This document shows, piece by piece, positions 1-64,000 of a stretch of 64,000 nucleotides of DNA; the stretch's first letter is position 1, and each line of letters begins with the position of its first letter. The stretch lies in NCBI GenBank assembly GCA_030603495.1, contig JAUVXR010000001.1:62001-126000 (forward strand). Direction: 5' to 3'. The position numbers were made by a program, and so were the translations under genes. The notes under the pieces are model-generated. The model was not told where the DNA came from. It was given only the letters and a program-made list of their open reading frames with translations, and made no database searches. This stretch comes from a bacterium. Lineage in GTDB: Bacteria; Armatimonadota; Zipacnadia; Zipacnadales; Zipacnadaceae.

Positions 1-2
1 CC

Positions 3-104
3 CGCATCTACGCCGATTTGGGCGCCTGGACAGTGGACGAAATCCGCCAGCGCCAAGGCCTCTCGCCGTTAGTAGAAGCTGGCCACGAGGTCGAGGCTGA
101 GTAG
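3..104 (+). CDS. Phage portal protein, C-terminal end only (partial)
   Basis: An open frame enters from the left edge and stops with TAG at 102-104. Its 33 residues include WTVDEIRQRQGLSPL, which resembles the conserved end of phage portal proteins (consensus roughly T-x-NE-x-R-x-x-x-GLPPL). Portal proteins form the dodecameric DNA gate at one head vertex, next to the protease and capsid genes. That is the gene order seen here. The stop overlaps the GTG start of the next gene (TAGTG), so the two are probably translationally coupled. The call rests on about 15 informative residues plus context. Confidence 0.55.
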   Translation, partial: RIYADLGAWTVDEIRQRQGLSPLVEAGHEVEAE

Positions 105-1168
105 TGAAGGCACTGCTCGTCGGCCAACTTGGCCTGGGTGGTGCAGAGACACAGATCGAAGCGACGGCAAGACAATTAAGACAGCTTGGCCTGAGGATTG
201 ATGTCACGGCTGAAGACCGGCCAGACTGTCAGGGCTATGACGTGCTGCATGTCTTCAATGCGCCGGATCCGAGGCTGACGCTACGACGGATCGAGGCAGG
301 CAAACGCCGAGGCGTGCCGGTTGCGCTCTCGACGATCTACTGGAGCGGGTACGAGCTGTATATGCAGTGGGCGAAACGCGGCTGGCGCACTGCCGAAGAG
401 CAGGCGTTTCACTGGAACGAGCGCAAGCAGCGGCTCAGGCCCGTATTCGCCGATGCGGATATGTGGCTGCCGAATTCGCACGCCGAATACGGAATGCTGG
501 TCGCCGACTTCGGCGTCAGCCGGCTGTACCGGGCGGTGCCCAATGCGGTAGATGCTGGCTTTGCACAGCTTGCTGAGCCGGTAGGACAGGCGTCTCGCCT
601 GTCCATCTGCCCGACAGGCGGGACGCCTGTCGTACCGAAACTCAACCCTCCCGAATCCGACGTCCTGATGGTCGGGCGCTGGGAACTGCGCAAGAATCAG
701 TTGGGGCTGCTGGAGGCGCTGGCGGATACTGATTACCAAATCCTAATAATCGGTGGCGAGAACAGCCACGACCGCGAGCACAATCAGGCGGCGCACAGCC
801 TGGCCCAGCAGCGTGGCAATGTGCAGATACTGCCGGCGACGACGGACCGCGTCTTCCTGGCCAACTTGATGAGGAATACCAAGGTGCTGGCCCAGCCTAG
901 CTTCTACGAGACGCCCGGGCTGGCGGCACTGGAGGCCGCAGCATGCGGCGCAGCAGTCGTAGTATCTGAGCGAGGCTGCACGCGGGAGTACTTCGGCGAC
1001 GAGGCGTATTACTGCGATCCAATAGATGCTGACAGCATTCGTCGAGCCGTTGAGGCAGCCTTGACCAGCCGCCCATCCGCAGCGCTCAAAGAGCGCATCA
1101 GGCGAGAGTTTACCTGGCGGCGAGCCGCAGAAGAGACAAGACTAGCCTACGAACGACTGCTGGCATGA
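104..1168 (+). CDS. Glycosyltransferase, family 4-like (GT-B fold), embedded in phage head module
   Basis: The 354-residue protein begins with a Rossmann start typical of GT4 enzymes (VGQLGLGGAETQ, residues 6-17). It carries an EX7E pair (E269 in YETPGL and E277) in the C-terminal nucleotide-sugar domain. GT4 enzymes move a sugar from a nucleotide donor to an acceptor; donor and acceptor cannot be read here. The GTG start at 104 overlaps the portal stop. Residues about 160-179, in the linker between the two Rossmann domains, are encoded by a 60-base copy of repeat family A and so are a recent in-frame insertion. The gene sits between portal and protease, where phages normally have no glycosyltransferase, so it may be cargo or may modify particle proteins. 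Confidence 0.85.
   Translation: MKALLVGQLGLGGAETQIEATARQLRQLGLRIDVTAEDRPDCQGYDVLHVFNAPDPRLTLRRIEAGKRRGVPVALSTIYWSGYELYMQWAKRGWRTAEEQAFHWNERKQRLRPVFADADMWLPNSHAEYGMLVADFGVSRLYRAVPNAVDAGFAQLAEPVGQASRLSICPTGGTPVVPKLNPPESDVLMVGRWELRKNQLGLLEALADTDYQILIIGGENSHDREHNQAAHSLAQQRGNVQILPATTDRVFLANLMRNTKVLAQPSFYETPGLAALEAAACGAAVVVSERGCTREYFGDEAYYCDPIDADSIRRAVEAALTSRPSAALKERIRREFTWRRAAEETRLAYERLLA
581..640 (+). repeat. Family A dyad repeat inserted in frame in a glycosyltransferase
   Basis: Two tandem palindromic halves occur: GACAGGCGTCTCGCCTGTC and GACAGGCGGGACGCCTGTC, followed by GTACCGAAA. The copy is exactly 60 bases, so it adds 20 codons without shifting the frame. Related copies occur at 9401, 10245, 12999, 26753, 31091 and 33350. 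Confidence 0.9.
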
Positions 1169-1271
1169 GTATCGCTACATCTCGGAGGTCGGCCAGGGCG
1201 CAGACGATTTCCTCGGCCACGCACCCGAATACCTCGGCGGCGAGGCGGATGTGTGGTGGGCGATTAGATAG
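1146..1271 (+). pseudogene. Possible coding remnant with no start codon
   Basis: In frame 3, from just after a stop at 1143-1145 to TAG at 1269-1271, the DNA reads as protein-like sequence rich in G, D, E and aromatic residues (for example YISEVGQGADDFLGHAPEY and VWWAIR). It has GC-rich third positions but no usable start codon. It overlaps the last codons of the glycosyltransferase. It may be the end of a gene disrupted when the glycosyltransferase arrived. No family was recognised. Confidence 0.25.
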
Positions 1272-1289
1272 ACCACGGACAATCAAAGG

Positions 1290-1312
1290 GGCACAGGCTG
1301 GAAGCCTGTGCC
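1290..1312. repeat. Family D dyad repeat
   Basis: A perfect 10-base inverted repeat (GGCACAGGCT / AGCCTGTGCC) with a 3-base loop lies between the glycosyltransferase and the protease gene. A related hairpin with the same flanking CCACC lies at 26222-26250 in the chromosomal part. Confidence 0.8.
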
Positions 1313-1334
1313 ACCGGTAAGGCATTCCCATTCC

Positions 1335-1367
1335 GAGGCCGCAGATCATTCTGCGGCCTCTTTGTTT
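1335..1367 (+). terminator. Rho-independent terminator
   Basis: A perfect 11-base stem (GAGGCCGCAGA / TCTGCGGCCTC, loop TCAT) is followed by TTTGTTT. It should end transcription from the portal-glycosyltransferase side before the protease gene. The capsid genes must then have their own promoter or depend on read-through or antitermination. Confidence 0.8.
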
Positions 1368-1384
1368 GCCAAGGAGGTGAGCAG

Positions 1385-2257
1385 GTGAGTGAGGTGAGTC
1401 AGGAGAGTAAGTTCGCGGTGACGCTGCCGCTGGTTAAGGCCTGGCAGGACGAGCAGGGGCAGATGTGGGTCGAAGGGGTGGCCTCCTCGACCAGCCTGGA
1501 CCGCCAGCGCGAGCGCATGACCAGAAAGGCCATCGCCAAGATGCAGCAGTACCAGGGCATTGATCTCTTGCCCAGCCATCAGGCCGGGCCCCTGGAGGAG
1601 TTAGGGACGGTCGAGCAGTGCTGGGCGGATAACGACAGCTTCCGGCTGAAGGCGCGATTGGATGAGAGCAGCCCGCAGGCTATGCGGCTGTTCAAGCGCC
1701 TGGCCGAGGGCCGCCAGTACAGCCTGAGCGTGGGCGGGCGTGTGACGGGGGCGTACTGGGACTTTGACCCGGAGGCCGGCGCGCGCATCCGGCATATTGA
1801 CGACGTCACGCTGGATCACGTGGCGGTATGCCGGCCGCAGCAGGCAGCCAATCCCGATACCTACCTGGCGGCGCTGGCCAAGGCAGCCGAGCTGGTCACA
1901 GAAGATAGCCCGCCGCAAGCTGCCGACGACAACGAGGACCTCATCCGCCGACTGGGGCAGACGGCGCTGGAGGCCTGCCGACGGCTGTGGCCCTTCGGCA
2001 AGAGCACGACGGAAGCCGAGGTCAGGGCCGAACCGCAGGAGCCCGGAGAGCTGGAGACCCTGCGCGCGGAAGTGACCATGCTGCGCAAACAGCGAGCGGA
2101 AATGACTGTCAAGACGGCGCCCGCCGCCCCACAGCCAGACAGTGGATCGGCGGACCGAGACGTAACCGAACCGGAACCGGGCCGGCGGCAATCGCTGGTT
2201 GCCGAGCAGCGCCCGGGGACAGATAAGCAACGCAACTTCTGGAAAGGAGTGCTTTAG
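1385..2257 (+). CDS. Phage prohead maturation protease with scaffold-like C-terminus
   Basis: The N-terminal 165 residues match HK97/XkdF-type capsid proteases: VEGVASSTSLDRQ, then the probable catalytic His in LLPSHQAG and the probable catalytic Ser in YSLSVGG. Such proteases trim scaffold and capsid subunits during head maturation. The last 120 residues are charged and partly coiled-coil (ELETLRAEVTMLRKQ), as in scaffold domains fused to the protease. The GTG start at 1385 has a near-perfect Shine-Dalgarno (AAGGAGGTGA at 1371-1380). The stop immediately precedes the capsid ATG. Confidence 0.8.
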   Translation: MSEVSQESKFAVTLPLVKAWQDEQGQMWVEGVASSTSLDRQRERMTRKAIAKMQQYQGIDLLPSHQAGPLEELGTVEQCWADNDSFRLKARLDESSPQAMRLFKRLAEGRQYSLSVGGRVTGAYWDFDPEAGARIRHIDDVTLDHVAVCRPQQAANPDTYLAALAKAAELVTEDSPPQAADDNEDLIRRLGQTALEACRRLWPFGKSTTEAEVRAEPQEPGELETLRAEVTMLRKQRAEMTVKTAPAAPQPDSGSADRDVTEPEPGRRQSLVAEQRPGTDKQRNFWKGVL

Positions 2258-3202
2258 ATGGGAAACGACGAGATGCTGGAAAAGGCAATTGACACCTCCG
2301 ACATCGCCGACGGCGGCTTGCTGAATACCCAGCAGGCAAACAAGTACATCGAGATGACGGTAGACAACTCCGTCATGCTCAAAGAGGCGCGCGTGGTGCG
2401 GATGCGCGGGCCGGCGCAGGAACTGGACAAGATCGCCACGACCGGGCGCGTCAGCCAGCTCAAGACCGAGGGCGTAGCCCCCGAGACGCTGGCCGAGCCG
2501 GCCTTCGATAAGGTGAACCTCAGCTCCGTGGAGATCATCACCCCCTTTGAGATCACCTTCGAGGCGCTGGAAGACACCATCGAGCGGGGTAACTTCGAGG
2601 ATACGGTAATCTCGGTAATGGCCAAGCAGACCGCTACCGACCTCGAGGAGCTCGCGGCGCTGGGCGATGATGAGTCGGGCGATACCTATCTCGCCGGTCT
2701 AGACGGCTGGCGCGTGCTGGCCGATGACGGCCACATCGTGGACTTCGAGGGCGCGACGCTTGATCGCGCCGGCCTGTCGGCGATGTACCGGGCCCTGCCA
2801 GATGCGTACAAGCGCAATCACAGCGATCTGCGCTACTACTTCGCGCCCGCCGCAGTCCAGGACTGGAACGACACCTTCGCCGACCGGCCCACCGCCGCCG
2901 GCGATGTCGCCCTCACGGGCGGCGTGGCGCCTCCGTATATGGGCGTGCCGCTGGTGTCGGTGCCGGTAATCCCGACCAACCTGGAAGGGATCTCGGGCTA
3001 CGCGAGCGGCCCGAAGCTCAGCTTCGGTCTGCTCACACTGCGCGATAACCTGATCTTCGGCATCCAGCGCCAGGTCAGGATTGACCGCGACAAGGACATC
3101 CTGCGCGGAGTGAATATCTACGTCATCTCCACGCGGATCGCTGTAGCCTATGAAGAGAGCGACGCCGTGGTAGTCGGCATCAATCTGGGTCTGACTGCTT
3201 AA
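2258..3202 (+). CDS. Major capsid protein, HK97-fold family
   Basis: The 314-residue protein follows the protease directly, as major capsid genes do. It has the mixed alpha/beta make-up of HK97-type capsid proteins: an acidic N-arm with LLNTQQANKYIEM, a region ending in FEITFEALEDTIERGNFED that suits the E-loop and spine helix, and a beta-rich C-terminus with VPLVSVPVIP. No separate decoration gene precedes it. Its ATG lies directly after the protease stop with AAAGGAG upstream. The capsid identity is inferred from context plus general resemblance, not from a single diagnostic motif. Confidence 0.75.
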   Translation: MGNDEMLEKAIDTSDIADGGLLNTQQANKYIEMTVDNSVMLKEARVVRMRGPAQELDKIATTGRVSQLKTEGVAPETLAEPAFDKVNLSSVEIITPFEITFEALEDTIERGNFEDTVISVMAKQTATDLEELAALGDDESGDTYLAGLDGWRVLADDGHIVDFEGATLDRAGLSAMYRALPDAYKRNHSDLRYYFAPAAVQDWNDTFADRPTAAGDVALTGGVAPPYMGVPLVSVPVIPTNLEGISGYASGPKLSFGLLTLRDNLIFGIQRQVRIDRDKDILRGVNIYVISTRIAVAYEESDAVVVGINLGLTA

Positions 3203-3223
3203 GCGAACGGCTGACGGATGTTA

Positions 3224-3280
3224 CGGGGAACCCCTCTTTTCCAAAAGAGCGGTTCCCCGCACCCCTTCCGCAGAAAATTC
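3224..3280 (+). repeat. Family B dyad repeat
   Basis: Copy of GCGGGGAACCCC..CTTTT..AAAAGAG..GGTTCCCC followed by GCACCCCTTCCGC, directly downstream of the capsid gene. The outer arms pair, the inner CTTTT/AAAAG pairs, and the asymmetric tail ends in CCGCAGAAAATT. Confidence 0.9.
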
Positions 3281-3295
3281 TGCCAGCAAACAGCA

Positions 3296-3328
3296 GGCGG
3301 ATGTTGGTACCGCAACATTCGTCCCTAC
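3296..3328. repeat. Family E dyad repeat
   Basis: Imperfect inverted repeat AGGCGGATGTTG / CAACATTCGTCCCTA, related to the copies at 19139 and 19216. It lies just upstream of the GT9 start. Confidence 0.65.
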
Positions 3329-3352
3329 GGACGGCCACAGGACAGTTTCAGG

Positions 3353-4477
3353 ATGATAGCAACCTTGCGACGGGGGCGCAGCCTGCGCCTGCACCGAGCC
3401 GGGGTGACATTGCACCGCGATGAGCCTCAACAGTTGACTCGAGTTACGGACTATGTCTACGCCGCAGCAGCGCACAAACAGCGCCTGGAACTGGAACCGA
3501 CGCCGGTTATGATGGCAATGCAGCGTGAAGGCCAGCACCGGCGCGTAGCCCCATGGCAAGTCGGAGATATGAAGCGAAGCGGCTGGAAGATACAGCCGCT
3601 GGAAAAGGCGTTGCGTCCGGGCGCACAGGTTCTGGTGATTCGCAATATGGGCCTGGGCGACGTGCTGATGCTCACTCCCGCGTTACGTGCGCTGCACGAG
3701 CAGCGGCGCGTGCGGGTGCAGCTAGCGACCTACGCCTGTTACCTGCCACTGCTGTGGGGGCTGGACTGGATTGAAGCGACCTACGCGCTGGGCACCGACT
3801 ACCACGTTGAGCGGTTTGACGCGGTAGTAGACCTGAACTGGGCGGTGGAAAGCGGCAAGCAGGTCGAACAGCGCCCTCGCCAGGATATCTTCGCCGAACG
3901 ACTAGGGGTAAGCCTGCGCCAGCGGTGCCCTTTCTATCAAGTAGCCAGAAGCGAACGGCAGTGGGCGCAGCGACAGCTCGTGCCGTGGCGCCGCCCTATA
4001 GTGGGCATACAGCTCCACGCAAGCTGCGCGCAACGGTCCTACCCGGCTAGGCATATCTTACGTCTGACCGAACTGCTCCAGGCCAAGGGCTGCACCGTGG
4101 CCTTCTACGGCGAGCGATGGAGTGAGAAACTGCCCAGCGGGGTGATTGATCTGATCGGCGCTGCTAGCCTGCGCCAAGCCGCCGCGCTGATCGAACAGAT
4201 GGCGGCGATGGTCTGCCCGGACAGCGGCCTGCTGCACTTGGCCGTGGCGGTAGGGACGCCCACGGTAGGCCTATTCGGTCCGATTCCGCCGGAGTTACGC
4301 ACCGTCGGCTACCCGCAGTGCACAACCGTCAGCGTACCCGGCGCATGTCCGGACCAGCCGTGTTTCGACGCCGGGGCCAGCAGCTGCCGGCGCTGCCGGT
4401 GCATGGGAGCCATTAAGCCCGAGGCAGTAGTAGCGGCGGCCCAGATGCTGGTAGCGGAGCGGGCACAGCGGCCTTGA
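3353..4477 (+). CDS. Glycosyltransferase family 9 (heptosyltransferase-like)
   Basis: The 374-residue protein has the GT9 signature VIRNMGLGDVLMLTPALRAL near residues 94-113 and the donor-site motif CPDSGLLHLA near residues 288-297, ahead of GTPTVGLFGP. GT9 enzymes transfer heptose or related sugars onto LPS cores. The C-terminus is Cys-rich (CPDQPCFDAGASSCRRCRC), which may bind metal. I chose ATG 3353 because the longer frame from 3218 would translate repeats of families B and E. The gene lies between the capsid gene and a giant surface protein, so a role in decorating the particle is attractive but inferred. Confidence 0.85.
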   Translation: MIATLRRGRSLRLHRAGVTLHRDEPQQLTRVTDYVYAAAAHKQRLELEPTPVMMAMQREGQHRRVAPWQVGDMKRSGWKIQPLEKALRPGAQVLVIRNMGLGDVLMLTPALRALHEQRRVRVQLATYACYLPLLWGLDWIEATYALGTDYHVERFDAVVDLNWAVESGKQVEQRPRQDIFAERLGVSLRQRCPFYQVARSERQWAQRQLVPWRRPIVGIQLHASCAQRSYPARHILRLTELLQAKGCTVAFYGERWSEKLPSGVIDLIGAASLRQAAALIEQMAAMVCPDSGLLHLAVAVGTPTVGLFGPIPPELRTVGYPQCTTVSVPGACPDQPCFDAGASSCRRCRCMGAIKPEAVVAAAQMLVAERAQRP

Positions 4478-4485
4478 ACTGCTGT

Positions 4486-4512
4486 GGGAGGGCCACCCGT
4501 GGCGCGACCACA
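4486..4512. repeat. Family F dyad repeat
   Basis: GTGGGAGGGCCACCCGTGG-type sequence, related to copies at 19310 and 33432. The rest of the 115-base gap shows only a Shine-Dalgarno for the next gene. Confidence 0.5.
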
Positions 4513-4592
4513 CTTGCGGCAGTTATGCCCGGCAGGGGACCAGATATCGTTGCTACGGTACGGCACAGCATACAATAGGAGTGTTGAACACT

Positions 4593-7500
4593 ATGCACAA
4601 GCGGCATTTGTGGATAGACGTACGGGGAGCCAGTCTGTACTGGCCGGCTGCCGGCAACGTGGACGTATCGGCCACGGGAAAGGGCACGATAGCCTACTGG
4701 GCTAAAGCACCCACCCATTTCCAGTACCGCCGCGAGCAGTACTTCTGGCGCGCCTGGGTGAACGACAACAACTACGTGGGCAACCGTGGCCGGGGTATCC
4801 AAGTTGTCAGCGATGGCACCCCCTATTACTCCGGCACGATCAGTGACAATATTGCCGAGGAGGACCGCGGTCAACCCGAGTTCCACGTGTTCACTTGGGA
4901 TTTCGAGGCAGGGGTCATAAAGGCCTACTACAACGACGCCGTTGCGGCACACGACCCGGTCACCGGCGTACCCGCACCGTACGGCAGCCCCGTGGGCATC
5001 TATCTGGGGGCCGATTACGCTGCGGACTGGGCCAGCGTGCCCGTCTGGACCCAGTCCGCCCGCGATCAGTTGTTCTACGTGCTGGGCATCTGGGACGAGG
5101 TGATGTCGGAGACGCAGATTTCGGCGCTCTACCAGAAGGGCCACCGCACTTACATCTGCCAGCCCGCCGATGGCCCTGGCAATCTCACCTTCCGGCTGAA
5201 GTTCGATAACGGTCTAGCGGCGGACATCGCTGAAGGCGAGGGCGACTGGGCGCAGGACGAGGGCACGAGCACGGACCGGTTTTGCCTGATCGAAGACGGT
5301 ATCCGGACATTGGGTACGGCGATATATCCGATAGGAATACCCCGCCACGATGCCAGCGATGACGACCGTAAGCCGCTGCACGCGATCTGTCCGGTCTTCT
5401 ACGACACTAGCAGCAGGCGAGCCCACACCACTGATACCAACGAAACCAACTATGCCCGGCTGGTGCTGGACGGATTGGACCAGAAAAAGGGCGGCGCGGG
5501 GTACAAGCCCGTGCCCAACCCGGGGACCTATCGGCAATTAATCCACGTTCCCGACAACGGGGTAACCCCTGCGGGCTACGAGATGGGGATCGGCCCTATC
5601 GCCTATATCCACCATCCGTTCGCCGGCTCCGGGGTCTTCGACTGGGGGAGTGGTCGCAGTTTCGAGGTGGTTAGTGACGGCGCCAACTCTCCCAGCAGCT
5701 TCAAGACCAACCTGGGCGACTTCGCCGATGACTACTGGAACGGTGCGGTACTGACCTTCCTGAGCGGGAACTGCACTGGCCGACGGCTCTTCGTGACCGA
5801 TTGGGACAACACCACCAAGTTCATAACAGTTGAAAGCGCTCTTCCCGCGACGCCTGATGCCGATAGCATTGCGGTAGTCAACCCCTACTCGCGGATATGC
5901 GGCCAGAACGACGATCAGACGTTCCCCCAGTATTGTATCGAGGCCAGTCTCTGGGCGCGCCACGACAGCGCGCGGCATTTCGTGCTGCTCGAATGGCAAG
6001 TGGCGCCGCTGACCACGCCAACTCTCCGCTACGAAAAGGGGCGAACGGTCACAGTGCCCGGATGTCCTCAGGCGCAAGCGGGCCGCGGCTCCAACTACGG
6101 GACGTGGTACTGGGACGACGGCTACTACGATCAGCCGGGGGGCACTAACCTGGAGATCTGGCTGGAGAAGGTGGAGATCGGTGGCCCCCAGACTTACCAG
6201 ATATTGCGGCGCGATGCCCGCAAGCACGGCCCGGCCTTGGCCGACAACTTTATGCTAATGACCCGCGACAGCGACGGTAACCCCGGAGAGTCGGTGAAGG
6301 TCTGGCACCAGCAGAAGATGGCCTGGCACAAGCAACGGCCAACCAAGATCACCGACTACCAGACCGTCACCGCCGATCTCCAGGCACCAGGGACGTGGCG
6401 GCATACCACGGGCGCACCTATACCGATTGACTACGACGAAGAAAACGAGGTGGTTACCGCCGCCCTCTCGGGCGTGGACTCTGGCGGCGTCACGCGCCTG
6501 GGCTACATCCAGGGCCATTGGGATGAACAGAGTGGGCGGATTGCCTGGGCAGATGAGACACCGCCGCCGGGCAAGTCCAACCCGGTGCTGGAGACCTCGA
6601 CCCTGCGCTTCGAACGGGAGTCGGACTCACCTGAGTCTGGCGTGTGGGTTGGCGGCGTCATCGAGGCGATTGACGGCACCTGGTCGTTGATCTACGGGGG
6701 CGGGACCGATGCTGCTGACGAGACCGGGATGTATGTGCTCCACGGCGCGCCGGACCGCTGGTCCTTTGATCACGCCAGCCAGTTCGCTGGCGAGATCGTT
6801 ACCAAGGGTGGCAAGGGCACCGATCTGCTCATGCCGTGGGGTAGCGGCATCCAGCCGTGGGGCAACGCCCACATCTACGGACCAGTGCTGAACAACCCCT
6901 ATGCCCAGGCCACCGATCGGCAATACCTGGCATTCATGAGTGCCAAGACCATCTGCCACAACGGCACGGTCTGGAACGACACCCTGCGGCCAGTAGTAGC
7001 CTTCGCAGGTACCGATATCAAGTCGCTGGCCCCGCTGCCCTACAACCGGGAGATGTCGCCGGCGCCAGCACCACAGGCCCACGCTATCAGCGGCGACATC
7101 CTGGGCCAGGAGGACTGCATCGGCCTGCTCATTGAGTACACCCCGGGCTTTACCTGCGGTATCGGCCTGTATACCTCAGAAGAGGCTCTGCACTTCCAGG
7201 AGCTATGGCCGGCCAACGCCACCCTGGACGCGTTCATTCCCCAGGGCGAGCTGTCCGGCGAAGGCACGCGCTTGAGTCCCTGCCGGTCCTTCCGGCTGGG
7301 CGACAAGCGGATCTACTACTACTCATGGGGCGAATACCGCAACTTTGCCTGGTGTCGCTACAACGGGGAGACCTGGTACAGCCTGGCCGACGATGAAACT
7401 GACAGCTACCTGGAAACCTCGATCCTGGAAAGGCCCGAGGGCGGCTGGGGCGAGCTCTACTTCAATCTCGAGCTTAACGACGGGGATATCGAGGTGGAGG

Positions 7501-8024
7501 TGCTCGACCCGCAAACCGAGCTGCCCGTGGCCGGCTACGGCCGGGACGACTGTGACACCGTGACCAGCGGCCTGGTACAGCCGGTGACGTGGCAAAGCGC
7601 TGGTCTGGCCGAACTGACTGATGATTACCTGCGCTTGCGCCTTCACGTGACCCGGCCACAAGCCGAAGATGACTCTCCCCAGCTCTTTGCGTGGGAGATT
7701 CAGTCCAAGATTATCCAGTACCCATCGACCTCCGAGCTACGGGTCGAAGGTGAAACCAACCCGGCCAATGTCGTTGATCCCACCCCGACCTTCTCATGGA
7801 CGTACCACCACACGGCCGGCAAGCAGCAGACGGCGTATCAGGTCATCGTGGCCAGTAGTATGGAGCTGCTGGAAAGTAACGTCGGGGATCTGTGGGACAG
7901 CGGCGTGGTCCTAGGCAGCGAGACTAGCGCCACCTACTTGGGCGCAGCGCTTCAGGACCAGCAGACCTATTTCTGGAAGGTGCGCGTGCGCAGCTCTGAA
8001 GGAGTGTGGTCCGAACAATGGTAG
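4593..8024 (+). CDS. Giant LamG / propeller-like / GH78-type FN3 surface protein
   Basis: About 1143 residues. Residues 1-200 form a LamG/concanavalin-A-like lectin fold (FHVFTWDFEAGVIKAYYND, then FYVLGIWDEVMSETQISAL). The middle looks like the beta-propeller of glycoside-hydrolase-like proteins. A beta-sandwich near 960-1050 (ELYFNLELNDGDIEVEVLDP) precedes a terminal FN3-like domain. That last domain resembles the N-terminal domain of GH78 alpha-L-rhamnosidases (FSWTY...QTAYQVIVASS...DLWDSG...WKVRVRSSEG). No GH78 catalytic domain follows. The frame is open from GTG 4581, but AGGAG at 4577-4581 fits ATG 4593 best. A carbohydrate-binding or depolymerase role on the particle is inferred; an 11-fold larger than usual decoration or head-fibre protein is one option. 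Confidence 0.7.
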   Translation: MHKRHLWIDVRGASLYWPAAGNVDVSATGKGTIAYWAKAPTHFQYRREQYFWRAWVNDNNYVGNRGRGIQVVSDGTPYYSGTISDNIAEEDRGQPEFHVFTWDFEAGVIKAYYNDAVAAHDPVTGVPAPYGSPVGIYLGADYAADWASVPVWTQSARDQLFYVLGIWDEVMSETQISALYQKGHRTYICQPADGPGNLTFRLKFDNGLAADIAEGEGDWAQDEGTSTDRFCLIEDGIRTLGTAIYPIGIPRHDASDDDRKPLHAICPVFYDTSSRRAHTTDTNETNYARLVLDGLDQKKGGAGYKPVPNPGTYRQLIHVPDNGVTPAGYEMGIGPIAYIHHPFAGSGVFDWGSGRSFEVVSDGANSPSSFKTNLGDFADDYWNGAVLTFLSGNCTGRRLFVTDWDNTTKFITVESALPATPDADSIAVVNPYSRICGQNDDQTFPQYCIEASLWARHDSARHFVLLEWQVAPLTTPTLRYEKGRTVTVPGCPQAQAGRGSNYGTWYWDDGYYDQPGGTNLEIWLEKVEIGGPQTYQILRRDARKHGPALADNFMLMTRDSDGNPGESVKVWHQQKMAWHKQRPTKITDYQTVTADLQAPGTWRHTTGAPIPIDYDEENEVVTAALSGVDSGGVTRLGYIQGHWDEQSGRIAWADETPPPGKSNPVLETSTLRFERESDSPESGVWVGGVIEAIDGTWSLIYGGGTDAADETGMYVLHGAPDRWSFDHASQFAGEIVTKGGKGTDLLMPWGSGIQPWGNAHIYGPVLNNPYAQATDRQYLAFMSAKTICHNGTVWNDTLRPVVAFAGTDIKSLAPLPYNREMSPAPAPQAHAISGDILGQEDCIGLLIEYTPGFTCGIGLYTSEEALHFQELWPANATLDAFIPQGELSGEGTRLSPCRSFRLGDKRIYYYSWGEYRNFAWCRYNGETWYSLADDETDSYLETSILERPEGGWGELYFNLELNDGDIEVEVLDPQTELPVAGYGRDDCDTVTSGLVQPVTWQSAGLAELTDDYLRLRLHVTRPQAEDDSPQLFAWEIQSKIIQYPSTSELRVEGETNPANVVDPTPTFSWTYHHTAGKQQTAYQVIVASSMELLESNVGDLWDSGVVLGSETSATYLGAALQDQQTYFWKVRVRSSEGVWSEQW

Positions 8025-8674
8025 CCTACGGTGTCTTTAGCACAGGAAGCATCAACTCATACTGCAGCGTCGCCCAAGTGCTGGCGCTGCTGGTGGGCTA
8101 TGATCTCTCGCGCATCGGCGACAGCCCGGCCATCAACGACCGCATCGAGCAGTTGCTGGGCGGAACCCGCCAGGCCGTGGATACGCTGGCTGGTCACGAC
8201 TTCGCTTGGCATGCCGATGAGCAGATAACCGTTGACGGCAGCGGCACTGCTCGATTGCCGCTGGCGCCGCTGGGCATAGTGCCCCTGAGTGCGGTGCAGC
8301 AGATCACGATATCCGGGCGCGAAGTGCCGGCCGACGACTACGTGGTCTACGGCCAAGTCGGCGAGATTCGGCTGCGGCCTTCGGCCAGCATCGGTAGCTA
8401 TTTTCCCAGCGGCCTTCAGAACATCGAGCTGGTCGCAGACTGGGGCTACAGCCAGGTGCCGGGGGAAGTGAGTCTGGCCCAGGCCAAGCTCACTGCGGCC
8501 CAGGTCCTGGCCGAAGCAGCCGGCGAGACCCGCCAGACCGCCTCGGTGCGCATCGGTGACTACGCCGTGCACTATGCTCGCGAGGGCAAGTATGGCGGAG
8601 TAATCCAGCACTTCGCCGAGGAGGCTGCCGCAGCCCTGCGGCCCTATCGCGGTATGGATATGGCCGCGGTGTAG
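8018..8674 (+). CDS. Head-tail connector (adaptor) protein, gp6-like
   Basis: About 218 residues. The start (YCSVAQVLALLVG) and the helical organisation ending in a long helix (FAEEAAAALRPYRG) resemble the Phage_connect/gp6 adaptor family that docks on the portal. A beta-rich insertion sits in the middle (PLSAVQQITISGREVPADDY). The ATG at 8018 overlaps the stop of the giant protein (ATGGTAG). GTG 8006 is possible but lies one base from the AAGGAG. Position between capsid and tail genes supports the role. Confidence 0.65.
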   Translation: MVAYGVFSTGSINSYCSVAQVLALLVGYDLSRIGDSPAINDRIEQLLGGTRQAVDTLAGHDFAWHADEQITVDGSGTARLPLAPLGIVPLSAVQQITISGREVPADDYVVYGQVGEIRLRPSASIGSYFPSGLQNIELVADWGYSQVPGEVSLAQAKLTAAQVLAEAAGETRQTASVRIGDYAVHYAREGKYGGVIQHFAEEAAAALRPYRGMDMAAV

Positions 8675-8707
8675 AATAGCAGCGGCGAGTGGCTATCATG
8701 AAACGGG

Positions 8708-8729
8708 GGGAGCGACATTCTTGTCGCGA
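8708..8729. repeat. Family C dyad repeat, degenerate
   Basis: GCGACATTCTTGTCGC, an inverted repeat with the same core as the chromosomal copies at 29876, 33468 and 35930. It occupies the 145-base gap between connector genes. Confidence 0.6.
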
Positions 8730-8819
8730 CGACCCAGTGGATACTGAACGGCAGCACGGCAACGACTTACACGCACGAAGCCCGCGGCTACGCTGCGCCA
8801 TATCCAGGGAGCTTTGGCT

Positions 8820-9365
8820 ATGACTGATCTAAGCTTTCAAGAACTACTCAACCAAACCGCCAACCTGTCCCACCCCCAGATCGAAGTGGGCAACGAGCTG
8901 CAGGTGGCCCACCCTGTCTACGAGCTGCTTGCGGCGGGCGTGGCCATCCGGCTGCGGCCGGTCACCGCTGGACTTGATCGCAGCCTGCTGGGGCGGTTCC
9001 CCCAGACTACGGCCGTGGCGTACCTCCTGCCCACCGATCTGGCCGCCAACGACCGGCTGGCTCAGGTCACCGTGGCAACTGCGCTCGCCGAGTCAGTACA
9101 GGCAGAAAGCAGCGAACTGACGGTCATCTCCAGCTTCGGCATCAGCGTGGGCAGCCGCCTGCACCTGCGGGGCGAGGCAAATTGGGAAGAGGTCATCGTC
9201 GCCCAGGTGGACGGCGAGACAGTACAGTTAGCCGGAGCGCTGAATAACAGCTTCGCCGCTAGCGACGCAGTGGAGGTAGTGATCAGCTATGCCGTGCTCG
9301 GCGTGCTGGATGAATCCGCCGCCAGCCACCACCTCAAGGTCGCCCTCAAACGGCAAGAGGTGTAA
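8820..9365 (+). CDS. Putative head-tail joining protein
   Basis: A 181-residue protein in the connector region, with AGGGAG 8 bases before ATG 8820. The second half is beta-rich (ELTVISSFGISVGSRLHLRG and VIVAQVDGETVQLAG). It alternates short strands like the small beta-barrels of head-closure or stopper proteins. I did not recognise a specific family. The function is inferred only from its place between the gp6-like protein and the terminator-like protein. Confidence 0.45.
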   Translation: MTDLSFQELLNQTANLSHPQIEVGNELQVAHPVYELLAAGVAIRLRPVTAGLDRSLLGRFPQTTAVAYLLPTDLAANDRLAQVTVATALAESVQAESSELTVISSFGISVGSRLHLRGEANWEEVIVAQVDGETVQLAGALNNSFAASDAVEVVISYAVLGVLDESAASHHLKVALKRQEV

Positions 9366-9400
9366 GCAATCGCCCCCAGTGTCCGGCGTACTATCCTCAG

Positions 9401-9453
9401 CAGGACAGGCCTCGCGTCCGTCCCCTTCGACAGGCGAGACGCCTGTCGTACCG
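9401..9453 (+). repeat. Family A dyad repeat
   Basis: CAGGACAGGC..CCTTCGACAGGCGAGACGCCTGTCGTACCG; the second half keeps a perfect palindrome around GACAGGCGAGACGCCTGTC. It fills most of the gap between two phage genes. Confidence 0.85.
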
Positions 9454-9480
9454 CTGCTCCCTCAGGAGGCTAGTTGATAA

Positions 9481-10158
9481 ATGGACAATATGCTGCATTA
9501 CAACGAAATTGCCCGCGCGCTGCGGCTACTATGCCAGAGCGCGGTGGCCCTCGCCGAGGACACCGACGGCACCGACCAGATTTCGGTGGGCAGCAACAAG
9601 CTCTTTTCGCTCGGCGACCAGATTAGACTGGCAGACGACGATACCCCGGCCGAGCAATACGAAGTGGTCAGCTTGGTGGGTTTGACCGGCGTGCAACTCG
9701 ACGCGCAAGTCGCCGGGCAGTTCACGGTGGCTAAGAACGCGGTGATTCGCCTGGCGCAGCCGCTGCTGCCCGATCTTAAGTGGGTCGGGCAGGGCCGCCC
9801 GCTGGTCATGCCCCAGCCCCCGGATTTACAGTTTCCCGGCATCGTCGTCGAGCCTGCGGTGCTCGACCAGCCGATGTCCGAAGGAACGAACCGCAGCGTA
9901 CGGCAGGACTATCATTACCGGATCTACTACCTGCTGCGGCCCGCCGGGGCGGTAGCCAGCGAGGTTCTACTAGAGGACGCCGGCAAGCTCTTTGACCTAC
10001 TGATGCGCGATATCTACCTGGGGGGAAGCTGCTGGTACTCCCAGGTTGTGCGTGTGGATCCCGCCTCCCCCACCCAGCGCCACTTTGCCGACCGCGGCAT
10101 TGAGCTGAGCGTAGTGGAGATGGAACTGGTAGCGCGGCGGCTGGAGCCGATTGCGTAG
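9481..10158 (+). CDS. Putative tail terminator / tail completion protein
   Basis: A 225-residue protein with an N-terminal helix, a beta domain, and a second half reading RQDYHYRIYYLLRP...LLEDAGKLFDLLMRD...IELSVVEMELVARR. That strand-helix-strand order, with two basic strands flanking a helix, is typical of tail terminator proteins that cap the tail tube under the head. The gene lies just before the tail tube gene, the usual place. GGAGG is 11 bases before the ATG. An alternative is a minor tail protein. Confidence 0.45.
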   Translation: MDNMLHYNEIARALRLLCQSAVALAEDTDGTDQISVGSNKLFSLGDQIRLADDDTPAEQYEVVSLVGLTGVQLDAQVAGQFTVAKNAVIRLAQPLLPDLKWVGQGRPLVMPQPPDLQFPGIVVEPAVLDQPMSEGTNRSVRQDYHYRIYYLLRPAGAVASEVLLEDAGKLFDLLMRDIYLGGSCWYSQVVRVDPASPTQRHFADRGIELSVVEMELVARRLEPIA

Positions 10159-10186
10159 GACTGTGGCGAGCGGGTGGCGGCCTCGC

Positions 10187-10216
10187 CCTCACCCCTCTCC
10201 CTGCAGAAGAGGGGAC
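10187..10216. repeat. CCTCACCCCT..AGAGGGG-type dyad repeat
   Basis: CCCTCACCCCTCTCCCTGC followed by AGAAGAGGGGA forms an inverted repeat (CCCTCTC/GAAGAGGGG). A related stretch occurs at 28499-28535 in the chromosomal part, again right before a gene. Confidence 0.5.
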
Positions 10217-10244
10217 AAGGATCTTCTGTCCACAGCAATGTTCG

Positions 10245-10300
10245 GTAGGACAGGCGTCCCGCCTGTCCCCTATCGACGAGCGAGACGCCCGTCGTACCGA
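10245..10300 (+). repeat. Family A dyad repeat
   Basis: GTAGGACAGGCGTCCCGCCTGTC then CGAGCGAGACGCCCGTCGTACCGA: both palindromic halves and the GTACCGA tail are present, upstream of the tail tube gene. Confidence 0.9.
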
Positions 10301-10372
10301 AAGGCAACATTCTTCTGATCGAACAATCACCCTGCGGACACGAGCGTCCGCACTGATAAGGTGGTGTCCAAT

Positions 10373-11281
10373 ATGTCAGTTGCACTTTCACACCAAGGCG
10401 CCTTCGGCTTCGCTCTGCAATCGGCCAAGGGCAACTACAGTCAGCCTGATACCTGGCTGCCCCTGATGCAAGCAGGCGGTCGCGGCCCGTCTGACACGAT
10501 CGAGCTCAAGCACAACTACGTCCCGCTGGACCTGGCCGACGTCAATGAGTACCAGAGCAAGTATTTCTCGGCAGGACAGTGGGCCGAGGGCAGCTTGCGC
10601 TTCCCGCTCCTTCCGGGCGTGGTGGCCAACCTGTTCTCGTGGATTCAGGCCCGCGATAGCTACAACCAGGGCAAGTGGGCCTCGGCGCTGATTGACTGCG
10701 TGCACGAGGTCAAGAAGCTTACTGACATGAAGGTGCGGCAGGCCACCTTTGACCTGATCAAGGGCGAGCCGGTGATCTGTACGCTGGAGGTCGCCGCCCT
10801 GAAGATGGAAGCCGGCTCCGTGCCCAGCCCCGACATGCCCACGGCGGCACCGTACATATTCCAGGAGGCCACTGTCGAGTTGGCCACCGGTGGCGGCGCA
10901 CTGGCCGAGGACGCCAACTGTGAGAAGATCCGCATCGTCGTGGACGCCCTGGTCGAGGATGTTGACGAGGGGCTGCGCCTGGCGGCGACCGCCGAGCCGG
11001 TACAACTCTATAACCTAGCCGGCGTGCGCTGCTGGGGGGCATTCAGCCGTGACTTCGTGGACAACGACGTCTTCGCCGACTTCGCCACCGGCACTGAGGC
11101 CGCGCTGACTATAACCCTCCAGCGCGGTGCTGCCACCGCCGAGTTGGAGTTGCCGCGCATTCTCTATCAGGCCGATGACCTGGGCCTGCCCGGCTCGAAC
11201 CGCCAGCGCATTATTGAGAAGGTGGACTTCCTGGCGCTCGGCAGCACCGACGGGCAAACCCCGCCAATAACACTCACTTAG
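10373..11281 (+). CDS. Tail tube protein
   Basis: A 302-residue protein. The opening (SVALSHQGAFGFALQSAKG) and the strand-rich repeats (EGSLRFPLLPGVV, ATFDLIKGEPVICTLEV, ALTITLQRGAATAELELPRI) resemble TTP-type phage tail tube proteins. These polymerise as hexameric rings that form the DNA conduit. ATG 10373 has AAGGTGGTG 6 bases upstream. The next gene is a frameshifted chaperone, the normal follower of the tail tube gene. The length suits a two-domain tube subunit. Confidence 0.65.
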   Translation: MSVALSHQGAFGFALQSAKGNYSQPDTWLPLMQAGGRGPSDTIELKHNYVPLDLADVNEYQSKYFSAGQWAEGSLRFPLLPGVVANLFSWIQARDSYNQGKWASALIDCVHEVKKLTDMKVRQATFDLIKGEPVICTLEVAALKMEAGSVPSPDMPTAAPYIFQEATVELATGGGALAEDANCEKIRIVVDALVEDVDEGLRLAATAEPVQLYNLAGVRCWGAFSRDFVDNDVFADFATGTEAALTITLQRGAATAELELPRILYQADDLGLPGSNRQRIIEKVDFLALGSTDGQTPPITLT

Positions 11282-11305
11282 ACGACATAACACTGAAAAA
11301 CGCCT

Positions 11306-11367
11306 TTGCGGGGAAACCCCTTTCTGAAGAAAGTGGCTTTCCCCGCACCCCTTCCGCAAAGACTTTT
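11306..11367 (+). repeat. Family B dyad repeat
   Basis: TTTGCGGGGAAACCCCTTTC..GAAAGTGGCTTTCCCCGCACCCC, then TTCCGCAAAGACTTT. It is nearly identical to the chromosomal copy at 26151. Confidence 0.95.
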
Positions 11368-11373
11368 ACCTGC

Positions 11374-11413
11374 CGGAAACAAGCCTGGCCACAACATGCC
11401 AGGCTTGTTTCCG
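11374..11413 (+). other. Very strong hairpin between tail tube and chaperone genes
   Basis: A perfect 16-base stem (CGGAAACAAGCCTGGC / GCCAGGCTTGTTTCCG) with an 8-base loop. It has no U-tract after it, so it is not a classical terminator. Placed after the tube gene, it could protect the 3' end of an abundant mRNA or reduce downstream expression. Confidence 0.75.
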
Positions 11414-11517
11414 TAAGAAAGGGAGCACTAGTAGAGCCATCGCAGCCGGGCCCCTCTGGTATACCTACAGGTGCAAGACTGTGACGCTAAACAGCCCGCC
11501 ATCCATCGAGGAAGACT

Positions 11518-11979
11518 ATGAGCCACCGGAAGGAACTCCAGGCCTGGATAATCAGCGCGGCCGGGCCGGAATGCACCCGGCGCTTTGAAGCACCTGTTGA
11601 GGTGCCCGGCTGGAGCCGTCCACCCTGGATTGAGGTGCGTCCGCTTACCCAGCGCGAGCGCCTTGAGCGCGAAAGCCTGGGCGTCTGCGACGAGTACTCC
11701 CTCGACGACGACGGCAGTATTAAGCGGGTTGTGCGACGCTATGACGCAGCAGCGATGGCCCGATACGACTACGAACACTGCCTGGTGGCATTCTGCCTGC
11801 CCCGGCGCAGTGCACAGGACGATCTGATCAAATGGCGCAAACCGGAGGAGCTCAGCGCCGAGGAGCTACTTGACCTGCTCCCGCCGGAGCTGGCCGAGTG
11901 GCTCGACGGGATCATTGACCAGGTCAACCTGCGCCGCCCAGAGGACCAGCAAACACTGGCAGCGGTAAAAAAAAGATAG
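11518..11979 (+). CDS. Tail assembly chaperone, short form (gpG-like)
   Basis: A 153-residue acidic protein directly downstream of the tail tube gene. It is largely helical (QRERLERESLG, DYEHCLVAFCL, SAEELLDLLPPELAEWLDG), as in gpG/XkdN-type chaperones that load on the tape measure. The reading frame ends in AAA AAA AGA TAG, and the run of eight A residues is a classical -1 slippage site. GAGGA lies 5 bases before the ATG. Confidence comes from the combination of position, frameshift signal and helical make-up. Confidence 0.7.
   Translation: MSHRKELQAWIISAAGPECTRRFEAPVEVPGWSRPPWIEVRPLTQRERLERESLGVCDEYSLDDDGSIKRVVRRYDAAAMARYDYEHCLVAFCLPRRSAQDDLIKWRKPEELSAEELLDLLPPELAEWLDGIIDQVNLRRPEDQQTLAAVKKR
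11967..11975 (+). promoter_or_regulatory. Programmed -1 ribosomal frameshift site
   Basis: Eight consecutive A residues (11967-11974) then G lie 2 codons before the stop of the short chaperone. In the zero frame they read GTA AAA AAA AGA TAG, giving an A-AAA-AAA slippery heptamer. Slipping back one base enters the frame of the next ORF with no intervening stop. Confidence 0.75.
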
Positions 11980-12350
11980 CCAGTGCCGCGCGCAGGTTGG
12001 CCCAGGGACTGCCGGTGCCAATGGCCGATCTGGTCGTTGAAGAGACCGGAACGGCGGCGACCCCGGCTTTGCGCGAGGGCCGCGACTTTCATAACCAGCG
12101 GGAATTCAAACGGCTGAGGCCGGCCTCCCGGGCTCAGCCAATGAGCGCTCCCTTTGTCGCCGAACTGGCCGCGGCAGTGCTAAGTGAACTGCGCATCTTC
12201 GAGCACACCGGCTGCCTGCCCGGTGGCACAAGTTGGTCAGAGCAGCCCGCCTGGCGCGGGGAACTGTGGCAAGCCTACTGGCAAGCGCAAAGAGACGCTG
12301 CTGAGTGGCTCGAACCGCATCACCCACGGGGAGATCAACGATATGACTGA
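11973..12350 (+). CDS. Frameshift extension of the tail assembly chaperone (gpGT-like)
   Basis: This 125-codon frame has no convincing start of its own. It continues the chaperone after a -1 slip, so the fusion product would be about 277 residues. It contains basic and helical stretches (REGRDFHNQREFKRLRPASR, ELWQAYWQAQRDAAEW). In lambda-like phages the G-GT fusion binds both tube subunits and tape measure. Its stop overlaps the next ATG by 8 bases. Confidence 0.65.
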   Translation, partial: KIASAARRLAQGLPVPMADLVVEETGTAATPALREGRDFHNQREFKRLRPASRAQPMSAPFVAELAAAVLSELRIFEHTGCLPGGTSWSEQPAWRGELWQAYWQAQRDAAEWLEPHHPRGDQRYD

Positions 12351-12912
12351 GGAGACCTCTCTTCTAAGTCGGCACATCGCCGGCCCATATGCCCGGGCAT
12401 TTTCTGGGTCACCGTGGTGGTCACAGCGGACGCTGCCGGCACGGCAGCCGATGCCGGCCCCACTGCCCGGCAGGAGTAGTCCTCCTCCCCCCTCCTTCCT
12501 GGCGCCGGCCGCTCCCCAAGCTCACCGATCCCCTCCCGTCGGTAGCTTGAGCGGCCGGCCGCCAGGAAGGGACAGGCAATGCCCTGGTCTCGACACAAAA
12601 CTGCCGAGGGGACCCTCCGCGGCACGCCGATACAGCAGTCATCCGCCCACACCGTCGCCCCAACTCAGCCTCGGCAGGCAGCCGATACTGGTGAGACCAC
12701 CCCTTGTGCAGGGCCAGGTCAGAGCAGTACAGCCCAGCACAGCAATAGCCGCGCCGGGAGACATCTGGCACGACTCGCTGCGAGTATCGCCGGCAGCGGG
12801 CGCGGGGGCAGCCGGCCATGTAATGCCACTTGCCGCCCGGCGCTCAGCGTCCGGCCAGTCCGACCTGCCCGAGGACACCGAATTGGACTGGGCTATCGAA
12901 TCATCTCGCTAG
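12343..12912 (+). CDS. Short proline/serine/arginine-rich protein in the tape-measure position
   Basis: A 189-residue frame starts at ATG 12343, overlapping the chaperone stop, with GGGAG upstream. It is low-complexity: Pro, Ser, Arg and Ala dominate (SSPPPPSFLAPAAPQAHRSP), with an acidic end (DLPEDTELDWAIESS). A tape measure gene of 600-2000 codons would be expected here, but only this fits before the next gene. Coding potential is uncertain because a second frame (12579-12986) is also open with a good Shine-Dalgarno. It could be a minimal tape measure, an unrelated linker, or a decayed region. Confidence 0.35.
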   Translation: MTEETSLLSRHIAGPYARAFSGSPWWSQRTLPARQPMPAPLPGRSSPPPPSFLAPAAPQAHRSPPVGSLSGRPPGRDRQCPGLDTKLPRGPSAARRYSSHPPTPSPQLSLGRQPILVRPPLVQGQVRAVQPSTAIAAPGDIWHDSLRVSPAAGAGAAGHVMPLAARRSASGQSDLPEDTELDWAIESSR

Positions 12913-12998
12913 CCACAGCAATTGTCGCGCATACCGGGCCACACCGACTTGCATGCTGGGCGATACGACAGGCCTCCCTGGAGTGAGCTTGCCGAACC

Positions 12999-13042
12999 CT
13001 CGCCTGTCCTTCATACCGACAGGCAAGACGCCTGTCGTACCA
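12999..13042 (+). repeat. Family A dyad repeat, partial
   Basis: Only the second palindrome (GACAGGCAAGACGCCTGTC, then GTACCA) and a trace of the first (CTCGCCTGTCC) remain, upstream of the 1052-residue tail protein. Confidence 0.8.
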
Positions 13043-13079
13043 ATCAAGGCAGCTTCTTTCGTGAAGGTGAGACCCAACA

Positions 13080-16000
13080 ATGGCGCTTGTTAATCCAGGA
13101 CTAGGCGACCGGCTCGAGGCAGCTGTCAGTGCGGTTCGCGCCAAAGAGGCGGCGGCGGGCGATAACCCAGCGCGACTAGCCCTGAGGAAAGCGCTGGTCA
13201 GCTACGCGCTCTTGATGATTATTGCCGTGCTGTGGCGGCCGGATGGAAGCAATGCGCTGGATTACGACGACGCGCAGCGCACCAGCGACGAGAACTTCTT
13301 CAAGCGCAAGACCGTGCATCTGCTATCGTGGTACCTGGCGCTGCTAGCCCAGGAGCCGGTGCGCACCTGGCCGGAGGTGAGCACGCTCGCCCAGTGCCTC
13401 CAGGCTCTGAGCACCAGCGAGGAGACCGACTGGTCCGGAGAGATAATCGAGCTGGGTGGCAAGCGAGGACTGACTGTAGACCGTACGCACGTCGCCGGCG
13501 GCCTCGCCAGCTTCGTGACGCCCGAGGGGACGGCCTCAGCGTACGTCTACCGCGCGAAGGACCCGGATGTAGCCCTGGACGGAGCGTGGGGCTACCTAGT
13601 TGAAGAGATAAGCGACGAGGGCGAGCTGCTGGGCCGCTATGCGCTGATGGTAGACGACGACTACTGGGGCCGGCGCATCCAGCCGCAAGAGTTCACCCCC
13701 GCTCCCCTGACTGAAGAACTGGTGATGGGCTACCGCCTGGAGGGCCAGATTCTGCACGATGGCGTCCCGCAAGACGAGGCTAATGTCAGCCTAGAGGTAA
13801 CACTGGACACCGCCGAGGATGGCGAGGTGGTGTTCTGGGACAGCGAGGAGTACAACCAACTGGTCTGGTCGCAGTCGCTGGAGACGTATGTACCCGGCTC
13901 AACGGTGCTGGCGCCAATTCGGACCTGGCCGGACGGAATGTGGAGCTTCATCGCACCGAAGGGCCACGGAGCCATCTACCAGCGCGAGGGCGACTACCGT
14001 GATGATGCAAGCGCGACCAGGTCGCAGCCCCTAAGTCGCTATGTCACGGAGATAAAGGCAGTCTATCGCGGGCGCAAAGCAGAAGTGGCGGAGGGCTGTC
14101 CGGCGATCATTGACATCACCAGCGGCGAGCTGACGATCCAGGCTACGCCCGACGCCTACCTGCGGGTGGGAACGCTGGACGACGCCGGCCAGACCTATCA
14201 GGTACCACCCTCGGGGACGGTGCAGATTACGGGCCTGCCTGCTGGCGAGCATAGCATCGTCCAGTTCAAGCGCACCGGCGGCGGCCAATGGGACCCGTGC
14301 TGGGGCTGCCCACGGGTGATCGCTGCGGTCGAACCGGGCGAGACCACCACGGTGCAGATGCCAGCGCTGGAGTACTATTCGTCGTCGGGAGCGGTTGCAT
14401 GTGGCCGGGTCTACCAGCGGCCGGGCATCCCGGCAGCGGGCATTGATATCACCATAGTGGACACCGAGTTCGCTGAGATCGTCGGAGTGGCGGCAACGAC
14501 CGACGGCGACGGCTATTGGTCGGTGGCGATTCCGCCCGATGGCCTGGGCGGGGACCTGTATATCCTGGACGAGACCTGGGGCAGTCTGCCGATAATAGGG
14601 TATCCCTATTCCGACGTAGTCCTGGGCGCGCGCGCTTACGCCGGCTGGACGGAAGACCTCAAGCCGGAATGCTGGCGCACCGGCAGCTACGGTCACCACA
14701 ACTTTCAGTACGTCCAGGACCAGATACACATCGAAGACAACGACACCGAGCAGAAGTATGCGACTGAGCCGGCCTCCCACGGCGGCTATGTTACAATAGA
14801 GACCTTGCCCAAGTACAAGTATATTTCGGACGTCCTACAACTGTTGATCTACGGGGCACAACTCAAGAGCTACGCGATTATCGCAGACGAGCAGGTATTG
14901 GATCCCGACTTTCACCTGCGGTCACAGTCGTTCCAGGACCAGCCCACGCTGGCCGGAGATTTCCGCGCTAGCGGCTACTACCCCGAGATGAAGCTCCTGT
15001 TCGGCGGCAAGTTGAAGGCCAACGCCGTGATGCATGGCAAAGAGCGCCTTGATGAGGATCAGCCGGAGGCGGCGCGGGTGGGGCTGGAGTTTGGCCGGTT
15101 GCAGCCCTATATGGAGCTGCGCCAGGCCGACAACGAGACTACGACCTTCAGCGATCTGCTCTGCCCCTATTGCGGCGGGCCGGCCCAGCGCGATCCGGGT
15201 CAGGCGGTGCCGCGAGGCTTTTGCCAGCAGTGCGCATACGTCTTCGGGCTTCCCCAGGCGATGGACTGCCGCAGTTTCCTACGCAGCCTTACGCTGGCCG
15301 CCCAGGCCGAACGATACCAGCACCGCCTGGTGGCAATAGGCACGAACGCCCGCAGCCAGCGGCGGGTTGACTACCACTGGCGCCCGGACCTCTACGACGA
15401 GACCGACGCTTTCGCCACCCAGTCCGGACCAGGGCAACTAACCAATGCGCCGCGCTGGGTCGCCAAGCACCTCGACCAGGTCGGCAATGGCCTGGGGCAG
15501 TTCGACGGCGACGAGAGCCCGCCGTACGTTCCGGGCCACGATCTGGCCTACTTCGGCGCGCTACCGTACATTGACCGCGATCTGGGTGTGGCCCAGTTCA
15601 AGCTGGCATTCCCCAGCAGCTACGAGGTGCCCACGGACTTTACGGTCGAGGTTGACTGCCAGCGGATTGACGGCGGGATTGAGACACTGACCGCCACCAT
15701 TCCCGCCGGCACGCGCGGGCCGTCGGTACTCGACCCGTTTGGGGAGGTAATCGCGCTGCGGCCTGTGCCCAAACTGCTGGCCGAGGACAAAGGCGACCCC
15801 TACCCGCAGTGCGGTTTCTACCAGGCAGTCACCGATATCCGCTTGGTCGAGCCCGAGACCGCACCGGGTGGCCGATTCACGGTCATCGCCGATGTGCCCT
15901 TCCTGGCGAATCCGGCGGGCGTGCTCATCGAGCACAACAAGGCCAGCTTTATGGCGCTGCAACTGATCGGCACTTCCGGGCATCCCCATCTGTTCGAGGA

Positions 16001-16238
16001 CGCCGTCGGCCAGCTTTTTCTCTTTGACGTGGTGGAAGGCAACATCCGGATGCACCGCCGCTCAGGGCTGACCAGCCCATGGCAGCCGCCGCGGTGGGTC
16101 ACCCGGGACGGACAGAGCGACTACCCCTGGGCGGACAAAGACATGCGCGGCGCCATTGTCCTAGCCTATCAGCGCAGTGGTGATAGCGTCAAGATACTGC
16201 GCTCCCGCGACGACGGCCGGAGCTGGGAGGAGGTTTGA
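13080..16238 (+). CDS. Large tail-tip or fibre protein with carboxypeptidase-regulatory-like domains and a zinc ribbon
   Basis: 1052 residues. Residues 1-145 are helical with a hydrophobic stretch (ALVSYALLMIIAVLW). The middle has repeated beta-sandwich segments like carboxypeptidase-regulatory domains (QVPPSGTVQITGLPAGEHS; GVAATTDGDGYWSVAIPPDG). C695, C698, C715 and C718 form a C-x2-C-x16-C-x2-C zinc ribbon. The end has an Asp-box (SRDDGRSW), and the next gene carries two more. ATG 13080 has AAGGTGA upstream. Its place between chaperone and hub genes suggests a tail-tip or distal-tail protein. It is not a tape measure. Confidence 0.6.
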   Translation: MALVNPGLGDRLEAAVSAVRAKEAAAGDNPARLALRKALVSYALLMIIAVLWRPDGSNALDYDDAQRTSDENFFKRKTVHLLSWYLALLAQEPVRTWPEVSTLAQCLQALSTSEETDWSGEIIELGGKRGLTVDRTHVAGGLASFVTPEGTASAYVYRAKDPDVALDGAWGYLVEEISDEGELLGRYALMVDDDYWGRRIQPQEFTPAPLTEELVMGYRLEGQILHDGVPQDEANVSLEVTLDTAEDGEVVFWDSEEYNQLVWSQSLETYVPGSTVLAPIRTWPDGMWSFIAPKGHGAIYQREGDYRDDASATRSQPLSRYVTEIKAVYRGRKAEVAEGCPAIIDITSGELTIQATPDAYLRVGTLDDAGQTYQVPPSGTVQITGLPAGEHSIVQFKRTGGGQWDPCWGCPRVIAAVEPGETTTVQMPALEYYSSSGAVACGRVYQRPGIPAAGIDITIVDTEFAEIVGVAATTDGDGYWSVAIPPDGLGGDLYILDETWGSLPIIGYPYSDVVLGARAYAGWTEDLKPECWRTGSYGHHNFQYVQDQIHIEDNDTEQKYATEPASHGGYVTIETLPKYKYISDVLQLLIYGAQLKSYAIIADEQVLDPDFHLRSQSFQDQPTLAGDFRASGYYPEMKLLFGGKLKANAVMHGKERLDEDQPEAARVGLEFGRLQPYMELRQADNETTTFSDLLCPYCGGPAQRDPGQAVPRGFCQQCAYVFGLPQAMDCRSFLRSLTLAAQAERYQHRLVAIGTNARSQRRVDYHWRPDLYDETDAFATQSGPGQLTNAPRWVAKHLDQVGNGLGQFDGDESPPYVPGHDLAYFGALPYIDRDLGVAQFKLAFPSSYEVPTDFTVEVDCQRIDGGIETLTATIPAGTRGPSVLDPFGEVIALRPVPKLLAEDKGDPYPQCGFYQAVTDIRLVEPETAPGGRFTVIADVPFLANPAGVLIEHNKASFMALQLIGTSGHPHLFEDAVGQLFLFDVVEGNIRMHRRSGLTSPWQPPRWVTRDGQSDYPWADKDMRGAIVLAYQRSGDSVKILRSRDDGRSWEEV

Positions 16239-16241
16239 CCG

Positions 16242-16544
16242 ATGGTGCAGAGCTTATCGTATCCCATAGCTTTCGAGCACAACGGGCTGGTCTATTTGGT
16301 CGGCTACCGCGGTGGAGCACAGTATATCCGGCGCAGCGCCGATGGAGGCACAACGTGGCTGGCGTTCCGCGATGGGGTGACCGAGAGGCTGGTGGCCGCG
16401 CCCTCGGACGCAGATCGGGTGGCGTTGGTGAAGATGGATACACAGGGCTGCCGGCTGGTCGTGGGCGTGCCTAACTACCCCAACATTGATATCTACATCT
16501 CCGCCGACGACGGCGAGACCTGGGAGCTGGAGGCGTCAATATAA
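16242..16544 (+). CDS. Small Asp-box (BNR) protein
   Basis: 100 residues with two Asp-box motifs (SADGGTTW and SADDGETW) in strand-turn-strand settings, like blades of a sialidase-type beta-propeller. The preceding protein ends in a third Asp-box 3 bases upstream of this start. The two may associate to complete one propeller, or may descend from one split gene. GGGAGGAGG lies before the ATG. The stop overlaps the next ATG (TAATG). Confidence 0.6.
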   Translation: MVQSLSYPIAFEHNGLVYLVGYRGGAQYIRRSADGGTTWLAFRDGVTERLVAAPSDADRVALVKMDTQGCRLVVGVPNYPNIDIYISADDGETWELEASI

Positions 16545-18838
16545 TGGCACAGCGCGTATATCCGATCGCCAAGGTGGAGCTTCATGAGCCTGGGCGCCAA
16601 TACCGCGCGACCTACGACGGCTTCGGGCAGCACGACGTGCTCGCCGACCTGATCCACAACGGCCGCGTCACTGTCCAGTCCACCGACCTGGGCGCGCTGG
16701 GCCGTGCCGGACTCCAGGTGCCTTCGGCGATGCTAGTGGACCACCCCAAGGTCAATGCCGTCCTCGCCCGGCCCTTCTTAGACACCAGCCAGGCGATCGG
16801 TCTGGGGCACTTCACCACCGAAGGGGGGGCGTGGGTAGCCCTGCCCAACCACGGACTCGAAGGCGAGGTGCAGCTCTTCCAATATGATGGCACCGCCAAC
16901 GAAACGACGGGGGCGATAAGCAACTTCACGCTGCCAACTAACCCGGTCTTTGCCCTGTCGCTGTATCGGACCGACCCTCCCCCGGATCACGACTGGAGCC
17001 AGGCACCGCCGCATACCGAGATTCACTTCGGTGTCGCCGAGACCGATGAGTGGGCGCTGTGCCTGCCCTACGGCGCGCCGATGTTCGTGATGCGCCGCCA
17101 GGGCGGGGTCTGGTACAAGGCGGCCGACTCCGAGAAGTCCGTGAAGGTGCCGACGCTGGAAGGCTTCAGCGCCGGGCAGCGGCTACTGCTGTGGCTGGCA
17201 CTGTGGCGCGGGAAGATTGTGATCTCGACCGATGCCTTCGCCCAGGATATCTGGGTCTACGAGGTGCCCGGCTGGGAGCTACGTGTCCGCTGCGGGAAGA
17301 TCTCAGTCCTGCACAACGCCGGTCAGTTTATGTTCTCGTTCTTCCCGATAACTATGCCCGCCGCTGTGCTGGACAGTGAGCCGATCGAGACCGGCTACGC
17401 CACCCAGAACAGCACGGGCGAACTGGGGCTTAACTACCGGCAGCTCGCGGTCGTAAACGACTCCGGCATACCGCTACGCGAGGTGCAGGTGACCGATACA
17501 ACCGACACGCGCGAGGATCTCACCACCACCCAGCGGGCCTGGCAGGCGGCGATCGAGCCTTACTTGCACGCGCAGGAGGCCGTAGGGATTGATCCGGAGA
17601 CCGACCAGGCGGTTGATTTCCAGACGATGGTCTCCCCCCAGCTCTTCAGCGTGGGAATCGGGCAGTACCCGCAGGTGGACGAGCTCGGGACGCTACAGAA
17701 GGCGGATATCGCCGGTCACGTTGAGGCCACCGAGGGCGACCACTCCGACCGACTGCGCGGCGTGCGCTATCGCCTGGCGCTGGATAACCAGCTTGGCCAG
17801 TATGCCGACTTAGAAGAGTACCGCCGAGTCAACGTGCAGCTCGGCTGGAAGATGTCGGACGACTCCAATCAGCTTACCTCCACAATCTCCGGATATCTGG
17901 TCGCGCCGCCGCCGACGGTCTTTGGCGGCGGGGATACGGAGTTGAAGGCAACAGTACTGGACGGAATTGTCCGCCTGCGCGACGAGAAGTGCGACGGCCG
18001 CGCGCCGATCTTCGATAACTGGGCCGTAACAGATGCTTTTCACTGGGTGCTGGACCGCTGCGGGATACCGCGCAGCCAGCAGTCCCTGGAAGACACCGGT
18101 ATGCGGCTGAGCATGGGTGAGCCGGAAGAGCCGTTGTGGGCGGTCGAAGCAGGCCGCTCGTGGCTGGAATTACTCGAGGAAGTGGCCCGGTACGACCACG
18201 GGGCAGCGATCTTCTTCGATGCCGAGGGGAATTTCGTGAAGGCCTGCCCGCACTGCCGACAGGCCCGCACCGCCGCCAACGTCACGCAGCACGACGGGAC
18301 GGTGACCGGCGCGTGTGGCTCGACGGTATCGTGGTATCTGTACACGCGGGCAGCCGCAGCCCCTGATCCCGCCGAGCCAGGCGAGATCCTGGCCCTGCGC
18401 AAACCGCGGCTGAGCCTGTCAGCGCGTGATTATGTCAACTATGTTGCCGTCTGCGGGCTGGGCAAGGATGGCCGGCCGGTGCGCTCGGTGGTTTACGATC
18501 CGGCGTCACTGTACGACCCGAATTCAGACCAGTTCGTGGGCTGGCGCAAGATGGAAGTCCAGGCCCTGCCCAACTACACCACTCAGGCCGAGGTCAACCG
18601 CCTCGCCCAGGAGATCTTCGCCGAGCGGTCGCGCCGCCCGGAGTTCATCCATGTCCTGACGCCGCTGGAGCCACGAATGACCATCGGCCAGGTCCTGGCC
18701 GTACGCGGCGCAGAGCAAGTGGGTGCCGGTGGGCAGCTCTACCGTATCGTCGCCCTCCATCATAAGGTCCAGCGGCAGCCGGATCGCCTGGCTGTCACGA
18801 GCATCAAAGCCCGCTGGCTGGGTGAGGAGGAAACCTAA
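16544..18838 (+). CDS. Tail hub / tail-associated protein (gpD/gp27-like), with Cys motif
   Basis: 764 residues. The first 240 are beta-rich with HFGVAETDEW-type strands. The C-terminal 350 resemble hub proteins: ISGYLVAPPPTVFGGGDTELKATVLDG, WLELLEEVARYDHGAAIFF and DYVNYVAVCGLGKDGRPVRS, then MTIGQVLAVRG. These match late-control-D/Tal-type domains that build the trimeric hub at the tail tip. A zinc-ribbon-like C568-x2-C571-x19-C591 lies inside the hub domain; the fourth ligand is not obvious. Start overlaps the previous stop. Confidence 0.65.
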   Translation: MAQRVYPIAKVELHEPGRQYRATYDGFGQHDVLADLIHNGRVTVQSTDLGALGRAGLQVPSAMLVDHPKVNAVLARPFLDTSQAIGLGHFTTEGGAWVALPNHGLEGEVQLFQYDGTANETTGAISNFTLPTNPVFALSLYRTDPPPDHDWSQAPPHTEIHFGVAETDEWALCLPYGAPMFVMRRQGGVWYKAADSEKSVKVPTLEGFSAGQRLLLWLALWRGKIVISTDAFAQDIWVYEVPGWELRVRCGKISVLHNAGQFMFSFFPITMPAAVLDSEPIETGYATQNSTGELGLNYRQLAVVNDSGIPLREVQVTDTTDTREDLTTTQRAWQAAIEPYLHAQEAVGIDPETDQAVDFQTMVSPQLFSVGIGQYPQVDELGTLQKADIAGHVEATEGDHSDRLRGVRYRLALDNQLGQYADLEEYRRVNVQLGWKMSDDSNQLTSTISGYLVAPPPTVFGGGDTELKATVLDGIVRLRDEKCDGRAPIFDNWAVTDAFHWVLDRCGIPRSQQSLEDTGMRLSMGEPEEPLWAVEAGRSWLELLEEVARYDHGAAIFFDAEGNFVKACPHCRQARTAANVTQHDGTVTGACGSTVSWYLYTRAAAAPDPAEPGEILALRKPRLSLSARDYVNYVAVCGLGKDGRPVRSVVYDPASLYDPNSDQFVGWRKMEVQALPNYTTQAEVNRLAQEIFAERSRRPEFIHVLTPLEPRMTIGQVLAVRGAEQVGAGGQLYRIVALHHKVQRQPDRLAVTSIKARWLGEEET

Positions 18839-18841
18839 ACA

Positions 18842-19063
18842 ATGTCTGATGTCGCAGCAATTCGTGAACAGATTGATCGGCGCATCCGGCCCGGCCAGGT
18901 GGCCACGGCTACCGTGCCCACCCGGACACCCGGTTCGCATCTGATCGGCTCAACCCGTACCACCGCCGCTAACCGGTACGACTGGGGCGAGACGGAGAAC
19001 TACCGCTACGCGCTGTACGGACGCAGTAGGTATGGAGCGGGGAGATACCTCGAAGTGGCCTAG
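18842..19063 (+). CDS. Small tail-region protein, unknown
   Basis: 73 residues, ATG 4 bases after the hub stop, with GAGGAGG upstream. It is basic and Tyr/Gly/Arg-rich near the end (YRYALYGRSRYGAGRYLEVA). No family was recognised. Tight coupling to the hub gene suggests a structural accessory. Confidence 0.55.
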   Translation: MSDVAAIREQIDRRIRPGQVATATVPTRTPGSHLIGSTRTTAANRYDWGETENYRYALYGRSRYGAGRYLEVA

Positions 19064-19138
19064 AAGAAATCGGATGCAGGATACGGGAGACAGGATAACG
19101 GCAAGCGGCGGGAATGTGGCAATGACTTGTTCAATGTA

Positions 19139-19168
19139 GGGGCGGAAGTTCGTCAGAACTTCCGCCCG
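19139..19168. repeat. Family E dyad repeat
   Basis: Perfect 12-base stem GGGCGGAAGTTC / GAACTTCCGCCC with loop GTCA. It lies in a 293-base gap with no gene. Confidence 0.8.
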
Positions 19169-19215
19169 CCGTTGCTGCACGTCGCTGCATGCAAACGAAT
19201 CCTACCCGCTACAAC

Positions 19216-19255
19216 GGGCGGATGTTTCGCAAGCAACGCTCAACATTCGCCCCTA
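19216..19255. repeat. Family E dyad repeat, imperfect
   Basis: GGGCGGATGTTTCGC / AACATTCGCCCCTA in the same gap. Together with the neighbouring copies this gap holds three repeats (19139, 19216, 19310) and a Shine-Dalgarno. Confidence 0.65.
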
Positions 19256-19309
19256 CACACGGCTGCGGCAAACGGCAATCGGGGCATACGCCTCCGCTAA
19301 CGCTACGCC

Positions 19310-19332
19310 GTACAGGAGGGTGCTCCTCCCAC
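19310..19332. repeat. Family F dyad repeat
   Basis: GTACAGGAGGGTGCTCCTCCCAC, a GGAGGGTGCTCCTCC inverted repeat like the copies at 4486 and 33432. Confidence 0.55.
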
Positions 19333-19356
19333 AGCCAGATTGACGGAGGTTAGTAT

Positions 19357-20061
19357 ATGCCCACACAGACTGAACATTACGGGCTGGCGGCGGATGTCGT
19401 CACCGACGACTTCGTCCAGCCCGATCACCAAAACCGGGTTGCCGAGACGCTAGACCGGATTGTCGGCAACGTCGTCAAGCAACTGCTTTCCGCCGGCGTC
19501 TATAGCGGCTGGCTGATCCAGGAAGACAAGAGCGTCGCCGCCGGCGCAGGCCTGGTACAGGGCTGCTGGTGCGGCACGGCCACCAGCCAGGAGATCACCG
19601 GCCTGCAAAACGACGCGGTCAATTATGTCTTCGCCGTGGCCAACAGCCAATCGGCCCCGGACGGGGCAGTTGACTTCAGCGCGCAACTGACTGCCGAAGC
19701 TCCCAGCGGGAGTGTCTATCTGGGCAGCCTCGAACTCGATGCCGAGGGCGATGTGCTGGTGGTTGACAATGCCACTGACGCCGACCGGGGCTGCTTTGCG
19801 CTGAAGACGGACACGGTGAGCGGCAGTGGCGAGGTTGAAGCGGTGCCCGGCGGCGCGCAGGTCAGCTTCGTAGTGGACCACACCGAGGTCGCGAGCTTCC
19901 TGGTGCCGGGAGCGATTGAGTTCGAGGTCGAAGGTGACGACTTTGAGGTCGAGCTACGCAAGACCTACCAGAAAGCGCAGTTCGAGGTCATGGCCACCAA
20001 CCAGAGCAGCTACCCCCGCGACCTGAGCTATTCCTGGCAGCGCTGGGGCATCATCGAGTGA
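19357..20061 (+). CDS. Putative tail fibre or baseplate-periphery protein
   Basis: 234 residues with GGAGG about 10 bases before ATG. The N-terminal helix (NRVAETLDRIVGNVVKQLLSAG) is followed by a beta-rich region of alternating strands (SAQLTAEAPSGSVYLGSLELDAEGDVLV), as in fibre or needle subunits. No enzymatic motif was seen. It ends at GTGA overlapping the next glycosyltransferase, so the pair are coupled and this could be the substrate of that enzyme (inference). Confidence 0.45.
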   Translation: MPTQTEHYGLAADVVTDDFVQPDHQNRVAETLDRIVGNVVKQLLSAGVYSGWLIQEDKSVAAGAGLVQGCWCGTATSQEITGLQNDAVNYVFAVANSQSAPDGAVDFSAQLTAEAPSGSVYLGSLELDAEGDVLVVDNATDADRGCFALKTDTVSGSGEVEAVPGGAQVSFVVDHTEVASFLVPGAIEFEVEGDDFEVELRKTYQKAQFEVMATNQSSYPRDLSYSWQRWGIIE

Positions 20062-21113
20062 ACGCGGCGCAGCGGAACGTGGCTGTGCGCCATCGCTTCG
20101 CGCTACACGGCCAGCTGCCCCAGACTCAGCAGATAACAGCAATCCTGCCGCCGCCTCCCGAACCGCTGTGTCGCCCGGAGGAGCTGGCCGCTGCGCATAA
20201 GCTGGTGGTGCGGCGCGACGCCGGACTGGGCGACTGCCTGATGATCCTGCCGACGCTGGGCGCAATCCGCCAGCACTTTCCCCACCTGAAGATCATTTTC
20301 CAAGCACCGGCGGCGTATACCAAGCTGCTCGCCGGGTTTGGGGAGGTAGATAAGGCGGTAGCACTCGACGAACTGACCGAGCTCGGGGCCGGGTCCGATG
20401 TCGTCCACGCTGACCTGAGCAATTATATGGAGCGGCATCCGCAGGCATGGCTGGTGCCCCGTATTGACCTGGCCGGTACGGCCTTCGGGATAGCGCCGGT
20501 GCCCCACACCGCCTCCTACCAGCCGCCGCCAGAAATTCAGCGCGAAGCACAGGCGTGGTTGAAGGAACATGAGTGCAGGAAGCGGGCTCGGGTCGGTATT
20601 GCCCTGCGGGGCATCTACGGCCACCGCAGTTGGCTGGTACCGTATGTCTTCGAGCTAGCCCGACGGCTGGCCGCACAGAACTGGGAGGTGCTCATATTCG
20701 ACGCCGACCCCCACGCCCAGCAGTGTCCAGGGACCGATGATTTCGATGGCCCTGGAGCAGTAGCCTGCGCATACGGGCTGGAGCTACCCGTGGTCGCAGC
20801 ACTGCTGGCAAGCTGTGACGCGGCGATAGTACCCGACACCGGCCTGCTGCACCTGGCGGCGTGCACTGGGACACCCTTTGTGGCGATCTTCGGCGCTGTG
20901 CCGCCGGAGCTGCGGCTCAACTACTACCAGAACTACCGCTGCCTGACCGTGCAGGGCCGCGTGCCCTGCGTGCCCTGCTGCGAGGGACCCCAGCACATCC
21001 GTTGCCGCTACGAGTGCCTCTGGGCGATTACGCCGGAGGAAGTAGAGTTGGCGTTACACGAGTTGTTGACGAAGACGAGCGCAGAGCATCGGCAGATCCA
21101 AATCACAGGATGA
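20058..21113 (+). CDS. Glycosyltransferase family 9, second copy in the phage cluster
   Basis: 351 residues with the GT9 motifs RRDAGLGDCLMILPTLGAI (residues 51-69) and PDTGLLHLAACTGTPFVAIF (from about residue 259). Like the enzyme at 3353, its C-terminus has clustered cysteines (CVPCCEG...CRYEC). The two share general architecture but are clearly diverged. The GTG start overlaps the fibre-like gene stop. Heptosyltransferase-type chemistry is likely; acceptor unknown. Confidence 0.85.
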   Translation: MNAAQRNVAVRHRFALHGQLPQTQQITAILPPPPEPLCRPEELAAAHKLVVRRDAGLGDCLMILPTLGAIRQHFPHLKIIFQAPAAYTKLLAGFGEVDKAVALDELTELGAGSDVVHADLSNYMERHPQAWLVPRIDLAGTAFGIAPVPHTASYQPPPEIQREAQAWLKEHECRKRARVGIALRGIYGHRSWLVPYVFELARRLAAQNWEVLIFDADPHAQQCPGTDDFDGPGAVACAYGLELPVVAALLASCDAAIVPDTGLLHLAACTGTPFVAIFGAVPPELRLNYYQNYRCLTVQGRVPCVPCCEGPQHIRCRYECLWAITPEEVELALHELLTKTSAEHRQIQITG

Positions 21114-21120
21114 ACTGACT

Positions 21121-21453
21121 ATGACGGGCGCTTATCATTGGCTGGCAGTGTTGCTGGGGAACTCGCCGACAGGAGAATATGTGCTATGCGGGCTGGCCGG
21201 GCTACTGGGGGCGCTGGTCAACGCCACCCTCGAAGGCCGGCCCCTGGTCCTGCCCCGCATGAAGGGTAACGAGCTGCACCTGGGCTTCATCGGCAACCTG
21301 ATTATCTGCGTGACGGTCGCGTTCATAGTGGATGGCAGCTTCCAGATGGCCTTCTTCGCCGCGCTCACCGGCACATACATCCTGCGCCACCTTAAAGCCA
21401 AGCTCGAACGGGCCTTCGCGGAGGAGATTGATAGTCTTAACTCGGAGGAATAA
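21121..21453 (+). CDS. Small membrane protein (DUF4257-like), possible holin-region protein
   Basis: 110 residues with about three membrane segments (GEYVLCGLAGLLGALV, LGFIGNLIICVTVAFIV, MAFFAALTGTYILR) and an acidic tail. The pattern, including the RPLVLPRMKG loop between the first two segments, resembles the DUF4257 family. It sits at the start of a lysis module of small membrane genes. Function unknown. Confidence 0.55.
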   Translation: MTGAYHWLAVLLGNSPTGEYVLCGLAGLLGALVNATLEGRPLVLPRMKGNELHLGFIGNLIICVTVAFIVDGSFQMAFFAALTGTYILRHLKAKLERAFAEEIDSLNSEE

Positions 21454-21456
21454 TAG

Positions 21457-21822
21457 ATGATACCTGCCACAATTGTAGTCGGCGTGGTAGACGCCGGCTT
21501 TATTGTCTGCTTGCTCGCAATATGGTGCGACCTGTGCCGGCGCGGCGTCAACCGCTCCGCGCAGATCACTCTGGCGCTACTGGGAACGGCTCGCCTGGGA
21601 GAACTGGTCGAGCGCTGGCCTGACGGCCTGGTGCCGGCCAGCCCCGCCAACTGGCTGCTGTGGACCGCCTTCAGCTTTGTGTTCCTCTACACCATCTACC
21701 AGCTAGGCCGGTTCATCGAAGCGGCCCGGTATTGCACCGCCGCATACCGGCCACAACGGCAGGCGCTGAAGGTGCTGCAGTTCGCGAGCCGCCCGGGCCG
21801 GCCGCGGCCGCGGGAATTGTGA
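21457..21822 (+). CDS. Small membrane protein, unknown (lysis module)
   Basis: 121 residues with two or three hydrophobic segments (TIVVGVVDAGFIVCLLAIW near the start, WLLWTAFSFVFLYTIYQL near residue 70) and a basic tail. A GGAGGAATAAT Shine-Dalgarno lies before the ATG. Not recognised. It could be an accessory holin. Confidence 0.5.
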   Translation: MIPATIVVGVVDAGFIVCLLAIWCDLCRRGVNRSAQITLALLGTARLGELVERWPDGLVPASPANWLLWTAFSFVFLYTIYQLGRFIEAARYCTAAYRPQRQALKVLQFASRPGRPRPREL

Positions 21823-21832
21823 AGAACGACCC

Positions 21833-21897
21833 TTGCGGGGAACCCGCTTTTTGAAAAAAAAGCCGGTTCCCCACAGCCCCTCCGGCAAAAACTTTCA
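21833..21897 (+). repeat. Family B dyad repeat
   Basis: TTGCGGGGAACCCGCTTTTTG..AAAAAGCCGGTTCCCC then CCCCTCCGGCAAAAACTTTC. It closely matches the 'ccgctttttgaaaaaagccgg' subtype at 31012 and 33190. Confidence 0.95.
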
Positions 21898-22026
21898 AAG
21901 TGGTCGTGGCAGACAGCGTATGGGAGAATGAGCCGCGCCACTACCCCAGAAGGGCTCGACCAACCAGAGATTCATACGGCCAAAACACCATGAGCGACAA
22001 CGACCTAAACTAAGGAGGTTATCGCT

Positions 22027-22323
22027 ATGCTCGAGGCATTGTCATCTTCGCTCAGAAATGTGCTGTTGCCAGCCATCAGCACCATCGTCGTCGGCTTCAT
22101 TTGTCAGTTAGTACGCCAGTACATCCAGCGTATCAAAGACGAACAGCTCCGTGAGTTCCTGGAGCGGCTGGTCAACGCCGCCGAGCAGATCTATGGCCCG
22201 GGCGAAGGCGCCGCCAAATACGAGTATGTCGTACGCCAGGCGCAGCAACGCGGCTACCGGATAAGCCGGGCTGATGTCGAGGCCGCAGTCTACAACATTA
22301 ACTCAGCAAAAGGATGTGAGTAA
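22027..22323 (+). CDS. Phage holin, LLH family
   Basis: 98 residues: one N-terminal membrane segment (LLPAISTIVVGFICQLV), then a charged helical domain with LVNAAEQIYGPGEGAAKYEYV and a C-terminal helix ending DVEAAVYNINSA. This is the LLH-type holin (Phage_holin_6_1) pattern. It would perforate the inner membrane to release or activate the endolysin two genes downstream. AAGGAGG precedes the ATG. Confidence 0.85.
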   Translation: MLEALSSSLRNVLLPAISTIVVGFICQLVRQYIQRIKDEQLREFLERLVNAAEQIYGPGEGAAKYEYVVRQAQQRGYRISRADVEAAVYNINSAKGCE

Positions 22324-22326
22324 ACG

Positions 22327-22686
22327 ATGACCAAGTACCTGGCTACAGTGACGCTTATCCTGGCGCTGTGCGCCGCGGGCTGGGCGGATAACTTTCTCGA
22401 AGAGGCCGGCGAGGCGATCACTGAGACCGTGGAACTGTCCCTGCTCAGCGGAACGATCGGCTGGGGCGCTGGCGCGTACTGGCCGCTCTATGAAGTTGAG
22501 CAGATCGAGACGACCCTCGGCCCGTTCATTGCCTTCGGCGATCAGCTCATCGCTGCCGGTCTGGGCGCGAAGTTCGCTGTTGAAATCCCTATGTTGGACA
22601 ACTATGTTGACTTTGTGGCTGCCGGCGGTGCGTACAAGCACGATGACCTGACCTTTGAGGTCTGGGTCGGCAAGACTATCAAGTGA
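22327..22686 (+). CDS. Small exported protein in the lysis module
   Basis: 119 residues with a signal peptide (MTKYLATVTLILALCAAGWA, cleavage near residue 20) and a mature part of amphipathic strands (VEIPMLDNYVDFVAAG, DLTFEVWVGKTIK). It starts 4 bases after the holin stop. A small outer-membrane or periplasmic role in lysis, functionally like a spanin, is possible, but no spanin motif (lipobox or coiled coil) is seen. Confidence 0.5.
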   Translation: MTKYLATVTLILALCAAGWADNFLEEAGEAITETVELSLLSGTIGWGAGAYWPLYEVEQIETTLGPFIAFGDQLIAAGLGAKFAVEIPMLDNYVDFVAAGGAYKHDDLTFEVWVGKTIK

Positions 22687-22768
22687 GCCAACACAACGGC
22701 CAACGATGGTAGGCAGGAGGGATGACTTCCTGCCACCGGCTCGGAACCGAAGGCGCGAGGTACTGCAC

Positions 22769-23479
22769 ATGCCAACTGAACAACAACTATCCCTCCCGGA
22801 GTGCCAGCAACATATCCGGGAAGTGCCGGTCAGCCGGGCCATTCGCTCGGTGATCGTCCACCATACCTGGCGGCCTACCGCCTCCAACTACCGCGGTCTG
22901 AGCACTGTGCGCGCCGTGCGCCAGTATCACATGAAGCAGCGCGGCTGGTCGGACAATGGCTATCACATTATGATCGGCCCCAGCGGTGACATCTTCCTGT
23001 GCCGGCCCATAAGCCGCGCCGGCGCGCACTGTCGCGGCCAGAACCAGGACTCCATCGGCCTATCCTACATCGCAAACTTCGACAGCGAAGACCCCGCGGA
23101 CTATCCAGGAACCGAGATTGGTCAGCAGGTCGTCGCCGCCCTGCTCCAGCGCTTCTCACTCACCCCCGACGATATCCATTTTCACCGTGAATACGCCAAC
23201 AAGACCTGCCCGGGCCGGAATCTGCACCTGGACGAATACCGCCATCAGGTCGAACTGCGTACGTCCGAACAAGCCGGCGACATCAAGGTCGTCCTGCTCC
23301 CGGGCAGCCAGGTCATCGCCTGCCGCCCGCGACTGGAAGACGGCACCACCCGCGTGGACCTGCGCCCGCTGGCCACCGCCCTGGACTGCGAAGTCTACGA
23401 CCACCTCGCCGACCAGGGGAAAGTCTACCTGCGGAAGAAGGCAAAGACGCTCCGCGATTTGCAGCATCTCTCCGAGTAG
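22769..23479 (+). CDS. Endolysin: N-acetylmuramoyl-L-alanine amidase with C-terminal stalk domain
   Basis: 236 residues. The Amidase_2/PGRP domain (20-155) has zinc ligands in VIVHHTW (H31/H32), H139 in IHFHREY and C147 in TCPGRN, and Tyr65 in NGYHIMIG. It cuts the amide bond between MurNAc and the stem peptide. Residues 172-223 form a copper-amine-oxidase N-terminal-like stalk domain (VVLLPGSQVIACRP...LATALDCEVY), as in host exported proteins in this window. ATG 22769 is preferred over the longer frame from 22655, which runs through the upstream gene's end. It is the last phage gene. Confidence 0.85.
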   Translation: MPTEQQLSLPECQQHIREVPVSRAIRSVIVHHTWRPTASNYRGLSTVRAVRQYHMKQRGWSDNGYHIMIGPSGDIFLCRPISRAGAHCRGQNQDSIGLSYIANFDSEDPADYPGTEIGQQVVAALLQRFSLTPDDIHFHREYANKTCPGRNLHLDEYRHQVELRTSEQAGDIKVVLLPGSQVIACRPRLEDGTTRVDLRPLATALDCEVYDHLADQGKVYLRKKAKTLRDLQHLSE

Positions 23480-23506
23480 GTTGCCGTAATTACAGTAAAC
23501 TTCCCC

Positions 23507-23535
23507 TTGCTGCCCTGCGCCAAACCTGCTATAAT
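23507..23535 (+). promoter_or_regulatory. Sigma-70 promoter of the universal stress protein gene
   Basis: TTGCTG, 17-base spacer, TATAAT, with TGC directly before the -10 (extended -10). A hairpin (TCGCCTC / GAGGCGA, 23536-23556) covers the expected start of transcription and may be an operator or a 5' stabiliser. Confidence 0.8.
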
Positions 23536-23567
23536 TCGCCTCGCTTTGGGAGGCGAGTTGAGCAGGT

Positions 23568-24404
23568 ATGATTAAGAATATCCTCGTTGGCTACGACAAT
23601 TCCCGCTCCGCGCAAGTAGCGCTGGCCCAGGCTATTGACCTGGCCGAGGCCTGCGCCGGGCGCGTACACCTGCTGGTGGTAGACACTGAAGAAGGTCTGG
23701 CACCCGAGCCGGAACTACCGGCTGAACCCACCCTCGTGGAGATGGCGGAACCGGTCGAGGATGCTGAGGAGTTCGAGACTGAGAGTCGCGTGGTGCCGCA
23801 GTTCGTAGAGGAGGCACGGCTGAAGCTGCACCAGGCACATGTGGCCGGGAGTATCCGCATAACCAGTGGCATCCGGCCAGCAATTCGCCTGCGCGAGGAA
23901 TCGAGCCTGGCTGACCTGGTGGTGGTGGGGCGGGGTGGTAGACGCGGAGGCGGAGGCGGGCTGGCCGGCCGAACTACCCGGCGGCGGCTGCAGGCCCGAC
24001 TGCGGTGTCCCACACTGATCTGCGCCAGCGAATACATCGAGCCGAAGTCAATCCTGCTGCTGTATGAGTTCTCCCCGGCCGGGGGGCGGGCCGTCTCGGT
24101 CGCCGGCGAGCTATCCGCGACCTTGAACATTGACCTTGACGTAGTAGTTACCGCGAACAAGCGCTACTCTGCCGAGAGACTGGGCAAGCGGGTAGCATCG
24201 GCGCTGCTGGCCCACCATGCCGAAGGCGAGATTATCTCGTCTGTCAGTAACCCGGCAGAAGCACTGCTCACCGCAGGCCTAGACCGCGACCCCTCTATCG
24301 TCGTTATCCCTCAGCCACCACGTCCCATGTGGTCGTGGCAGCTTCCCCCGCTGTACACCGCCGCGCTTCAGTTGCCGCACACGATGATACTGATCGTCCC
24401 CTGA
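23568..24404 (+). CDS. Tandem universal stress (UspA) domain protein
   Basis: 278 residues, two Usp domains. The first starts MIKNILVGYDNSRSAQVAL and ends with the ATP-binding loop VVGRGGRRGGGG, though an acidic insertion (residues 43-75) extends its middle. The second (about 150-278) is more diverged and lacks a clear G-rich loop (VIPQPPRPMWSW). Such proteins bind ATP and help survival under stress. This is the first chromosomal gene after the phage cluster and has its own strong promoter. Confidence 0.8.
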   Translation: MIKNILVGYDNSRSAQVALAQAIDLAEACAGRVHLLVVDTEEGLAPEPELPAEPTLVEMAEPVEDAEEFETESRVVPQFVEEARLKLHQAHVAGSIRITSGIRPAIRLREESSLADLVVVGRGGRRGGGGGLAGRTTRRRLQARLRCPTLICASEYIEPKSILLLYEFSPAGGRAVSVAGELSATLNIDLDVVVTANKRYSAERLGKRVASALLAHHAEGEIISSVSNPAEALLTAGLDRDPSIVVIPQPPRPMWSWQLPPLYTAALQLPHTMILIVP

Positions 24405-24424
24405 ATGAGCCCATATTCCTCCCG

Positions 24425-24453
24425 TTGACACCCTCCCTTCCCGAGCGTATACT
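24425..24453 (+). promoter_or_regulatory. Sigma-70 promoter of the M48 protease gene
   Basis: TTGACA (24425-24430), a 17-base spacer and TATACT (24448-24453), 37 bases before the ATG. Confidence 0.8.
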
Positions 24454-24489
24454 TCCCTGTGAGTGATTCCGCTCATAGGAGGTGGCAGA

Positions 24490-26133
24490 ATGTTCAATCT
24501 CGCAGTGCGTTCGGTGCTCACGCTGGTTGTCTTGTTTGGCATCCTGTTTGCGGTGCTGACTGCGGCATTGTATACCACGGGCGCGCCCATGTGGGTGGCG
24601 CTGGTAATCGTCCTGGCGTTCGCCGGCGTCCAGTACCTGATCAGCCCCTTTATCATCGAGTGGATCTACAAGATCCAGTGGCAGCCGCCTGAGCACGCTG
24701 ATCCCGGCATCGCCACGCTGATCCGCCAGGTCTGTCACGAGCGGGGTCTGCACGAGCCGAAATTCGGCGTCATCGAAGACGGCAACCCCAACGCCTTCAC
24801 CTTCGGGCACTACCCCGGCGACGCGCGGCTGGTCATCACGCGGGGCATCCTCGACCTGTGCGACGAGGAGGAGCGGCGGGCCGTGGTCGCGCACGAACTG
24901 GGCCACATCGTCCACTGGGACTTCGTGGTAATGACCGTTGCGGCGACGATTCCGCTGGTGCTCTATTACATCTTTCGCTTCGGGCTGTATAGTGGCAGAG
25001 GGCGCCGGGGCAAGAGTGGTGGGGCGGTGGTTGCGGTGGCGATTGCCGCGTTCGTGGCCTACATCGTCAGCCAGTATATCGTCATGTTCCTGTCGCGGGT
25101 GCGGGAATACTACGCCGACCAGTATTCGGGGCAGATCACCCGTAATCCTAATGCCCTGGCGACGGGGCTGGTCAAGATCGCCTACGGGCTGGCGCGCACC
25201 CCTATTGAGCAGGAAGACGAAAAGACCGGGAAGCTCCGCCCGGCGGCGGCAGTAGCCGGGGGGGCGAAGATGCTGGGGATATTCGACCGCGACTTCGGCG
25301 GCTCGTTGGCACTCGCCGCGGCCAGCACGCACGCCGCGACTGACGGCACTGATCTGCGGACGGTCAGCCGAGCTATGGCCTGGGACCTGTTCAACCCGTG
25401 GGCGACAATCTGCGAGCTTAACTCAACTCACCCCCTACCCGCGCGACGGCTGCGCGCGCTCCAGCGTCAGTCGGAGCAGATCGGTCAACGACCAGCCTAT
25501 GAGCTACCCGAGAAGGGCACCGAAAGCTACTGGGACGAGTTCTTTGTGGACCTGTTCATGAACTACCTGCCACTGCTGGGCCTACTGGGCGGGGTCGTCG
25601 CGGCGATCGTCCTGGGTGCGGGCGGACAGGTTGTGGCCGGCGTCGGCGCGGCCCTGTTGGGGCTGGGCCTGGGCCTGCTGGGCCGGACGCTGTTTGCGTA
25701 CCCCAAGCACGGATTCGCCCCCCGAGGAATCGCCGACCTGATCGCAGAGGTGAAGGCCTCGCGGATTCGCTCGGTGCCAGCCAGTATCGAAGGGCGCATC
25801 ATCGGCCGGGGGATCCCCGGACTATTCTGGAGCGAGGACCTCGTGCTGCAGGACAACAGCGGCTTTATTACGCTCGACTACCGCCAGCCGCTGGGCATGC
25901 TCCAACTATTGTTCGGGCTATTCCGCGCCGAGAGCTTCGTCGGGCAGCGGGTCCAGGTGGAAGGCTGGTACCGGCGCTACCCGCGACCGTACCTGGAGCT
26001 GTGGAAGCTGCACGCGCCCGACGGGACTACCCAGACCTCACACAACTGGGCCGTCACCTTCTGGGGCAGCCTGCTGCTGACCTTCATTGGGCTGCTGATC
26101 GCCGCCGGCGGCCTGCTAATGGCAGCAGTCTGA
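24490..26133 (+). CDS. Membrane-bound M48 family metalloprotease (HtpX-like) with C-terminal extension
   Basis: 547 residues. Two membrane segments (residues 5-25, 33-50) precede the M48 core with HExxH (VAHELGHIVHWDF, about residue 136) and further membrane helices. The third zinc ligand is probably the Glu in REYYADQYS. The C-terminal 200 residues add two more hydrophobic segments and a small beta domain (GRIIGRGIPGLFWSEDLVLQ...VEGWYRRYPRPYL), like proteins that fuse HtpX to a GIDE-like domain. It would degrade damaged membrane proteins. AGGAGGTG precedes ATG 24490. Confidence 0.85.
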   Translation: MFNLAVRSVLTLVVLFGILFAVLTAALYTTGAPMWVALVIVLAFAGVQYLISPFIIEWIYKIQWQPPEHADPGIATLIRQVCHERGLHEPKFGVIEDGNPNAFTFGHYPGDARLVITRGILDLCDEEERRAVVAHELGHIVHWDFVVMTVAATIPLVLYYIFRFGLYSGRGRRGKSGGAVVAVAIAAFVAYIVSQYIVMFLSRVREYYADQYSGQITRNPNALATGLVKIAYGLARTPIEQEDEKTGKLRPAAAVAGGAKMLGIFDRDFGGSLALAAASTHAATDGTDLRTVSRAMAWDLFNPWATICELNSTHPLPARRLRALQRQSEQIGQRPAYELPEKGTESYWDEFFVDLFMNYLPLLGLLGGVVAAIVLGAGGQVVAGVGAALLGLGLGLLGRTLFAYPKHGFAPRGIADLIAEVKASRIRSVPASIEGRIIGRGIPGLFWSEDLVLQDNSGFITLDYRQPLGMLQLLFGLFRAESFVGQRVQVEGWYRRYPRPYLELWKLHAPDGTTQTSHNWAVTFWGSLLLTFIGLLIAAGGLLMAAV

Positions 26134-26150
26134 GGCAAGGCATGAACGGA

Positions 26151-26212
26151 TTGCGGGGAAACCCCTTTCTGTAGAAAGTGGCTTTCCCCACACCCCTTCC
26201 GCAAAGACTTCT
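26151..26212 (+). repeat. Family B dyad repeat
   Basis: TTGCGGGGAAACCCCTTTC..GAAAGTGGCTTTCCCC then CACCCCTTCCGCAAAGACTT. It is almost identical to the copy between phage genes at 11306. Confidence 0.95.
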
Positions 26213-26221
26213 GAATTGGGC

Positions 26222-26250
26222 CACGGGCTTGCCCCGACAGCAAGCCCGTG
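26222..26250. repeat. Family D dyad repeat
   Basis: CACGGGCTTGC / GCAAGCCCGTG, 11-base perfect stem, loop 7, flanked by CCACC. With the repeat before it, it fills the 225-base gap. Confidence 0.8.
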
Positions 26251-26358
26251 CCACCAAGTGATTCCCCTCGTCCCCATCTGCACCCCGTGCAGGAACCCAC
26301 TGAGTTATGCAGAATATACCAGAGGATAGTGCAAAGGTCGGCAAGGAGCGGTGCCGGG

Positions 26359-26730
26359 ATGCGACGGAACGCAGCACTAATCGGATTGGTCGTGACGCTG
26401 GTGACGGGGATTGCGCTGGCCGATATGCTGGTTGGGGTCTACGTCAACGGGAAGAAGCAGGAGTTCAAGCCGGCAGCACGGGTGCGGGGAGGGAAGAGCT
26501 ACGCGCCGCTGCGCGCGGCATGTGAAGCGGTCGGCGCGGAAGTAAAATGGCAGGAAGAACAGCAGTTAGCAACAGTCTGCAAGGGACTGCGGTGCGTGCT
26601 GATTCGCAAGGAGCAGGGGATCATCGTCGAGGGGCGGCTGCTGATCCCGCTGCGGCTGATGGCCGAGGCGCTGGACGCGCAGGTGAGCTGGGACAGCGAG
26701 CACAAAGCGGTGAGGATAGTAACGAAGTAG
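26359..26730 (+). CDS. Exported stalk-domain protein (copper amine oxidase N-terminal-like)
   Basis: 123 residues. A signal peptide (ALIGLVVTLVTGIALA) is followed by one stalk domain: VGVYVNGKKQEFKP, YAPLRAACEAVGAEVKW, then IVEGRLLIPLRLMAEALDAQVSW. Such domains occur in cell-surface and periplasmic proteins of some diderms and Firmicutes and probably bind envelope partners. AAGGAG precedes ATG 26359; the longer open frame from 26248 has no signal at its N-terminus. Confidence 0.75.
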   Translation: MRRNAALIGLVVTLVTGIALADMLVGVYVNGKKQEFKPAARVRGGKSYAPLRAACEAVGAEVKWQEEQQLATVCKGLRCVLIRKEQGIIVEGRLLIPLRLMAEALDAQVSWDSEHKAVRIVTK

Positions 26731-26752
26731 TGGTTAGTGGATAGTAGCGACC

Positions 26753-26774
26753 GGTGAGACGCCTGTCGCACCGA
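26753..26774 (+). repeat. Family A dyad repeat, fragment
   Basis: GGTGAGACGCCTGTCGCACCGA retains the second half of the family A unit and overlaps the first codons of the next gene. Confidence 0.6.
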
Positions 26775-27701
26775 GCAAGGGCGGCGGAGAGATTGGCTGA
26801 GACGGTATTTACCAGGCAATTCAAGCGAAAAGTACGGGCGCTGGCGGGGCTGGCGCTGCTTGCCGCCGGTACTGTCCCCTTCGCAGCCGGTCTGATCGCA
26901 ATCACTTGGCTGCTGGCCAGCGCGACTGGAGTGGCGGCTGCTGTCGTCAGCGCGGTTGCCTTCGGGCTGGGGATAGTGCTGCCGTGGCTGGCGCAGAACC
27001 GCCTGGCACTGCTGGGTAACTACGAGCTGCGGCAGCGACTGGCCGAAAAGCTCACGGCCTCAGGCCATCCGCCCGAGGGGAGGCAATTCGTGGGCTTCTC
27101 GCCCGGCGATACGCTGCGGTTGTGGCAGGGCGAGACGGATCGGGACGTGGGCTTTCTAGAGTTGACTGACGCAGGGCTGATCTATCGAGGGGATGCGTTC
27201 GCCTGGAGCCTACGGCGCGAGAGCACTGATTCACTGGAACTGTTAGAGAGGCCCGGGGTGCCGCAGCGCGTCGTGGTAGCCTGGCATACGCCGGGCCAGC
27301 CGCGCCGGCACTTCAGCCTGGGCTCACGGGAGGCCAGGACGCTGAAGGGCTCAAATCGAGCCACCGTAGCCCTGTTCAGGCGACTGGAGCAGTGGTATGG
27401 GCAGCCGGCAGCGGAAGGCGAACTACCGGCGCTGGGTTGGCCACCAACCAGCGTCGCAGACAGTCTACCGCTGGAGAAGCTGCCCGCCGGCTCGTGCTTG
27501 AGCGTACTGGCCATCGTGGTGATGACAGTGCTGGCCGTGTGGTATGTGGCACAGCGCTCAGTAGCCCAAGGCCTGTACTACCACGGGGTTCTGTGGGCGG
27601 GACTAATCACAGTTACTGCCATGATTCTGGCTTCGTACTTCCTGAGCTACCTGCAAAGCTCGGAAGCGCGGCAATCGCCTACTACGGGGACCCAAATATG
27701 A
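26754..27701 (+). CDS. Membrane protein with PH-like domain, unknown
   Basis: 315 residues from GTG 26754 (TTG 26794 is a plausible later start, since the first codons overlap a family A repeat). It has two N-terminal membrane segments (LAGLALLAAGTVPFAAGLIAI, VVSAVAFGLGIVLPWLA), a cytoplasmic beta-rich region resembling bacterial PH domains (VGFLELTDAGLIYRGDAFAW), and two C-terminal segments. It overlaps the next gene by ATGA, so the two form an operon. Function unknown. Confidence 0.55.
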   Translation: MRRLSHRARAAERLAETVFTRQFKRKVRALAGLALLAAGTVPFAAGLIAITWLLASATGVAAAVVSAVAFGLGIVLPWLAQNRLALLGNYELRQRLAEKLTASGHPPEGRQFVGFSPGDTLRLWQGETDRDVGFLELTDAGLIYRGDAFAWSLRRESTDSLELLERPGVPQRVVVAWHTPGQPRRHFSLGSREARTLKGSNRATVALFRRLEQWYGQPAAEGELPALGWPPTSVADSLPLEKLPAGSCLSVLAIVVMTVLAVWYVAQRSVAQGLYYHGVLWAGLITVTAMILASYFLSYLQSSEARQSPTTGTQI

Positions 27702-28447
27702 CAAGTGGACGGACGCACATGCTGTTTTGCATGGTTGTGTTCATTGTGTTTGTGCCAGGTGTGACAACCGGCTGTAAGGGCCGGCTGATTAGCAAAGGCG
27801 AGGAGATCAAGCTCGGGCAGGATGCCGGTGACGACTTCGAGCGGAAGTACGGCCGGGAAACGGACCCGCGCCTCACTACTCTAGTCAGCACCATCGGCGC
27901 GGATATCGAGCGGGCCGCGGAGCCTCCGGACTATCCCTACGACTATCGGATGCTGGCGGATGACACCACCAATGCCGTGGCCTTCCCCGGCGGGCGCATC
28001 TATATCTTCCGGGGGATGATTGGGGCACTGAACTCGAACCGCGACAAGATCGCCTGGGTCCTGGCGCACGAAACAACACATGTAGCCCGGCAGCATGCAG
28101 TGCGCCGTATTGAGCGCCAACTCGGCTACGAAGCGATCATCGCGCTGATACTCGGCAGGAAAGACTCGGCGCGGATCGCCTCGGCCGTCGCGGGGCTGGT
28201 GCTCCTGGACTACGGGCGCGATAATGAGTACGAGGCCGACCGTATGGGGATGCTCCACGCCCACAACGCGGGCTACGATCCGACTGTGGCAGTGGCGGTG
28301 TTGCAGACGTTCCAGGAGATCCAGGCGCGCGAACCCAACGACTTCGAGATAATGTTCGCCACTCATCCGGGCAACCAGGACCGCATCAACCACGCTAAGG
28401 GCTATATCGGGCAGATGGGCTGGCGGGGGGCGTATTACGCTCCATAG
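27698..28447 (+). CDS. M48 family metalloprotease, lipoprotein
   Basis: 249 residues. A lipoprotein signal ends in VTTGC (lipobox). The catalytic HExxH lies in VLAHETTHVARQHAV, followed by the downstream zinc Glu in NEYEADRMG. It resembles periplasmic LoiP/YcaL-type M48 proteases that clean up misfolded outer-membrane proteins. ATG 27698 overlaps the previous stop (ATGA). The longer frame from 27392 lies inside the upstream gene. Confidence 0.85.
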   Translation: MTSGRTHMLFCMVVFIVFVPGVTTGCKGRLISKGEEIKLGQDAGDDFERKYGRETDPRLTTLVSTIGADIERAAEPPDYPYDYRMLADDTTNAVAFPGGRIYIFRGMIGALNSNRDKIAWVLAHETTHVARQHAVRRIERQLGYEAIIALILGRKDSARIASAVAGLVLLDYGRDNEYEADRMGMLHAHNAGYDPTVAVAVLQTFQEIQAREPNDFEIMFATHPGNQDRINHAKGYIGQMGWRGAYYAP

Positions 28448-28498
28448 ACGGGCAAGCTCAACCTGGGGCCCATCTATCGCAGGCAAGGGAAGAACAGC

Positions 28499-28535
28499 GG
28501 CCTCACCCCTGACCCCTCTCTGCGCAGGAAAGAGG
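28499..28535. repeat. CCTCACCCCT..CCTCTC-type dyad repeat
   Basis: CCTCACCCCTGACCCCTCTC with AGGAAAGAGG behind it. Related to the stretch at 10187 in the phage cluster. It lies 24 bases before the next gene. Confidence 0.45.
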
Positions 28536-28558
28536 CACACACAGGCACACTGCAGTGG

Positions 28559-29815
28559 ATGGACAACCAATACACCATACTACAACTTATCCCACGCGGT
28601 GACCCCGATGCTCTTGACCAGACGACCGCGTTGCTCGAGGGTCTCGATGCCAGCCGGTGGCGGCTGCTTGTAACTGGCATGCTCTCCCCCCGGCTGCGGG
28701 AACGACTAGAGGCGCGCCAGATTACCTGGGTCAACGTGGCTATCCCCGTAGGCCGCCCATCACGCCAAGACCGGGCAGCGGAGGCCCAGTTGCACCGGCT
28801 TATCTCCACGCGAGATGTTGACCTGGTTCACTGCCACGGCCTCGCGGCCACCGCTATCGCCGTGCGGACCCATTATCCGACTCGCCCTCGCCCGCCTCGG
28901 CCGGTTGTTGCCACTCTCCACGCGACCGCTCTAAGCACACTTGAACAAGCCTCCCAGCGTTGGAGCCGGCGGCTGGGGCTACGCCGACTGCTGAAGCGGT
29001 GCACTGCGGTGATCGTCTCGTCGCAACACGACCGCGAACTGCTCCAGAGGCTGGCCCCACACACAGGTAGAAGGACCCACGTGATCTACCCCAGCCTGGA
29101 GCGATCCCTCAGCCGCCCGTACGAAGCCGGGGTCAAACGCCGGCAGGTGGGCCTGCACCGGGATGCGGCGATAGTGGGGCTGGTCAGCCGCTTGGAGCCC
29201 GGTCACGGCGTTGAAGAATTCCTGCAAGCGGCCGCATTGGTTAACGCTGATCTACCCAATGTGGAGTTTGTGGTAATGGGAGAGGGCTCGGGGCGTGCCG
29301 TTCTGCAGGAGCTGTCCCACGAACTCGGGCTGGGTGGAGCCTGCGTTTTCCTGGGCGAGCGCCGCGACGCCCGGCAGATCGTGGAGGCTCTGAATGTAGT
29401 GGTACTGCTCAGCGATGCCGATAGAGCGCCCCTGCGCGGACTCCAGGCGCTGGCCGTCGGGCTGCCAGTGATAGCTGCCGAGACCAGCGCGCTCGCTGAT
29501 ATTTTCAGTGATCTGCCCGGAGCTTACTTGGCTGACGTAACCGACGTCACGCAGCTTGCCGCTGCGATCCGACGCCACCTTCTGGCGCCGCCAGAGATGG
29601 GCGATGCGGAGATCATCGTCGAGGGCCAGCGCAGTATCACCTACCGGGACTTCCTCGTTTCGACAGTGGAGTATGACCTCGAAGAGCCGTGGTCAAGCGC
29701 CGCCGGGGCGGAGCAAGACGATTCAGCGATCAGCCGGGCTGTACGGCAGCGCTATGGGCCTGAGCGGATGATCAGCGAGATTGAGTCGGTCTACTACCAA
29801 GTACTCGAAGAATAG
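28559..29815 (+). CDS. Glycosyltransferase family 4
   Basis: 418 residues. The N-terminal Rossmann domain (YTILQLIPRGDPDALDQTT; VDLVHCHGLAATAI) and C-terminal donor domain (IVGLVSRLEPGHGVEEFLQA, VEFVVMGEGSGRAVLQEL, VGLPVIAAETSALADI) are those of GT4 enzymes. The EX7E pair is weakly conserved (DRAPLRGLQALAVG in its place), so activity should not be assumed. It ends with a 60-residue tail of unknown role. A polysaccharide or LPS glycosylation role is likely. Confidence 0.8.
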   Translation: MDNQYTILQLIPRGDPDALDQTTALLEGLDASRWRLLVTGMLSPRLRERLEARQITWVNVAIPVGRPSRQDRAAEAQLHRLISTRDVDLVHCHGLAATAIAVRTHYPTRPRPPRPVVATLHATALSTLEQASQRWSRRLGLRRLLKRCTAVIVSSQHDRELLQRLAPHTGRRTHVIYPSLERSLSRPYEAGVKRRQVGLHRDAAIVGLVSRLEPGHGVEEFLQAAALVNADLPNVEFVVMGEGSGRAVLQELSHELGLGGACVFLGERRDARQIVEALNVVVLLSDADRAPLRGLQALAVGLPVIAAETSALADIFSDLPGAYLADVTDVTQLAAAIRRHLLAPPEMGDAEIIVEGQRSITYRDFLVSTVEYDLEEPWSSAAGAEQDDSAISRAVRQRYGPERMISEIESVYYQVLEE

Positions 29816-29875
29816 AGCGCCTCCGCCAGATTGCAGAAAGAGCTGCAGTGCAAGCTTACAGGAGAAGAACTGCCA

Positions 29876-29903
29876 GTCGCGACAGGAATGTCGCTCCTAC
29901 CGA
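29876..29903 (-). repeat. Family C dyad repeat that supplies the mutM stop codon
   Basis: GTCGCGACAGGAATGTCGC then TCCTACCGA. Read on the minus strand, its GTAGGAGCGACATTCC arm provides the TAG at which mutM terminates. Confidence 0.8.
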
Positions 29904-30736
29904 GGTACTGGCTGGCATCGCGGGCAGTAGTAGGTACTGCGGCCGGCGTGGGTGGTGCGGACGATTGTATCCCGGCAGTTGCGCCGGCGGCAACGCTTCC
30001 CCTCACGGCCGTAGACGCGCAAACGCTTCTGGAATGCCCCCGGCACCCCCCGCCCGGTAACATAGTCAGAGACCGTAGTTCCCCGCCACTTTATCGCCTC
30101 GTCCAACACCCGGCGGATCGCCCGCAGCAGCTTCCGCACGGCCTTGGGGTCGAGCGAGTTCGCTAGCGCATCGGGGTGGATACGGCAGCGGTGGAGGATT
30201 TCGCTCGCATAGATGTTGCCGAGGCCGGCGATGTGCGTCTGGTCGAGCAGCCACTGCTTGAGCGCAATCGAATGCGGCCGGAGCATCTCCCCCACTACCT
30301 GCTCGTCCACCTCATCACTGAGCGCATCCATTCCCATCTTCTGAAGCATCTTCGCCTCAGTGAGACGGTTGGAATCAGCAATCTCCAGCCGGCCCAGGCG
30401 GCGGGGATTGACGAATAGCAGCCGCTGCCCGTTACTGAGGTGAAAGACGGCACGGGTGTGGTCCGGTAGGGTCTGATCGGCAGGCACGGGATAGAGCCGG
30501 CCGGTCATGCGTAGGTGCACCAGCAGGCAGACCCCGCCGGAAAGCTCGATGATCAGCACCTTTCCCCAGCGGCGTATGTCGAGGATCTGGCGGCCAGACA
30601 GGCGCCTCGCGAACTGCCGGGGCGTCACGCCCACCAGCACCATCTCGTCACGAGCCTGCACCGAGTCAATGGTCAGGCCGACGATGGTCTCGTTCAGATC
30701 GCGGCGGATGACTTCTACTTCGGGTAGCTCGGGCAT
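29897..30736 (-). CDS. mutM: Formamidopyrimidine-DNA glycosylase (Fpg)
   Basis: 279 residues. N-terminal PELPEVEVIRRDL gives catalytic P2 and E3. Lys in RRWGKVLI and the helix-two-turn-helix (LLDQTHIAGLGNIYASEILH) are standard. It removes 8-oxoguanine and other oxidised purines. The C-terminal zinc finger has C-x4-C (CRRRNC) then CPRC, where the usual pattern is C-x2-C...C-x2-C; the first knuckle is thus 2 residues longer. The last codons and stop come from a family C repeat. Confidence 0.95.
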   Translation of the reverse strand: MPELPEVEVIRRDLNETIVGLTIDSVQARDEMVLVGVTPRQFARRLSGRQILDIRRWGKVLIIELSGGVCLLVHLRMTGRLYPVPADQTLPDHTRAVFHLSNGQRLLFVNPRRLGRLEIADSNRLTEAKMLQKMGMDALSDEVDEQVVGEMLRPHSIALKQWLLDQTHIAGLGNIYASEILHRCRIHPDALANSLDPKAVRKLLRAIRRVLDEAIKWRGTTVSDYVTGRGVPGAFQKRLRVYGREGKRCRRRNCRDTIVRTTHAGRSTYYCPRCQPVPR

Positions 30737-30766
30737 TGGCTACCTCATAAGATTTGCCAACGGCTC

Positions 30767-30862
30767 TCGCGGGGCACCCGCTTTTTAGGCAAAAAAAGCC
30801 GGTTTTCCAAACCCCTCCGGCCTTCGCTAAAGCTACGGCAGACAAGCCGGCAAAAACTTTAG
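30767..30862 (+). repeat. Family B dyad repeat carrying a nested 30-base insert
   Basis: TCGCGGGGCACCCGCTTTTT..AAAAAAAGCCGGTTTTCC then CCCCTCCGG. The normal continuation CAAAAACTTTAG resumes only at 30851. The 30 bases between (30821-30850, CCTTCGCTAAAGCTACGGCA then GACAAGCCGG) are absent from other copies and are flanked by CCGG on both sides. Confidence 0.9.
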
Positions 30863-30882
30863 AATTGGACAGGGCTATCACC

Positions 30883-30975
30883 CTACTCAGCCTCCTGCGT
30901 GGGCAGATACTCGGCCCGCACAATCTGCTCGCGGTAGCCGCGAACGCCGGTTATCTTGTCGAGGAAGGATTTGGT
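30883..30975 (-). pseudogene. Possible 3' remnant of a helicase-type gene
   Basis: On the minus strand 30 codons end in TAG and read TKSFLDKITGVRGYREQIVR then AEYLPTQEAE. The YREQIV-x-x-EYLP-x-x-EA ending resembles the C-termini of some large DEAD-box helicases (YR-x-QIVH-x-E-x-IPAREA). An in-frame TAA directly precedes it and there is no start. Family B repeats flank it on both sides, suggesting that most of the gene was deleted. The family match is from memory and short. Confidence 0.3.
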
Positions 30976-31011
30976 TTACATTAGCAATAAAGGCTAAGGG
31001 AATGGAAGACG

Positions 31012-31117
31012 GCTTGCGGAAAACCCGCTTTTTGAAAAAAGCCGGTTTTCCGTACCTTTCCGGCAAAAACTTTCAAATTAGTAAGGCAGCCGACAGGCGG
31101 GACGCCTATCGTACCGA
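31012..31117 (+). repeat. Family B repeat followed by a partial family A repeat
   Basis: 31012-31076 is a family B copy (GGCTTGCGGAAAACCCGCTT..AAAAAAGCCGGTTTTCC); 31091-31117 is the second half of a family A unit (CGACAGGCGGGACGCCTATC). With the repeat at 30767 they fill the 380-base gap between mutM and the next gene. Confidence 0.9.
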
Positions 31118-31118
31118 A

Positions 31119-31397
31119 CTAGCGATCTTCCGTGTCCGACTCGTCCGGTGACATGAACGGCATCGGCTGGCCGCCGGTTTGGGGCTGCTCCTGGAGGTCG
31201 CGCATCTGGCGGCTGTACTTCAGCCCGGCGCGGACACGCGCCAGCCGGCGGATGAAGATGATAACTACCAGCACTCCCGCCACACCGTAGAACAGGTAGC
31301 GGACGTGCAGCGGTATCGCCTCCAGCAACAACATCGGCCAGAAGGCGACGATGATGCCGATCATTATGATCGCTTCTATCAGTTCCTCGCGGCTCAT
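31119..31397 (-). CDS. Small two-helix membrane protein, unknown
   Basis: 92 residues: two membrane segments (AIIMIGIIVAFWPMLLL, LFYGVAGVLVVIIFI) and a hydrophilic C-terminus (DRL-rich, PMPFMSPDESDTEDR). It lies 3 bases after the stop of the preceding gene (leftward operon). Not recognised. Confidence 0.55.
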   Translation of the reverse strand: MSREELIEAIIMIGIIVAFWPMLLLEAIPLHVRYLFYGVAGVLVVIIFIRRLARVRAGLKYSRQMRDLQEQPQTGGQPMPFMSPDESDTEDR

Positions 31398-31400
31398 CGG

Positions 31401-32372
31401 CTAGGTTCCCCCGCTGGGCTCCAGTTGGCGCAGGCAGTGCAGTGCTTCGTAGATGCTGAGGCGCAGGGCATCGTCGAGGGGCAGCTCGTCAAGCGGTCCG
31501 GGGGCGGTGGCCAGCTCCGAGTCGGCCTCCTGCGAGGGGGAGGTGAGGTCCTCGGCCATCTCGCGGGTCTGTTCCGAGCCGTGCGTACACCGGAACTCGA
31601 CTAGAGAGCGGTGGAGGTCGTCGGCATCGCTGCGGTGCGCTTCGATGGCGGGGCGGTTGACCTGAAGCTCACGTCCGCGCAGCCGCTCCAGCCAAGTGGG
31701 GCGAGACAGCTCGCGCATGTAGCCGGCGGCAACCAGTGCTTCTTCGACATACTTGCACAGGTCGCCGTAGACGCCCTGGCGCTTCCAGAAGCCGATCTCA
31801 GCACGGGCGACCTTGAGCACCTGCTCGAGCAGCTCATCCAGGCCGACCCAAAGCTGCTGCTCATCCTCCTCGGCAGCCCCGAGGCCGCGCCGCTGATAGA
31901 TGACAGTGAAGGCCACGTTCAGGCAGTCAAGCAGCGGCGAGGAACTCAGCGCGTCGGCGCGGCGCATCTCCAGCTCCCAGCTCTTCTGGGGGAACGGCTG
32001 CATCATCGAGGGCGCCCGCTCGACCAGGCGGAACTCCAGCCGGCTGCCCTGGTACTGGTCCACCAGGATAGCGTAGACGAGGCGGCCGGCCTCGTCGCAC
32101 AAGTCTATGGACTCCTGAGTCAGTGGCGCGGTGCCGGTCCTGCCGGGCGCGGCCACAGCATCGTCACAGGTGCCCACGAAGCGCTCCGGGAAGAGGAAGA
32201 CCAGCGCATCGGGGCCAAGAGCGCCGCCCGGGACGGCTTCAGGCATCGCTGGCTCCTCAGCGGGCTGCCCCGCCAGCGGAGCCCTCTGGATCACCGACCG
32301 CCCGAAGCGCTGCCCGTACCAGAGTAGTAACACGCCGACTGTCGCCAGTACTATCCCAATTGCAATGGCCAT
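31401..32372 (-). CDS. Membrane-anchored protein, unknown
   Basis: 323 residues with one N-terminal membrane anchor (AIGIVLATVGVLLLWYG). The rest is soluble and largely helical, with DLCDEAGRLVYAILVDQ and LLDCLNVAFTVIYQ in the middle and an acidic, Pro-poor tail (DLTSPSQEADSELATAP). It starts 1 base after folE2 ends and is co-transcribed with it. No known domain was recognised. Confidence 0.55.
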   Translation of the reverse strand: MAIAIGIVLATVGVLLLWYGQRFGRSVIQRAPLAGQPAEEPAMPEAVPGGALGPDALVFLFPERFVGTCDDAVAAPGRTGTAPLTQESIDLCDEAGRLVYAILVDQYQGSRLEFRLVERAPSMMQPFPQKSWELEMRRADALSSSPLLDCLNVAFTVIYQRRGLGAAEEDEQQLWVGLDELLEQVLKVARAEIGFWKRQGVYGDLCKYVEEALVAAGYMRELSRPTWLERLRGRELQVNRPAIEAHRSDADDLHRSLVEFRCTHGSEQTREMAEDLTSPSQEADSELATAPGPLDELPLDDALRLSIYEALHCLRQLEPSGGT

Positions 32373-33155
32373 CTATTGTCCGCCACTCTCCGCATAGGCA
32401 TAAGCGGTATGATTGTGGATTGACTCGTAGCTCTTACATTCTACCGAAAACCAGCTCACGTGCGCAAGCGAGGCCAGCGCCAGGACGGTGTCGCGAACGA
32501 CATCTTCGACGAACTTGGGATTGTCATAAGCGCCCTCGGTGACCACCTTCTCGTCGCTGCGCTTGAGTATCGGGAAAACCTCGTAGCTGCCCTGCTGCTC
32601 GAGGAGGGGGACGAGGTCCTCCAGCCAGATTATGAAGTGCCCGTCAGTGCGCAGGCGGACAGTCAACTCGGCCCGCTGGCTGTGCGCGCCATAGTCGGCG
32701 ATCTCCCTGGAGCAGGGGCAGAGCGTCATTATCGGGACGGTCACGCCCAGGGTGAAGATATAGCCGTCGCTAGCCAGCCGCCCCTCGAAAAGACAGTCGT
32801 AATCCAGCGACGAGACCATCCCGCTGGCCGGCGAGGCCTTCTCCAGGAAGTACTTGAATTGGAGGCTGAGTCGGGCGGCATTAGCCTGGAAAGCACCGCG
32901 GATCTCTTCGAGCATCTCGCGAATCTCGTCCATAGCCACGGCCTTGCGGCTCCAGCGCGAAAGGATCTCGACGAAGCGGCTCATGTGGGTACCGCGCTCG
33001 TGATGGGGCAGTTGCACGCTGACGTCGAACTCCCCCAGTACCCGAGCCATCCCGCCGTCTTTCTCGCGGATCATCACCGGCAGGCGAATATCACGCACGC
33101 CTACGCGGTCAATGGTAATGCCTCGATTGTCTGACTGGGCAGCAACATCACGCAT
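32373..33155 (-). CDS. folE2: GTP cyclohydrolase FolE2 (type IB)
   Basis: 260 residues matching FolE2: IDRVGVRDIRLPV near the start, HHERGTHMSRFVEIL with metal-binding His, and TLCPCSREIADYGAHSQRAE with the conserved Cys pair. It converts GTP to dihydroneopterin triphosphate, the first step to folate or queuosine. FolE2 does not need zinc, unlike FolE1, and is often expressed under zinc limitation; no Zur site was seen here. No other folate genes are adjacent. Confidence 0.95.
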   Translation of the reverse strand: MRDVAAQSDNRGITIDRVGVRDIRLPVMIREKDGGMARVLGEFDVSVQLPHHERGTHMSRFVEILSRWSRKAVAMDEIREMLEEIRGAFQANAARLSLQFKYFLEKASPASGMVSSLDYDCLFEGRLASDGYIFTLGVTVPIMTLCPCSREIADYGAHSQRAELTVRLRTDGHFIIWLEDLVPLLEQQGSYEVFPILKRSDEKVVTEGAYDNPKFVEDVVRDTVLALASLAHVSWFSVECKSYESIHNHTAYAYAESGGQ

Positions 33156-33189
33156 TCTTACACCAGCTCTGGAACAGCAAAAGTCGTGA

Positions 33190-33261
33190 ACGGATTTTGC
33201 GGAAAACCCGCTTTTTGAAAAAAGCCGGTTTTCCGCGCCTTTCCGGCAAAAACTTTAGAAG
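33190..33261 (+). repeat. Family B dyad repeat
   Basis: CGGATTTTGCGGAAAACCCG..AAAAAAGCCGGTTTTCCGCGCC then TTCCGGCAAAAACTTTAG, directly upstream of folE2 on the opposite strand. Confidence 0.95.
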
Positions 33262-33349
33262 TTGGACAGTGTCGTAGGTGAATTCGCCGGGCAGGCCAGG
33301 GCAACCTCCTGCTCTGTCAAGGGGCAATGACCCCGCGAGTACCAAATCA

Positions 33350-33494
33350 GTAGGACGGGCCTCTGGCCCGTCACTGACTATTGACAGGCGGGACGCCTGT
33401 CCCACTGGAGTGTGTAGAGAATGGCGGTCGGGGCAAGGGTGCCCCTCCCACGGAGTTGGCGACGGCAGTCGCGGCAGGAATGCCGCTCCTACCG
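33350..33494. repeat. Cluster of family A, F and C dyad repeats
   Basis: 33350-33405 is family A (GTAGGACGGGCCTCTGGCCCGTC, then GACAGGCGGGACGCCTGTC). 33432-33453 is family F (GCAAGGGTGCCCCTCCCACGG). 33468-33494 is family C (GCGGCAGGAATGCCGC). No gene is visible in the 364-base gap between folE2 and the GGDEF gene. Confidence 0.85.
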
Positions 33495-33519
33495 GTGAGG
33501 AAGGGTAAGGAGAGGCGGG

Positions 33520-35046
33520 TCAGGCGGTGGCGCGCTTGGCGCGTTTGGCCTGCTTGGTACGGTACATCGCTGCGTCGGCCTGGGCGAGGACCTCCTCGAC
33601 GGCGACGTCGGTGTCCGGTTGGTAGCAGGCCACGCCCATGCTGAAGCCGAGATCCGCCGGCAGATCGGGGGGTAGCGCCCCCTCCTTGACCCGTTGGTCC
33701 AGCCAGTCGGCGAAGGCCTGCTGGAAGCGCTCGACAGCGGCGTGGGCCTGCTCAGTACTGGTCTCGGGCATCACCACCAGGAACTCGTCGCCGCCGTAGC
33801 GGATGATAACATCAGCCGCGCGGACCGACTTCTGGAGGACCTCGGCCACGCCCTGCAGCATCTGGTCACCGACCAGATGCCCGTAGCCATCATTGATCGC
33901 CTTCAGATTATCAATATCGCCCATTATGAAGCTGACGTGGTGCCCGTAGCGGTCGGCACGCTGGATTTCCTGGATGATGGTTTCGTTGAAGTAGCGGCGG
34001 TTGTAGACGCCGGTGAGGGCATCGCGGACCAGTTGGTGGTTCAGTTCATCCCAGAGCATCTTGGTCTCGCTGATGTCGCGATCTACGCCGCGATAACCCA
34101 GCAGCTCCCCGCCCGCATCAAGAATTGGAACACCGCTAGTCTCAAGCACTACAATTTGCCCATCTTTGTGCAGATTGGCATTCTCTAATCTGTCGAAGGG
34201 TTCCCGAGCCTTAGCGGCAGCCTCGAACTGAGCGGCGACTCGTTTTGCCTCATCCGGAGGCATGAGATCGAAGGGCGTCTTGCCAATGACCTCCTCGGGC
34301 TCGTAGCCCAAGAGGTCCTTGACTCGGGGACTGGCATAAGTGTAGATGCCCTCGGCGTCTACTTCCCATATCCAGTCACTGGTCGTCTCGACCAGAGAAC
34401 GAAATCTTTCTTCGCTGGCTTGCAGGGCCTCTTCCGCCTGCTTGGCCTGGGTGATGTCCCAGAAAACGCCCAGTATGCCGACAACCTTGCCGTCTTCGTC
34501 TCTGACGGGCGTCTTAACCGTATGGACAAATACCTCTTGCCCATCCTGGATATAGGCCTCCTCGATCTCTTCTGTCTCTCCTGACTGCATAATCCTCGCG
34601 TCGTCTGCGCGGTACTTCTCGGCCAATTCCTTGGGGTAGAAGTCATAGTCTGTGTGTCCCGGGATCTCATCAGGCTTAAGCCCCAGGTCCCGCGCGTATT
34701 CTTCGTTACAGGATACATAGACCAAACTCCTATCCTTGATGAACACCTTCTGAGGCAGATTCTCAACGAGCGTCCTATACTTGCCCTCGCTTTCGCGCAG
34801 GGCTTCTTCGGACCGCTTGCGCCTGGTTGTAGCAACGTAGGCATAGACACCAAACGGGATGACAAGGATGGCAACCAACGAACGCAGCCAGACTTCATGC
34901 GGGAGGGGGGCGAATAGCTGCTGGGCGAAGCTGCCCTCATGAAACACAAAGGCATGTGCCGCCGCTTCAATAATCCAGTAGAGGACGGCCAGTGCAATTC
35001 CAACCACTATGAAGTGACGGTCTTGGTGTTTGCTGCTATTCTTCAT
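33520..35046 (-). CDS. Membrane PAS-PAS-GGDEF diguanylate cyclase
   Basis: 508 residues from ATG 35046, which has GGAGG 10 bases upstream. Two membrane segments (FIVVGIALAVLYWIIEA, VWLRSLVAILVIPFGVYAYV), two PAS domains (about 85-205 and 210-335) and a GGDEF domain. The active-site motif is intact (YGGDEFLV), and the inhibitory I-site RAAD lies 5 residues before it. It should make c-di-GMP from two GTP and be product-inhibited. The neighbouring HD-GYP gene would destroy the same messenger. Confidence 0.9.
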   Translation of the reverse strand: MKNSSKHQDRHFIVVGIALAVLYWIIEAAAHAFVFHEGSFAQQLFAPLPHEVWLRSLVAILVIPFGVYAYVATTRRKRSEEALRESEGKYRTLVENLPQKVFIKDRSLVYVSCNEEYARDLGLKPDEIPGHTDYDFYPKELAEKYRADDARIMQSGETEEIEEAYIQDGQEVFVHTVKTPVRDEDGKVVGILGVFWDITQAKQAEEALQASEERFRSLVETTSDWIWEVDAEGIYTYASPRVKDLLGYEPEEVIGKTPFDLMPPDEAKRVAAQFEAAAKAREPFDRLENANLHKDGQIVVLETSGVPILDAGGELLGYRGVDRDISETKMLWDELNHQLVRDALTGVYNRRYFNETIIQEIQRADRYGHHVSFIMGDIDNLKAINDGYGHLVGDQMLQGVAEVLQKSVRAADVIIRYGGDEFLVVMPETSTEQAHAAVERFQQAFADWLDQRVKEGALPPDLPADLGFSMGVACYQPDTDVAVEEVLAQADAAMYRTKQAKRAKRATA

Positions 35047-35123
35047 CTGGCAGCGGCCTCCAGTTGGAAGCTCCTCTTCAGGGCGGATAATTGTGTACAC
35101 AGAAAGCGAAGGGCAATAACTGC

Positions 35124-35840
35124 CTATGCTGCTTTCAGCTTCCTATCCTGGATGATGTCAATGAAGAGTCCGGCCGCCTCCGGATCAAATTGGCCGCCGG
35201 CGCCGGCATATAGCTCATCGAGAACCACTGAATCACTAAGGGCGGGGCGGTAGGGACGGTCGCTACACATCGCGTCGTAGGCATCCACCACGCCCAGGAC
35301 ACGGGCCTCCGGGCGGATGTCCTCACCCGCCAGCCCCTGAGGGTACCCGTCCCCGTCCCAGCGCTCGTGGTGCTGGTGGATGATCCGAGCCACTTCGATC
35401 AGGCGGGGGACAGACCCCTCCCACAGTTCGCGGCCCAGCACCGGGTGCATATATATCACCTGCCACTGGAAAGCATCGAGCGGACCGGGCTTGTTGAGTA
35501 TGGCGCTGATAATCCCGACTTTCCCGATGTCGTGAAAAGTAGCGGCGATCAGCAGGTTGCTGAGCTGCTGGTCGGACAGGCCCAGCGCCTCGCCTAACGC
35601 CCGCGCGTAATCCTGGACGCGCCGGCAGTGGCCGAGGGTGTAACCGTCCTTGGTCTCGACGACGTTGTTGAGTAGCTTCAGACTCCACAGACGGGAGGGC
35701 GGTAGGCTCTGGAGGCTGACTTCGGTATAGTCCGTCCACCAGGAATTCGCGTGGTCAGATAAGTCTGACCGGCCCTTGGTCGGAATCATTGTGCTCAGCT
35801 CCCTCATAGCCCGCCGGGCGGGCGGATGCGACTTGAGCAT
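35124..35840 (-). CDS. HD-GYP c-di-GMP phosphodiesterase
   Basis: 238 residues. The HD-GYP motifs are complete: HDIGK, then HQHHERWDGDGYPQGL and VDAYDAMCSDRPY. It hydrolyses c-di-GMP. There is no receiver or membrane domain, so it is probably a soluble free-standing enzyme. ATG 35840 gives an N-terminal region of 55 residues; a later ATG (35789) has GGGAG upstream and may be the true start. It lies upstream of the diguanylate cyclase in the same leftward operon. Confidence 0.9.
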   Translation of the reverse strand: MLKSHPPARRAMRELSTMIPTKGRSDLSDHANSWWTDYTEVSLQSLPPSRLWSLKLLNNVVETKDGYTLGHCRRVQDYARALGEALGLSDQQLSNLLIAATFHDIGKVGIISAILNKPGPLDAFQWQVIYMHPVLGRELWEGSVPRLIEVARIIHQHHERWDGDGYPQGLAGEDIRPEARVLGVVDAYDAMCSDRPYRPALSDSVVLDELYAGAGGQFDPEAAGLFIDIIQDRKLKAA

Positions 35841-35929
35841 TGTTGTTATTGGCCACGCCTACGTCCAACTTGAAGAACCCAACGCAAGCAGGAGGTAAAC
35901 AGCAACCCAGCGAGGAACGTATGAAACCC

Positions 35930-35953
35930 GTAGGAGGGACATTCCTGTCGCGA
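35930..35953. repeat. Family C dyad repeat
   Basis: GTAGGAGGGACATTCCTGTC then GCGA, 13 bases before the rmlD ATG, so it forms the gene's leader and lies next to its ribosome-binding region. Confidence 0.75.
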
Positions 35954-35966
35954 GCAGGGGGGCGAT

Positions 35967-36839
35967 ATGTCTGATGTGAGCGAGGACAAGCTGGTCGTAG
36001 TCACCGGAGCGGCGGGGATGCTGGGGTCGGCGTTGATGGCGCTGGCGCCGAAGTCGGTGCGGGCCGTCGGCGTGGATATTGCTGAGGGGGACCTGTCTAC
36101 CCAGGAAGGCATCACGAGTGCACTGGGGCCCTACATCCCTGAGGTAGTTATCCACTGCGCCGGTTACACCGACGTCGAGGGCGCCACCAACCAGCCTGAA
36201 CTGGCCAACCGGCACAATGCAGTGGCGACTGAGAATGTCGCCCGCTTCTGTGCGGAGGTGGGTGCGCGGCTTGTCTATATCAGCACGGATTACGTCTTCA
36301 ACGGCATGAAGGGCGAGCCGTATACCGAGGAGGATAGGCCCAATCCCATAAATGCCTACGGCCGGTCGAAGCTGGCCGGCGAGCAAGCGGCGCAGGAGAT
36401 CACCCCGGACTGCCTGATCGTGCGGACACAGTGGCTGTTCGGGCTGCTGGGCCGCAACTTTGTGGAAGCGATCATCCGCCGCGCCCGTCAAGGCGGGAAA
36501 CTGCAGGTGATCACTGACGAGGTCGCTTCACCGACGTACAGTCAGGATCTGGGCGGCGCGCTGTGGGAGATCGTCGCCCGGCCAGTGAGCGGGATCGTGC
36601 ACATCACCAACAGCGGATACTGCTCGCGGGCGGAGTTGGCGCGGGTGGCGCTAGATGCCGCCGGCTTGGCAGACGTACCGATCACCGAGATCACCAGCGC
36701 CGACTGGGACAGTCCCACCCAGCGCCCGGCGTTCTCGGTACTTGACAATCGGCGCTGGCAGCAGTTAGGATTTACTCCGCTGCAGCCGTGGCAGGAGGCA
36801 GTAGGCGAGTATGTGCAGAGTTGCCTTGCAGTCCGGTAG
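35967..36839 (+). CDS. rfbD: dTDP-4-dehydrorhamnose reductase (RmlD)
   Basis: 290 residues. The NAD(P)-binding motif GAAGMLGSAL (residues 12-21) and the SDR-type YGRSKLAGEQ (Tyr-x3-Lys) are present, with INCAGYTDVEGA-like IHCAGYTDVEGAT before them. It reduces dTDP-4-keto-rhamnose to dTDP-L-rhamnose. The other rhamnose genes (rmlA, rmlB, rmlC) are not in the window. It suggests rhamnose in the O-chain or exopolysaccharide. SDR homologues with other substrates exist. Confidence 0.85.
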   Translation: MSDVSEDKLVVVTGAAGMLGSALMALAPKSVRAVGVDIAEGDLSTQEGITSALGPYIPEVVIHCAGYTDVEGATNQPELANRHNAVATENVARFCAEVGARLVYISTDYVFNGMKGEPYTEEDRPNPINAYGRSKLAGEQAAQEITPDCLIVRTQWLFGLLGRNFVEAIIRRARQGGKLQVITDEVASPTYSQDLGGALWEIVARPVSGIVHITNSGYCSRAELARVALDAAGLADVPITEITSADWDSPTQRPAFSVLDNRRWQQLGFTPLQPWQEAVGEYVQSCLAVR

Positions 36840-36949
36840 CGATGGCGCGAGTATTGCAGGAGCTCCCCTATATGTTGTTCTCGTGTCGCTGCACACTCTA
36901 TAGCGGAATGACCAGTTGCTACTGATACCAGGGGGAGGAACCCAAACTG

Positions 36950-38206
36950 ATGGAGTATGATATTACCGACGTCGAACTGCACGAGGCTGGCAGGCGCCGG
37001 ATCGAATGGGCCAACCGGCAGATGCCGGTGCTGCAGCTTGTCCGCCAGGAATTTGCCGAGCAACAGCCACTAGGCGGCGAGCGCATTGGCTGCTGCCTGC
37101 ACGTGACCTCCGAGACGGCCAATCTGATGCGGACCCTGAAGGCGGGCGGTGCGGAAGTGGCCCTGTGCGCCAGCAATCCGCTTAGCACCCAGAATGAGGT
37201 GGGCGCAAGCCTGGTCACTGACTACGAGATACCAGTTTTCGCCCGCCACGGTGAGGACCGCGAGACTTACTACAACCATATCAATGCCGTACTGGACATC
37301 AAACCGACCATCACCATTGACGATGGTGCCGACGTCATATCAACGCTGCACTCCGAGCGACCGGAGCAGATCGCAGACATCAAGGCGGGGATGGAAGAGA
37401 CCACCACGGGTGTAATCCGGCTACGAGCGATGGCGGCTGACGGAGCGCTAAAATACCCGCTTATCGCAGTGAACGATGCCAACACCAAACACCTGTTCGA
37501 CAACTACTACGGCACCGGCCAGAGTACGATTGACGGCATCCTGCGGGCGACGAACACCCTGCTGGCAGGCAAGAACTTCGTGGTCTGCGGGTACGGCGAC
37601 TGCGGGCGCGGCGTCTGCCGACGAGCAGCCGGAATGGGAGCGAAGGTGATCGTCTGCGAGGTGGATCCGCTGCGCGCGCTTCAGGCAACGATGGACGGCT
37701 ACCAGGTTATGCCCATCGCCGACGCGGCCGGGATCGGCGACATCTTTATCACCGTTACCGGGGATAGGTCCGTAATTCGCCGCGAGCAGTTCGAACTGAT
37801 GAAGGACGGCGCAGTGCTGGGTAACTCAGGGCATTTCGACGTGGAGATTGACTTGCCTGACCTGCGCGAGATGAGCACCACCATCCGCACTGTCCGGCCC
37901 AACCTGGAGGCCTATCAGCTTGAAGATGGGCGGGAGGTCTTCGTAATCGGCCAGGGACGGCTGACCAATCTGGCCGCGGCAGAGGGCCATCCGGCGGCGG
38001 TCATGGATATGAGCTTCGCCAACCAGGCGCTATGCACGGCATACGTGGCAGGGCTAAGTGAGCCGCTGGCGATAGCTGTTCACCCGGTGCCGCAGGAGAT
38101 TGATGAGCGCGTCGCCACGCTTAAGCTGCAGACTATGGGCATATCCATAGACACACTGACGCCCGAGCAGGAGGAATATCTCGCAAGCTGGAAGATGGGG
38201 ACGTAA
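36950..38206 (+). CDS. ahcY: S-adenosylhomocysteine hydrolase
   Basis: 418 residues. NAD-binding [15 protein letters not shown], substrate-site [20 protein letters not shown], and [18 protein letters not shown] are those of AhcY. It cleaves S-adenosylhomocysteine to adenosine and homocysteine, removing a methyltransferase inhibitor. It is of the shorter type lacking the eukaryotic-like C-terminal extension. A weak promoter (TTGTTC-18-TATAGC, 36875-36904) and GGGGGAGG lie upstream. No SAH riboswitch was recognised. Confidence 0.95.
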
Positions 38207-38254
38207 AAGGGCAGGAGAACGACAGGCAGGAGCAGAAGCTGACGGCACTTCGCT

Positions 38255-38283
38255 TTGACATCTGCGCAAGCGTGTGGTATACT
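38255..38283 (+). promoter_or_regulatory. Sigma-70 promoter of the stalk-protein gene
   Basis: TTGACA (38255-38260), a 17-base spacer, TATACT (38278-38283) with TGG before it (extended -10). Confidence 0.85.
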
Positions 38284-38330
38284 AGCGGGGACTGAAGGTG
38301 TATCTCTTGCGTTTTTCAGGAGGAACCACC

Positions 38331-38807
38331 ATGCAAACGAGACGCTACTTGGCCCCAGTAGTAGGAACAGTATTTGTCGCTAGCCTCCTGTTAACCAGCA
38401 TAGGCACGGGATGGTCGGAACAGTTCAAGATCATCGAGCGGCAGAAGATCGAGCGCGAGATGGTCTGGTTCAACGGCCGGGAGGGCGACTTCGAGCACAA
38501 GCCGTTCCTCAAAGAAGGGCGCGTCTACGTAACGCTGGTAGATCTGATGCGCCATATCAAGGGCACTATCCTCAAGGGCCCGCCTAGCGACCTGATCGAA
38601 CTGGAGCGCAACAGCGTGCTGGTCCGGGTGCTGCCCGGTGAGAGCTATGTACTGATCAACGGCGTAGAGGCCGATGTGGAACGGGCACCAGTCAAGCACG
38701 TAGGGGCGCTGTACGTGCCTCTGCGCTTCTATTGCAATCTGTTTGGCATCGCCGTGGAATGGAGCCGGATTGAGCACCGGGCCTACGTGACCTTTCGCAC
38801 CGACTAG
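38331..38807 (+). CDS. Exported stalk-domain protein, second copy
   Basis: 158 residues. Signal peptide (VVGTVFVASLLLTSIGTGWS), then one domain with GREGDFEHKPFLKEGRVYVT, IKGTILKGPPSDLIEL, YVLINGVEADVERAP and LYVPLRFYCNLFGIAVEWSR, like copper-amine-oxidase N-terminal (stalk) domains. It has its own promoter and a strong terminator. AGGAGG precedes ATG 38331; the longer frame from 38298 starts with GTG and would spoil the signal peptide. It may belong to the same system as the stalk protein at 26359. Confidence 0.75.
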   Translation: MQTRRYLAPVVGTVFVASLLLTSIGTGWSEQFKIIERQKIEREMVWFNGREGDFEHKPFLKEGRVYVTLVDLMRHIKGTILKGPPSDLIELERNSVLVRVLPGESYVLINGVEADVERAPVKHVGALYVPLRFYCNLFGIAVEWSRIEHRAYVTFRTD

Positions 38808-38834
38808 TAACGTCGCCAATCATCTCAGGTTGAC

Positions 38835-38871
38835 AGCGCTCTCGTCGCCAAGGCTAGGGAGAGCGCTTTTT
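38835..38871 (+). terminator. Rho-independent terminator
   Basis: AGCGCTCTC / GAGAGCGCT, a 9-base perfect stem (loop 15), followed by TTTT. It ends the monocistronic stalk gene before the PHP gene. Confidence 0.85.
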
Positions 38872-38888
38872 GCTGTCGGCGAAAAGCA

Positions 38889-39677
38889 ATGATAGACCTT
38901 CACTGTCACATTCTGGCCGGGCTGGACGACGGAGCCGCAGACCTAGAAACTTCCCTGGCGATGGCGGAGATCGCCGTGGCAGACGGCATCGAGACGATCG
39001 TAGCCACCCCGCACGTGGGTGTGGGGGGCGGACGCAGGCCCCAGATGTTCTTCCCATATGCGACGACCAGCGTACGCACAGAGGCGGGGGGGGCCACGGT
39101 ACCTGAAATAGTCCGGGCCGCCACCGCCGAACTGAACGAAGCACTCATCGAGCGGGGCCTGGCGCTAACGATCCTGCCGGGGATGGAAGTCGAGGCACAT
39201 CCGGAGGTAGCATGGCTGGTCCGGCAGGGAGAGTTCCTGGCACTGGGCGACCAGGGCAAGTACCTGCTGCTGGAAGTGCCCCTTGCGGGGATCCCGACCT
39301 ACCTCGAACAGCTCTGTTTCGAGCTACAAATCGCGGGTATTACCCCAATACTCGCCCACCCGGAGCGCTCGGAACTACTGCGGCAGGAACCAGGGGTGTG
39401 CGAGCGGCTGGTCGAGCGAGGCTGCCTGATGCAGGTTAACGCCGACAGTGTCCGCGGGCGGCAGGGCCGCACCGTTCGTAACATTGCCACTGATCTGATC
39501 CGCGAGGGACTGGCCCACATCCTATCCACCGATGCCCACAATGCCAGCTCGCGCCCGCCACGGCTGAGTGACGCGCGCGATGCTGTAGTCCAGATCGCGG
39601 ACGAAGACACCTTCCTTAGAATGACCGAAGTTGTGCCGCGTGCAGTCCTGGTCGGCGGCGAACGGAAATCCCCGTAG
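38889..39677 (+). CDS. PHP-domain tyrosine phosphatase (CpsB/YwqE-like)
   Basis: 262 residues: metal-binding DLHCHILAGLDDGAAD at the start, later TPHVGVGG and THAHNA-like STDAHNASSRP, matching PHP phosphatases (CpsB/YwqE). These dephosphorylate BY-kinases that control capsule chain length. No BY-kinase or Wzz gene is in the window. It supports a polysaccharide context with the sugar transferase downstream. Confidence 0.85.
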   Translation: MIDLHCHILAGLDDGAADLETSLAMAEIAVADGIETIVATPHVGVGGGRRPQMFFPYATTSVRTEAGGATVPEIVRAATAELNEALIERGLALTILPGMEVEAHPEVAWLVRQGEFLALGDQGKYLLLEVPLAGIPTYLEQLCFELQIAGITPILAHPERSELLRQEPGVCERLVERGCLMQVNADSVRGRQGRTVRNIATDLIREGLAHILSTDAHNASSRPPRLSDARDAVVQIADEDTFLRMTEVVPRAVLVGGERKSP

Positions 39678-39839
39678 CCTGGTACAAGTGTGTCGGTCCC
39701 CCTCTGTGCGCCTCTTGCCGCTCTGTGCTGGCTGGGATCACGCCAGCTTTGAGGCACGGTCCGGCCAATGAGGTCTGTGCGAGGGGCTTCGGTGAACGGC
39801 GAGGCAGGCAGCTGGTAGGCCGCTTGTCTGCGGCCAATA

Positions 39840-40445
39840 CTAGTAGGCGCCTCGCGTGGTGATGACAGCGGGGACGGTCAGAAGCAGTAGCTTGAGATCT
39901 TGGAGCAGGCCACAGGAGCGGACGTATTGGATATCCATGCGCACCCACTCGTCGAAGGGAATATCGGAGCGGCCACTAACCTGCCAGGTGCAGGTCAGCC
40001 CGGGCTTGACCGCTAGGCGCTCGCGCTGCCAGGGCTCGTAGCGCGCTACTTCATCAGGAATGGGCGGCCGGGGGCCGACCAGACTCATCTGGCCGCACAG
40101 GATGTTCCATAGCTGGGGCAACTCGTCGAGGCTGTACTTGCGGACTATGCGACCAACGCGGGTAATACGGGGGTCGGAACGGATCTTGAAAACCGGGCCA
40201 GGGATTTCGTTATCAGCCAGAAGCTGCACCTGGAGCACTGGTGCTTCCTGGTACATCGAACGGAATTTGAGCATGACAAAGGGCCGGCCATCTTTGCCCA
40301 GACGCATATGGCGAAATAGAACCGGCCCAGGACTTTCAAGCTTAATGGCAATAGCCACAAGCAGCATTAGCGGGGCGGCCACTACCAATCCAGCACAGGT
40401 GGCAACCACGTCAACAACGCGCTTGGTGCTTTCATAGAACGACAT
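39840..40445 (-). CDS. Polyprenyl-phosphate sugar-1-phosphate transferase (bacterial sugar transferase)
   Basis: About 201 residues from ATG 40445. An N-terminal membrane hairpin (VVDVVATCAGLVVAAPLMLLV) and the family motifs FVMLKFRSMY, RKYSLDELPQLWNIL and MSLVGPRP are present. It loads the first sugar onto undecaprenyl phosphate to start an exopolysaccharide or O-antigen unit. The longer frame to 40502 adds a Cys-rich stretch and no better Shine-Dalgarno. Confidence 0.9.
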   Translation of the reverse strand: MSFYESTKRVVDVVATCAGLVVAAPLMLLVAIAIKLESPGPVLFRHMRLGKDGRPFVMLKFRSMYQEAPVLQVQLLADNEIPGPVFKIRSDPRITRVGRIVRKYSLDELPQLWNILCGQMSLVGPRPPIPDEVARYEPWQRERLAVKPGLTCTWQVSGRSDIPFDEWVRMDIQYVRSCGLLQDLKLLLLTVPAVITTRGAY

Positions 40446-40512
40446 ATACCGAAATCCACCCGTCTCCCCCCGCATCAGGCAACAGACATCGCACACGGCC
40501 ACTACCGGAGAG

Positions 40513-40540
40513 ATTATATCACAAACAAGCGACCAAACAA
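40513..40540 (-). promoter_or_regulatory. Promoter of the sugar transferase gene
   Basis: On the minus strand: TTGTTT, 16-base spacer, TATAAT, with TGA directly before the -10 (extended -10). It would start transcription about 60 bases before ATG 40445. Confidence 0.55.
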
Positions 40541-40555
40541 AGGCTACTGGGCCAG

Positions 40556-42541
40556 CTAGTGTAAAGGCACGGCAACACTGTAGACGTCGACTTCTTCAGC
40601 AAAGCCGTGGATAGGAATGTGCCCCTTGTGCTCAGTGGTCACAGCATCTCTGACTAGCTGGTAGGTGGCATCGCTGATAAGAATGCGGGTGTCGAGCTTC
40701 TTGGTCAGTTCCTCCAGCCGGGCAGCGAGGTTGACCTGAGCACCGATCGCAGTATACTGCATCCGCTCACGGGAGCTGACATATCCGACGATGGCTTCGC
40801 CGGTGGATATGCCGATTCCCGCCGCCAACTCGGCCCAGCCGCAGAACTCCCACTCGGCCCGGTTGAACTCAATGCGGCGCTGCATCTCGATAGCTGTCCG
40901 AACAGCGCGGAGGGCATGATCGGGTTGGTCCACCGGGGCATTGAAGAACGCCATCAGGCCATCGCCGATGAACTTGTCGAGGGTACCTTCGAACTCCCAG
41001 ATGACTTCGTGCATCAGGCCGAAGTAGCGGTTGAGCAGCGTAACGGTGACGTCGGGAGAGAGCCGCTCACTGGCAGCGGTGAAATCGCGTAGATCACAGA
41101 ACAGAACACTGACGACACGCCGTTGGCCCCGGAGAGTGGCGGCAGCCTCGTCCTCCAAGAGCTGGGAGGCGATCTGGGCGGGGACAAAGTGGCTCAGCGT
41201 CTCGCGCGCCTGGGAACGGTGGCTTTCCTCGCGGAGCAGGCGGTAGCTGACCAGGGCCAGGATGGTAATCACTCCGGTGACGGTGGGGACGAAGAGGTCA
41301 ACGATTACCCCCCGGTGTACAAAGGCCCACACGCCCAGCCAGTTGTAGGCAAAGAGTAGGCCCAATGAGTAGACCAGGGCATGAGTGGTGGGCAGAATAC
41401 CAAAGATCACGCCGATGGATAAGCCGATAAACAGCACCACCAGCAGCATTCGCTCGGGTAGTGCTTCGACCAGGAACTGCTGATTAACGATGTTATCCAG
41501 AATGGTGGCCTGCACTTCGCCGCCGGTGACCAGGTTGCTGAAGGGGCTGGTGCGCACGTCGTGTAGGCCTTGGGCAGTAACGGCGACCACGATCGTCTTA
41601 CCCTCAAGGCGGACGTCGGTTTCGAGGTCGGATGACTGGAGGATGCGCCAGGCGGGCAGGTGAGGGTAGGTCTTCTCTTTGCCGACGAAGTTGACAACCA
41701 TCCGGCCCCAACGGTCAATAGGAATACGGCGGCGATCACCCAGTACAATGCTGTGGCCAAGGCGCACGCTAATCTGAGCAGGAGTGACGCCGAGCAGGCC
41801 AGCAGCCGCCACCACTGGCAAGGATGGGTAGATTTGACCCTGGTATTGCGCCAGGGGCGGGGTATAGCGAAAGACGCCGTCGCCCGCCTGGACCAGAGCG
41901 GTATAGCCGATGCCGCGGGCAGCGCCAGCCAATTCGGGGAAGGGATAGGTCAGGTCCGCCAACTGGCACAAGCCGGCCCAGGAACCCAGGCCGCGGCCCG
42001 CGACAAGTCTGGTTTGCGTCCACGCATACCGGTCGATTGCGCTAGTTCCTGCGCTGGCCAGAGGTTCGCCCCTCGCGTCTTGCCCGCTGGCAGCGACCGA
42101 TTCGGTAGCATCGCCGAATCCCGCCAGATAGACGTTGCCGGCGCCCACGAGGGCCGCAACGAAGGCAGCTTCGCCCTCAGGATCCTGCTCGCGTTCCACG
42201 AAGAATATATCGTAGATGATGGCCCGGGCACCGGCGGCAGCGAGATTGTCAGTAAGATGGGCAAGCGTGCGGCGGGGCCAGGGCCACTTGCCCACCTTCT
42301 TAATACTCTCCTCATCTACGGTCACCAGGACAATACCGGGGTCAGGCGGCAGCCGACCACGATAGTGGAAGCGCCAATCCACCGTGCGCAGCTCCATTCG
42401 ATCCAGCATGGTGGTGGTGGGCCAGAAGTCAGCTATGAGCATCGCTAGCGTGCACACCGCAGCAACTGCCAAGAGCTTGACTTTGCGCTTGCTCGGTTCC
42501 CGGCTCGACCGCTGGCCACTTTGCACCCGGGGCTCCTGCAT
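40556..42541 (-). CDS. CHASE2-class III adenylate/guanylate cyclase
   Basis: 661 residues. One membrane segment (LLAVAAVCTLAMLIADFW), a large extracytoplasmic CHASE2 sensor (WRFHYRGRLPPDPGIVLVTV onward), three membrane helices near 355-430, then a cyclase domain with FCDLRDFTAASERL and LDKFIGDGLMAFF (metal Asp residues). It should make cAMP or cGMP in response to an external signal. A TATAAT lies upstream on the minus strand (42605-42610) without a good -35. The divergent FecR gene suggests a shared regulatory region. Confidence 0.9.
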   Translation of the reverse strand: MQEPRVQSGQRSSREPSKRKVKLLAVAAVCTLAMLIADFWPTTTMLDRMELRTVDWRFHYRGRLPPDPGIVLVTVDEESIKKVGKWPWPRRTLAHLTDNLAAAGARAIIYDIFFVEREQDPEGEAAFVAALVGAGNVYLAGFGDATESVAASGQDARGEPLASAGTSAIDRYAWTQTRLVAGRGLGSWAGLCQLADLTYPFPELAGAARGIGYTALVQAGDGVFRYTPPLAQYQGQIYPSLPVVAAAGLLGVTPAQISVRLGHSIVLGDRRRIPIDRWGRMVVNFVGKEKTYPHLPAWRILQSSDLETDVRLEGKTIVVAVTAQGLHDVRTSPFSNLVTGGEVQATILDNIVNQQFLVEALPERMLLVVLFIGLSIGVIFGILPTTHALVYSLGLLFAYNWLGVWAFVHRGVIVDLFVPTVTGVITILALVSYRLLREESHRSQARETLSHFVPAQIASQLLEDEAAATLRGQRRVVSVLFCDLRDFTAASERLSPDVTVTLLNRYFGLMHEVIWEFEGTLDKFIGDGLMAFFNAPVDQPDHALRAVRTAIEMQRRIEFNRAEWEFCGWAELAAGIGISTGEAIVGYVSSRERMQYTAIGAQVNLAARLEELTKKLDTRILISDATYQLVRDAVTTEHKGHIPIHGFAEEVDVYSVAVPLH

Positions 42542-42644
42542 CGTTTAATTATCCTGGCGACAGGGTAAATTTCTGCTGATAGTGGCAGCCAAGTAACTGC
42601 ACCTATTATACAACAATGACGCCGCAAACTGGAGGGCTAGGGAT

Positions 42645-43577
42645 ATGCGCAGGGCTAGTTTCGCAATTATCGTGGGGTTTGCCTCGCTGGCAGGACTGGC
42701 ATTTCTGCTGACACAAACCGTCGTGATACTCCAACGAGTCGCCCACGTCAGCAACGTCTCGGGGGAAGTCCAGATCATCCCCAATGATGAGGAGACGACC
42801 AAGCCGCTAAACCCTGAAAAGACGCTGGTGCAGGCCGGCGACAAGCTGATCACCGGCCCCGATGGGCGGCTGAGCCTGAACTGGATAGACGGCACACGCA
42901 TCCGAATGGAGCCTGACACCGAGTTGACGGTGGCAAAGTGCCAGGTCGCCCGGGGCGCAGAGTATTCGACGTTTCGTCTGGATCTGGGCAAGGTCTGGAT
43001 CCGCATACTCAGAGTGCTATCCCAGCAGGACAAGTTCGAGATCGTGACCCCCACGGCGACCGCGGGAGTGCGGGGGACGACTTTCTCGGTGGAGGTCACT
43101 ACTGACGGCACGACCGAAGTGCAGGTATACGAAGGCCAGGTAGCTATCGAAGCTGAGCAAGGCGACCTGGCGATTGCGGCCCACGAGACAGCCCAACTGG
43201 CTACAGCAGGCTATGGGGCGCAGGTTATCGAGTTCACTGACGACGATAGCCAGAGGTGGGAGCAGCAGATCGCGGAATTGGGGCCGTACCTGGAGATAAC
43301 CAGCCCTGCCACTAGAGAGGAGTTCGAGGGCAACACTGTTACCGTAGCGGGCCGCTGCGAACGGGATGCCGAACTGACGGTGAACGACCAGGTGGTCAGA
43401 CCGAAGTTCAACGGTCGGTTTACCGTTGACGTTCCAGTGCCGGCGGATGCAGAATACTTCACCGTACACGTCGTCGCCTCTGATCGGCGCGGTCATGCGA
43501 CCGAGGATTGGCGGCGCTTGGCCCGGGCGATGCCAGGAACGGCGCAGTCGCTGGAGCCAGCGACTGTCAGCGAGTGA
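42645..43577 (+). CDS. FecR-domain protein with Ig-like C-terminal domain
   Basis: 310 residues. One N-terminal membrane segment (IIVGFASLAGLAFLLTQTVVIL), then a FecR domain (ISGEVQIIPN-like VSGEVQIIPND, LVQAGDKLITGPDGRLSLNW, VTPTATAGVRGTTFSVEV), then a second beta domain (LEITSPATREEFEGNTVTVA). FecR domains act as periplasmic anti-sigma sensors or surface adaptors. Here no TonB-linked transport genes are near. GGAGGG precedes the ATG. Its end overlaps the convergent gene by 11 bases. Confidence 0.8.
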   Translation: MRRASFAIIVGFASLAGLAFLLTQTVVILQRVAHVSNVSGEVQIIPNDEETTKPLNPEKTLVQAGDKLITGPDGRLSLNWIDGTRIRMEPDTELTVAKCQVARGAEYSTFRLDLGKVWIRILRVLSQQDKFEIVTPTATAGVRGTTFSVEVTTDGTTEVQVYEGQVAIEAEQGDLAIAAHETAQLATAGYGAQVIEFTDDDSQRWEQQIAELGPYLEITSPATREEFEGNTVTVAGRCERDAELTVNDQVVRPKFNGRFTVDVPVPADAEYFTVHVVASDRRGHATEDWRRLARAMPGTAQSLEPATVSE

Positions 43578-45453
43578 AGCTGCGTAGGACCAGGGTGACC
43601 GGGTAGTTGGAACCGGATTGAGGTATGGTCTGGATAGGAATTGACTTGGTGGCGCCGGCGCCAACCCAACCCCGGAAAATGACACCCTCCTGAAGCGGAC
43701 GCATGGGCCCCGTATCCACTAGCTGCCCATCAATAAGGTAGAGTCCCCGCCCTGCCCCCCCTGAGGCGATCACCGCGATTTCGAACCGGGCTTGCTGCTG
43801 GCTGCGGTTGACCACCTGGGCAGCGACGTCGTACATCACACCGTAGTGCCCGGCAAGCTGAACCATGTCAGCGTCGGGAGTGCGCTTGCCGACGTGGAAG
43901 AAGCCCCACGCGCCGCCGATTTCGTGGACAAGCTCAGCGCTCTTGGAGCCGGGATACTCGAAGTCAGACAGCTTCCGGAGATGGTCGGCGTCGGGGTCAA
44001 TAGTGACCAAAGGCAGCGGGTCGGGAGCAGAGATGGCTAGCATCTCGATCAGCAGGGGCTGAGAGCCGAGATTAGCGAACTCAGAAACTCCGCTGACTAT
44101 CCGGGACGGGTGGGCCGAGCAGCGGTAGGCCTCCCAGACGGTGCCGGGGGGCACAGTGGCAATGTAGCCGATGGAGCCAAGGAGCGTCCGCCAGAAGTGG
44201 TACATCGCCAGGTGGCCGGTGTAGATCTCATCGTGGCTCGGGCCAGCCTGGGCACCGACAATGTAGACACTGGCCGGTTCTTCGCCCAGGTTCACCACCC
44301 GCACGATGAAGGTCAGCGGGCTGTGGGCAGCGTTAACGTGGTGCCACAGCAGCCGGCAACTGCGGGCGCCGAGCAGCATCTGCCGGAGTAATGTCTGCGG
44401 TTCGGTGACCTTCTCGGGCTCATTGCTGACCAGGACGCAATCGGGAGTGACATCGGGCCGCGATACCAGCGTAGGCGTGACCGTCACGGTCTGCGCGCGG
44501 CGCAGATGATCTGGGCTAGATATGACGACGGCCGCCTCCCAGTTGGGGGAGCGGCCGCGTAGCTCCTCGATTGTGACAGTGGCTCCCGGCGCCGCGCTGA
44601 CATTGCTAAGAATGGCGTTGAGCACCGCCGGGCGCATAACGGCCTCGGGAGCCTCGGAGGCAGTGAGTTGGGCGGCGACGAAGTGCTGGATCTCCCCAGC
44701 CCAGGGGAGACACTCGACCGGGAAGCTGCCGGAAATCTCGGCGGCGCTCACCGTAATCCGGGCCACCCCTCGGGCCAAGCCACTGACTACGAGCAGTCTA
44801 TTCTCGTCGTCTACAACCACCGAGATCAGATCGGCCGCGTCACTGGTGGCGGTGAGCTTGCCCGCATAGGTCCCGCCGTAGCGGACCTGGCGCGACTCGC
44901 TCAGCGGTACGGTTAGCTTACCGTCAATATCAAGACACAGATACGGACCAGCCAGGGCCTGGCGCAGATTCTCCGCCCACTGCTCCGCCAGCGCCCGTCG
45001 GGGGCTTTGGGCGAGATTGGCGGTAGCCGGATCAACCGTGAGCAGGAGAGTCTTGTCGGCCATTATGGTCACAGTTGACCCGAGTGGGGCAACCTGGATA
45101 GAAGACGCCGCGAGGCCCTGCAGGGCCTGCTGCTGGAGGCGCTGGGCCACGAGGCGTGCGCGGCTGGCGACCTCGCCAGGATCAGCACCGCGAAAGCGTA
45201 ACAATACGGTTGGGCCGGCCCGCACTTCCCCAACTGCCACTGCGCCCTGCTGCGCTACAGAGGAGGCAAAGTAGAGCAGGTCAGCAGTCGCCAGCCGGGG
45301 GGAACCGAGACAGCTCAGACCTAGGATTGAAATAAGAAGGGAAGTGGGCCTAATCATTCGCAATGGGTTGGCAGCCCGTTTGCCGTGAAATACCCCGCCA
45401 CCTTCGCGGGACTGGGCCACAGGGCTGGTGCCGTGCTGCGACTGGATCAGCAT
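43567..45453 (-). CDS. Large exported protein, unknown
   Basis: 628 residues from ATG 45453, which overlaps the stop of the kinase gene (TAATG). A hydrophobic signal (LLISILGLSCLGSPRLATA) lies 36 residues in, so ATG 45357 (MIRPTSLL) may be the real start. The mature part is beta-rich with two likely Ig-like regions and an alternating pattern around VVNLGEEPASVYIVG and VVNRSQQQARFEIAV. No known domain was recognised. A surface or periplasmic role is likely. Confidence 0.55.
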   Translation of the reverse strand: MLIQSQHGTSPVAQSREGGGVFHGKRAANPLRMIRPTSLLISILGLSCLGSPRLATADLLYFASSVAQQGAVAVGEVRAGPTVLLRFRGADPGEVASRARLVAQRLQQQALQGLAASSIQVAPLGSTVTIMADKTLLLTVDPATANLAQSPRRALAEQWAENLRQALAGPYLCLDIDGKLTVPLSESRQVRYGGTYAGKLTATSDAADLISVVVDDENRLLVVSGLARGVARITVSAAEISGSFPVECLPWAGEIQHFVAAQLTASEAPEAVMRPAVLNAILSNVSAAPGATVTIEELRGRSPNWEAAVVISSPDHLRRAQTVTVTPTLVSRPDVTPDCVLVSNEPEKVTEPQTLLRQMLLGARSCRLLWHHVNAAHSPLTFIVRVVNLGEEPASVYIVGAQAGPSHDEIYTGHLAMYHFWRTLLGSIGYIATVPPGTVWEAYRCSAHPSRIVSGVSEFANLGSQPLLIEMLAISAPDPLPLVTIDPDADHLRKLSDFEYPGSKSAELVHEIGGAWGFFHVGKRTPDADMVQLAGHYGVMYDVAAQVVNRSQQQARFEIAVIASGGAGRGLYLIDGQLVDTGPMRPLQEGVIFRGWVGAGATKSIPIQTIPQSGSNYPVTLVLRSFTR

Positions 45454-46274
45454 TAGTACAGAGCGCCGCGGGGCTGAGCCACGTAGTCGCCGGCATAGCT
45501 GACGGCGAACTCGGCAGCTTGATAGATATCGCGGCCTTGGGCTAGTCCCACAGCCAGGCCACAGGTGAAGGAATCCCCGGCGCCGATAATCTGGGCATTA
45601 TTGACCGGCTGGGTCGGTATCTCACGCGTCAGGCTGTTGGAATGGACCACCGCGCCTTTTTCTCCATGGGTGACTACGACGTACTGGGTGTTGATATTGT
45701 CAAGCTGCTGGAACTCGCGCAGATTGGGTGTGGCAGCGGTGGCTCCCGTATAGATTTGCAGGTAGTCACACGGCCGCGGATCCACTACCGTCGGGCACCC
45801 CCACTCGATGATGTGCTGGACGGCCTGCTCAACGTGAGGGCCAAAGACGCCCTTGCCGTAATCGCTGAAGACGACCGCGTCGGGTGGGGTGGTGCTGCAG
45901 CCCTCTTCGAGAGCCGCCTCCACCGGATAGGTCACCGGCACTATTGCTTCGCAATCAACGCGGGCGATCAACTGCTCCTGGGCGTGGGCCCGCAGCTTGA
46001 CGATGGTCGCGGGCAGTAGCGGCTTACAGAAATGGGTAATGCGACCGAGCAGGTGCTGAAGCTGGGAGGCCGCCCAATCGGGTCCCACCAAGCCAAAGAG
46101 ACTGACCTGATGACCCATGCCGCGCAGCAGCGCGGCGACGTTGGCGGCACCGCCCGGGTGATACTGCCACTGGGGACCGGTGATACACAAGGCCGCTCCC
46201 TCGTAATTCTCACGGAAGTGGCCTTGGAGTTGTACGTCCAACATCACATCGCCGATTACAAATACATTCATCAC
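45453..46274 (-). CDS. PfkB-family carbohydrate kinase (HldE kinase-domain-like)
   Basis: 273 residues. The start (VIGDVMLDVQLQG), the glycine-rich substrate loop (PGGAANVAALLRGMG) and the catalytic GAGDSFTCGLA (Asp as base) define the PfkB fold. The closest pattern is the kinase half of HldE/RfaE, which phosphorylates D-glycero-D-manno-heptose-7-phosphate. That fits the GT9 heptosyltransferase-like enzymes and LPS genes. It is shorter than the 310 or so residues usual for the domain, so the substrate is uncertain. It overlaps the next gene by TAATG. Confidence 0.7.
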   Translation of the reverse strand: MMNVFVIGDVMLDVQLQGHFRENYEGAALCITGPQWQYHPGGAANVAALLRGMGHQVSLFGLVGPDWAASQLQHLLGRITHFCKPLLPATIVKLRAHAQEQLIARVDCEAIVPVTYPVEAALEEGCSTTPPDAVVFSDYGKGVFGPHVEQAVQHIIEWGCPTVVDPRPCDYLQIYTGATAATPNLREFQQLDNINTQYVVVTHGEKGAVVHSNSLTREIPTQPVNNAQIIGAGDSFTCGLAVGLAQGRDIYQAAEFAVSYAGDYVAQPRGALY

Positions 46275-46332
46275 TCGACCAGAACCAGGTGCAATTAGAA
46301 TCCGGCTATGTAGGCCATGCTGGGCGCCAGCC

Positions 46333-47373
46333 CTACCCTGGGTTGTGGCTCTCGAGGTCAGCGACCTTTTCCTCCAGCTCCTTGATACGGTCTAGGAGCC
46401 GGGGAATACGGTGCTGGAGCGCCAGCATCTTGAGGTTATCGTGATGGGCGCGAGCGGGCACGCCCGAGTAGATGCCCGGCTGGTCAATGTCCCCATAGAC
46501 GGCAGTACCCCCGCCCAGGACGACGTCGTCGCATATGGTGATGTGGTCATTGATGCCGACCTTGCCACCCATCATCACGTTGTTGCCGATCTTGGCGCTA
46601 CCGGCAATACCGACGTGCCCACACAGCAGGCAGTTCTCACCGATCACAACATTGTGGGCGACGTGACAACTGTCGTCAATCTTGGTGCCGCGGCCGATGC
46701 GGGTAGCCGAGACGGTCGCCCGGTCTACGGTACAATTGGCACCGATCTCAACATCGTCTTCTACGATCACTGTACCAATCTGCGGGATTTTGCGATGACC
46801 GTGCTCGTCGGAGTAGTAGCCAAAGCCGTCGCTACCAATAGCTGCCCCCGCATGGATAACGACCCGGTCACCGATGATGACGCGGTCACCAACGTAGATT
46901 TGGGGAAACAACTCCGACCCGTCACCGATAGTCACCTCATGGCCGATGTAGGCCAGCGGATGGATGACGACGTTATCGCCAATCATCACGTTGTTACCGA
47001 CAAAGGTCCCCGCGCCGATGGCTGTACCCTTGCCGATGGTCACGTTCTCGCCGAGGTGAGCCAGCGGGTGGATGCCTTCGGGCAGGCGGCGCTCGGGCGC
47101 GAAAAGCTCAAGGACCTTGCTGAAGGCTAAGCGGGGGTCTTCGGTGACGATGATAGGTTTGGTCTTCAGCCTGCTGCCCGGCGGCACAATCAGCGCCGAG
47201 GCGCAGCTGTTCTCGCCAGCCGGCAGTAGATCAAGGCCCGCCAGGTAAGCGATATGCCCTTCTTTGGCTTCTTCAAGGTTGCTGACGCCCGTGATGGTCA
47301 CCGAGGCATCGCCTTCGACCATACCGTCAATAAGAGTGGCCAGGTGCCCCAAGCGATATGCTGTCTTTGTCAC
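46333..47373 (-). CDS. lpxD: UDP-3-O-(3-hydroxyacyl)glucosamine N-acyltransferase LpxD
   Basis: 346 residues: N-terminal substrate domain (TKTAYRLGHLATLIDGMVEG) and a long left-handed beta-helix of hexapeptide repeats (GKGTAIGAGTFVGNNVMIGD and more), with the catalytic His in SCHVAHNVVIGENC, then a C-terminal helix. It adds the second acyl chain to lipid A. The GTG start at 47373 (AGGAGG 9 bases upstream) is confirmed by overlap with the upstream stop (GTGA). LpxD implies a lipid A-bearing outer membrane. Confidence 0.95.
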   Translation of the reverse strand: MTKTAYRLGHLATLIDGMVEGDASVTITGVSNLEEAKEGHIAYLAGLDLLPAGENSCASALIVPPGSRLKTKPIIVTEDPRLAFSKVLELFAPERRLPEGIHPLAHLGENVTIGKGTAIGAGTFVGNNVMIGDNVVIHPLAYIGHEVTIGDGSELFPQIYVGDRVIIGDRVVIHAGAAIGSDGFGYYSDEHGHRKIPQIGTVIVEDDVEIGANCTVDRATVSATRIGRGTKIDDSCHVAHNVVIGENCLLCGHVGIAGSAKIGNNVMMGGKVGINDHITICDDVVLGGGTAVYGDIDQPGIYSGVPARAHHDNLKMLALQHRIPRLLDRIKELEEKVADLESHNPG

Positions 47374-48593
47374 CTGTGCTTCCCCTCCTGTGTTAGGGAC
47401 GCTTGCGACGCCCACATTGCCGCGAGCTTTTCTGCAGTTAGCGGGGTTAGGTCTTCACCCACCTTGCTATCTCCGGGCAATAAGTATAACTCCAGATTCT
47501 GCTCCCAGGCTACCCGAGCCGCCGCGCGGCGGGTAGCTTGGGCAATAGCCACAATCAAGTCTACCTGCTGGGCAATAAGCCGATCCACCTGCGCGGACAT
47601 CGCCCGCTGATATTCCCGGCTCGCCGCCTGTCGCAACTCATCGGCCGCAAGCAGTTGGTCAGCGCTAGGTGACGCGCCGATGAGCAGCTCCTCATACTGA
47701 CCTACCGGGCCGGCAAACTGCTCCATTCGATTGGCCAACTCTCCTTGCAGTCGGCCGCTGGGAGCCGTGCTGTAGCTACGCCGCTGCTGAGCCCTTTGCC
47801 GCAGTTCATGTTGGACCTGCGCAAGGGCCTCCTGCTTTTGCTTTTCAAGTGTTTCACCCAGCTCCCGAAGCCGGGCTTCGCTGGCAGGAACTGCTTCGGC
47901 CAAGACCTCTTCCACAATGTTTTGGCGCAACTCGTTGGCCTTTTCCCTGGCTTCGTCAGTCGGAATGTTCAGGTCCAATTCTCGATTGCTTACTTCGGTC
48001 TGGCGGCGCTGCACCGCCTCGACCTGTACCTGGGCCAGCCATTGGCTCTCCTGGGCACGCGCTTCGGCTAGCTGTTGGCTCACGTACCACTCAAGACGAT
48101 TTACTTCCCAGCTTAGCCGCGCCTGCAAATCGCTGGGCAACTCTTCCAGCGCTCCGCCTGGGACTGGGTGGATACGCCTCCGCCACTGGCTGCTGTGCAG
48201 CTCCAGCGCCTCCAGGCCTTCGTCGAATGTCGGCGGGACAATGATCGGACTGTCCCACTGTTGCCCAATTTGGGCGGCAAGGGCTGGTAACTCGCCCGCA
48301 CGCAAGGTATCAATGCGGTGCTGGAGCGCCCCCAGCTCGCCATAGAGCGGGTGCGCTGGCATCAGGGCCGGGAGATAGGCGTAGCCCTTTTTAGCTTTGG
48401 ACAGTACGGGGGGTAATTTGGTTTCAGCTTTTTCCTGACCACAGCCACCCACCACAAGACACAGCGCCAGCATAGCTACTGCTGGCACCGGGATGCGTCG
48501 AATAGACTGTTGGCAAAGCCAGTAATGCCTAACCGTGTTTGCCTCCCCTACCCCGGCGCTGCGCCAGCCCGTCTGAGCGGGTGCCAAGACCAC
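47370..48593 (-). CDS. Coiled-coil lipoprotein, OmpH-like in make-up
   Basis: About 407 residues. A signal region ends in the lipobox VVGGC. The mature part is dominated by long charged helices with Gln/Glu/Arg/Ala (VNRLEWYVSQQLAEARAQES, LGETLEKQKQEALAQ), giving a coiled coil of several hundred Angstroms. It is next to ompH and bamA, so a periplasmic chaperone or a tether for outer-membrane assembly is plausible. Start GTG 48593 is provisional, because GGGGAGG lies further downstream. No specific family was recognised. Confidence 0.6.
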   Translation of the reverse strand: MVLAPAQTGWRSAGVGEANTVRHYWLCQQSIRRIPVPAVAMLALCLVVGGCGQEKAETKLPPVLSKAKKGYAYLPALMPAHPLYGELGALQHRIDTLRAGELPALAAQIGQQWDSPIIVPPTFDEGLEALELHSSQWRRRIHPVPGGALEELPSDLQARLSWEVNRLEWYVSQQLAEARAQESQWLAQVQVEAVQRRQTEVSNRELDLNIPTDEAREKANELRQNIVEEVLAEAVPASEARLRELGETLEKQKQEALAQVQHELRQRAQQRRSYSTAPSGRLQGELANRMEQFAGPVGQYEELLIGASPSADQLLAADELRQAASREYQRAMSAQVDRLIAQQVDLIVAIAQATRRAAARVAWEQNLELYLLPGDSKVGEDLTPLTAEKLAAMWASQASLTQEGKHR

Positions 48594-48620
48594 GGCGGCG
48601 AACTCTCACGAGCGCAGGAA

Positions 48621-49331
48621 CTACTGCCCTTCAGCCGCTTCGTCCGCCTCCTCGTCGGGGGACTCATCCGGGGGATTGAGTCTCTCAATAATTGCCGAGG
48701 TTACATCGGCACCGCCGTAGATGACAACGGCTCGATCCAGAACCAGATCGTAACCGTTCTCCTGGGCATACCGGGCCACGACTTCTTCAACGTTACCCAT
48801 GAAGTGTTCGCGAGCCGTCGCGACCTGTTGCTGGTATTCATCGTATATATTGCTCTCGAGCTGGCGTAGTTGTTGCTGGCGGAGACTCAAGTTTTGCTGG
48901 AGCATGCTGAATTCCTCAGTCTCTTCGGTGGTGCGGGGGAACTTGGCCTCCAACTCGAGATACCGCCCGTAATTCTGTTCGGCGAGGGCGACGAGTTCCT
49001 CGATTCGCGCCTGATTTTCTTCGGCAAGGGGCACAGGCATACTGACGATTTCGAGCACCTCGCTAAAGTGGATCTCGGACAGGAACACAAAGTCCTGGAG
49101 AGATTTCAGATGCTGCAAGCGAGCAGCGTGCCAGGCTTCCAGCTCGGCGCCCTTGTCCTGCAATGCTTGGTACTCGCCACCCACCTCCACTATGTCAACG
49201 ACTGCTATTCTCACGGCAGTAACCGCAGATAACTCAGCCTCCTCCTCCTGAGCCCATGCTGCCAGCGACCCGGCCAGGATCAGCAGGATACCGGCAACAG
49301 CCCAACTGGTAGTACGCAATGGCGACTTCAT
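48621..49331 (-). CDS. OmpH/Skp-like periplasmic chaperone
   Basis: 236 residues from ATG 49331 (GAGGAGG upstream). Signal peptide (WAVAGILLILAGSLAAWA), VRIAVVDIVEVGGEYQAL at the start of the mature part, as in OmpH (its IAVVD strand), then long helices ending in the typical VVARYAQENGYDLVLDRAVVIY and the TSAIIERLN strand/helix. It carries outer-membrane proteins from the Sec machinery to BamA. It sits between lpxD-lipoprotein and bamA, the usual skp/bamA order. Confidence 0.85.
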   Translation of the reverse strand: MKSPLRTTSWAVAGILLILAGSLAAWAQEEEAELSAVTAVRIAVVDIVEVGGEYQALQDKGAELEAWHAARLQHLKSLQDFVFLSEIHFSEVLEIVSMPVPLAEENQARIEELVALAEQNYGRYLELEAKFPRTTEETEEFSMLQQNLSLRQQQLRQLESNIYDEYQQQVATAREHFMGNVEEVVARYAQENGYDLVLDRAVVIYGGADVTSAIIERLNPPDESPDEEADEAAEGQ

Positions 49332-49472
49332 ATAATGCGGCCTCCTCAATATGGCCTCTGTGATGAACTGAGCGACAATGACCCGTAAGTGGCTGGTGCC
49401 GTCTACGCGTATGCCCCCGAGTTGCTCGCAGCGCACGAGCGGTTGTTTGAGTTGCCGGGCAGGCAAGCCGGC

Positions 49473-51338
49473 CTAGAAAGTATGTCCAAAGCCAAAGTGT
49501 GTCTGGCTGCCATCTTCGCCAAAGCCGAAGTCGAGGCGGAGCGGGCCCAGGGGGGTGACCGCGCGAATGCCGAACCCCATGCCGACGTGGAGATCAAGGC
49601 GCTGGTCATCAGCCCCGATAGTAAAGCCCGGGATGATGGTATCAAAGGTGCCTCCGTAGGCGTCCCCAGCATCTACAAAGCCCACAACAGTCAAGCTGTC
49701 GCTCAGGCCGTAGCGGTACTCCGCATTGAAGAGGGCCATGTTCTCCCCCCGGTAGCGGTCCTGTTGGTAGCCGCGCAGGGAGTTGGCGCCACCGACGCTG
49801 AACGAGTCAAACAACGGGATGCTGCCAGTGGTCGTGCCGAGAAGCAAACGCAGGGCCAGGACATCATTGCTGCCGCGCATCGGCAAGTACCGGCGCTGCT
49901 CCCAGCGGTACTGCTGGTAGGTGCTTTCACCACCCAAGAAGCTGCCCGCCAGTTCCACAAGCGCGCTTCGATAGCCGCCACGGGTCGGGTTAGCCACGAT
50001 ATCCCGGGTATCGCCGTGCCAGCCCAGGTTGAAGCTATTGACCCGGCCACCGGGATGCAAGGGTGCCGCCACGACGATAGGCTTTTCGTCGTAGCCAGGC
50101 CCGGAGCCGCCGCTGCCAGGTAGAGCGAGCGTACTTATGGTACCGCCCAGGCTGCGACTGGCCTGGAGGAAGGAGCTGGAGACCTGTTCTGTACGCAGGC
50201 CGACGCTGACTTTCTCGGTCTCGGTCATGGGCCGGGCCAGGCCGATAGTAGCACCGGTACGACGCTCTTCGAATTCATCCTCGGCCAGACTGACCGCCGC
50301 GCCACCGATGAAACGACGCTGCCGCTCGGTGTCGAAGACATTGAAATTGAGTTCGGTGTTATTAACGTCCAGGTAGGGCTCGTAGAACTTAAAGTCGTAG
50401 CTGGTGCGGCCGAACAGCTCGAGGTCCAGAGAGCCGCGTTCGGCGCGGCCGCGCAGATTGTTCTCGGACACCGACAACATAGCCACAAAGCGGTCGAGTT
50501 CGCTGTAGGCAGCAGCGATAGAGACCATCCCAGTCGGCTTCTCCTCGACCCCGATTACCGGGATGACCGATGCTTTGCTGGGCTCGGGCTGGTCCGGGGG
50601 GACACGAGCCAGTCTGACGTCAGCCAGCTCAACGTCTTTGAATAGGCCCATATTGAAGATGCGATTCAAGTCCTGGGTAATGCGTTCCCGCCGGAACAGC
50701 TCGCCCGGTCGGGTCTTCACCTGGCGACGGACCACCCACTCTTCGGTTTTCTCCAGACCCTCGATAACGATCTCCTCGATATAGGCCTCGTTTATAACGA
50801 AGATGAGTACACCGAAGTCATCAATGTCGGCGTGCGCGACCTGGGCGATGTAGCCCTGTCGTTCATAGTAGCGCTGGATCTTCTCCACATCCGCGCGGAT
50901 GGGGCTCTCGCGGACATCAGTCGGAACGGCGATATGCCCTACTTGGCTGGTGATGGCTTGCCCGAGCTCTTCGTCAGTGACGACGGTGTTGCCCACGAAG
51001 ACAATCTGCTCGATGTGCTGGTGCTCGACGACGGTTATGACCACTTCGACATCTTCGCCGACCTGCCTATGGGCCAGTACCACCTCGGCGTAGTAACCCA
51101 TCTTCTTTATCGCCGCCTGGGCAGCCCACTTGGCTTGCTCTGTGTACGGCGCGCCAATATTGAGGATGTCTTTTAGCTGGTCGAGAATAGCATCGGCCGA
51201 GGTATATTGAACGCCGCGCACGACAATGTCGGCGATCAACGGTTGGCGTTGAGCGCTAGCCGATGACACTGCCACCGTCAACAGTAGGGCGGCAGCCACC
51301 GGGTAGACGATGAATGAGTTGCGCTTGGCAAGCCACAT
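49473..51338 (-). CDS. bamA: Outer membrane protein assembly factor BamA
   Basis: 621 residues with a signal peptide, about three POTRA domains (DRFVAMLS precedes the barrel; IVEVVGNTVV-type IVFVGNTVVTDEELGQ is a POTRA) and an Omp85 beta-barrel from about residue 290. It ends in F, as outer-membrane barrels do. It is short beside E. coli BamA (810 residues, five POTRAs), so two POTRAs appear lost. FGFDSFSVGGANSLRGY contains the conserved GxxSxRGY surface motif. It inserts other barrel proteins. Confidence 0.9.
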   Translation of the reverse strand: MWLAKRNSFIVYPVAAALLLTVAVSSASAQRQPLIADIVVRGVQYTSADAILDQLKDILNIGAPYTEQAKWAAQAAIKKMGYYAEVVLAHRQVGEDVEVVITVVEHQHIEQIVFVGNTVVTDEELGQAITSQVGHIAVPTDVRESPIRADVEKIQRYYERQGYIAQVAHADIDDFGVLIFVINEAYIEEIVIEGLEKTEEWVVRRQVKTRPGELFRRERITQDLNRIFNMGLFKDVELADVRLARVPPDQPEPSKASVIPVIGVEEKPTGMVSIAAAYSELDRFVAMLSVSENNLRGRAERGSLDLELFGRTSYDFKFYEPYLDVNNTELNFNVFDTERQRRFIGGAAVSLAEDEFEERRTGATIGLARPMTETEKVSVGLRTEQVSSSFLQASRSLGGTISTLALPGSGGSGPGYDEKPIVVAAPLHPGGRVNSFNLGWHGDTRDIVANPTRGGYRSALVELAGSFLGGESTYQQYRWEQRRYLPMRGSNDVLALRLLLGTTTGSIPLFDSFSVGGANSLRGYQQDRYRGENMALFNAEYRYGLSDSLTVVGFVDAGDAYGGTFDTIIPGFTIGADDQRLDLHVGMGFGIRAVTPLGPLRLDFGFGEDGSQTHFGFGHTF

Positions 51339-51341
51339 AGC

Positions 51342-51440
51342 TTATCCCCTCTGAGTCCTATTGATGATCCGTCGGTCAGTGCTTAACAGACGACTGATGC
51401 GGCGCAGTAATCCCCCGTGCGCCGTGGCCGGTTGTCTCAT
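51342..51440 (-). CDS. Possible 32-residue peptide after the sigma factor gene
   Basis: ATG 51440 lies just 7 bases after the sigma factor stop. The product is basic (RQPATAHGGLLRRISRLLST then DRRIINRTQRG), with GGGA before the ATG. Its stop lies inside the bamA ribosome-binding region. It may be the remnant of an anti-sigma factor or a chance frame. Confidence 0.25.
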   Translation of the reverse strand: MRQPATAHGGLLRRISRLLSTDRRIINRTQRG

Positions 51441-51447
51441 CTTTTCC

Positions 51448-52053
51448 CTATCTGCCCGGCATTTCCTCCTCATAAGAGTCGATCGGGTTGTTTGCAGCGG
51501 ACGCCAAGTAGGGCTCCAGCTTCTCCCGCAAGTCACTGCGAGCGCGAAACAGGCGGGACTTAACGGCCTGGAGGCTGCAGCCGAGCACTTCCCCAATCTC
51601 CTCGTAAGAGAGGTCCTCGTAATCGCGTAGAATGATAACCTCTTTGTAATCCTGCCTGAGCTGGGTGACGTAGTTGGCGATAAGTTCACCCAGTTCGGTG
51701 TTGGCGGTGAGATGCTCCGGCGCCTGCGACCAGTCTTCGACGTGACGTTGGCGCTGATCGCCTTCACTGCTCTCGACTGGCTCGTCCAACGAATAGCCAT
51801 GAAGCTGGCGCCGCCGCCCCATCCGCTCTAGCCGGTTCTTAGTCAGGTTAACCGCGATCCGATACAGCCAAGTATATACCTGGCTCTCTCCGCGAAAATC
51901 ATCCCAGGCCCGGTAGGCGTTGACAAAAGTGTCCTGCGTCAAGTCTTCCGCTTCCTGGCGATCGCCCAGAAGCCGATAGATGACAGCGTAGACACGCTTG
52001 TAGTTTTGAGCAATGACCCTGTCGAATTGTGTTGAGCTGGGCCGGTCACTCAC
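51448..52053 (-). CDS. ECF sigma factor (sigma-E-like)
   Basis: 201 residues from GTG 52053. Region 2 (VIYRLLGDRQEAEDLTQDTF; GESQVYTWLYRIAVNLTKN) and region 4 (LEELSYEEIGEVLGC-like DLSYEEIGEVLGCSLQAVKS) are complete. It directs RNA polymerase to stress promoters. A TTG at 52098 would lie inside the promoter -10, so I moved the start to GTG 52053, which has AGGA upstream. Position between bamA and tamB suggests an envelope-stress role. No anti-sigma gene follows. Confidence 0.9.
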   Translation of the reverse strand: MSDRPSSTQFDRVIAQNYKRVYAVIYRLLGDRQEAEDLTQDTFVNAYRAWDDFRGESQVYTWLYRIAVNLTKNRLERMGRRRQLHGYSLDEPVESSEGDQRQRHVEDWSQAPEHLTANTELGELIANYVTQLRQDYKEVIILRDYEDLSYEEIGEVLGCSLQAVKSRLFRARSDLREKLEPYLASAANNPIDSYEEEMPGR

Positions 52054-52097
52054 GGGCAGATCCTGCGTAATGCCTGGATATGACTGATGTTCAGGCA

Positions 52098-52106
52098 ATT
52101 ATACCA
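52098..52106 (-). promoter_or_regulatory. Extended -10 promoter of the ECF sigma gene
   Basis: On the minus strand TGGTATAAT: TG one base before TATAAT makes an extended -10. No good -35 is seen, which is acceptable for this promoter class. It covers the upstream TTG, supporting the later GTG start. Confidence 0.65.
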
Positions 52107-52205
52107 CAGAAGAGCTGCCGCTCGCCACCGTGGGCGCCGCGCCCGAGCCAGGTTGGCACGATAATTAGACAACTGGGCGCGCCGGCAGTTCCGGCAGCGC
52201 CCCAG

Positions 52206-55200
52206 CTAGAACTCGCGGGTAGAGCCGATGCGGAACTGGGAGTCCCCCTTTTCATCAGTGGCGAAGCTGACCCGCAGTCGGCGGGGTAGCTCATAGGAGA
52301 GACTCAGGTCCCACTCGTCTTCAAACTCGGAGACAACGTTATGCCGGTAACTGACCAGTAGATTTTCCATGACATGCTTCCCGATACGGACATCCACGGG
52401 CTGGTCAAAGCCAAATAGGACAGTGAACTGATCCAGGCCCAATGCTTGCTTAATCTGCTCTTCGAGAGGCCGGAGTATGGTGGCACGGAATCCGGCTGCC
52501 AGTAGCCCGCTGAATTGCTGAGACAGGAGCCGAGCGATGTCGGTACCCTCCGCGCCGTGGGCAGCGAACAGGCCCAGGGGCTGTGCACCGATGATTTGAT
52601 ACAACTGGTCCTCGCTCAGGGAGGGCTCGGACGTTAAGTGTAGATTGATCGGTTCGGGCAGATTGCCGTCAATGTTGATCAGTATGCGCAACTGCTCCAA
52701 CTGGCGGCCATCTACGAGGGCCGAAGCGATGATTTGTTCAGCCTGGCCCCATATCTCCCCGGACAGCCCCAGCTTAACCGGTGGGCGATACTCGCCGGAC
52801 ATGGGCCCATAGCGGTAAGCAACACCCAGCTCGGTGATGCGTACCGAACCGGCAGGTACGCTAGCCCTCTCGGGCCTGACCTCGATGCGGCCGGTGACAA
52901 GCGGCTTTTGGGATGTGCCGGTGGCATGGACGGCGTAGGCAGTAGGCTCCAGAGTAGCGGACAGGCTAGGGATCTTGAGTACGACATTGGGCCCGAGGCC
53001 CGCGACAAGATCGAAGCCCAGCGCAGGCTGGTTGGGCCCCCAACCATAGACTGGCCCGCCCGCACCGGCGCCCCCGGCTGGCGGTGCTACGCGGGCATCG
53101 TGCAGGACAAGCCGGCCGCCGACAGCAACTGGTTGCTCCGGTTCAGGGTTAGCCAGCGTGATTGAGCCATCCACCAAGCCATCGTAGACCGGAATGTACT
53201 TGAAGGCAGCGTCGCTCAAGTCTAGACGGATGTCCGCCTGGTTGTGGGCAAGCTGGGCCGGATCGAAGTTGGCCAAGCGGGCCCAGCCAGCGACTTGCAC
53301 AGTGCCGGGCCCCAGGGCGCCTTTGATCTCTTCAATGGTCAGCAGATGCGAGGAATCAGCCTGAGAGGCTAGCATAATCCGGCCGGTCAGGTCCTTGACA
53401 ACCGTCTGGCCGAACAAGCTCTGTTCGGGCGAGTCGAGGTCAACGGACAAGTCAAACTCATTGCCCCAGAATGTACTGAAGTCTCGAAGCCAGGCCTGGC
53501 CGGCTACGGTCACTGCAGTCTCGTCCCACTGCATAGTAGCCGTGCGGATGTCCACAATGTTCTGACCTTCCTGCCGGGCAAAGTCAACGTCGATTTGCAG
53601 GTTGTCAAAGCCGTGGCTGACGCCCGGCACGGCGAGCCTGGCGTCCGAAAGACGCAGGTAGCCCTGAAGCACCGGATCGTGCAGTTTGCCGGCGATGGTG
53701 ACTTCACTGTTCACCTGCCCCCGGGCCTTGAACTCACTCCAGATGGTGGCCTCGGCCACTTTGCTTGCTGGGGCCCGGGAGCGGAAGAACTCATCAAGCA
53801 GGGGAGGGAAAAAGCTCAAGTCGGTGTTTTCGATCTTGCCGGAAAGCGTGATCTCACCCTGGGGGTCCAGGCCCAGCGGCTCCCAGCGGAAGGGGAGCTT
53901 ACCACTGGCGACGATCTCCTGCTCGTCGAGCTTGAGGAGCATGATATCAATGTCCAGGCCGTTCTGATCGAGACGCAAAACCGGAATTCTAGCCAGGTCA
54001 AAGTGGACACCTTGGAAGGTAGGATTAAAGACGTCCAGACTGCCCATGAGGGCGGGCGAGCGGCTGGGGCCAGTGGCGTCAACAAGCAGGCTCACGGTAC
54101 CGCCCAAAGATATCGCCTCGGGCAGCCACTGGCGCCATTGAGCGATACTGAAGTTGGTACCGTCGGCGAACAGCGACAGTTCGCCGTCGGGGTCAACTTC
54201 TCCCTCAATGGTGAGCAGGCCCTCGCCCTGGGTGACCTCCATGTCTATCTCGCGCACCATAGCCAGCTCACCCTCGACTAGGTCCAGAGTCAACTTGCCG
54301 CTGACATCCGGTAGATCCTTGCGGTCGAAGCTAAGCTGCGTAACCTGAGTCTGCACCTGGGCGGTCAGAGCTTCCGGTGAACCCTGGACGTCGAGCAAGA
54401 GCTCCACTGCCCCGCGGGTGCGCAGGCTGTAGCTGCGCAGGTCGCGTGAGATGTCCCCACCCCCGTCAGTGGCGACCAGCTTGCTGATAGGGACGGCCAG
54501 TCGCAGCAACGCCTCGATGCGCCCGCCAGTCAGCTTCAGCTGTGCTCCTGCCTGCTTCTGCTCCCAGAAGTAGCTCGCACCTGCCTGGATTTCGGCGTCA
54601 CCGACCCGCAAGGTCGTATCCTGGAGGGAGACCTTGCCCCCTGCCACCACAACTATCGTGTCAATGGCGCTGACCTGTTGGCCGCCGATGACGAGCTGAG
54701 GCAAGAGCAGGTGCGCTTTGCCAATGGGGCCATCAGGCGTGGAGCGGATCTGGATAACGGGCAAATCCACACGGCCCTCGATCTGCACATCAGTCTTCTC
54801 GGGAGGGACAAATGCCTGCAGGTCGGCATTCTTGACGGAAAGACGGATCGAATACTCCGGCTTAACTGAGGAATCCTGCAAGTACTCCAGCCATTTCTCC
54901 ACCTGGCCCTCCAGGTCAACGGGGGCTTCGGCCACCATAAGGTGTCCTTCGCTGACGCGTAAGCTGTCTCGATCGGCAGTCACCGCTATACTCGCCTCGG
55001 TTATCGGATACGAGCCATACGAGCCGTAAGGAATCCCGACCTGTATGCTAAGGCGCGGGTCATCCACCGTGCCGGCCACCACAGCGGCCACTTCACCTAC
55101 GCCGCTGACGGGTGGGTTGAGGTCGGCCAGGTCGCTGACCTCCTCAAGCTGGATACCGACGATTCTGATGTCGCCAGCAACGGGCATCTGCTCGAAATCG

Positions 55201-57407
55201 TCACCCAGGCCCGCCAGCCGACCAGCGGCGCGAAGCGTTGCCGGTCCCCGCGCGGCCAGCAACTCCTCGAGCTGCACTGCCGACCGTTCAAGCTTGAGTT
55301 TGCCGAACAGGGCGTCAACGGCGAAATCTCGGCTGCCAGCGTCAAAAGCGACCAGTTGCGCCGTGCCCGCCAGATCGTCCAGTGAGCCGGTCAGACTACC
55401 CTGCAGGTAGGCGGTGCCCGTGAGATCGGGCTTGTTGAAATGTCGGCCCCAGGCAGCGATGTCCAGGTCGGCGGCAGTAAGCTGGAGGTCCATCTCCTCG
55501 CCGTCGAGACTGACAGCGCCGTGCGCCCAGAGCCGTCCCATGTCACTGCGGAGCTGCACGATGGGCAGATCGATATCTTCACCACACCACTGCACCAGGC
55601 CAACTGCCTCTTCCACGACGACATCCTGGAACCGGAGTCCCCTGACGCGGGCGCGGGCGGCTATGGTCGGCTGGTGCGCTGCGACAGAGCCGACCAGCAA
55701 GAGATTAGCCTGGCCGGCCAGGTCGGCAGTGTCAAATCCCCGCAGACGCGCCGCCTCCGCCAGTTGCAGGTCGCGGGCAGCGAGGTCGAAATAAACGGTG
55801 GGCGGCCCATGCTGGTTGAACTCGGCCAGGGCCTGCCCGACCAGCTCACCGCCGGCCACCTGGGCGCGGACGCCGGAGAGGCGTACCGTGGGGCCGGCCA
55901 TCTGCACACCCGCGCTGAGGCCGGTGATGGGCAGGTCGTCCACGGTGACCTGCTCGACCTGGAGAGTACTTTCCAGCACCGGCACATCACCGGCGTAGAG
56001 TAACTCGGCCTCAAGCCCGGCGACATCGCTGATGCGGACGGTATGAGCAACCGTTTCACTGCCAGAAGGCGTCGAAATAGTCAGAGGAGTGATACTGGCC
56101 TGTTGCGCACTGGCGCGCGCCGCAACCGCCTGGTCCACCACGTTGGGGACAGTGGCCTGCAACTCAAACCCGGTGAGCTTTACACGCACGCTCTCGGCCA
56201 ACGTCGCCTGGAGTTGGCCGGCGGACCGGGCCGCAAGGTCAACCGTCAGATCGGGGACAGGCCCAGCTACCCGGAGATCAGCATCAATCCGACCAGCTTG
56301 TTGGAGCACATCGAGCGACTGACGAGTCTGCAGCGGCAGCAGTGTTAGAAGCGAGCCAGACGCCAGATTCCTGACCTGAACCGACAGGTCAACGCCCAGG
56401 TGCGCCCAGTCAAAGAGGTTGCCCGTCGCCGTCACCTGAGCTCCATCCCACTGGGCAGTGAGGCTCTCGACGTCGATCCCCTCGGGCGTCACGCTGACGC
56501 GGCCAGCGAAGTAAACCGGCTCGCCCAGGTAGGCGATGTGGGCGGTGGCGTCGGATATCTGGGCGCACGCATAGTAATCGAGGCCGCGGTAGGCGTCGCC
56601 ACTGGTGCCAGACCACAGTGTGAACCGGCCGTGAAGGTGGCCGCTAGTCAGTTGAAAACCGGGGGACTGGACGAACCGGTCATACCACCACGCCGCGTCA
56701 ACACCGTCGAGTGTGCCGTCCACGGCGAAGATGTTCTTCTCGGTGTCAGCGTTGACATCGAGAATCACCGCGGAGACGCGCTCACCAGGGGAACCGGCCT
56801 CCAGGTGTGCCCGGAGCGGACCGAATTGGCTGACCAGCGCCTCCCCCTGCACGTCGGTAAAGCGCATCTCGATCGGCTGGCCGTCGCGGGTGGGGGCGAC
56901 TTCGTCGCGGTAGTCAATCACACTGTCACGGACGACAATCTGGCCGCGGAAACGCTGCTCGGGTGGCACCACTATCGGCGGTACGGCCGGCGGGAAGATC
57001 TGGGTGAGGTTTACCACTCCGCTTTCGTCGCGGACGACGTCGGCGTAGGCCTGCTCCAACTCCACGCGCTGAAGGCAGGCCAGCAGCGCTTTGCCCCGCA
57101 GCATGGCAAAGAGGTCATAGTCTAGCCGGATGCGCTCAGCCGCCAGTACGACCCCGTCTTCGAGCTTGCCCTCGGCAGCGATGGCGAAGCTATTTACCAC
57201 GACGCCGCTGAGCAGGTCGCCCTCGATCTCGCCGACCTGGACCTCCCGCCCGCTGCGCTTCGCCAACTCCTCAGCGATGACCGCACGCACCTGCGCATGC
57301 ACCCAGTCAGTCCGGCTCGCAAGGTATATGCCGGCAACCGCCAGCAGGGCCAGCGGTACCAGACAGATTAGGAGGGCTCTAACGATGCGCCGCAGCAAGA
57401 CAATCAC
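52206..57407 (-). CDS. tamB: Translocation and assembly module protein TamB (AsmA/DUF490 family)
   Basis: 1733 residues from GTG 57407, with an N-terminal anchor (LLICLVPLALLAVAGIYLA) and a very long beta-taco body of repeated strands. The C-terminus has the TamB domain (PINLHLTSEPSLSEDQLYQI; FGFDQPVDVRIGKHVMENLL) ending in ...SQFRIGSTREF. TamB bridges inner and outer membranes for lipid transport or barrel assembly. It is longer than E. coli TamB (1259). No TamA separate gene is visible; BamA here may be the partner, as proposed in lineages lacking TamA. Confidence 0.9.
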   Translation of the reverse strand: MIVLLRRIVRALLICLVPLALLAVAGIYLASRTDWVHAQVRAVIAEELAKRSGREVQVGEIEGDLLSGVVVNSFAIAAEGKLEDGVVLAAERIRLDYDLFAMLRGKALLACLQRVELEQAYADVVRDESGVVNLTQIFPPAVPPIVVPPEQRFRGQIVVRDSVIDYRDEVAPTRDGQPIEMRFTDVQGEALVSQFGPLRAHLEAGSPGERVSAVILDVNADTEKNIFAVDGTLDGVDAAWWYDRFVQSPGFQLTSGHLHGRFTLWSGTSGDAYRGLDYYACAQISDATAHIAYLGEPVYFAGRVSVTPEGIDVESLTAQWDGAQVTATGNLFDWAHLGVDLSVQVRNLASGSLLTLLPLQTRQSLDVLQQAGRIDADLRVAGPVPDLTVDLAARSAGQLQATLAESVRVKLTGFELQATVPNVVDQAVAARASAQQASITPLTISTPSGSETVAHTVRISDVAGLEAELLYAGDVPVLESTLQVEQVTVDDLPITGLSAGVQMAGPTVRLSGVRAQVAGGELVGQALAEFNQHGPPTVYFDLAARDLQLAEAARLRGFDTADLAGQANLLLVGSVAAHQPTIAARARVRGLRFQDVVVEEAVGLVQWCGEDIDLPIVQLRSDMGRLWAHGAVSLDGEEMDLQLTAADLDIAAWGRHFNKPDLTGTAYLQGSLTGSLDDLAGTAQLVAFDAGSRDFAVDALFGKLKLERSAVQLEELLAARGPATLRAAGRLAGLGDDFEQMPVAGDIRIVGIQLEEVSDLADLNPPVSGVGEVAAVVAGTVDDPRLSIQVGIPYGSYGSYPITEASIAVTADRDSLRVSEGHLMVAEAPVDLEGQVEKWLEYLQDSSVKPEYSIRLSVKNADLQAFVPPEKTDVQIEGRVDLPVIQIRSTPDGPIGKAHLLLPQLVIGGQQVSAIDTIVVVAGGKVSLQDTTLRVGDAEIQAGASYFWEQKQAGAQLKLTGGRIEALLRLAVPISKLVATDGGGDISRDLRSYSLRTRGAVELLLDVQGSPEALTAQVQTQVTQLSFDRKDLPDVSGKLTLDLVEGELAMVREIDMEVTQGEGLLTIEGEVDPDGELSLFADGTNFSIAQWRQWLPEAISLGGTVSLLVDATGPSRSPALMGSLDVFNPTFQGVHFDLARIPVLRLDQNGLDIDIMLLKLDEQEIVASGKLPFRWEPLGLDPQGEITLSGKIENTDLSFFPPLLDEFFRSRAPASKVAEATIWSEFKARGQVNSEVTIAGKLHDPVLQGYLRLSDARLAVPGVSHGFDNLQIDVDFARQEGQNIVDIRTATMQWDETAVTVAGQAWLRDFSTFWGNEFDLSVDLDSPEQSLFGQTVVKDLTGRIMLASQADSSHLLTIEEIKGALGPGTVQVAGWARLANFDPAQLAHNQADIRLDLSDAAFKYIPVYDGLVDGSITLANPEPEQPVAVGGRLVLHDARVAPPAGGAGAGGPVYGWGPNQPALGFDLVAGLGPNVVLKIPSLSATLEPTAYAVHATGTSQKPLVTGRIEVRPERASVPAGSVRITELGVAYRYGPMSGEYRPPVKLGLSGEIWGQAEQIIASALVDGRQLEQLRILINIDGNLPEPINLHLTSEPSLSEDQLYQIIGAQPLGLFAAHGAEGTDIARLLSQQFSGLLAAGFRATILRPLEEQIKQALGLDQFTVLFGFDQPVDVRIGKHVMENLLVSYRHNVVSEFEDEWDLSLSYELPRRLRVSFATDEKGDSQFRIGSTREF

Positions 57408-57491
57408 TCGCCTGGGTCGAGATAAGCCAGAGAATCACAGCACGCTCGCTGGGCAACAAGCTCGCCACGAACTGGCAACTTGCGCCACCGT

Positions 57492-58397
57492 CTATTTCGC
57501 CACGACTTCCCGGGCGGCCTCCGCCGCGCAGTAGCTGCTGCGCACGAACGGGCCAGAGATGACCTGGGCAATGCCCGCCTCTCGTCCCCACTCCTTATAC
57601 AGCTCGAACTCCTCGGGAGGGACGTAGCGGCTGACCGGACGGTGCTGGCGGGTAGGCTGGAGGTATTGGCCGACGGTCAGGATGCTCACACCGACTTGGG
57701 CTAGGTCAGCCATCGTCGCGCGGATCTCTTCACCGGATTCGCCGAGGCCAACAATGAGACCCGACTTGATGAGCAGTTCTAGAGCCATCTGGTGAGCTGC
57801 GGCCAGTACCGCCAGGGAACGGTCATAATCGGCCTGGGGCCGAACTTCAGCCTGAAGGCGGCGGATCGTCTCAACGTTGTGGTTGAAGACCGTCGGGCCG
57901 GCCTCGATAACCACAGCGACGGCAGCTAGATTGCCCAAAAAGTCCGGCGTGAGCACCTCGACAGCAGCCGTGGGAAGGCGCTGGTGAACAGCTCGGATGG
58001 TATCAGCAAAGTGCCGCGCACCACCGTCGGGCAGGTCATCGCGGGTGACGGAGGTCACAACGACGAAATCGAGGCCCAACTCCCCGGCCATCTCCGCAAC
58101 GCGCTGGGGTTCCTGCGGGTCAAGCGGCGGGGGTTTCCCGTGGCTTATTGCACAAAAGCGGCAGTTGCGGGTGCAGACCGTGCCCATAATCAGGAAAGTC
58201 GCCGTGCCGCACCCGTAGCACTCGCCGATATTGGGGCAGCCCGCCTGCTCACAGACAGTCGCCACATGGTGCGAGCCGAGCAGACGGCGCGTGCTGCTGC
58301 TAAGCTGCCGCTTCTTTATCTTCACCCGCAGCCACGGAGGCAAGGGGCCGGGGCCTGGCGGCAGTTCCATCTCGGCTGTGGGGACATCCTGATTCAT
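57492..58397 (-). CDS. lipA: Lipoyl synthase
   Basis: 301 residues. First cluster C-x4-C-x5-C (VCEQAGCPNIGECYG), radical-SAM CTRNCRFC, and C-terminal RSSYCAAE are all intact. It inserts two sulfurs into octanoyl groups on dehydrogenase E2 and GcvH proteins. lipB is not adjacent. ATG at 58397; 13 bases upstream is the thiL stop. Confidence 0.95.
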   Translation of the reverse strand: MNQDVPTAEMELPPGPGPLPPWLRVKIKKRQLSSSTRRLLGSHHVATVCEQAGCPNIGECYGCGTATFLIMGTVCTRNCRFCAISHGKPPPLDPQEPQRVAEMAGELGLDFVVVTSVTRDDLPDGGARHFADTIRAVHQRLPTAAVEVLTPDFLGNLAAVAVVIEAGPTVFNHNVETIRRLQAEVRPQADYDRSLAVLAAAHQMALELLIKSGLIVGLGESGEEIRATMADLAQVGVSILTVGQYLQPTRQHRPVSRYVPPEEFELYKEWGREAGIAQVISGPFVRSSYCAAEAAREVVAK

Positions 58398-58410
58398 AAG
58401 CTGATCTTAC

Positions 58411-59430
58411 CTATTGCACGGCAAAATGGTCCCAGCCGCCCTGCGGCAGCTCCATAGGGCTGCCGTCACTGGCGAGCACCGTCACCCCTAGGCCTTTGCT
58501 CACAGAGCCGATGCGTGTCAACATGACACCAACCTTCTGGGCCTCGGCCACAGCTTGATCAGCGTAGGCTGGCGGGAGAGCCAGGAGCAGTTCGTATTCC
58601 TCGCCGCCGGTCAGGGCCCAAGGCACGGGGTCGGCATCAGGCTGCACGGCCGCCTCCGCACAGGCTGGCGAAACCGGCAGGCAAGGCGCCTCGATGGTCA
58701 GGGCCACCGCGCTGCGCTCAGCGATGTGCCCGGCATCCTGCACGAGGCCGTCGCTGATATCAATTGCCGCCGGCGGCTCGGGTAATTGCCGCAGAGCTTG
58801 CGCCAAGGCGAGTTGAGGAGTTGGCCGTGTGAATCTACTGCGCAGGGCCGCGGGCAGTGCGTCGGCATTCGCTGCCCGCCCGGACTCCAGGAGGTGGAAA
58901 GCAGCCGCCGCTCCACCGAGGGTGCCGCTCACCAGCAGGATGTCGTCCGGACGAGCGGTACTGCGCAGCCAGGGGCGGTCCACCTCCCCCACCACAACCA
59001 CGTCGAGCCATACACCCGCGGGAGTGGCAAAGGTATCGCCGCCGGCGAGGCTCGCATCCCAACTCCTGGCGACATCGTGGAGGCCACGCACCAACTGCTC
59101 GCCAAAGGCGGCGTCTTCGCCAGGAGGCAGTCCCACGGAGAGCAAGACAGCGCGGGCTTCGCCGCCCATCGCCGCGATATCACTCAGCGCTGCGCACGCC
59201 GCCCGCATGCCGATCTGCTCAGCGGAGAGCCACTCGCGTCGAAAATGCCGGCCTTCAACGAAGGCGTCGGTGGTGACCAGCACATAGCAGTCGCCGCTGG
59301 TCTTCAGCACCGCGGCGTCATCACCAATGCCCTCGACCACAGCCCCTTCAGGCTCACCAACCAACTCGGCGACTCTTGCTATGAAGCCAAACTCGCCCAA
59401 TTTCTCCAGTCGCACCGGCCGCACTCTCAA
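58411..59430 (-). CDS. thiL: Thiamine-monophosphate kinase ThiL
   Basis: 339 residues. EGIGDDAAVLKTS near residue 33, TTDAFVEGRHF, SLAGGDTF and DISDGLVQDAGH are the ThiL/PurM-fold metal and ATP sites. It phosphorylates thiamine phosphate to thiamine pyrophosphate. The open frame starts at TTG 59430; GTG 59424 is an alternative. No other thiamine genes are near. Confidence 0.9.
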   Translation of the reverse strand: MRVRPVRLEKLGEFGFIARVAELVGEPEGAVVEGIGDDAAVLKTSGDCYVLVTTDAFVEGRHFRREWLSAEQIGMRAACAALSDIAAMGGEARAVLLSVGLPPGEDAAFGEQLVRGLHDVARSWDASLAGGDTFATPAGVWLDVVVVGEVDRPWLRSTARPDDILLVSGTLGGAAAAFHLLESGRAANADALPAALRSRFTRPTPQLALAQALRQLPEPPAAIDISDGLVQDAGHIAERSAVALTIEAPCLPVSPACAEAAVQPDADPVPWALTGGEEYELLLALPPAYADQAVAEAQKVGVMLTRIGSVSKGLGVTVLASDGSPMELPQGGWDHFAVQ

Positions 59431-59438
59431 TCAGCGGC

Positions 59439-59948
59439 TTAAGGAACGGGTAGAGCTTCAGCCTCGGCGCGGTCGGCCGCCAGGGCCGCCGGCGGGGCGT
59501 AGCTGGCAGGCACGACCCGGAGCAGAGCCGCCGCCGTGGACTCAGCCCACTTCTCCGCCAGCACTCGGGCACAGGCCGCCCCGGCGTTAACTGCATCTTC
59601 GTCGTAGACCGTGATCAGCCGATACGAACCGACATAGACGGTGGGCTGGCCGCGGACGGCACCAACATACACCGGGCCGGTGACACCCTCGGAGGCGATT
59701 GCCGTGATCCGGGTGTCAACGATCTCACAACGAGTCGCCAGCGGCAGGCCACCGCCATTGCCCGGTATGACGAAGAACTCCACACTGCCCACTGCCACCA
59801 TGCCAGTAGCCGCGGACGGCCACCAGCCAACGGTGGGTACATCTTCGTAACTACCATAGATGACGATCTCTTCAGCTTCTTGCGCGCAAACACCGACCAC
59901 CCCTACAGCCAGGGTCACCACCAGCATCGCGACCATCAGGATACGCAT
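59439..59948 (-). CDS. Exported protein of unknown function
   Basis: 169 residues from ATG 59948, with AAGGAGG 9 bases upstream. A signal peptide (ILMVAMLVVTLAVGVVGVCA) precedes a single beta-rich domain (PVYVGAVRGQPTVYVGSYRL; NAGAACARVLAEKWAESTAA). The AEKWAESTAAALLRVVPASYAPP motif-like helix recalls part of the large exported protein at 43567 (LAEQWAENLRQAL), so the two may share a domain. No family name is known to me. Confidence 0.6.
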   Translation of the reverse strand: MRILMVAMLVVTLAVGVVGVCAQEAEEIVIYGSYEDVPTVGWWPSAATGMVAVGSVEFFVIPGNGGGLPLATRCEIVDTRITAIASEGVTGPVYVGAVRGQPTVYVGSYRLITVYDEDAVNAGAACARVLAEKWAESTAAALLRVVPASYAPPAALAADRAEAEALPVP

Positions 59949-59980
59949 CAGCACGGACCTCCTTGTGAAGTTACTGAGCA

Positions 59981-60703
59981 CTATTCTACACCGGGCACGC
60001 CGCCAAAGCGGCGCTGCCGGGCGTTATACTCTACGATGGCTTCGATGAGATGGCCGCCGTCAAAGTCCGGCCAGAGCACGGGCATCACCACGATCTCGGC
60101 ATAGGCAATCTCCCAGAGGAGGAAATTGCTCACGCGCATCTCTCCGCCCGGACGCAGGAGCAGATCCGGATCGGGCAAGCCCGGGGCGTAGAGACACTCG
60201 CGGAGAAGCTGCTCAGTGATGTCCTCAGGAGCGATCTCACCAGCCTGAACCCGGTAGGCCAGAGCACGAGTCGCATCCACGATCTCGGCTCGCCCGCCGT
60301 AGTTAATGAGCAGATTGAGCACCATTCCATCCTCGTCAGCAGTGCGCTTCTCCGCCCCCACGAGCATCCGCTGGAGAGACTCCGGCAACTCACAGCACCG
60401 TCCCGAGGCAAGGAAGCGGATATCGGCACCGATCAAGTCATCCAGCTCCTCGCACAGAGCATCTTCAATCAGGTGCATCAGGCCGTTGACCTCGTCGCTG
60501 GCCCGGCCCCAGTTCTCCGCGCTAAAGGCATACAACGACAGGACCTGGACACCCAGCCCAACGCAGGCTTTGACCACGCTGCGGGTGGCCTTACAGCCTT
60601 CGATGTGCCCCTCGAGCCGGCTCAGCCCCCGTTGCTCGGCCCAGCGGCCGTTGCCGTCCATTATTATGGCGATGTGCGCGGGCACACGGCAATCAGCAGG
60701 CAA
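59981..60703 (-). CDS. uppS: Isoprenyl transferase (undecaprenyl diphosphate synthase)
   Basis: 240 residues. IIMDGNGRWAEQRG contains the catalytic Asp, then VQVLSLYAFSAENWGR, NYGGRAEIVDATR and LPDPDLLLRPGGEMRVSNFL. It builds the C55 lipid carrier for peptidoglycan and polysaccharide. The start is TTG 60703, with GTG 60685 possible. Its place after frr and a PASTA gene matches the common pyrH-frr-uppS order. It also supplies the lipid for the sugar transferase at 39840. Confidence 0.95.
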   Translation of the reverse strand: MPADCRVPAHIAIIMDGNGRWAEQRGLSRLEGHIEGCKATRSVVKACVGLGVQVLSLYAFSAENWGRASDEVNGLMHLIEDALCEELDDLIGADIRFLASGRCCELPESLQRMLVGAEKRTADEDGMVLNLLINYGGRAEIVDATRALAYRVQAGEIAPEDITEQLLRECLYAPGLPDPDLLLRPGGEMRVSNFLLWEIAYAEIVVMPVLWPDFDGGHLIEAIVEYNARQRRFGGVPGVE

Positions 60704-60761
60704 CTGCTCTAGTATGTTAGTGGAGGACTGTGCCAGACTTGCGCCCCTCCGGTTAGTCTAA

Positions 60762-60974
60762 CTACCTCTTCAACGAGATCTCACGGGCGACGACTAAGAC
60801 CACCTGCCCCGGCTCCACCTGGCGCTGCTGGACGACCCGCAGCGGCCCATTAGGCTGGCCGTGCTTGTCGGGCGGCCTGGTCTCCTCAATCTCTACTATT
60901 CCCCACTCCGCTTTCGCGAGCAGCTCGCGGGCCCGGGCCAGCGGCTGGCCGAGAGTATCGGGGGCTGCACTCAT
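60762..60974 (-). CDS. Single PASTA domain protein
   Basis: 70 residues with the PASTA pattern PDTLGQPLARARELLAKAEW...VVQQRQVEPGQVVLVVA. PASTA domains bind peptidoglycan or beta-lactams in kinases and transpeptidases, but here one stands alone with no membrane anchor or signal. It overlaps frr by ATGA, so it is translated with it. It may be cytoplasmic or exported by an unseen route. Confidence 0.65.
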   Translation of the reverse strand: MSAAPDTLGQPLARARELLAKAEWGIVEIEETRPPDKHGQPNGPLRVVQQRQVEPGQVVLVVAREISLKR

Positions 60975-61525
60975 ATCTCCCTGATTTCGGCGATCTTGGC
61001 TTCGAGCATCTCGTCAAGCTTGCCGATGAATTCGTCGGTCATCTCCTGGACTTCCTGTTTGCCCCGCCTCACTTCATCCTCCGAGAGGCTATCGTCTTTC
61101 TCCATCTTCTCGATGCCGGCGTTGGCATCGCGGCGGATATTACGGATACTCACCCGAGCCTCCTCCGCCATCTTCTGGGCAACTTTGACCAGCTCTTCTC
61201 GGCGCTCTTCAGTCAGCGATGGGATGGCCAGGCGAATGACCGTGCCGTCACTGCTGGGCGTCAGGCCAATATCAGAAGTCAGTATGGCCTTTTCAATGGC
61301 CGACAGGCTGGACTTATCCCAGGGCTGAATGACGATCAGGCGGGGTTCGGGCACCGAGATCGTAGCAAGCTGGTTGATCGGCAGCTTGGCGCCGTAGTAG
61401 TCAACCTTTACGGGATTGAGAACGGTCGGTGAGGCTCGACCGGTGCGGACGCCGCCTAACTGCTCGGCGGCAACTTGCACAGCCAGCTCCATCTCCTGCT
61501 TATGCGCAGCGATCAATCTGTCCAT
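60971..61525 (-). CDS. frr: Ribosome recycling factor
   Basis: 184 residues, the usual length. GVRTGRASPTVLNPVKVDYYG is the classic start region, with VAQKMAEEARVSIRNIRRDA in the three-helix bundle. It separates the 70S ribosome after termination, with EF-G. pyrH lies upstream and a PASTA gene overlaps downstream. Confidence 0.97.
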   Translation of the reverse strand: MDRLIAAHKQEMELAVQVAAEQLGGVRTGRASPTVLNPVKVDYYGAKLPINQLATISVPEPRLIVIQPWDKSSLSAIEKAILTSDIGLTPSSDGTVIRLAIPSLTEERREELVKVAQKMAEEARVSIRNIRRDANAGIEKMEKDDSLSEDEVRRGKQEVQEMTDEFIGKLDEMLEAKIAEIREI

Positions 61526-61557
61526 CGGATCGTCTCCCCCTTCTCAGACCAGGATTG

Positions 61558-62337
61558 TCAATCGGCTGACTCAGCGCCCGGCTGCTCGTCGGCAAAAGCT
61601 GTTTCACAGTCGGCCACGTAGGTACCGGTCATCTCGCCGTTCAGGGCACGGCGGATGTTGCCGGGGATGGTCAGATTGCAGACGACAATGGGCAACTGAT
61701 TGTCCATACTCAGGGAGATAGCGGTGGCATCCATCACCTTCAGGCCCTGACTAAGGACATCCAAATAGCTGATGCTGGCATAGAGGCGGGCATCGGCGTG
61801 CTCCTGGGGGTCTTTGTCATAGACGCCGTCCACATCGGTGGCCTTGATGACGACGTCCGCGCCGATCTCGGCGGCCCGGAGCACCGCAGCGGTATCAGTA
61901 GTGAAGAAGGGGTTACCGGTGCCGCCGGCAAAGATGACTACCCGACCTTTTTCGAGATGGCGAATGGCGCGGCGGCGGATGAAGGGCTCGGCGACCTGGC
62001 GCATTTCTACGGCGCTTTGCACCCGCGTCTCCATCCCCAGTCGCTCCAGGGCATCCTGCAGGGCAAGGGAGTTAATAACGGTGGCGACCATGCCAGCGTA
62101 GTCGGCGGTGGCGCGGTCCATGCCCTGTTCGGCGGCGGCGTGCCCCCGCCAGATATTGCCGGCGCCCACCACCACCGCTGCCTGGCGGCTGATCACAGCA
62201 CAGGCGGCGATTTCCTCAGCGATGCTCTGGACTACCGTCCAGTCAATCCCAAAGCCGGCAGGGCCGCTAAACGACTGGCCGCTGAGCTTGAGCAGCGCCC
62301 GCTGGAACTGCACACGGGTACGCGAGGTCTGGTTCAA
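61558..62337 (-). CDS. pyrH: UMP kinase
   Basis: 259 residues. [40 protein letters not shown] and [13 protein letters not shown] are PyrH signatures. It makes UDP from UMP. The TTG start at 62337 overlaps the tsf stop (TTGA), and GGAGAGGAG lies upstream. The first 10 residues and the last 20 extend beyond the usual 240. Confidence 0.95.
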
Positions 62338-62936
62338 TCCAACTCCTCTCCGACCTGGTAGCGGACAAAGCGGCGCACCAGAAGCTTCTCGCCCATCTTG
62401 GCTACCAGCTCATTGAGCAAGTCCGCGATGGTGATGCTGTCGTCGCGGATATAGGGCTGATTCATCAGGCAGTGCTGCTCGTAGAACTTCTTCAGGCGAC
62501 CTTCGACCATCTTCGCGACGATGTGGTCGGGCTTACCCTCCGCCAGGGCCTGCTCAGTCAGGATTTCGCGCTCACGGGTCAAGGCCTCTTCGGGGACATC
62601 CTCAGGCGCGACCCAGGTAGGCTGCTGCGCCGCGACCTGCATCGCCACTTCCTTGGCGAAAGTGCCGAATTCCTCAGTGCGCGCCACGAAATCGGTCTCG
62701 CAGTTGACCTCCGCCAGGACGCCAATCTTCTCGCCGGCGTGGATGTAGGCATAGACGACGCCTTCGGTGGCTTGCTTGGCGTCGCGCTTGGCGGCGACTT
62801 GTATGCCCTTCTTGCGCAGTGTGGCAACAGCCTCGCCCAGATCGCCGTCCGCCTCCTCCAGAGCTGCCTTGCAGTCCATGATGCCGGCGCCGGTCTGTTT
62901 ACGTAGCTTCTTGACATCTTCAATCGAAACGGCCAT
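62334..62936 (-). CDS. tsf: Elongation factor Ts
   Basis: 200 residues from ATG 62936 (GGAGGATCTCTTG upstream). The start is [21 protein letters not shown], then [14 protein letters not shown]. It exchanges GDP on EF-Tu. It is the short form with one core subdomain, as in several thermophiles and cyanobacteria, while E. coli EF-Ts has 283 residues. The longer frame to 63149 would overlap rpsB and is rejected. Confidence 0.95.
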
Positions 62937-62982
62937 CAAGAGATCCTCCTGCTTATGCTGGTCTATTCGTTGGTCTGTGGGC

Positions 62983-63831
62983 CTACGGCGCTTCTTCCTC
63001 GGACTCTTTGTCGTCGGCTGAGAGAATGAACTGCTCTTCAAGCAACTCCTCTTCGTCAACGAACGAGACTGCTGGCTGGTAAGGTATGACCTCTTCCTCG
63101 GCGAGGGCCCCAGTTGCCAAAGCCTGCTGCTCGGCAAGCTGGGCTTCATACGCAGCCCGGCCCTCGACTACGGCATCGGCCATTTTGGTGGTAATCAGGC
63201 GAATTGCGCGAATGGCGTCATCGTTGCCGGGAATGATGTAATCAATCGCATCCGGGTCGCAATTGGTGTCCACCAGAGCAATTACCGGCAGCCCCAGCTT
63301 GCTGGCCTCGGCGACGGCCAGCTCCTCACGACCGACGTCAACCACGAAGACCGCATCGGGCAATTCGGGCATATTGCGAATGCCCCCCAGGCTGATCAGG
63401 AGCTTCTCCTTCTCGCGCTGGCGAGAGAGGCCTTCTTTCTTGGTCAGGCGCCGCCACTCCCCTGATTCTTCGGCAGCGATGAGCTCTTCCATATGGCGAA
63501 CGCGCTGGCGGATAGTCTGGAAGTTGGTGAGCATCCCGCCAAGCCAGCGCTTGTTGACATAGGGCATGCCACAGCGTTCAGCCTGCTCCTCAAAGGTATC
63601 CTGGGCCTGACGCTTAGTGCCGGTAAACAGCACTGTGCCGCCCTGCTCCGCGAGGCTGCGGACAAATTGGTAAGCCTCCTCAAGCAGGCGGAGAGTCTGG
63701 TGGAGATCAATGATGTAGATGTCGTTACGCGCGTGGTAGATATAGGTCCGCATCTTGGGGTTCCAGCGGCGGGTGGGGTGACCAAAATGAACCCCCGCCT
63801 CGAGCAGGTCCTTCATAGTTGCCAAGGCCAC
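62983..63831 (-). CDS. rpsB: 30S ribosomal protein S2
   Basis: 282 residues from GTG 63831, which has GGAGG 10 bases upstream. [20 protein letters not shown] and [20 protein letters not shown] are S2 signatures. The C-terminal 45 residues form a Glu-rich tail ([20 protein letters not shown]). The frame is open to 63888, but that would be outside the homologous region. rpsB leads the rpsB-tsf-pyrH-frr operon. Confidence 0.97.
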
Positions 63832-64000
63832 GACTTTGCCTCCATTCGTCGGTCCGCCGGAGCGAGGAAAAGACTGGGCGAACCGCACCCGCCGACAGGC
63901 CGGGCCACGGCGCTGTCGGGCAGGTTAGTCCTGAGATTCCGCTGAGCATGACGATCAGTACGACAGTATGCAACTACATCCACGCCCTGGCGCCAGCTTG

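Follow-up and report, generated by a model that had tools for sequence, protein, structure and literature searches.

Does the run of phage structural genes that fills the left part of this window belong to a prophage, or to a particle that the host lineage has made its own? The window, a stretch of 64,000 nucleotides, lies on contig C20 of genome G000; all hosts considered here are uncultured MAGs. The lineage belongs to Armatimonadota and lies near Candidatus Zipacnadia. A first-pass annotation had suggested a domesticated particle, either GTA-like (gene transfer agent) or tailocin-like, from ordered structural genes on one strand, missing mobility genes and repeats shared with the host part. 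We followed the locus into its flanks, its relatives and the phages.

Extent and gene content of the cluster

The cluster starts 3.4 kb to the left of the window and has host genes on both sides within the 276-kb contig. From the TerS candidate to the amidase it spans about 27 kb. The order is TerS candidate, TerL, portal, GT4, protease, HK97 capsid, GT9, lectin-like protein, adaptor, neck proteins, tail tube, chaperones, BNR-like protein, hub, GT9, holin and amidase, with the three glycosyltransferases (GT4, GT9, GT9) interleaved among structural genes. The features are listed below in window positions, except for L012 (local coordinates including the left extension) and C20 (contig); G291 is a related phage described later.

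L012:624-1226, outside the window, plus strand: TerS candidate, 200 aa, by position and size only
L012:1108-2709, outside the window, before the portal: TerL, 533 aa (phrog_2, E 2.4e-20)
1..104, plus strand: 3' end of the portal gene (PF04860, E 6.6e-41); whole gene C20:60863-62104 = L012:2863-4104
104..1168, plus strand: GT4 glycosyltransferase (PF00534, E 4.5e-21)
1385..2257, plus strand: head maturation protease (phrog_80, E 9e-6)
2258..3202, plus strand: HK97-fold major capsid protein, MCP (PF05065, E 3.1e-9; phrog_1623, E 4e-80)
3353..4477, plus strand: GT9a glycosyltransferase (PF01075, E 2.6e-23), in an after-capsid slot shared with the 108-kb phage
4593..8024, plus strand: 1143-aa protein with C-terminal rhamnosidase-type Ig domain (PF25788, E 5.9e-19; PDB 6i60, E 1.5e-25)
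8018..8674, plus strand: head-tail adaptor, neck (AlphaFold model, pLDDT 86.6; Foldseek)
8820..9365, plus strand: neck protein, likely stopper, by position; homologous to the same-slot gene of G291 (E 6e-13)
9481..10158, plus strand: neck/tail protein, likely tail terminator, by position; G291 homologue (E 1e-8)
10373..11281, plus strand: tail tube protein (PF18906, E 3.9e-8)
11518..11979, plus strand: probable tail assembly chaperone (G-like), by position
12021..12350, plus strand: probable tail assembly chaperone (T-like), homologous to a G291 gene (E 1.6e-9)
12343..12912, plus strand: short low-complexity ORF, 189 aa, in the tape measure slot of the related phage
13080..16238, plus strand: 1052-aa protein, baseplate or fibre, with carboxypeptidase-regulatory-like and BNR-like segments
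16242..16544, plus strand: 100-aa protein with Asp-box-like motifs, from sequence
16544..18838, plus strand: tail hub (gp27/gp44-like) with a lectin-like insert at about residues 73-366 (AlphaFold pLDDT 67.8)
18842..19063, plus strand: 73-aa protein (t73), conserved in relatives and present in G291
19357..20061, plus strand: 234-aa conserved tail-tip protein (t234), homologous to a G291 gene (E 3.4e-31)
20058..21113, plus strand: GT9b glycosyltransferase (PF01075, E 4.8e-12), slot shared with G291
21121..21453, plus strand: membrane protein, holin-like, with hydrophobic segment; conserved in 7 relatives
21457..21822, plus strand: membrane protein of the lysis module, with hydrophobic segment
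22027..22323, plus strand: holin (phrog_6918, E 4.9e-8)
22327..22686, plus strand: 119-aa protein with signal-like N terminus, conserved in G004
22769..23479, plus strand: N-acetylmuramoyl-L-alanine amidase (endolysin), the last gene of the cluster (PF01510, Amidase_2, E 7.3e-16)

The claim of ordered phage structural genes on one strand held, with profile matches to the portal, protease, MCP, tube, holin and Amidase_2. Two corrections are needed: the portal lies almost entirely left of the window and ends at position 104, the stretch 104-1168 being the GT4 glycosyltransferase, and TerL and the TerS candidate are also to the left.

A caudoviricete ancestry of the proteins is supported by the portal, MCP, protease, TerL, tube, adaptor and hub. 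In the 13 TerL compared, the Walker A, Walker B and nuclease acidic residues are invariant. The MCP shares 57-96% identity with relatives within the class, and the adaptor model matches the neck proteins of Mycofy1, T5 and RcGTA (6toa) with Foldseek E-values of 1.7e-6 to 4.2e-4. No family match was found for the TerS candidate. A 118-aa gene divergent from TerL, given by the first gene call, was rejected, as its dN/dS of 1.1-1.3 pointed to the 200-aa plus-strand ORF.

The tail is less clear. The 189-aa ORF evolves fast, with a conserved C terminus, and across the clusters this slot holds only a short, variable ORF. No full-length tape measure could be recognised in the clusters, so the function of the tail is uncertain. 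By position and size the 1052-aa protein was a candidate tape measure; it was rejected on its make-up and its BNR- and carboxypeptidase-like matches (CarboxypepD_reg is found in 7 out of 11 family members, best E 5e-9). In G023 the G-like chaperone and the two ORFs that follow it share a single reading frame. The hub model matches baseplate hubs and CBM66/lectins (Foldseek, VIA-align); a tblastn search of 50,697 phage records found no relatives of it, and the profiles of the hub, the BNR protein and TerL had no matches among PDB sequences.

A laminin-G/ConA-like domain (Laminin_G_3) is present in 12 of 19 members of the 1143-aa protein family, and this protein is probably a glycan-binding decoration, an inference from its sequence alone. 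The GT4 gene is confined to part of the family (G001, G004, G006 and G011 only). The amidase is conserved in G004, G009, G038, G023 and G035.

Mobility, inheritance and selection

The conserved part of the cluster contains no integrase, repressor, replication genes or att sites, and it does not therefore meet the criteria for an active prophage; relatives, too, show no integrase in this conserved part. The absence of integrase, repressor and replication genes had been claimed from the window and held even with the leftward extension to C20:58.6 kb. Mapping the left end recovered TerL and the TerS candidate, with an integrase only beyond rnpB: a tyrosine integrase at C20:54739-55665, 3.0 kb from the TerS candidate. 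Neither G004 nor G006 carries a counterpart next to its cluster, and the integrase belongs to a separate island. Repeats of about 106 bp near the integrase had suggested an integron-like cassette array; Rfam ruled this out by identifying a gene for RNase P RNA at the site, of which the short repeats are incomplete copies.

Part of the cluster is present, essentially as a single copy, in about 29 out of 41 genomes of the order. The portal is found in 24 of the 41 (14 of the 19 of high quality), and the tail tube in 27 of 291 genomes of the phylum, every one of this class. About 12 of the 41 have no clear marker, and one of these, G016, is a good genome (96% complete), so hosts can do without the cluster. 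The identical order recurs outside the window's family, in three further families of the order and one class-level relative; gene order is kept in G004, G009, G038, G021, G026, G024, G019 and G023, and in G042 up to the contig end.

Members of a genus or family share their flanks, and across families the immediate neighbours mostly differ. The left neighbour is rnpB in G000, G004 and G006, and the right neighbours in G000 and G004 are Usp, M48 and Fpg genes; right flanks are common to species with rpoB differing by 23%. Five genomes of family f5 have a common left flank, and yidC-jag is at the right end in families f5 and f6. With host genes on both sides, the same neighbours in related species and no integrase of its own, the cluster is endogenised.

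Its inheritance is mostly vertical, and it co-diversifies with its hosts. The tree of six cluster proteins has 15 of 21 splits in common with rpoB, and the Mantel correlation is 0.71, a value reached by 0 of 2000 permutations. The one exception is an 11-kb stretch at 99.7% identity in G035 and G040, either horizontal transfer or mis-binning.

Purifying selection was found, with dN/dS of about 0.04-0.28 per cluster gene, like that of flanking host genes; conservation is strongest in a set of genes that includes terminase, portal and capsid (MCP 0.04-0.07). Among complete gene slots 245 out of 250 are unflagged. Broken core genes occur in a few relatives: G009 has a broken MCP gene, G038 a broken gene for the 1143-aa protein and G042 one for the BNR protein, and G012 and G027 have portal stops. 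In these cases error cannot be distinguished from decay. A split protease in G021 and G026 was rejected as decay, as both genomes share the same two-gene form.

That the spacers share repeats with the host part also held; the repeats are real and genome-wide. The repeat families A, B, C, E and F of the first-pass annotation were undefined, hence no one-to-one matching was made. The repeats located in the cluster are:

3221..3280: host-type 60-nt hairpin repeat in a cluster spacer, from the repeat search
9428..9462: REP element, with others at about 10242-10308 and 13017-13051
11306..11365: 60-nt hairpin repeat, 97% identical to the copy at 26151-26210
21833..21892: host-type hairpin repeat in a cluster spacer, from the repeat search

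The hairpin at 26151-26210 has ten matching places in the genome, including 11306. The REP palindrome GGACAGGCGNNNCGCCTGTC has 70 sites (at most 2 mismatches) against 4 for the reversed control, and one REP lies within the GT4 reading frame (about 579-646). In the same stretch 7 of 14 cluster spacers match another spacer, compared with 10 of 60 host spacers. The cluster spacers hold that host's own lineage-specific repeats in six of the eight genomes examined.

Relation to phages and known systems

In the portal tree (100/98) and the MCP tree (100/99) the clusters form one clade against the phages. No complete phage with a capsid identity above about 36% was found; the best phage MCP matches are other siphophages, at 33-36% (the trees were made without RcGTA sequences). 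The 108.5-kb phage G291 (IMG/VR contig 3300033141_002573) has the same module order as the clusters, GT9 genes included: portal, protease, MCP, GT9, adaptor, two neck proteins, tube, chaperone, BNR-like protein, hub, t73, t234 and GT9. However, it has an 1150-aa helical tape-measure-like protein in the tape measure slot, as well as 420- and 84-aa genes missing from the clusters, and its portal and MCP are on long separate branches. Comparison with a phage so arranged makes the steps of domestication visible, namely the loss of replication genes and of the long tape measure, and the fate of the glycosyltransferases.

Formal recognition of genetically defined GTAs covers three groups, of which two belong to Alphaproteobacteria and the third to Brachyspira (PMC9662315); a GTA-like element of Faecalibacterium has joined them recently (PMC12946183). 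RcGTA (Rhodogtaviriformidae, alphaproteobacteria) lacks replication and integration genes and shows vertical co-descent with its hosts (PMC9662315). Like the clusters it has a head-tail operon with terminase, portal, protease, HK97 capsid, adaptor, tube and hub, and its tape measure is likewise short, about 216 residues (PMC7296036). However, the clusters are in a different phylum and have other phages as nearest sequence relatives, and unlike RcGTA they carry glycosyltransferases and lysis genes within the operon, a lectin domain in the hub and a low-complexity ORF in the tape measure slot. FpGTA of Faecalibacterium, a GTA-like element outside Alphaproteobacteria (PMC12946183), is podovirus-like and in Bacillota, whereas the Zipacnadia cluster has a tail tube and hub. 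PBSX-like phages are defective, DNA-packing particles. Bacillus PBP180, recorded as a defective phage, has a capsid related to the cluster MCP (33%), and only its capsid was seen to match.

Interpretation and rival explanations

We consider the cluster likely (probability about 0.74) to be an independent, order-wide domesticated phage, most probably a gene transfer agent, where packaging, particles and transfer of host DNA are inferred and not observed. The domestication reading was supported by every test run; an integrase with att sites at the cluster, or absence of the cluster from relatives, would have refuted it, and neither was found when searched for. The GTA-like reading fits, although host-DNA packaging and transfer cannot be tested from sequence. 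Conservation of the capsid, the portal and a terminase whose catalytic motifs are intact speaks against the tailocin-like reading; a tailocin is defined by tail genes without these, and here head and packaging genes are present and strongly constrained.

In the proposed mechanism, a single domestication, independent of those behind the alphaproteobacterial and spirochaete GTAs, would have captured the structural operon in the ancestor that the order shares with at least one class-level relative, or earlier, and inheritance would since have been mainly vertical. A few cells would express the operon under host control; no regulator of the cluster was identified. TerS and TerL would package host DNA into HK97-type heads, and the producer cell would be lysed by holin and amidase. 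A short-tailed particle, using the lectin-bearing hub and the laminin-G/Ig protein to attach to surface glycans, would deliver host DNA to kin, with uptake possibly through ComEC. ComEC is present in the genome, which makes uptake possible and no more. The phage-type glycosyltransferases retained in the window's family would probably modify the particle or the cell surface. A bolder version, as likely wrong as right, is that the order-wide GTA derives from a large phage in which a short disordered protein replaced the tape measure to give a minimal tail, and that the glycosyltransferases decorate the particle or receptor.

The strongest rival, in our view still unlikely, is a domesticated killer particle of the Bacillus PBSX type, which packs host DNA and acts on competitors as a bacteriocin without gene transfer. 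The capsid relationship to PBP180, among the nearest at 33%, speaks for it, as do the lysis cassette and the target specificity that the lectin-bearing hub and laminin-G protein would give. However, the constraint on terminase, portal and capsid (MCP dN/dS 0.04-0.07) exceeds what a killing tail needs, and no immunity gene was recognised. We give little credence to a temperate prophage family that tracks its hosts closely and has its integration and replication genes elsewhere or recently lost. A tyrosine integrase does lie 3.0 kb from the TerS candidate and a related 108-kb phage exists, but that integrase is beyond rnpB, without counterpart in G004 or G006, and none is in the conserved part of relatives. 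The right flanks common to species with a 23% rpoB difference, the congruence with rpoB and the lack of any complete phage found above about 36% capsid identity also argue against it. Equally improbable is a domesticated head and tail whose role is not DNA transfer but, for example, to deliver proteins or to signal at the surface, the terminase having been retained for another reason; the operon's three glycosyltransferases and its two lectin-like proteins would suit this, but the invariant catalytic residues in both terminase domains argue for DNA packaging.

If the gene transfer agent reading is true, a separate domestication in Armatimonadota would mean that bacteria repeatedly turn phages into DNA-exchange machinery that selection maintains for long. 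We found no earlier report of a GTA for Armatimonadota in the literature searched, which did not cover most subscription journals or preprints. IMG/VR holds mostly short fragments of these clusters, some ending in host genes and one equal to the MAG contig G042:C410; public virus collections thus file such host loci as viruses.

Gene content and interpretation of the cluster

The window is C20:62001-126000 of the host genome, G000; contig C20 has 275,943 bases, and the genome measures 2.67 Mb and is 93.5% complete. The genes of the cluster are listed below; TerL, the TerS candidate and almost the whole portal gene lie left of the window.

Gene order of the cluster (GT, glycosyltransferase)
First half: TerL (phrog_2), portal (PF04860), GT4, protease, HK97 capsid, GT9
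Middle: 1143-aa protein with lectin-like and Ig domains, adaptor, two neck proteins, tail tube (PF18906)
Then: chaperone-like pair, short ORF, 1052-aa BNR-like protein, hub, small tail proteins
End: GT9, holin, amidase

The structure model of the adaptor (pLDDT 86.6) matches phage necks, among them the RcGTA neck. The hub model, of modest confidence (67.8), matches baseplate hubs and has a lectin-like insertion at residues ~73-366. Capsid relatives with 65-96% identity include 'Candidatus Zipacnadia bacterium' proteins and, at 70%, one from 'Armatimonadetes bacterium', which places the host in this section of Armatimonadota. The description of Zipacnadia is based on marine sediment MAGs (PMC10290634), and neither phages nor gene transfer appear in the text of that paper.

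We consider it likely, with a probability of about 0.74, that the cluster is a gene transfer agent (GTA), where DNA packaging, delivery and uptake are inferred and not observed. Rare lysing cells would produce particles with packaged host DNA, glycans would direct their delivery, and recipients would take up the DNA via ComEC. Three of the six GTA-defining points of PMC9662315 are met; the other three need experiments, and therefore 'GTA-like' is the proper name until the particles are examined. The literature searched yielded no description of an Armatimonadota GTA.

The cluster is a packaging and particle operon, conserved and constrained, without means of self-transmission. It could instead encode a PBSX-like killer particle, which we regard as unlikely, or represent a prophage family that co-diverges with its hosts; the latter, like other uses of the particle, is very unlikely.

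Genomic locus and spacer repeats

RNase P RNA (rnpB) is found left of the cluster, on the opposite strand, in the host genome (G000) and two relatives (G004, G006).

Features around rnpB (C20, host contig; L numbers, cut-out stretches)
C20:38734-54000 (L010/L011): lower-GC island to the left of rnpB; it encodes a 1254-aa SMC/Rad50-like ATPase and proteins with phosphoribosyltransferase domains
C20:54739-55665: tyrosine integrase beyond rnpB, adjoining its 3' end, in a lower-GC region
C20:55833-56339: rnpB, opposite strand to the cluster
C20:55833-56377 (L011:15833-16377), L045:1375-1480, L047:2145-2262, G000:C28:19981-20076: rnpB and partial copies

The first-pass annotation had seen no integrase among the phage genes. 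The one beyond rnpB probably belongs not to the cluster but to another island, located at an rnpB hotspot. G000 retains a 36-residue stub of the gene that flanks the cluster in G004. The partial rnpB copies, nearby and elsewhere, and the integrase at the 3' end in G000 make rnpB, the cluster's left neighbour in the genus, look like a hotspot for integration. The lower-GC island to its left may be a defence or mobile island, and the interval from rnpB to the cluster contains an HSP90/MutL-type ATPase gene.

The right flank is common to G000 and G004, in the same order with a few insertions. Five genomes of family f5 have a common left flank. The yidC-jag genes adjoin the right cluster end in f5 and f6, and in f1 and f3 yidC is on different contigs. 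Between f5 and f6 this block is oppositely oriented (L056 11068-13386 in G038; matching genes in G035, G024, G019), which indicates an inversion next to the cluster.

The intergenic repeat families described in the first-pass annotation fall into two groups: a hairpin of 60 nt and REP palindromes. There are ~70 REP palindromes and two Y1 transposase genes in the genome; Y1 transposases of this kind are known to move REPs. In G004, G009, G026, G024 and G021 the cluster-spacer repeats differ in sequence and match the repeats in the other spacers of the same host; in G038 and G019 no repeats were found in either the cluster spacers or the other host spacers. The cluster spacers therefore behave as any other spacer of the host does. 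One REP element lies in frame within the cluster GT4 gene (window 579-646), and the G004 homologue is ~19 residues shorter.

Distribution, descent and selection

The capsid is present in 25 of 101 relatives, the portal in 24 of the 41 genomes of the order (14/19 of the good ones), and the tube in 27 of 291 phylum genomes, all within the same class. Counted from the marker tables, about 29 of the order's 41 genomes carry at least one clear marker. The cluster is single-copy; the exceptions are split matches and, in the class-level genome G041, a second tube match, which is weak. Gene order is conserved across all long contigs examined, except that the small tail-region gene t100 is displaced in G021. 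G047, from another family of the phylum, has portal, capsid and adaptor homologues (25-27% identity) between host genes (L148 8219-13055). This group lacks recognised tail genes and has two small genes where the protease would be; it may be a second domesticated head, in reduced form.

The six-protein concatenated cluster tree and the rpoB tree of the same 24 genomes have 15 of 21 splits in common, and both recover f5, f6 and the window's family as monophyletic groups. Between G000 and G001 the cluster core has 0.144 changes per site versus 0.242 for rpoB, i.e. it is not faster within the family. The grouping of G035 with G040 conflicts; this single case rests on an 11-kb stretch of 99.7% identity. 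The stretch (L135 in G035:C38; L132/L165 in G040:C113) joins MAGs from different genera and is most simply explained, we believe, by a mis-binned contig. In portal and MCP trees that include phages the clusters form a single clade with full support; the phages sit on long branches, and the order among them is uncertain.

Pairwise dN/dS (Nei-Gojobori, three species pairs) is about 0.04-0.28 for cluster genes, lowest for capsid and portal, and lies in the same range as for flanking host genes. The G000 vs G001 value for GT9b, the second GT9, compares paralogues and is uninformative. Five of 250 complete gene slots were flagged, two of them a shared two-gene protease form; portal stops occur in G012 and G027.

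A related phage and the tape measure slot

IMG/VR was searched with capsid and hub profiles. Most matches are cluster fragments, of which several run into host genes at their end and one has the sequence of a MAG contig. One is a real phage, G291 (108.5 kb), whose genes from portal through second GT9 match the cluster profiles in like order.

E-values of G291 genes against cluster profiles
Head side: portal 1e-69, protease 7e-23, MCP 2e-35, GT9 3e-53, adaptor 3e-42
Tail side: neck 6e-13 and 1e-8, tube 6e-47, t109 2e-9, hub 2e-73
End: t73 2e-4, t234 3e-31, GT9 6e-48

Among clusters, GT4 and GT9 at these positions are limited to the window's family. Because G291 has GT9 in like slots, it is probable that the GT9 slots of the window's family go back to the ancestor and that the other families lost them.

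The tape measure slot of G291 is occupied by a 1150-aa helical protein; in the clusters it contains a low-complexity ORF of some 160-330 residues, recognisable by position, by a PWW motif that the family has, and by C termini that resemble one another. By sequence reading, its start overlaps the preceding gene in G000. The tape measure of RcGTA is likewise short, and the ORF could, tentatively, be a reduced or replaced tape measure. In G023 (L133) a 359-aa ORF joins both chaperone-like ORFs and the slot ORF in an unbroken frame, a hint that in other genomes these ORFs are expressed through frameshifting.

In a 57-kb IMG/VR record (3300037692_000675; L183 1-17431, L185 1-15431) a related cluster has its hub gene broken after residue ~602 by roughly 44 kb of a different phage. 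The insert apparently begins with TG and ends with CA, with TTTGCGAA-like motifs repeated near its ends and a flanking 5-base repeat, GCGGG, like Mu-like transposable phages.

Follow-up and report, generated by a model that had tools for sequence, protein, structure and literature searches.

Tape measures are described as long helical rods. Those of lambda (gpH) and of T5 and DT57C (pb2) are long and helical and are encoded after the frameshifted G/GT chaperones. In the T5-like phage DT57C, the C-terminus of the tape measure is a helix in the tip hub (PMC10713586). The gene transfer agent (GTA) RcGTA has a very short tape measure of about 216 aa and a tail of five tube discs, and the C-terminal domain of the protein is directed towards the baseplate (PMC7296036). 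This protein, g11 of Rhodobacter capsulatus, assembles into a rod-like trimer; its N-terminal helix is 113 residues long.

The locus considered here is a phage-like gene cluster in a 2.67-Mb MAG of Candidatus Zipacnadia (Armatimonadota). The cluster sits inside a 276-kb contig, and most of it falls in the window, which is the whole stretch of 64,000 nucleotides that was analysed. It spans TerS/TerL to an amidase gene ending at 23479, and the order is TerL, portal, protease, HK97 capsid, a 1147-aa protein, adaptor, tube, G/T chaperones, the 189-aa frame, tail tip, hub, holin and amidase. TerL (phrog_2, 2.4e-20) and TerS lie further upstream of the portal, outside the window. The features in the window are the following.

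1..104, + strand: portal, 3' end (phrog_12, 5.5e-60); the gene begins 1137 bases before the window
1385..2257, + strand: head maturation protease (phrog_80, 9.1e-6)
2258..3202, + strand: HK97-type major capsid protein (phrog_1623, 4e-80; PF05065)
4581..8024, + strand: 1147-aa structural or adhesin protein (C-terminal Ig_Rha78A_N; syntenic in relatives)
8006..8674, + strand: putative head-tail adaptor, a weak match (phrog_477, E 0.13; synteny)
9481..10158, + strand: candidate tail terminator (position and synteny; no family match)
10361..11281, + strand: tail tube protein (PF18906, 3.5e-8; 55-82% identity in 12 relatives)
11518..11979, + strand: tail assembly chaperone G (position, frameshift, synteny)
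11967..11974, + strand: A8 slippery run, -1 frameshift (found again in most relatives)
11997..12350, + strand: chaperone T part, -1 phase (ORF listing; synteny; the -1 phase recurs in relatives)
12343..12912, + strand: slot protein of 189 aa, predicted to be disordered, where a tape measure is expected (its start overlaps the T stop by 8 nt; slot frames in relatives; dN/dS)
12496..12568, + strand: hairpin within the slot gene (constrained in genus g1 at the nucleotide level)
12997..13044, no strand: dispersed genomic repeat between the 189-aa gene and the tip gene (about 15 genome copies)
13080..16238, + strand: 1052-aa tail tip or adhesin protein, its N-terminal domain predicted to be helical (structure prediction, fold search)
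16544..18838, + strand: 764-aa candidate tail hub (phrog_1887 tail, E 0.038; synteny)
22027..22323, + strand: holin (phrog_6918, 4.9e-8)
22655..23479, + strand: amidase endolysin (phrog_1493, 4.5e-22)

The cluster also holds three glycosyltransferase genes (104-1168, 3218-4477 and 20058-21113), which, among the loci compared, lie inside the cluster only in host family f1. The dispersed repeat is about 45 bp long, and it also occurs elsewhere in the genome, within or next to other genes. The predicted structure of the 1052-aa tip protein is of low confidence, and a fold search with it returned adhesin- and lectin-like matches only.

The 189-residue frame had been described in the first-pass annotation as the only one that fits between the frameshifted chaperone and the tail tip gene, and the ORF listing bears this out. 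The gene thus sits exactly where a tape measure gene is expected, between the frameshifted tail chaperones and the tail tip genes. Its product is not the long, mainly alpha-helical or coiled-coil protein that a tape measure would be, and the frame has no match in Pfam, PHROG or NCBIfam, tape measure families included. The other large ORFs that were examined in the window do not include a tape measure. The same annotation had raised the case of relatives with a full-length gene at this spot. A long gene is absent from the slot in all relatives compared, among them the divergent copy of G025 (L121) and the phylum-level relative G047. Instead, a short P/G/R/A-rich frame is present wherever the slot is sequenced (22 of 22 slots), mostly starting at the T stop or within about 20 nt of it. 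The 22 slot proteins compared, the window's included, were trimmed to 120-319 aa, with several start codons chosen, not shown.

A structure prediction of the frame, which the first-pass annotation had proposed as a check, gives mostly disorder. In the AlphaFold model (five-row alignment) the mean pLDDT is 52.8 and the sole helix is formed by residues 179-188, so that the protein is predicted to be intrinsically disordered except for a C-terminal helix on its conserved end. That end carries the motif [ILVM][DEA]xxR in 18 of the 22 slot proteins (0.14 expected from composition), a count in which related rows are not independent, although the motif is found in host families f1, f3, f5 and f6. It is missing from G034, G042 and G041, the three genomes whose slot ORFs have diverged furthest.

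The comparison with the known systems cuts both ways. Like RcGTA g11, the slot protein is very short, is encoded before the distal tail genes of a vertically inherited phage-derived cluster, and would go with few tube discs; unlike g11, it is predicted to be disordered apart from one short C-terminal helix. Searches of solved structures with the tube profile or the hub gave nothing useful, and there was no RcGTA chain among the matches. With lambda gpH and T5/DT57C pb2 it shares the slot after the G/GT chaperones, and its predicted C-terminal helix lies where the T5-type proteins have the one held in the hub, but it is short and without a family match. Since the C-termini of the RcGTA and T5-like tape measures are at the baseplate or tip, a tip anchor for the slot protein is a reasonable inference.

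We therefore favor, with a probability of roughly 0.58, the reading that the slot gene encodes a short disordered tail protein that replaces the tape measure in a vertically inherited, GTA-like cluster of Zipacnadia. We infer that it is a miniature disordered tape-measure substitute or a tail plug, with its anchor in the tip of a short tail. The C-terminal helix would dock in the tail tip, the G/GT chaperones would cover the disordered part, which fills the lumen, and tube rings would stack over it, so that the tail would come out very short; the protein might then be ejected ahead of the DNA. The flexible chain would act as a nucleator or plug more than as a rigid ruler. For scale, 28 nm is about the span of 189 aa if helical at 0.15 nm per residue, and an extended chain would be longer, this being arithmetic on assumptions. 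Any particles probably have very short tails that are built in an unusual way. Of the three options offered in the first-pass annotation, we favor two: tails that are extremely short, or a protein that measures in an unusual way. What speaks against our reading is that known tape measures are helical, and the window's slot protein is 17% proline.

A rival reading is a real gene whose product does not measure, being an assembly factor, a lumen plug or an ejected protein that binds DNA or the envelope, with tail length set otherwise or with intrinsically few rings. The disorder would suit such a role, as would the positive net charge in 19 of the 22 slot orthologs. The length of the protein shifts fast: within one genus, close species have 140 to 203 aa, and this would be unusual in a strict ruler. 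In G023 (L065, around 8870-9970), G, T and the slot protein are one 360-aa open frame with no frameshift, so that the slot protein is fused with the chaperones. However, the exact tape measure slot and the conserved C-terminal helix are what would be expected of a tip-anchored lumen protein, and we consider the non-measuring role unlikely.

The third option of the first-pass annotation was that the gene was lost and that the particles have no functional tail. In favor of tailless or defective particles, the slot is without a long gene in every relative, and G009 has an interrupted capsid gene and lacks G, so some copies may be decaying. However, the short gene is conserved across the class and is under purifying selection, and the tube, the G/T chaperones with their -1 slip, the tip and the hub are conserved along with it across relatives, the tip having a dN/dS of about 0.03-0.10 among four species of one genus. 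The loss of the tape measure is thus unsupported, and we regard it as improbable.

As a whole, the cluster is single copy and keeps its gene order among relatives. Each genome has one match to the capsid and one to the tip (split matches aside), and their identity drops as kinship drops. A tree of eight concatenated proteins requires five changes for six host families, which is the minimum, and each multi-genome family forms one clade; this fit, with GTDB family labels serving as the host tree, supports vertical inheritance. The tube profile was matched in 27 of 46 genomes of the class. The location inside a 276-kb contig is consistent with an element endogenized in the host genome; a single integrase-like gene was seen nearby, 3 kb upstream, and its matches to XerC/XerD models stay below the cut-offs. 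Among the published criteria for gene transfer agents (PMC9662315), which also concern full endogenization, packaging of random host DNA, an inability to package the element's own genome and the delivery of DNA, we find structural proteins derived from caudoviricetes (TerL, portal, HK97 capsid and tube) and, by the eight-protein tree read against the GTDB labels, vertical inheritance and co-diversification with the hosts. The cluster thus appears to be a vertically inherited GTA-like element. Searches of phage records with the tube and tip found no match, and the best identity of the capsid to phages is 36% or less. The IMG/VR loci have, where checked, the same lengths as MAG contigs, and thus look like those contigs and not like free phages.

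Several individual copies display other patterns. For example, G035 (L063) and G040 (L070) carry a near-identical element in different assigned genera, owing to either recent transfer or mis-binning. The divergent tail module of G025 (L121:6419-11208, - strand) has a tube-like gene, a G with a slippery run and a 189-aa slot frame ending EVLRER; its layout is the same as in the window, and its tip homolog has 28% identity. G041 has a second tube copy, an orphan. A published Zipacnadia paper mentions neither phage nor gene transfer, and a spring metagenome study reportedly names both Armatimonadota and gene transfer agents.

It could also be argued that the slot is a non-coding spacer in which a frame stays open by chance, the DNA being GC-rich, and the hairpin accounts for the conservation. 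The stop-free run of 186 codons compares with a Markov mean of 143, and 15.5% of shuffles are equally long, so its length is not unusual at this GC content. The codon usage is not host-like, with a negative codon score and a GC content that is flat over codon positions. A single sequence alone therefore cannot prove coding, and the comparison does. Scored by codon usage the frame would be non-coding, a result kept as a caution and overruled by the relatives. In four species of the same genus, the slot gene has a dN/dS of 0.34-0.64, whereas shifted frames (as pN/pS) give 0.91-1.56, and the gene is under weak purifying selection (chaperone G, 0.14-0.28). The length differences among these four closest species are multiples of three, with no net frame change, including a 63-codon in-frame difference in G006; in the G006 pairs the aligner split the difference into two gaps (2 + 187, or 2 + 178), each sum being a multiple of three.

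The hairpin shows in genus g1 as an 81-nt segment of the slot gene that folds strongly in five of the six species (z -2.4 to -6.4) and weakly in G001 (z -0.9). It is single copy, has no match in Rfam and is conserved at all codon positions, with a synonymous pS in the four close species of 0.04-0.16 inside and 0.23-0.48 outside. When it is excluded, the pN/pS of the slot gene is still 0.37-0.67, and of the six close pairs five fall under the 1% permutation level while the sixth has p 0.06; among five wider pairs, that of G000 with L090 (0.90) is not significant. The coding signal that remains, the C-terminal end conserved across families and the length changes that preserve frame make a spacer very improbable. 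On the comparison of these sequences, the 189-codon frame is a real gene, neither lost nor broken.

A tape measure elsewhere in the genome, which the first-pass annotation had said would count against its claim, does formally exist: contig C42 of the source assembly (L117, G000:C42:1-5597) encodes a canonical PF10145 tape measure. Like the slot gene, it comes after a pair of short chaperone-like frames, but it is 916 aa long, of a known family and part of a different phage, a 5.6-kb conventional siphophage fragment. That it works in trans for the cluster, as its presence in the same assembly might suggest, is most improbable, because it has its own chaperone-TMP-hub order and PF10145 (E <= 1e-5) turned up in four of the 61 genomes searched, none of them among the 14 other genomes of the host's family.

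If the short disordered protein does replace the tape measure, then the needs of a short tail, namely a tip anchor and chaperone binding, are separated from those of a rigid ruler. A broader version, which we put forward tentatively and would not bet on at even odds, is that a tail tube may be assembled with no helical ruler, on a disordered, fast-evolving chain that has a C-terminal tip anchor only, and that this arrangement has been kept for the age of a bacterial class in a domesticated GTA-like particle. With this cluster, an uncultured phylum gains a candidate lineage of gene transfer agents.
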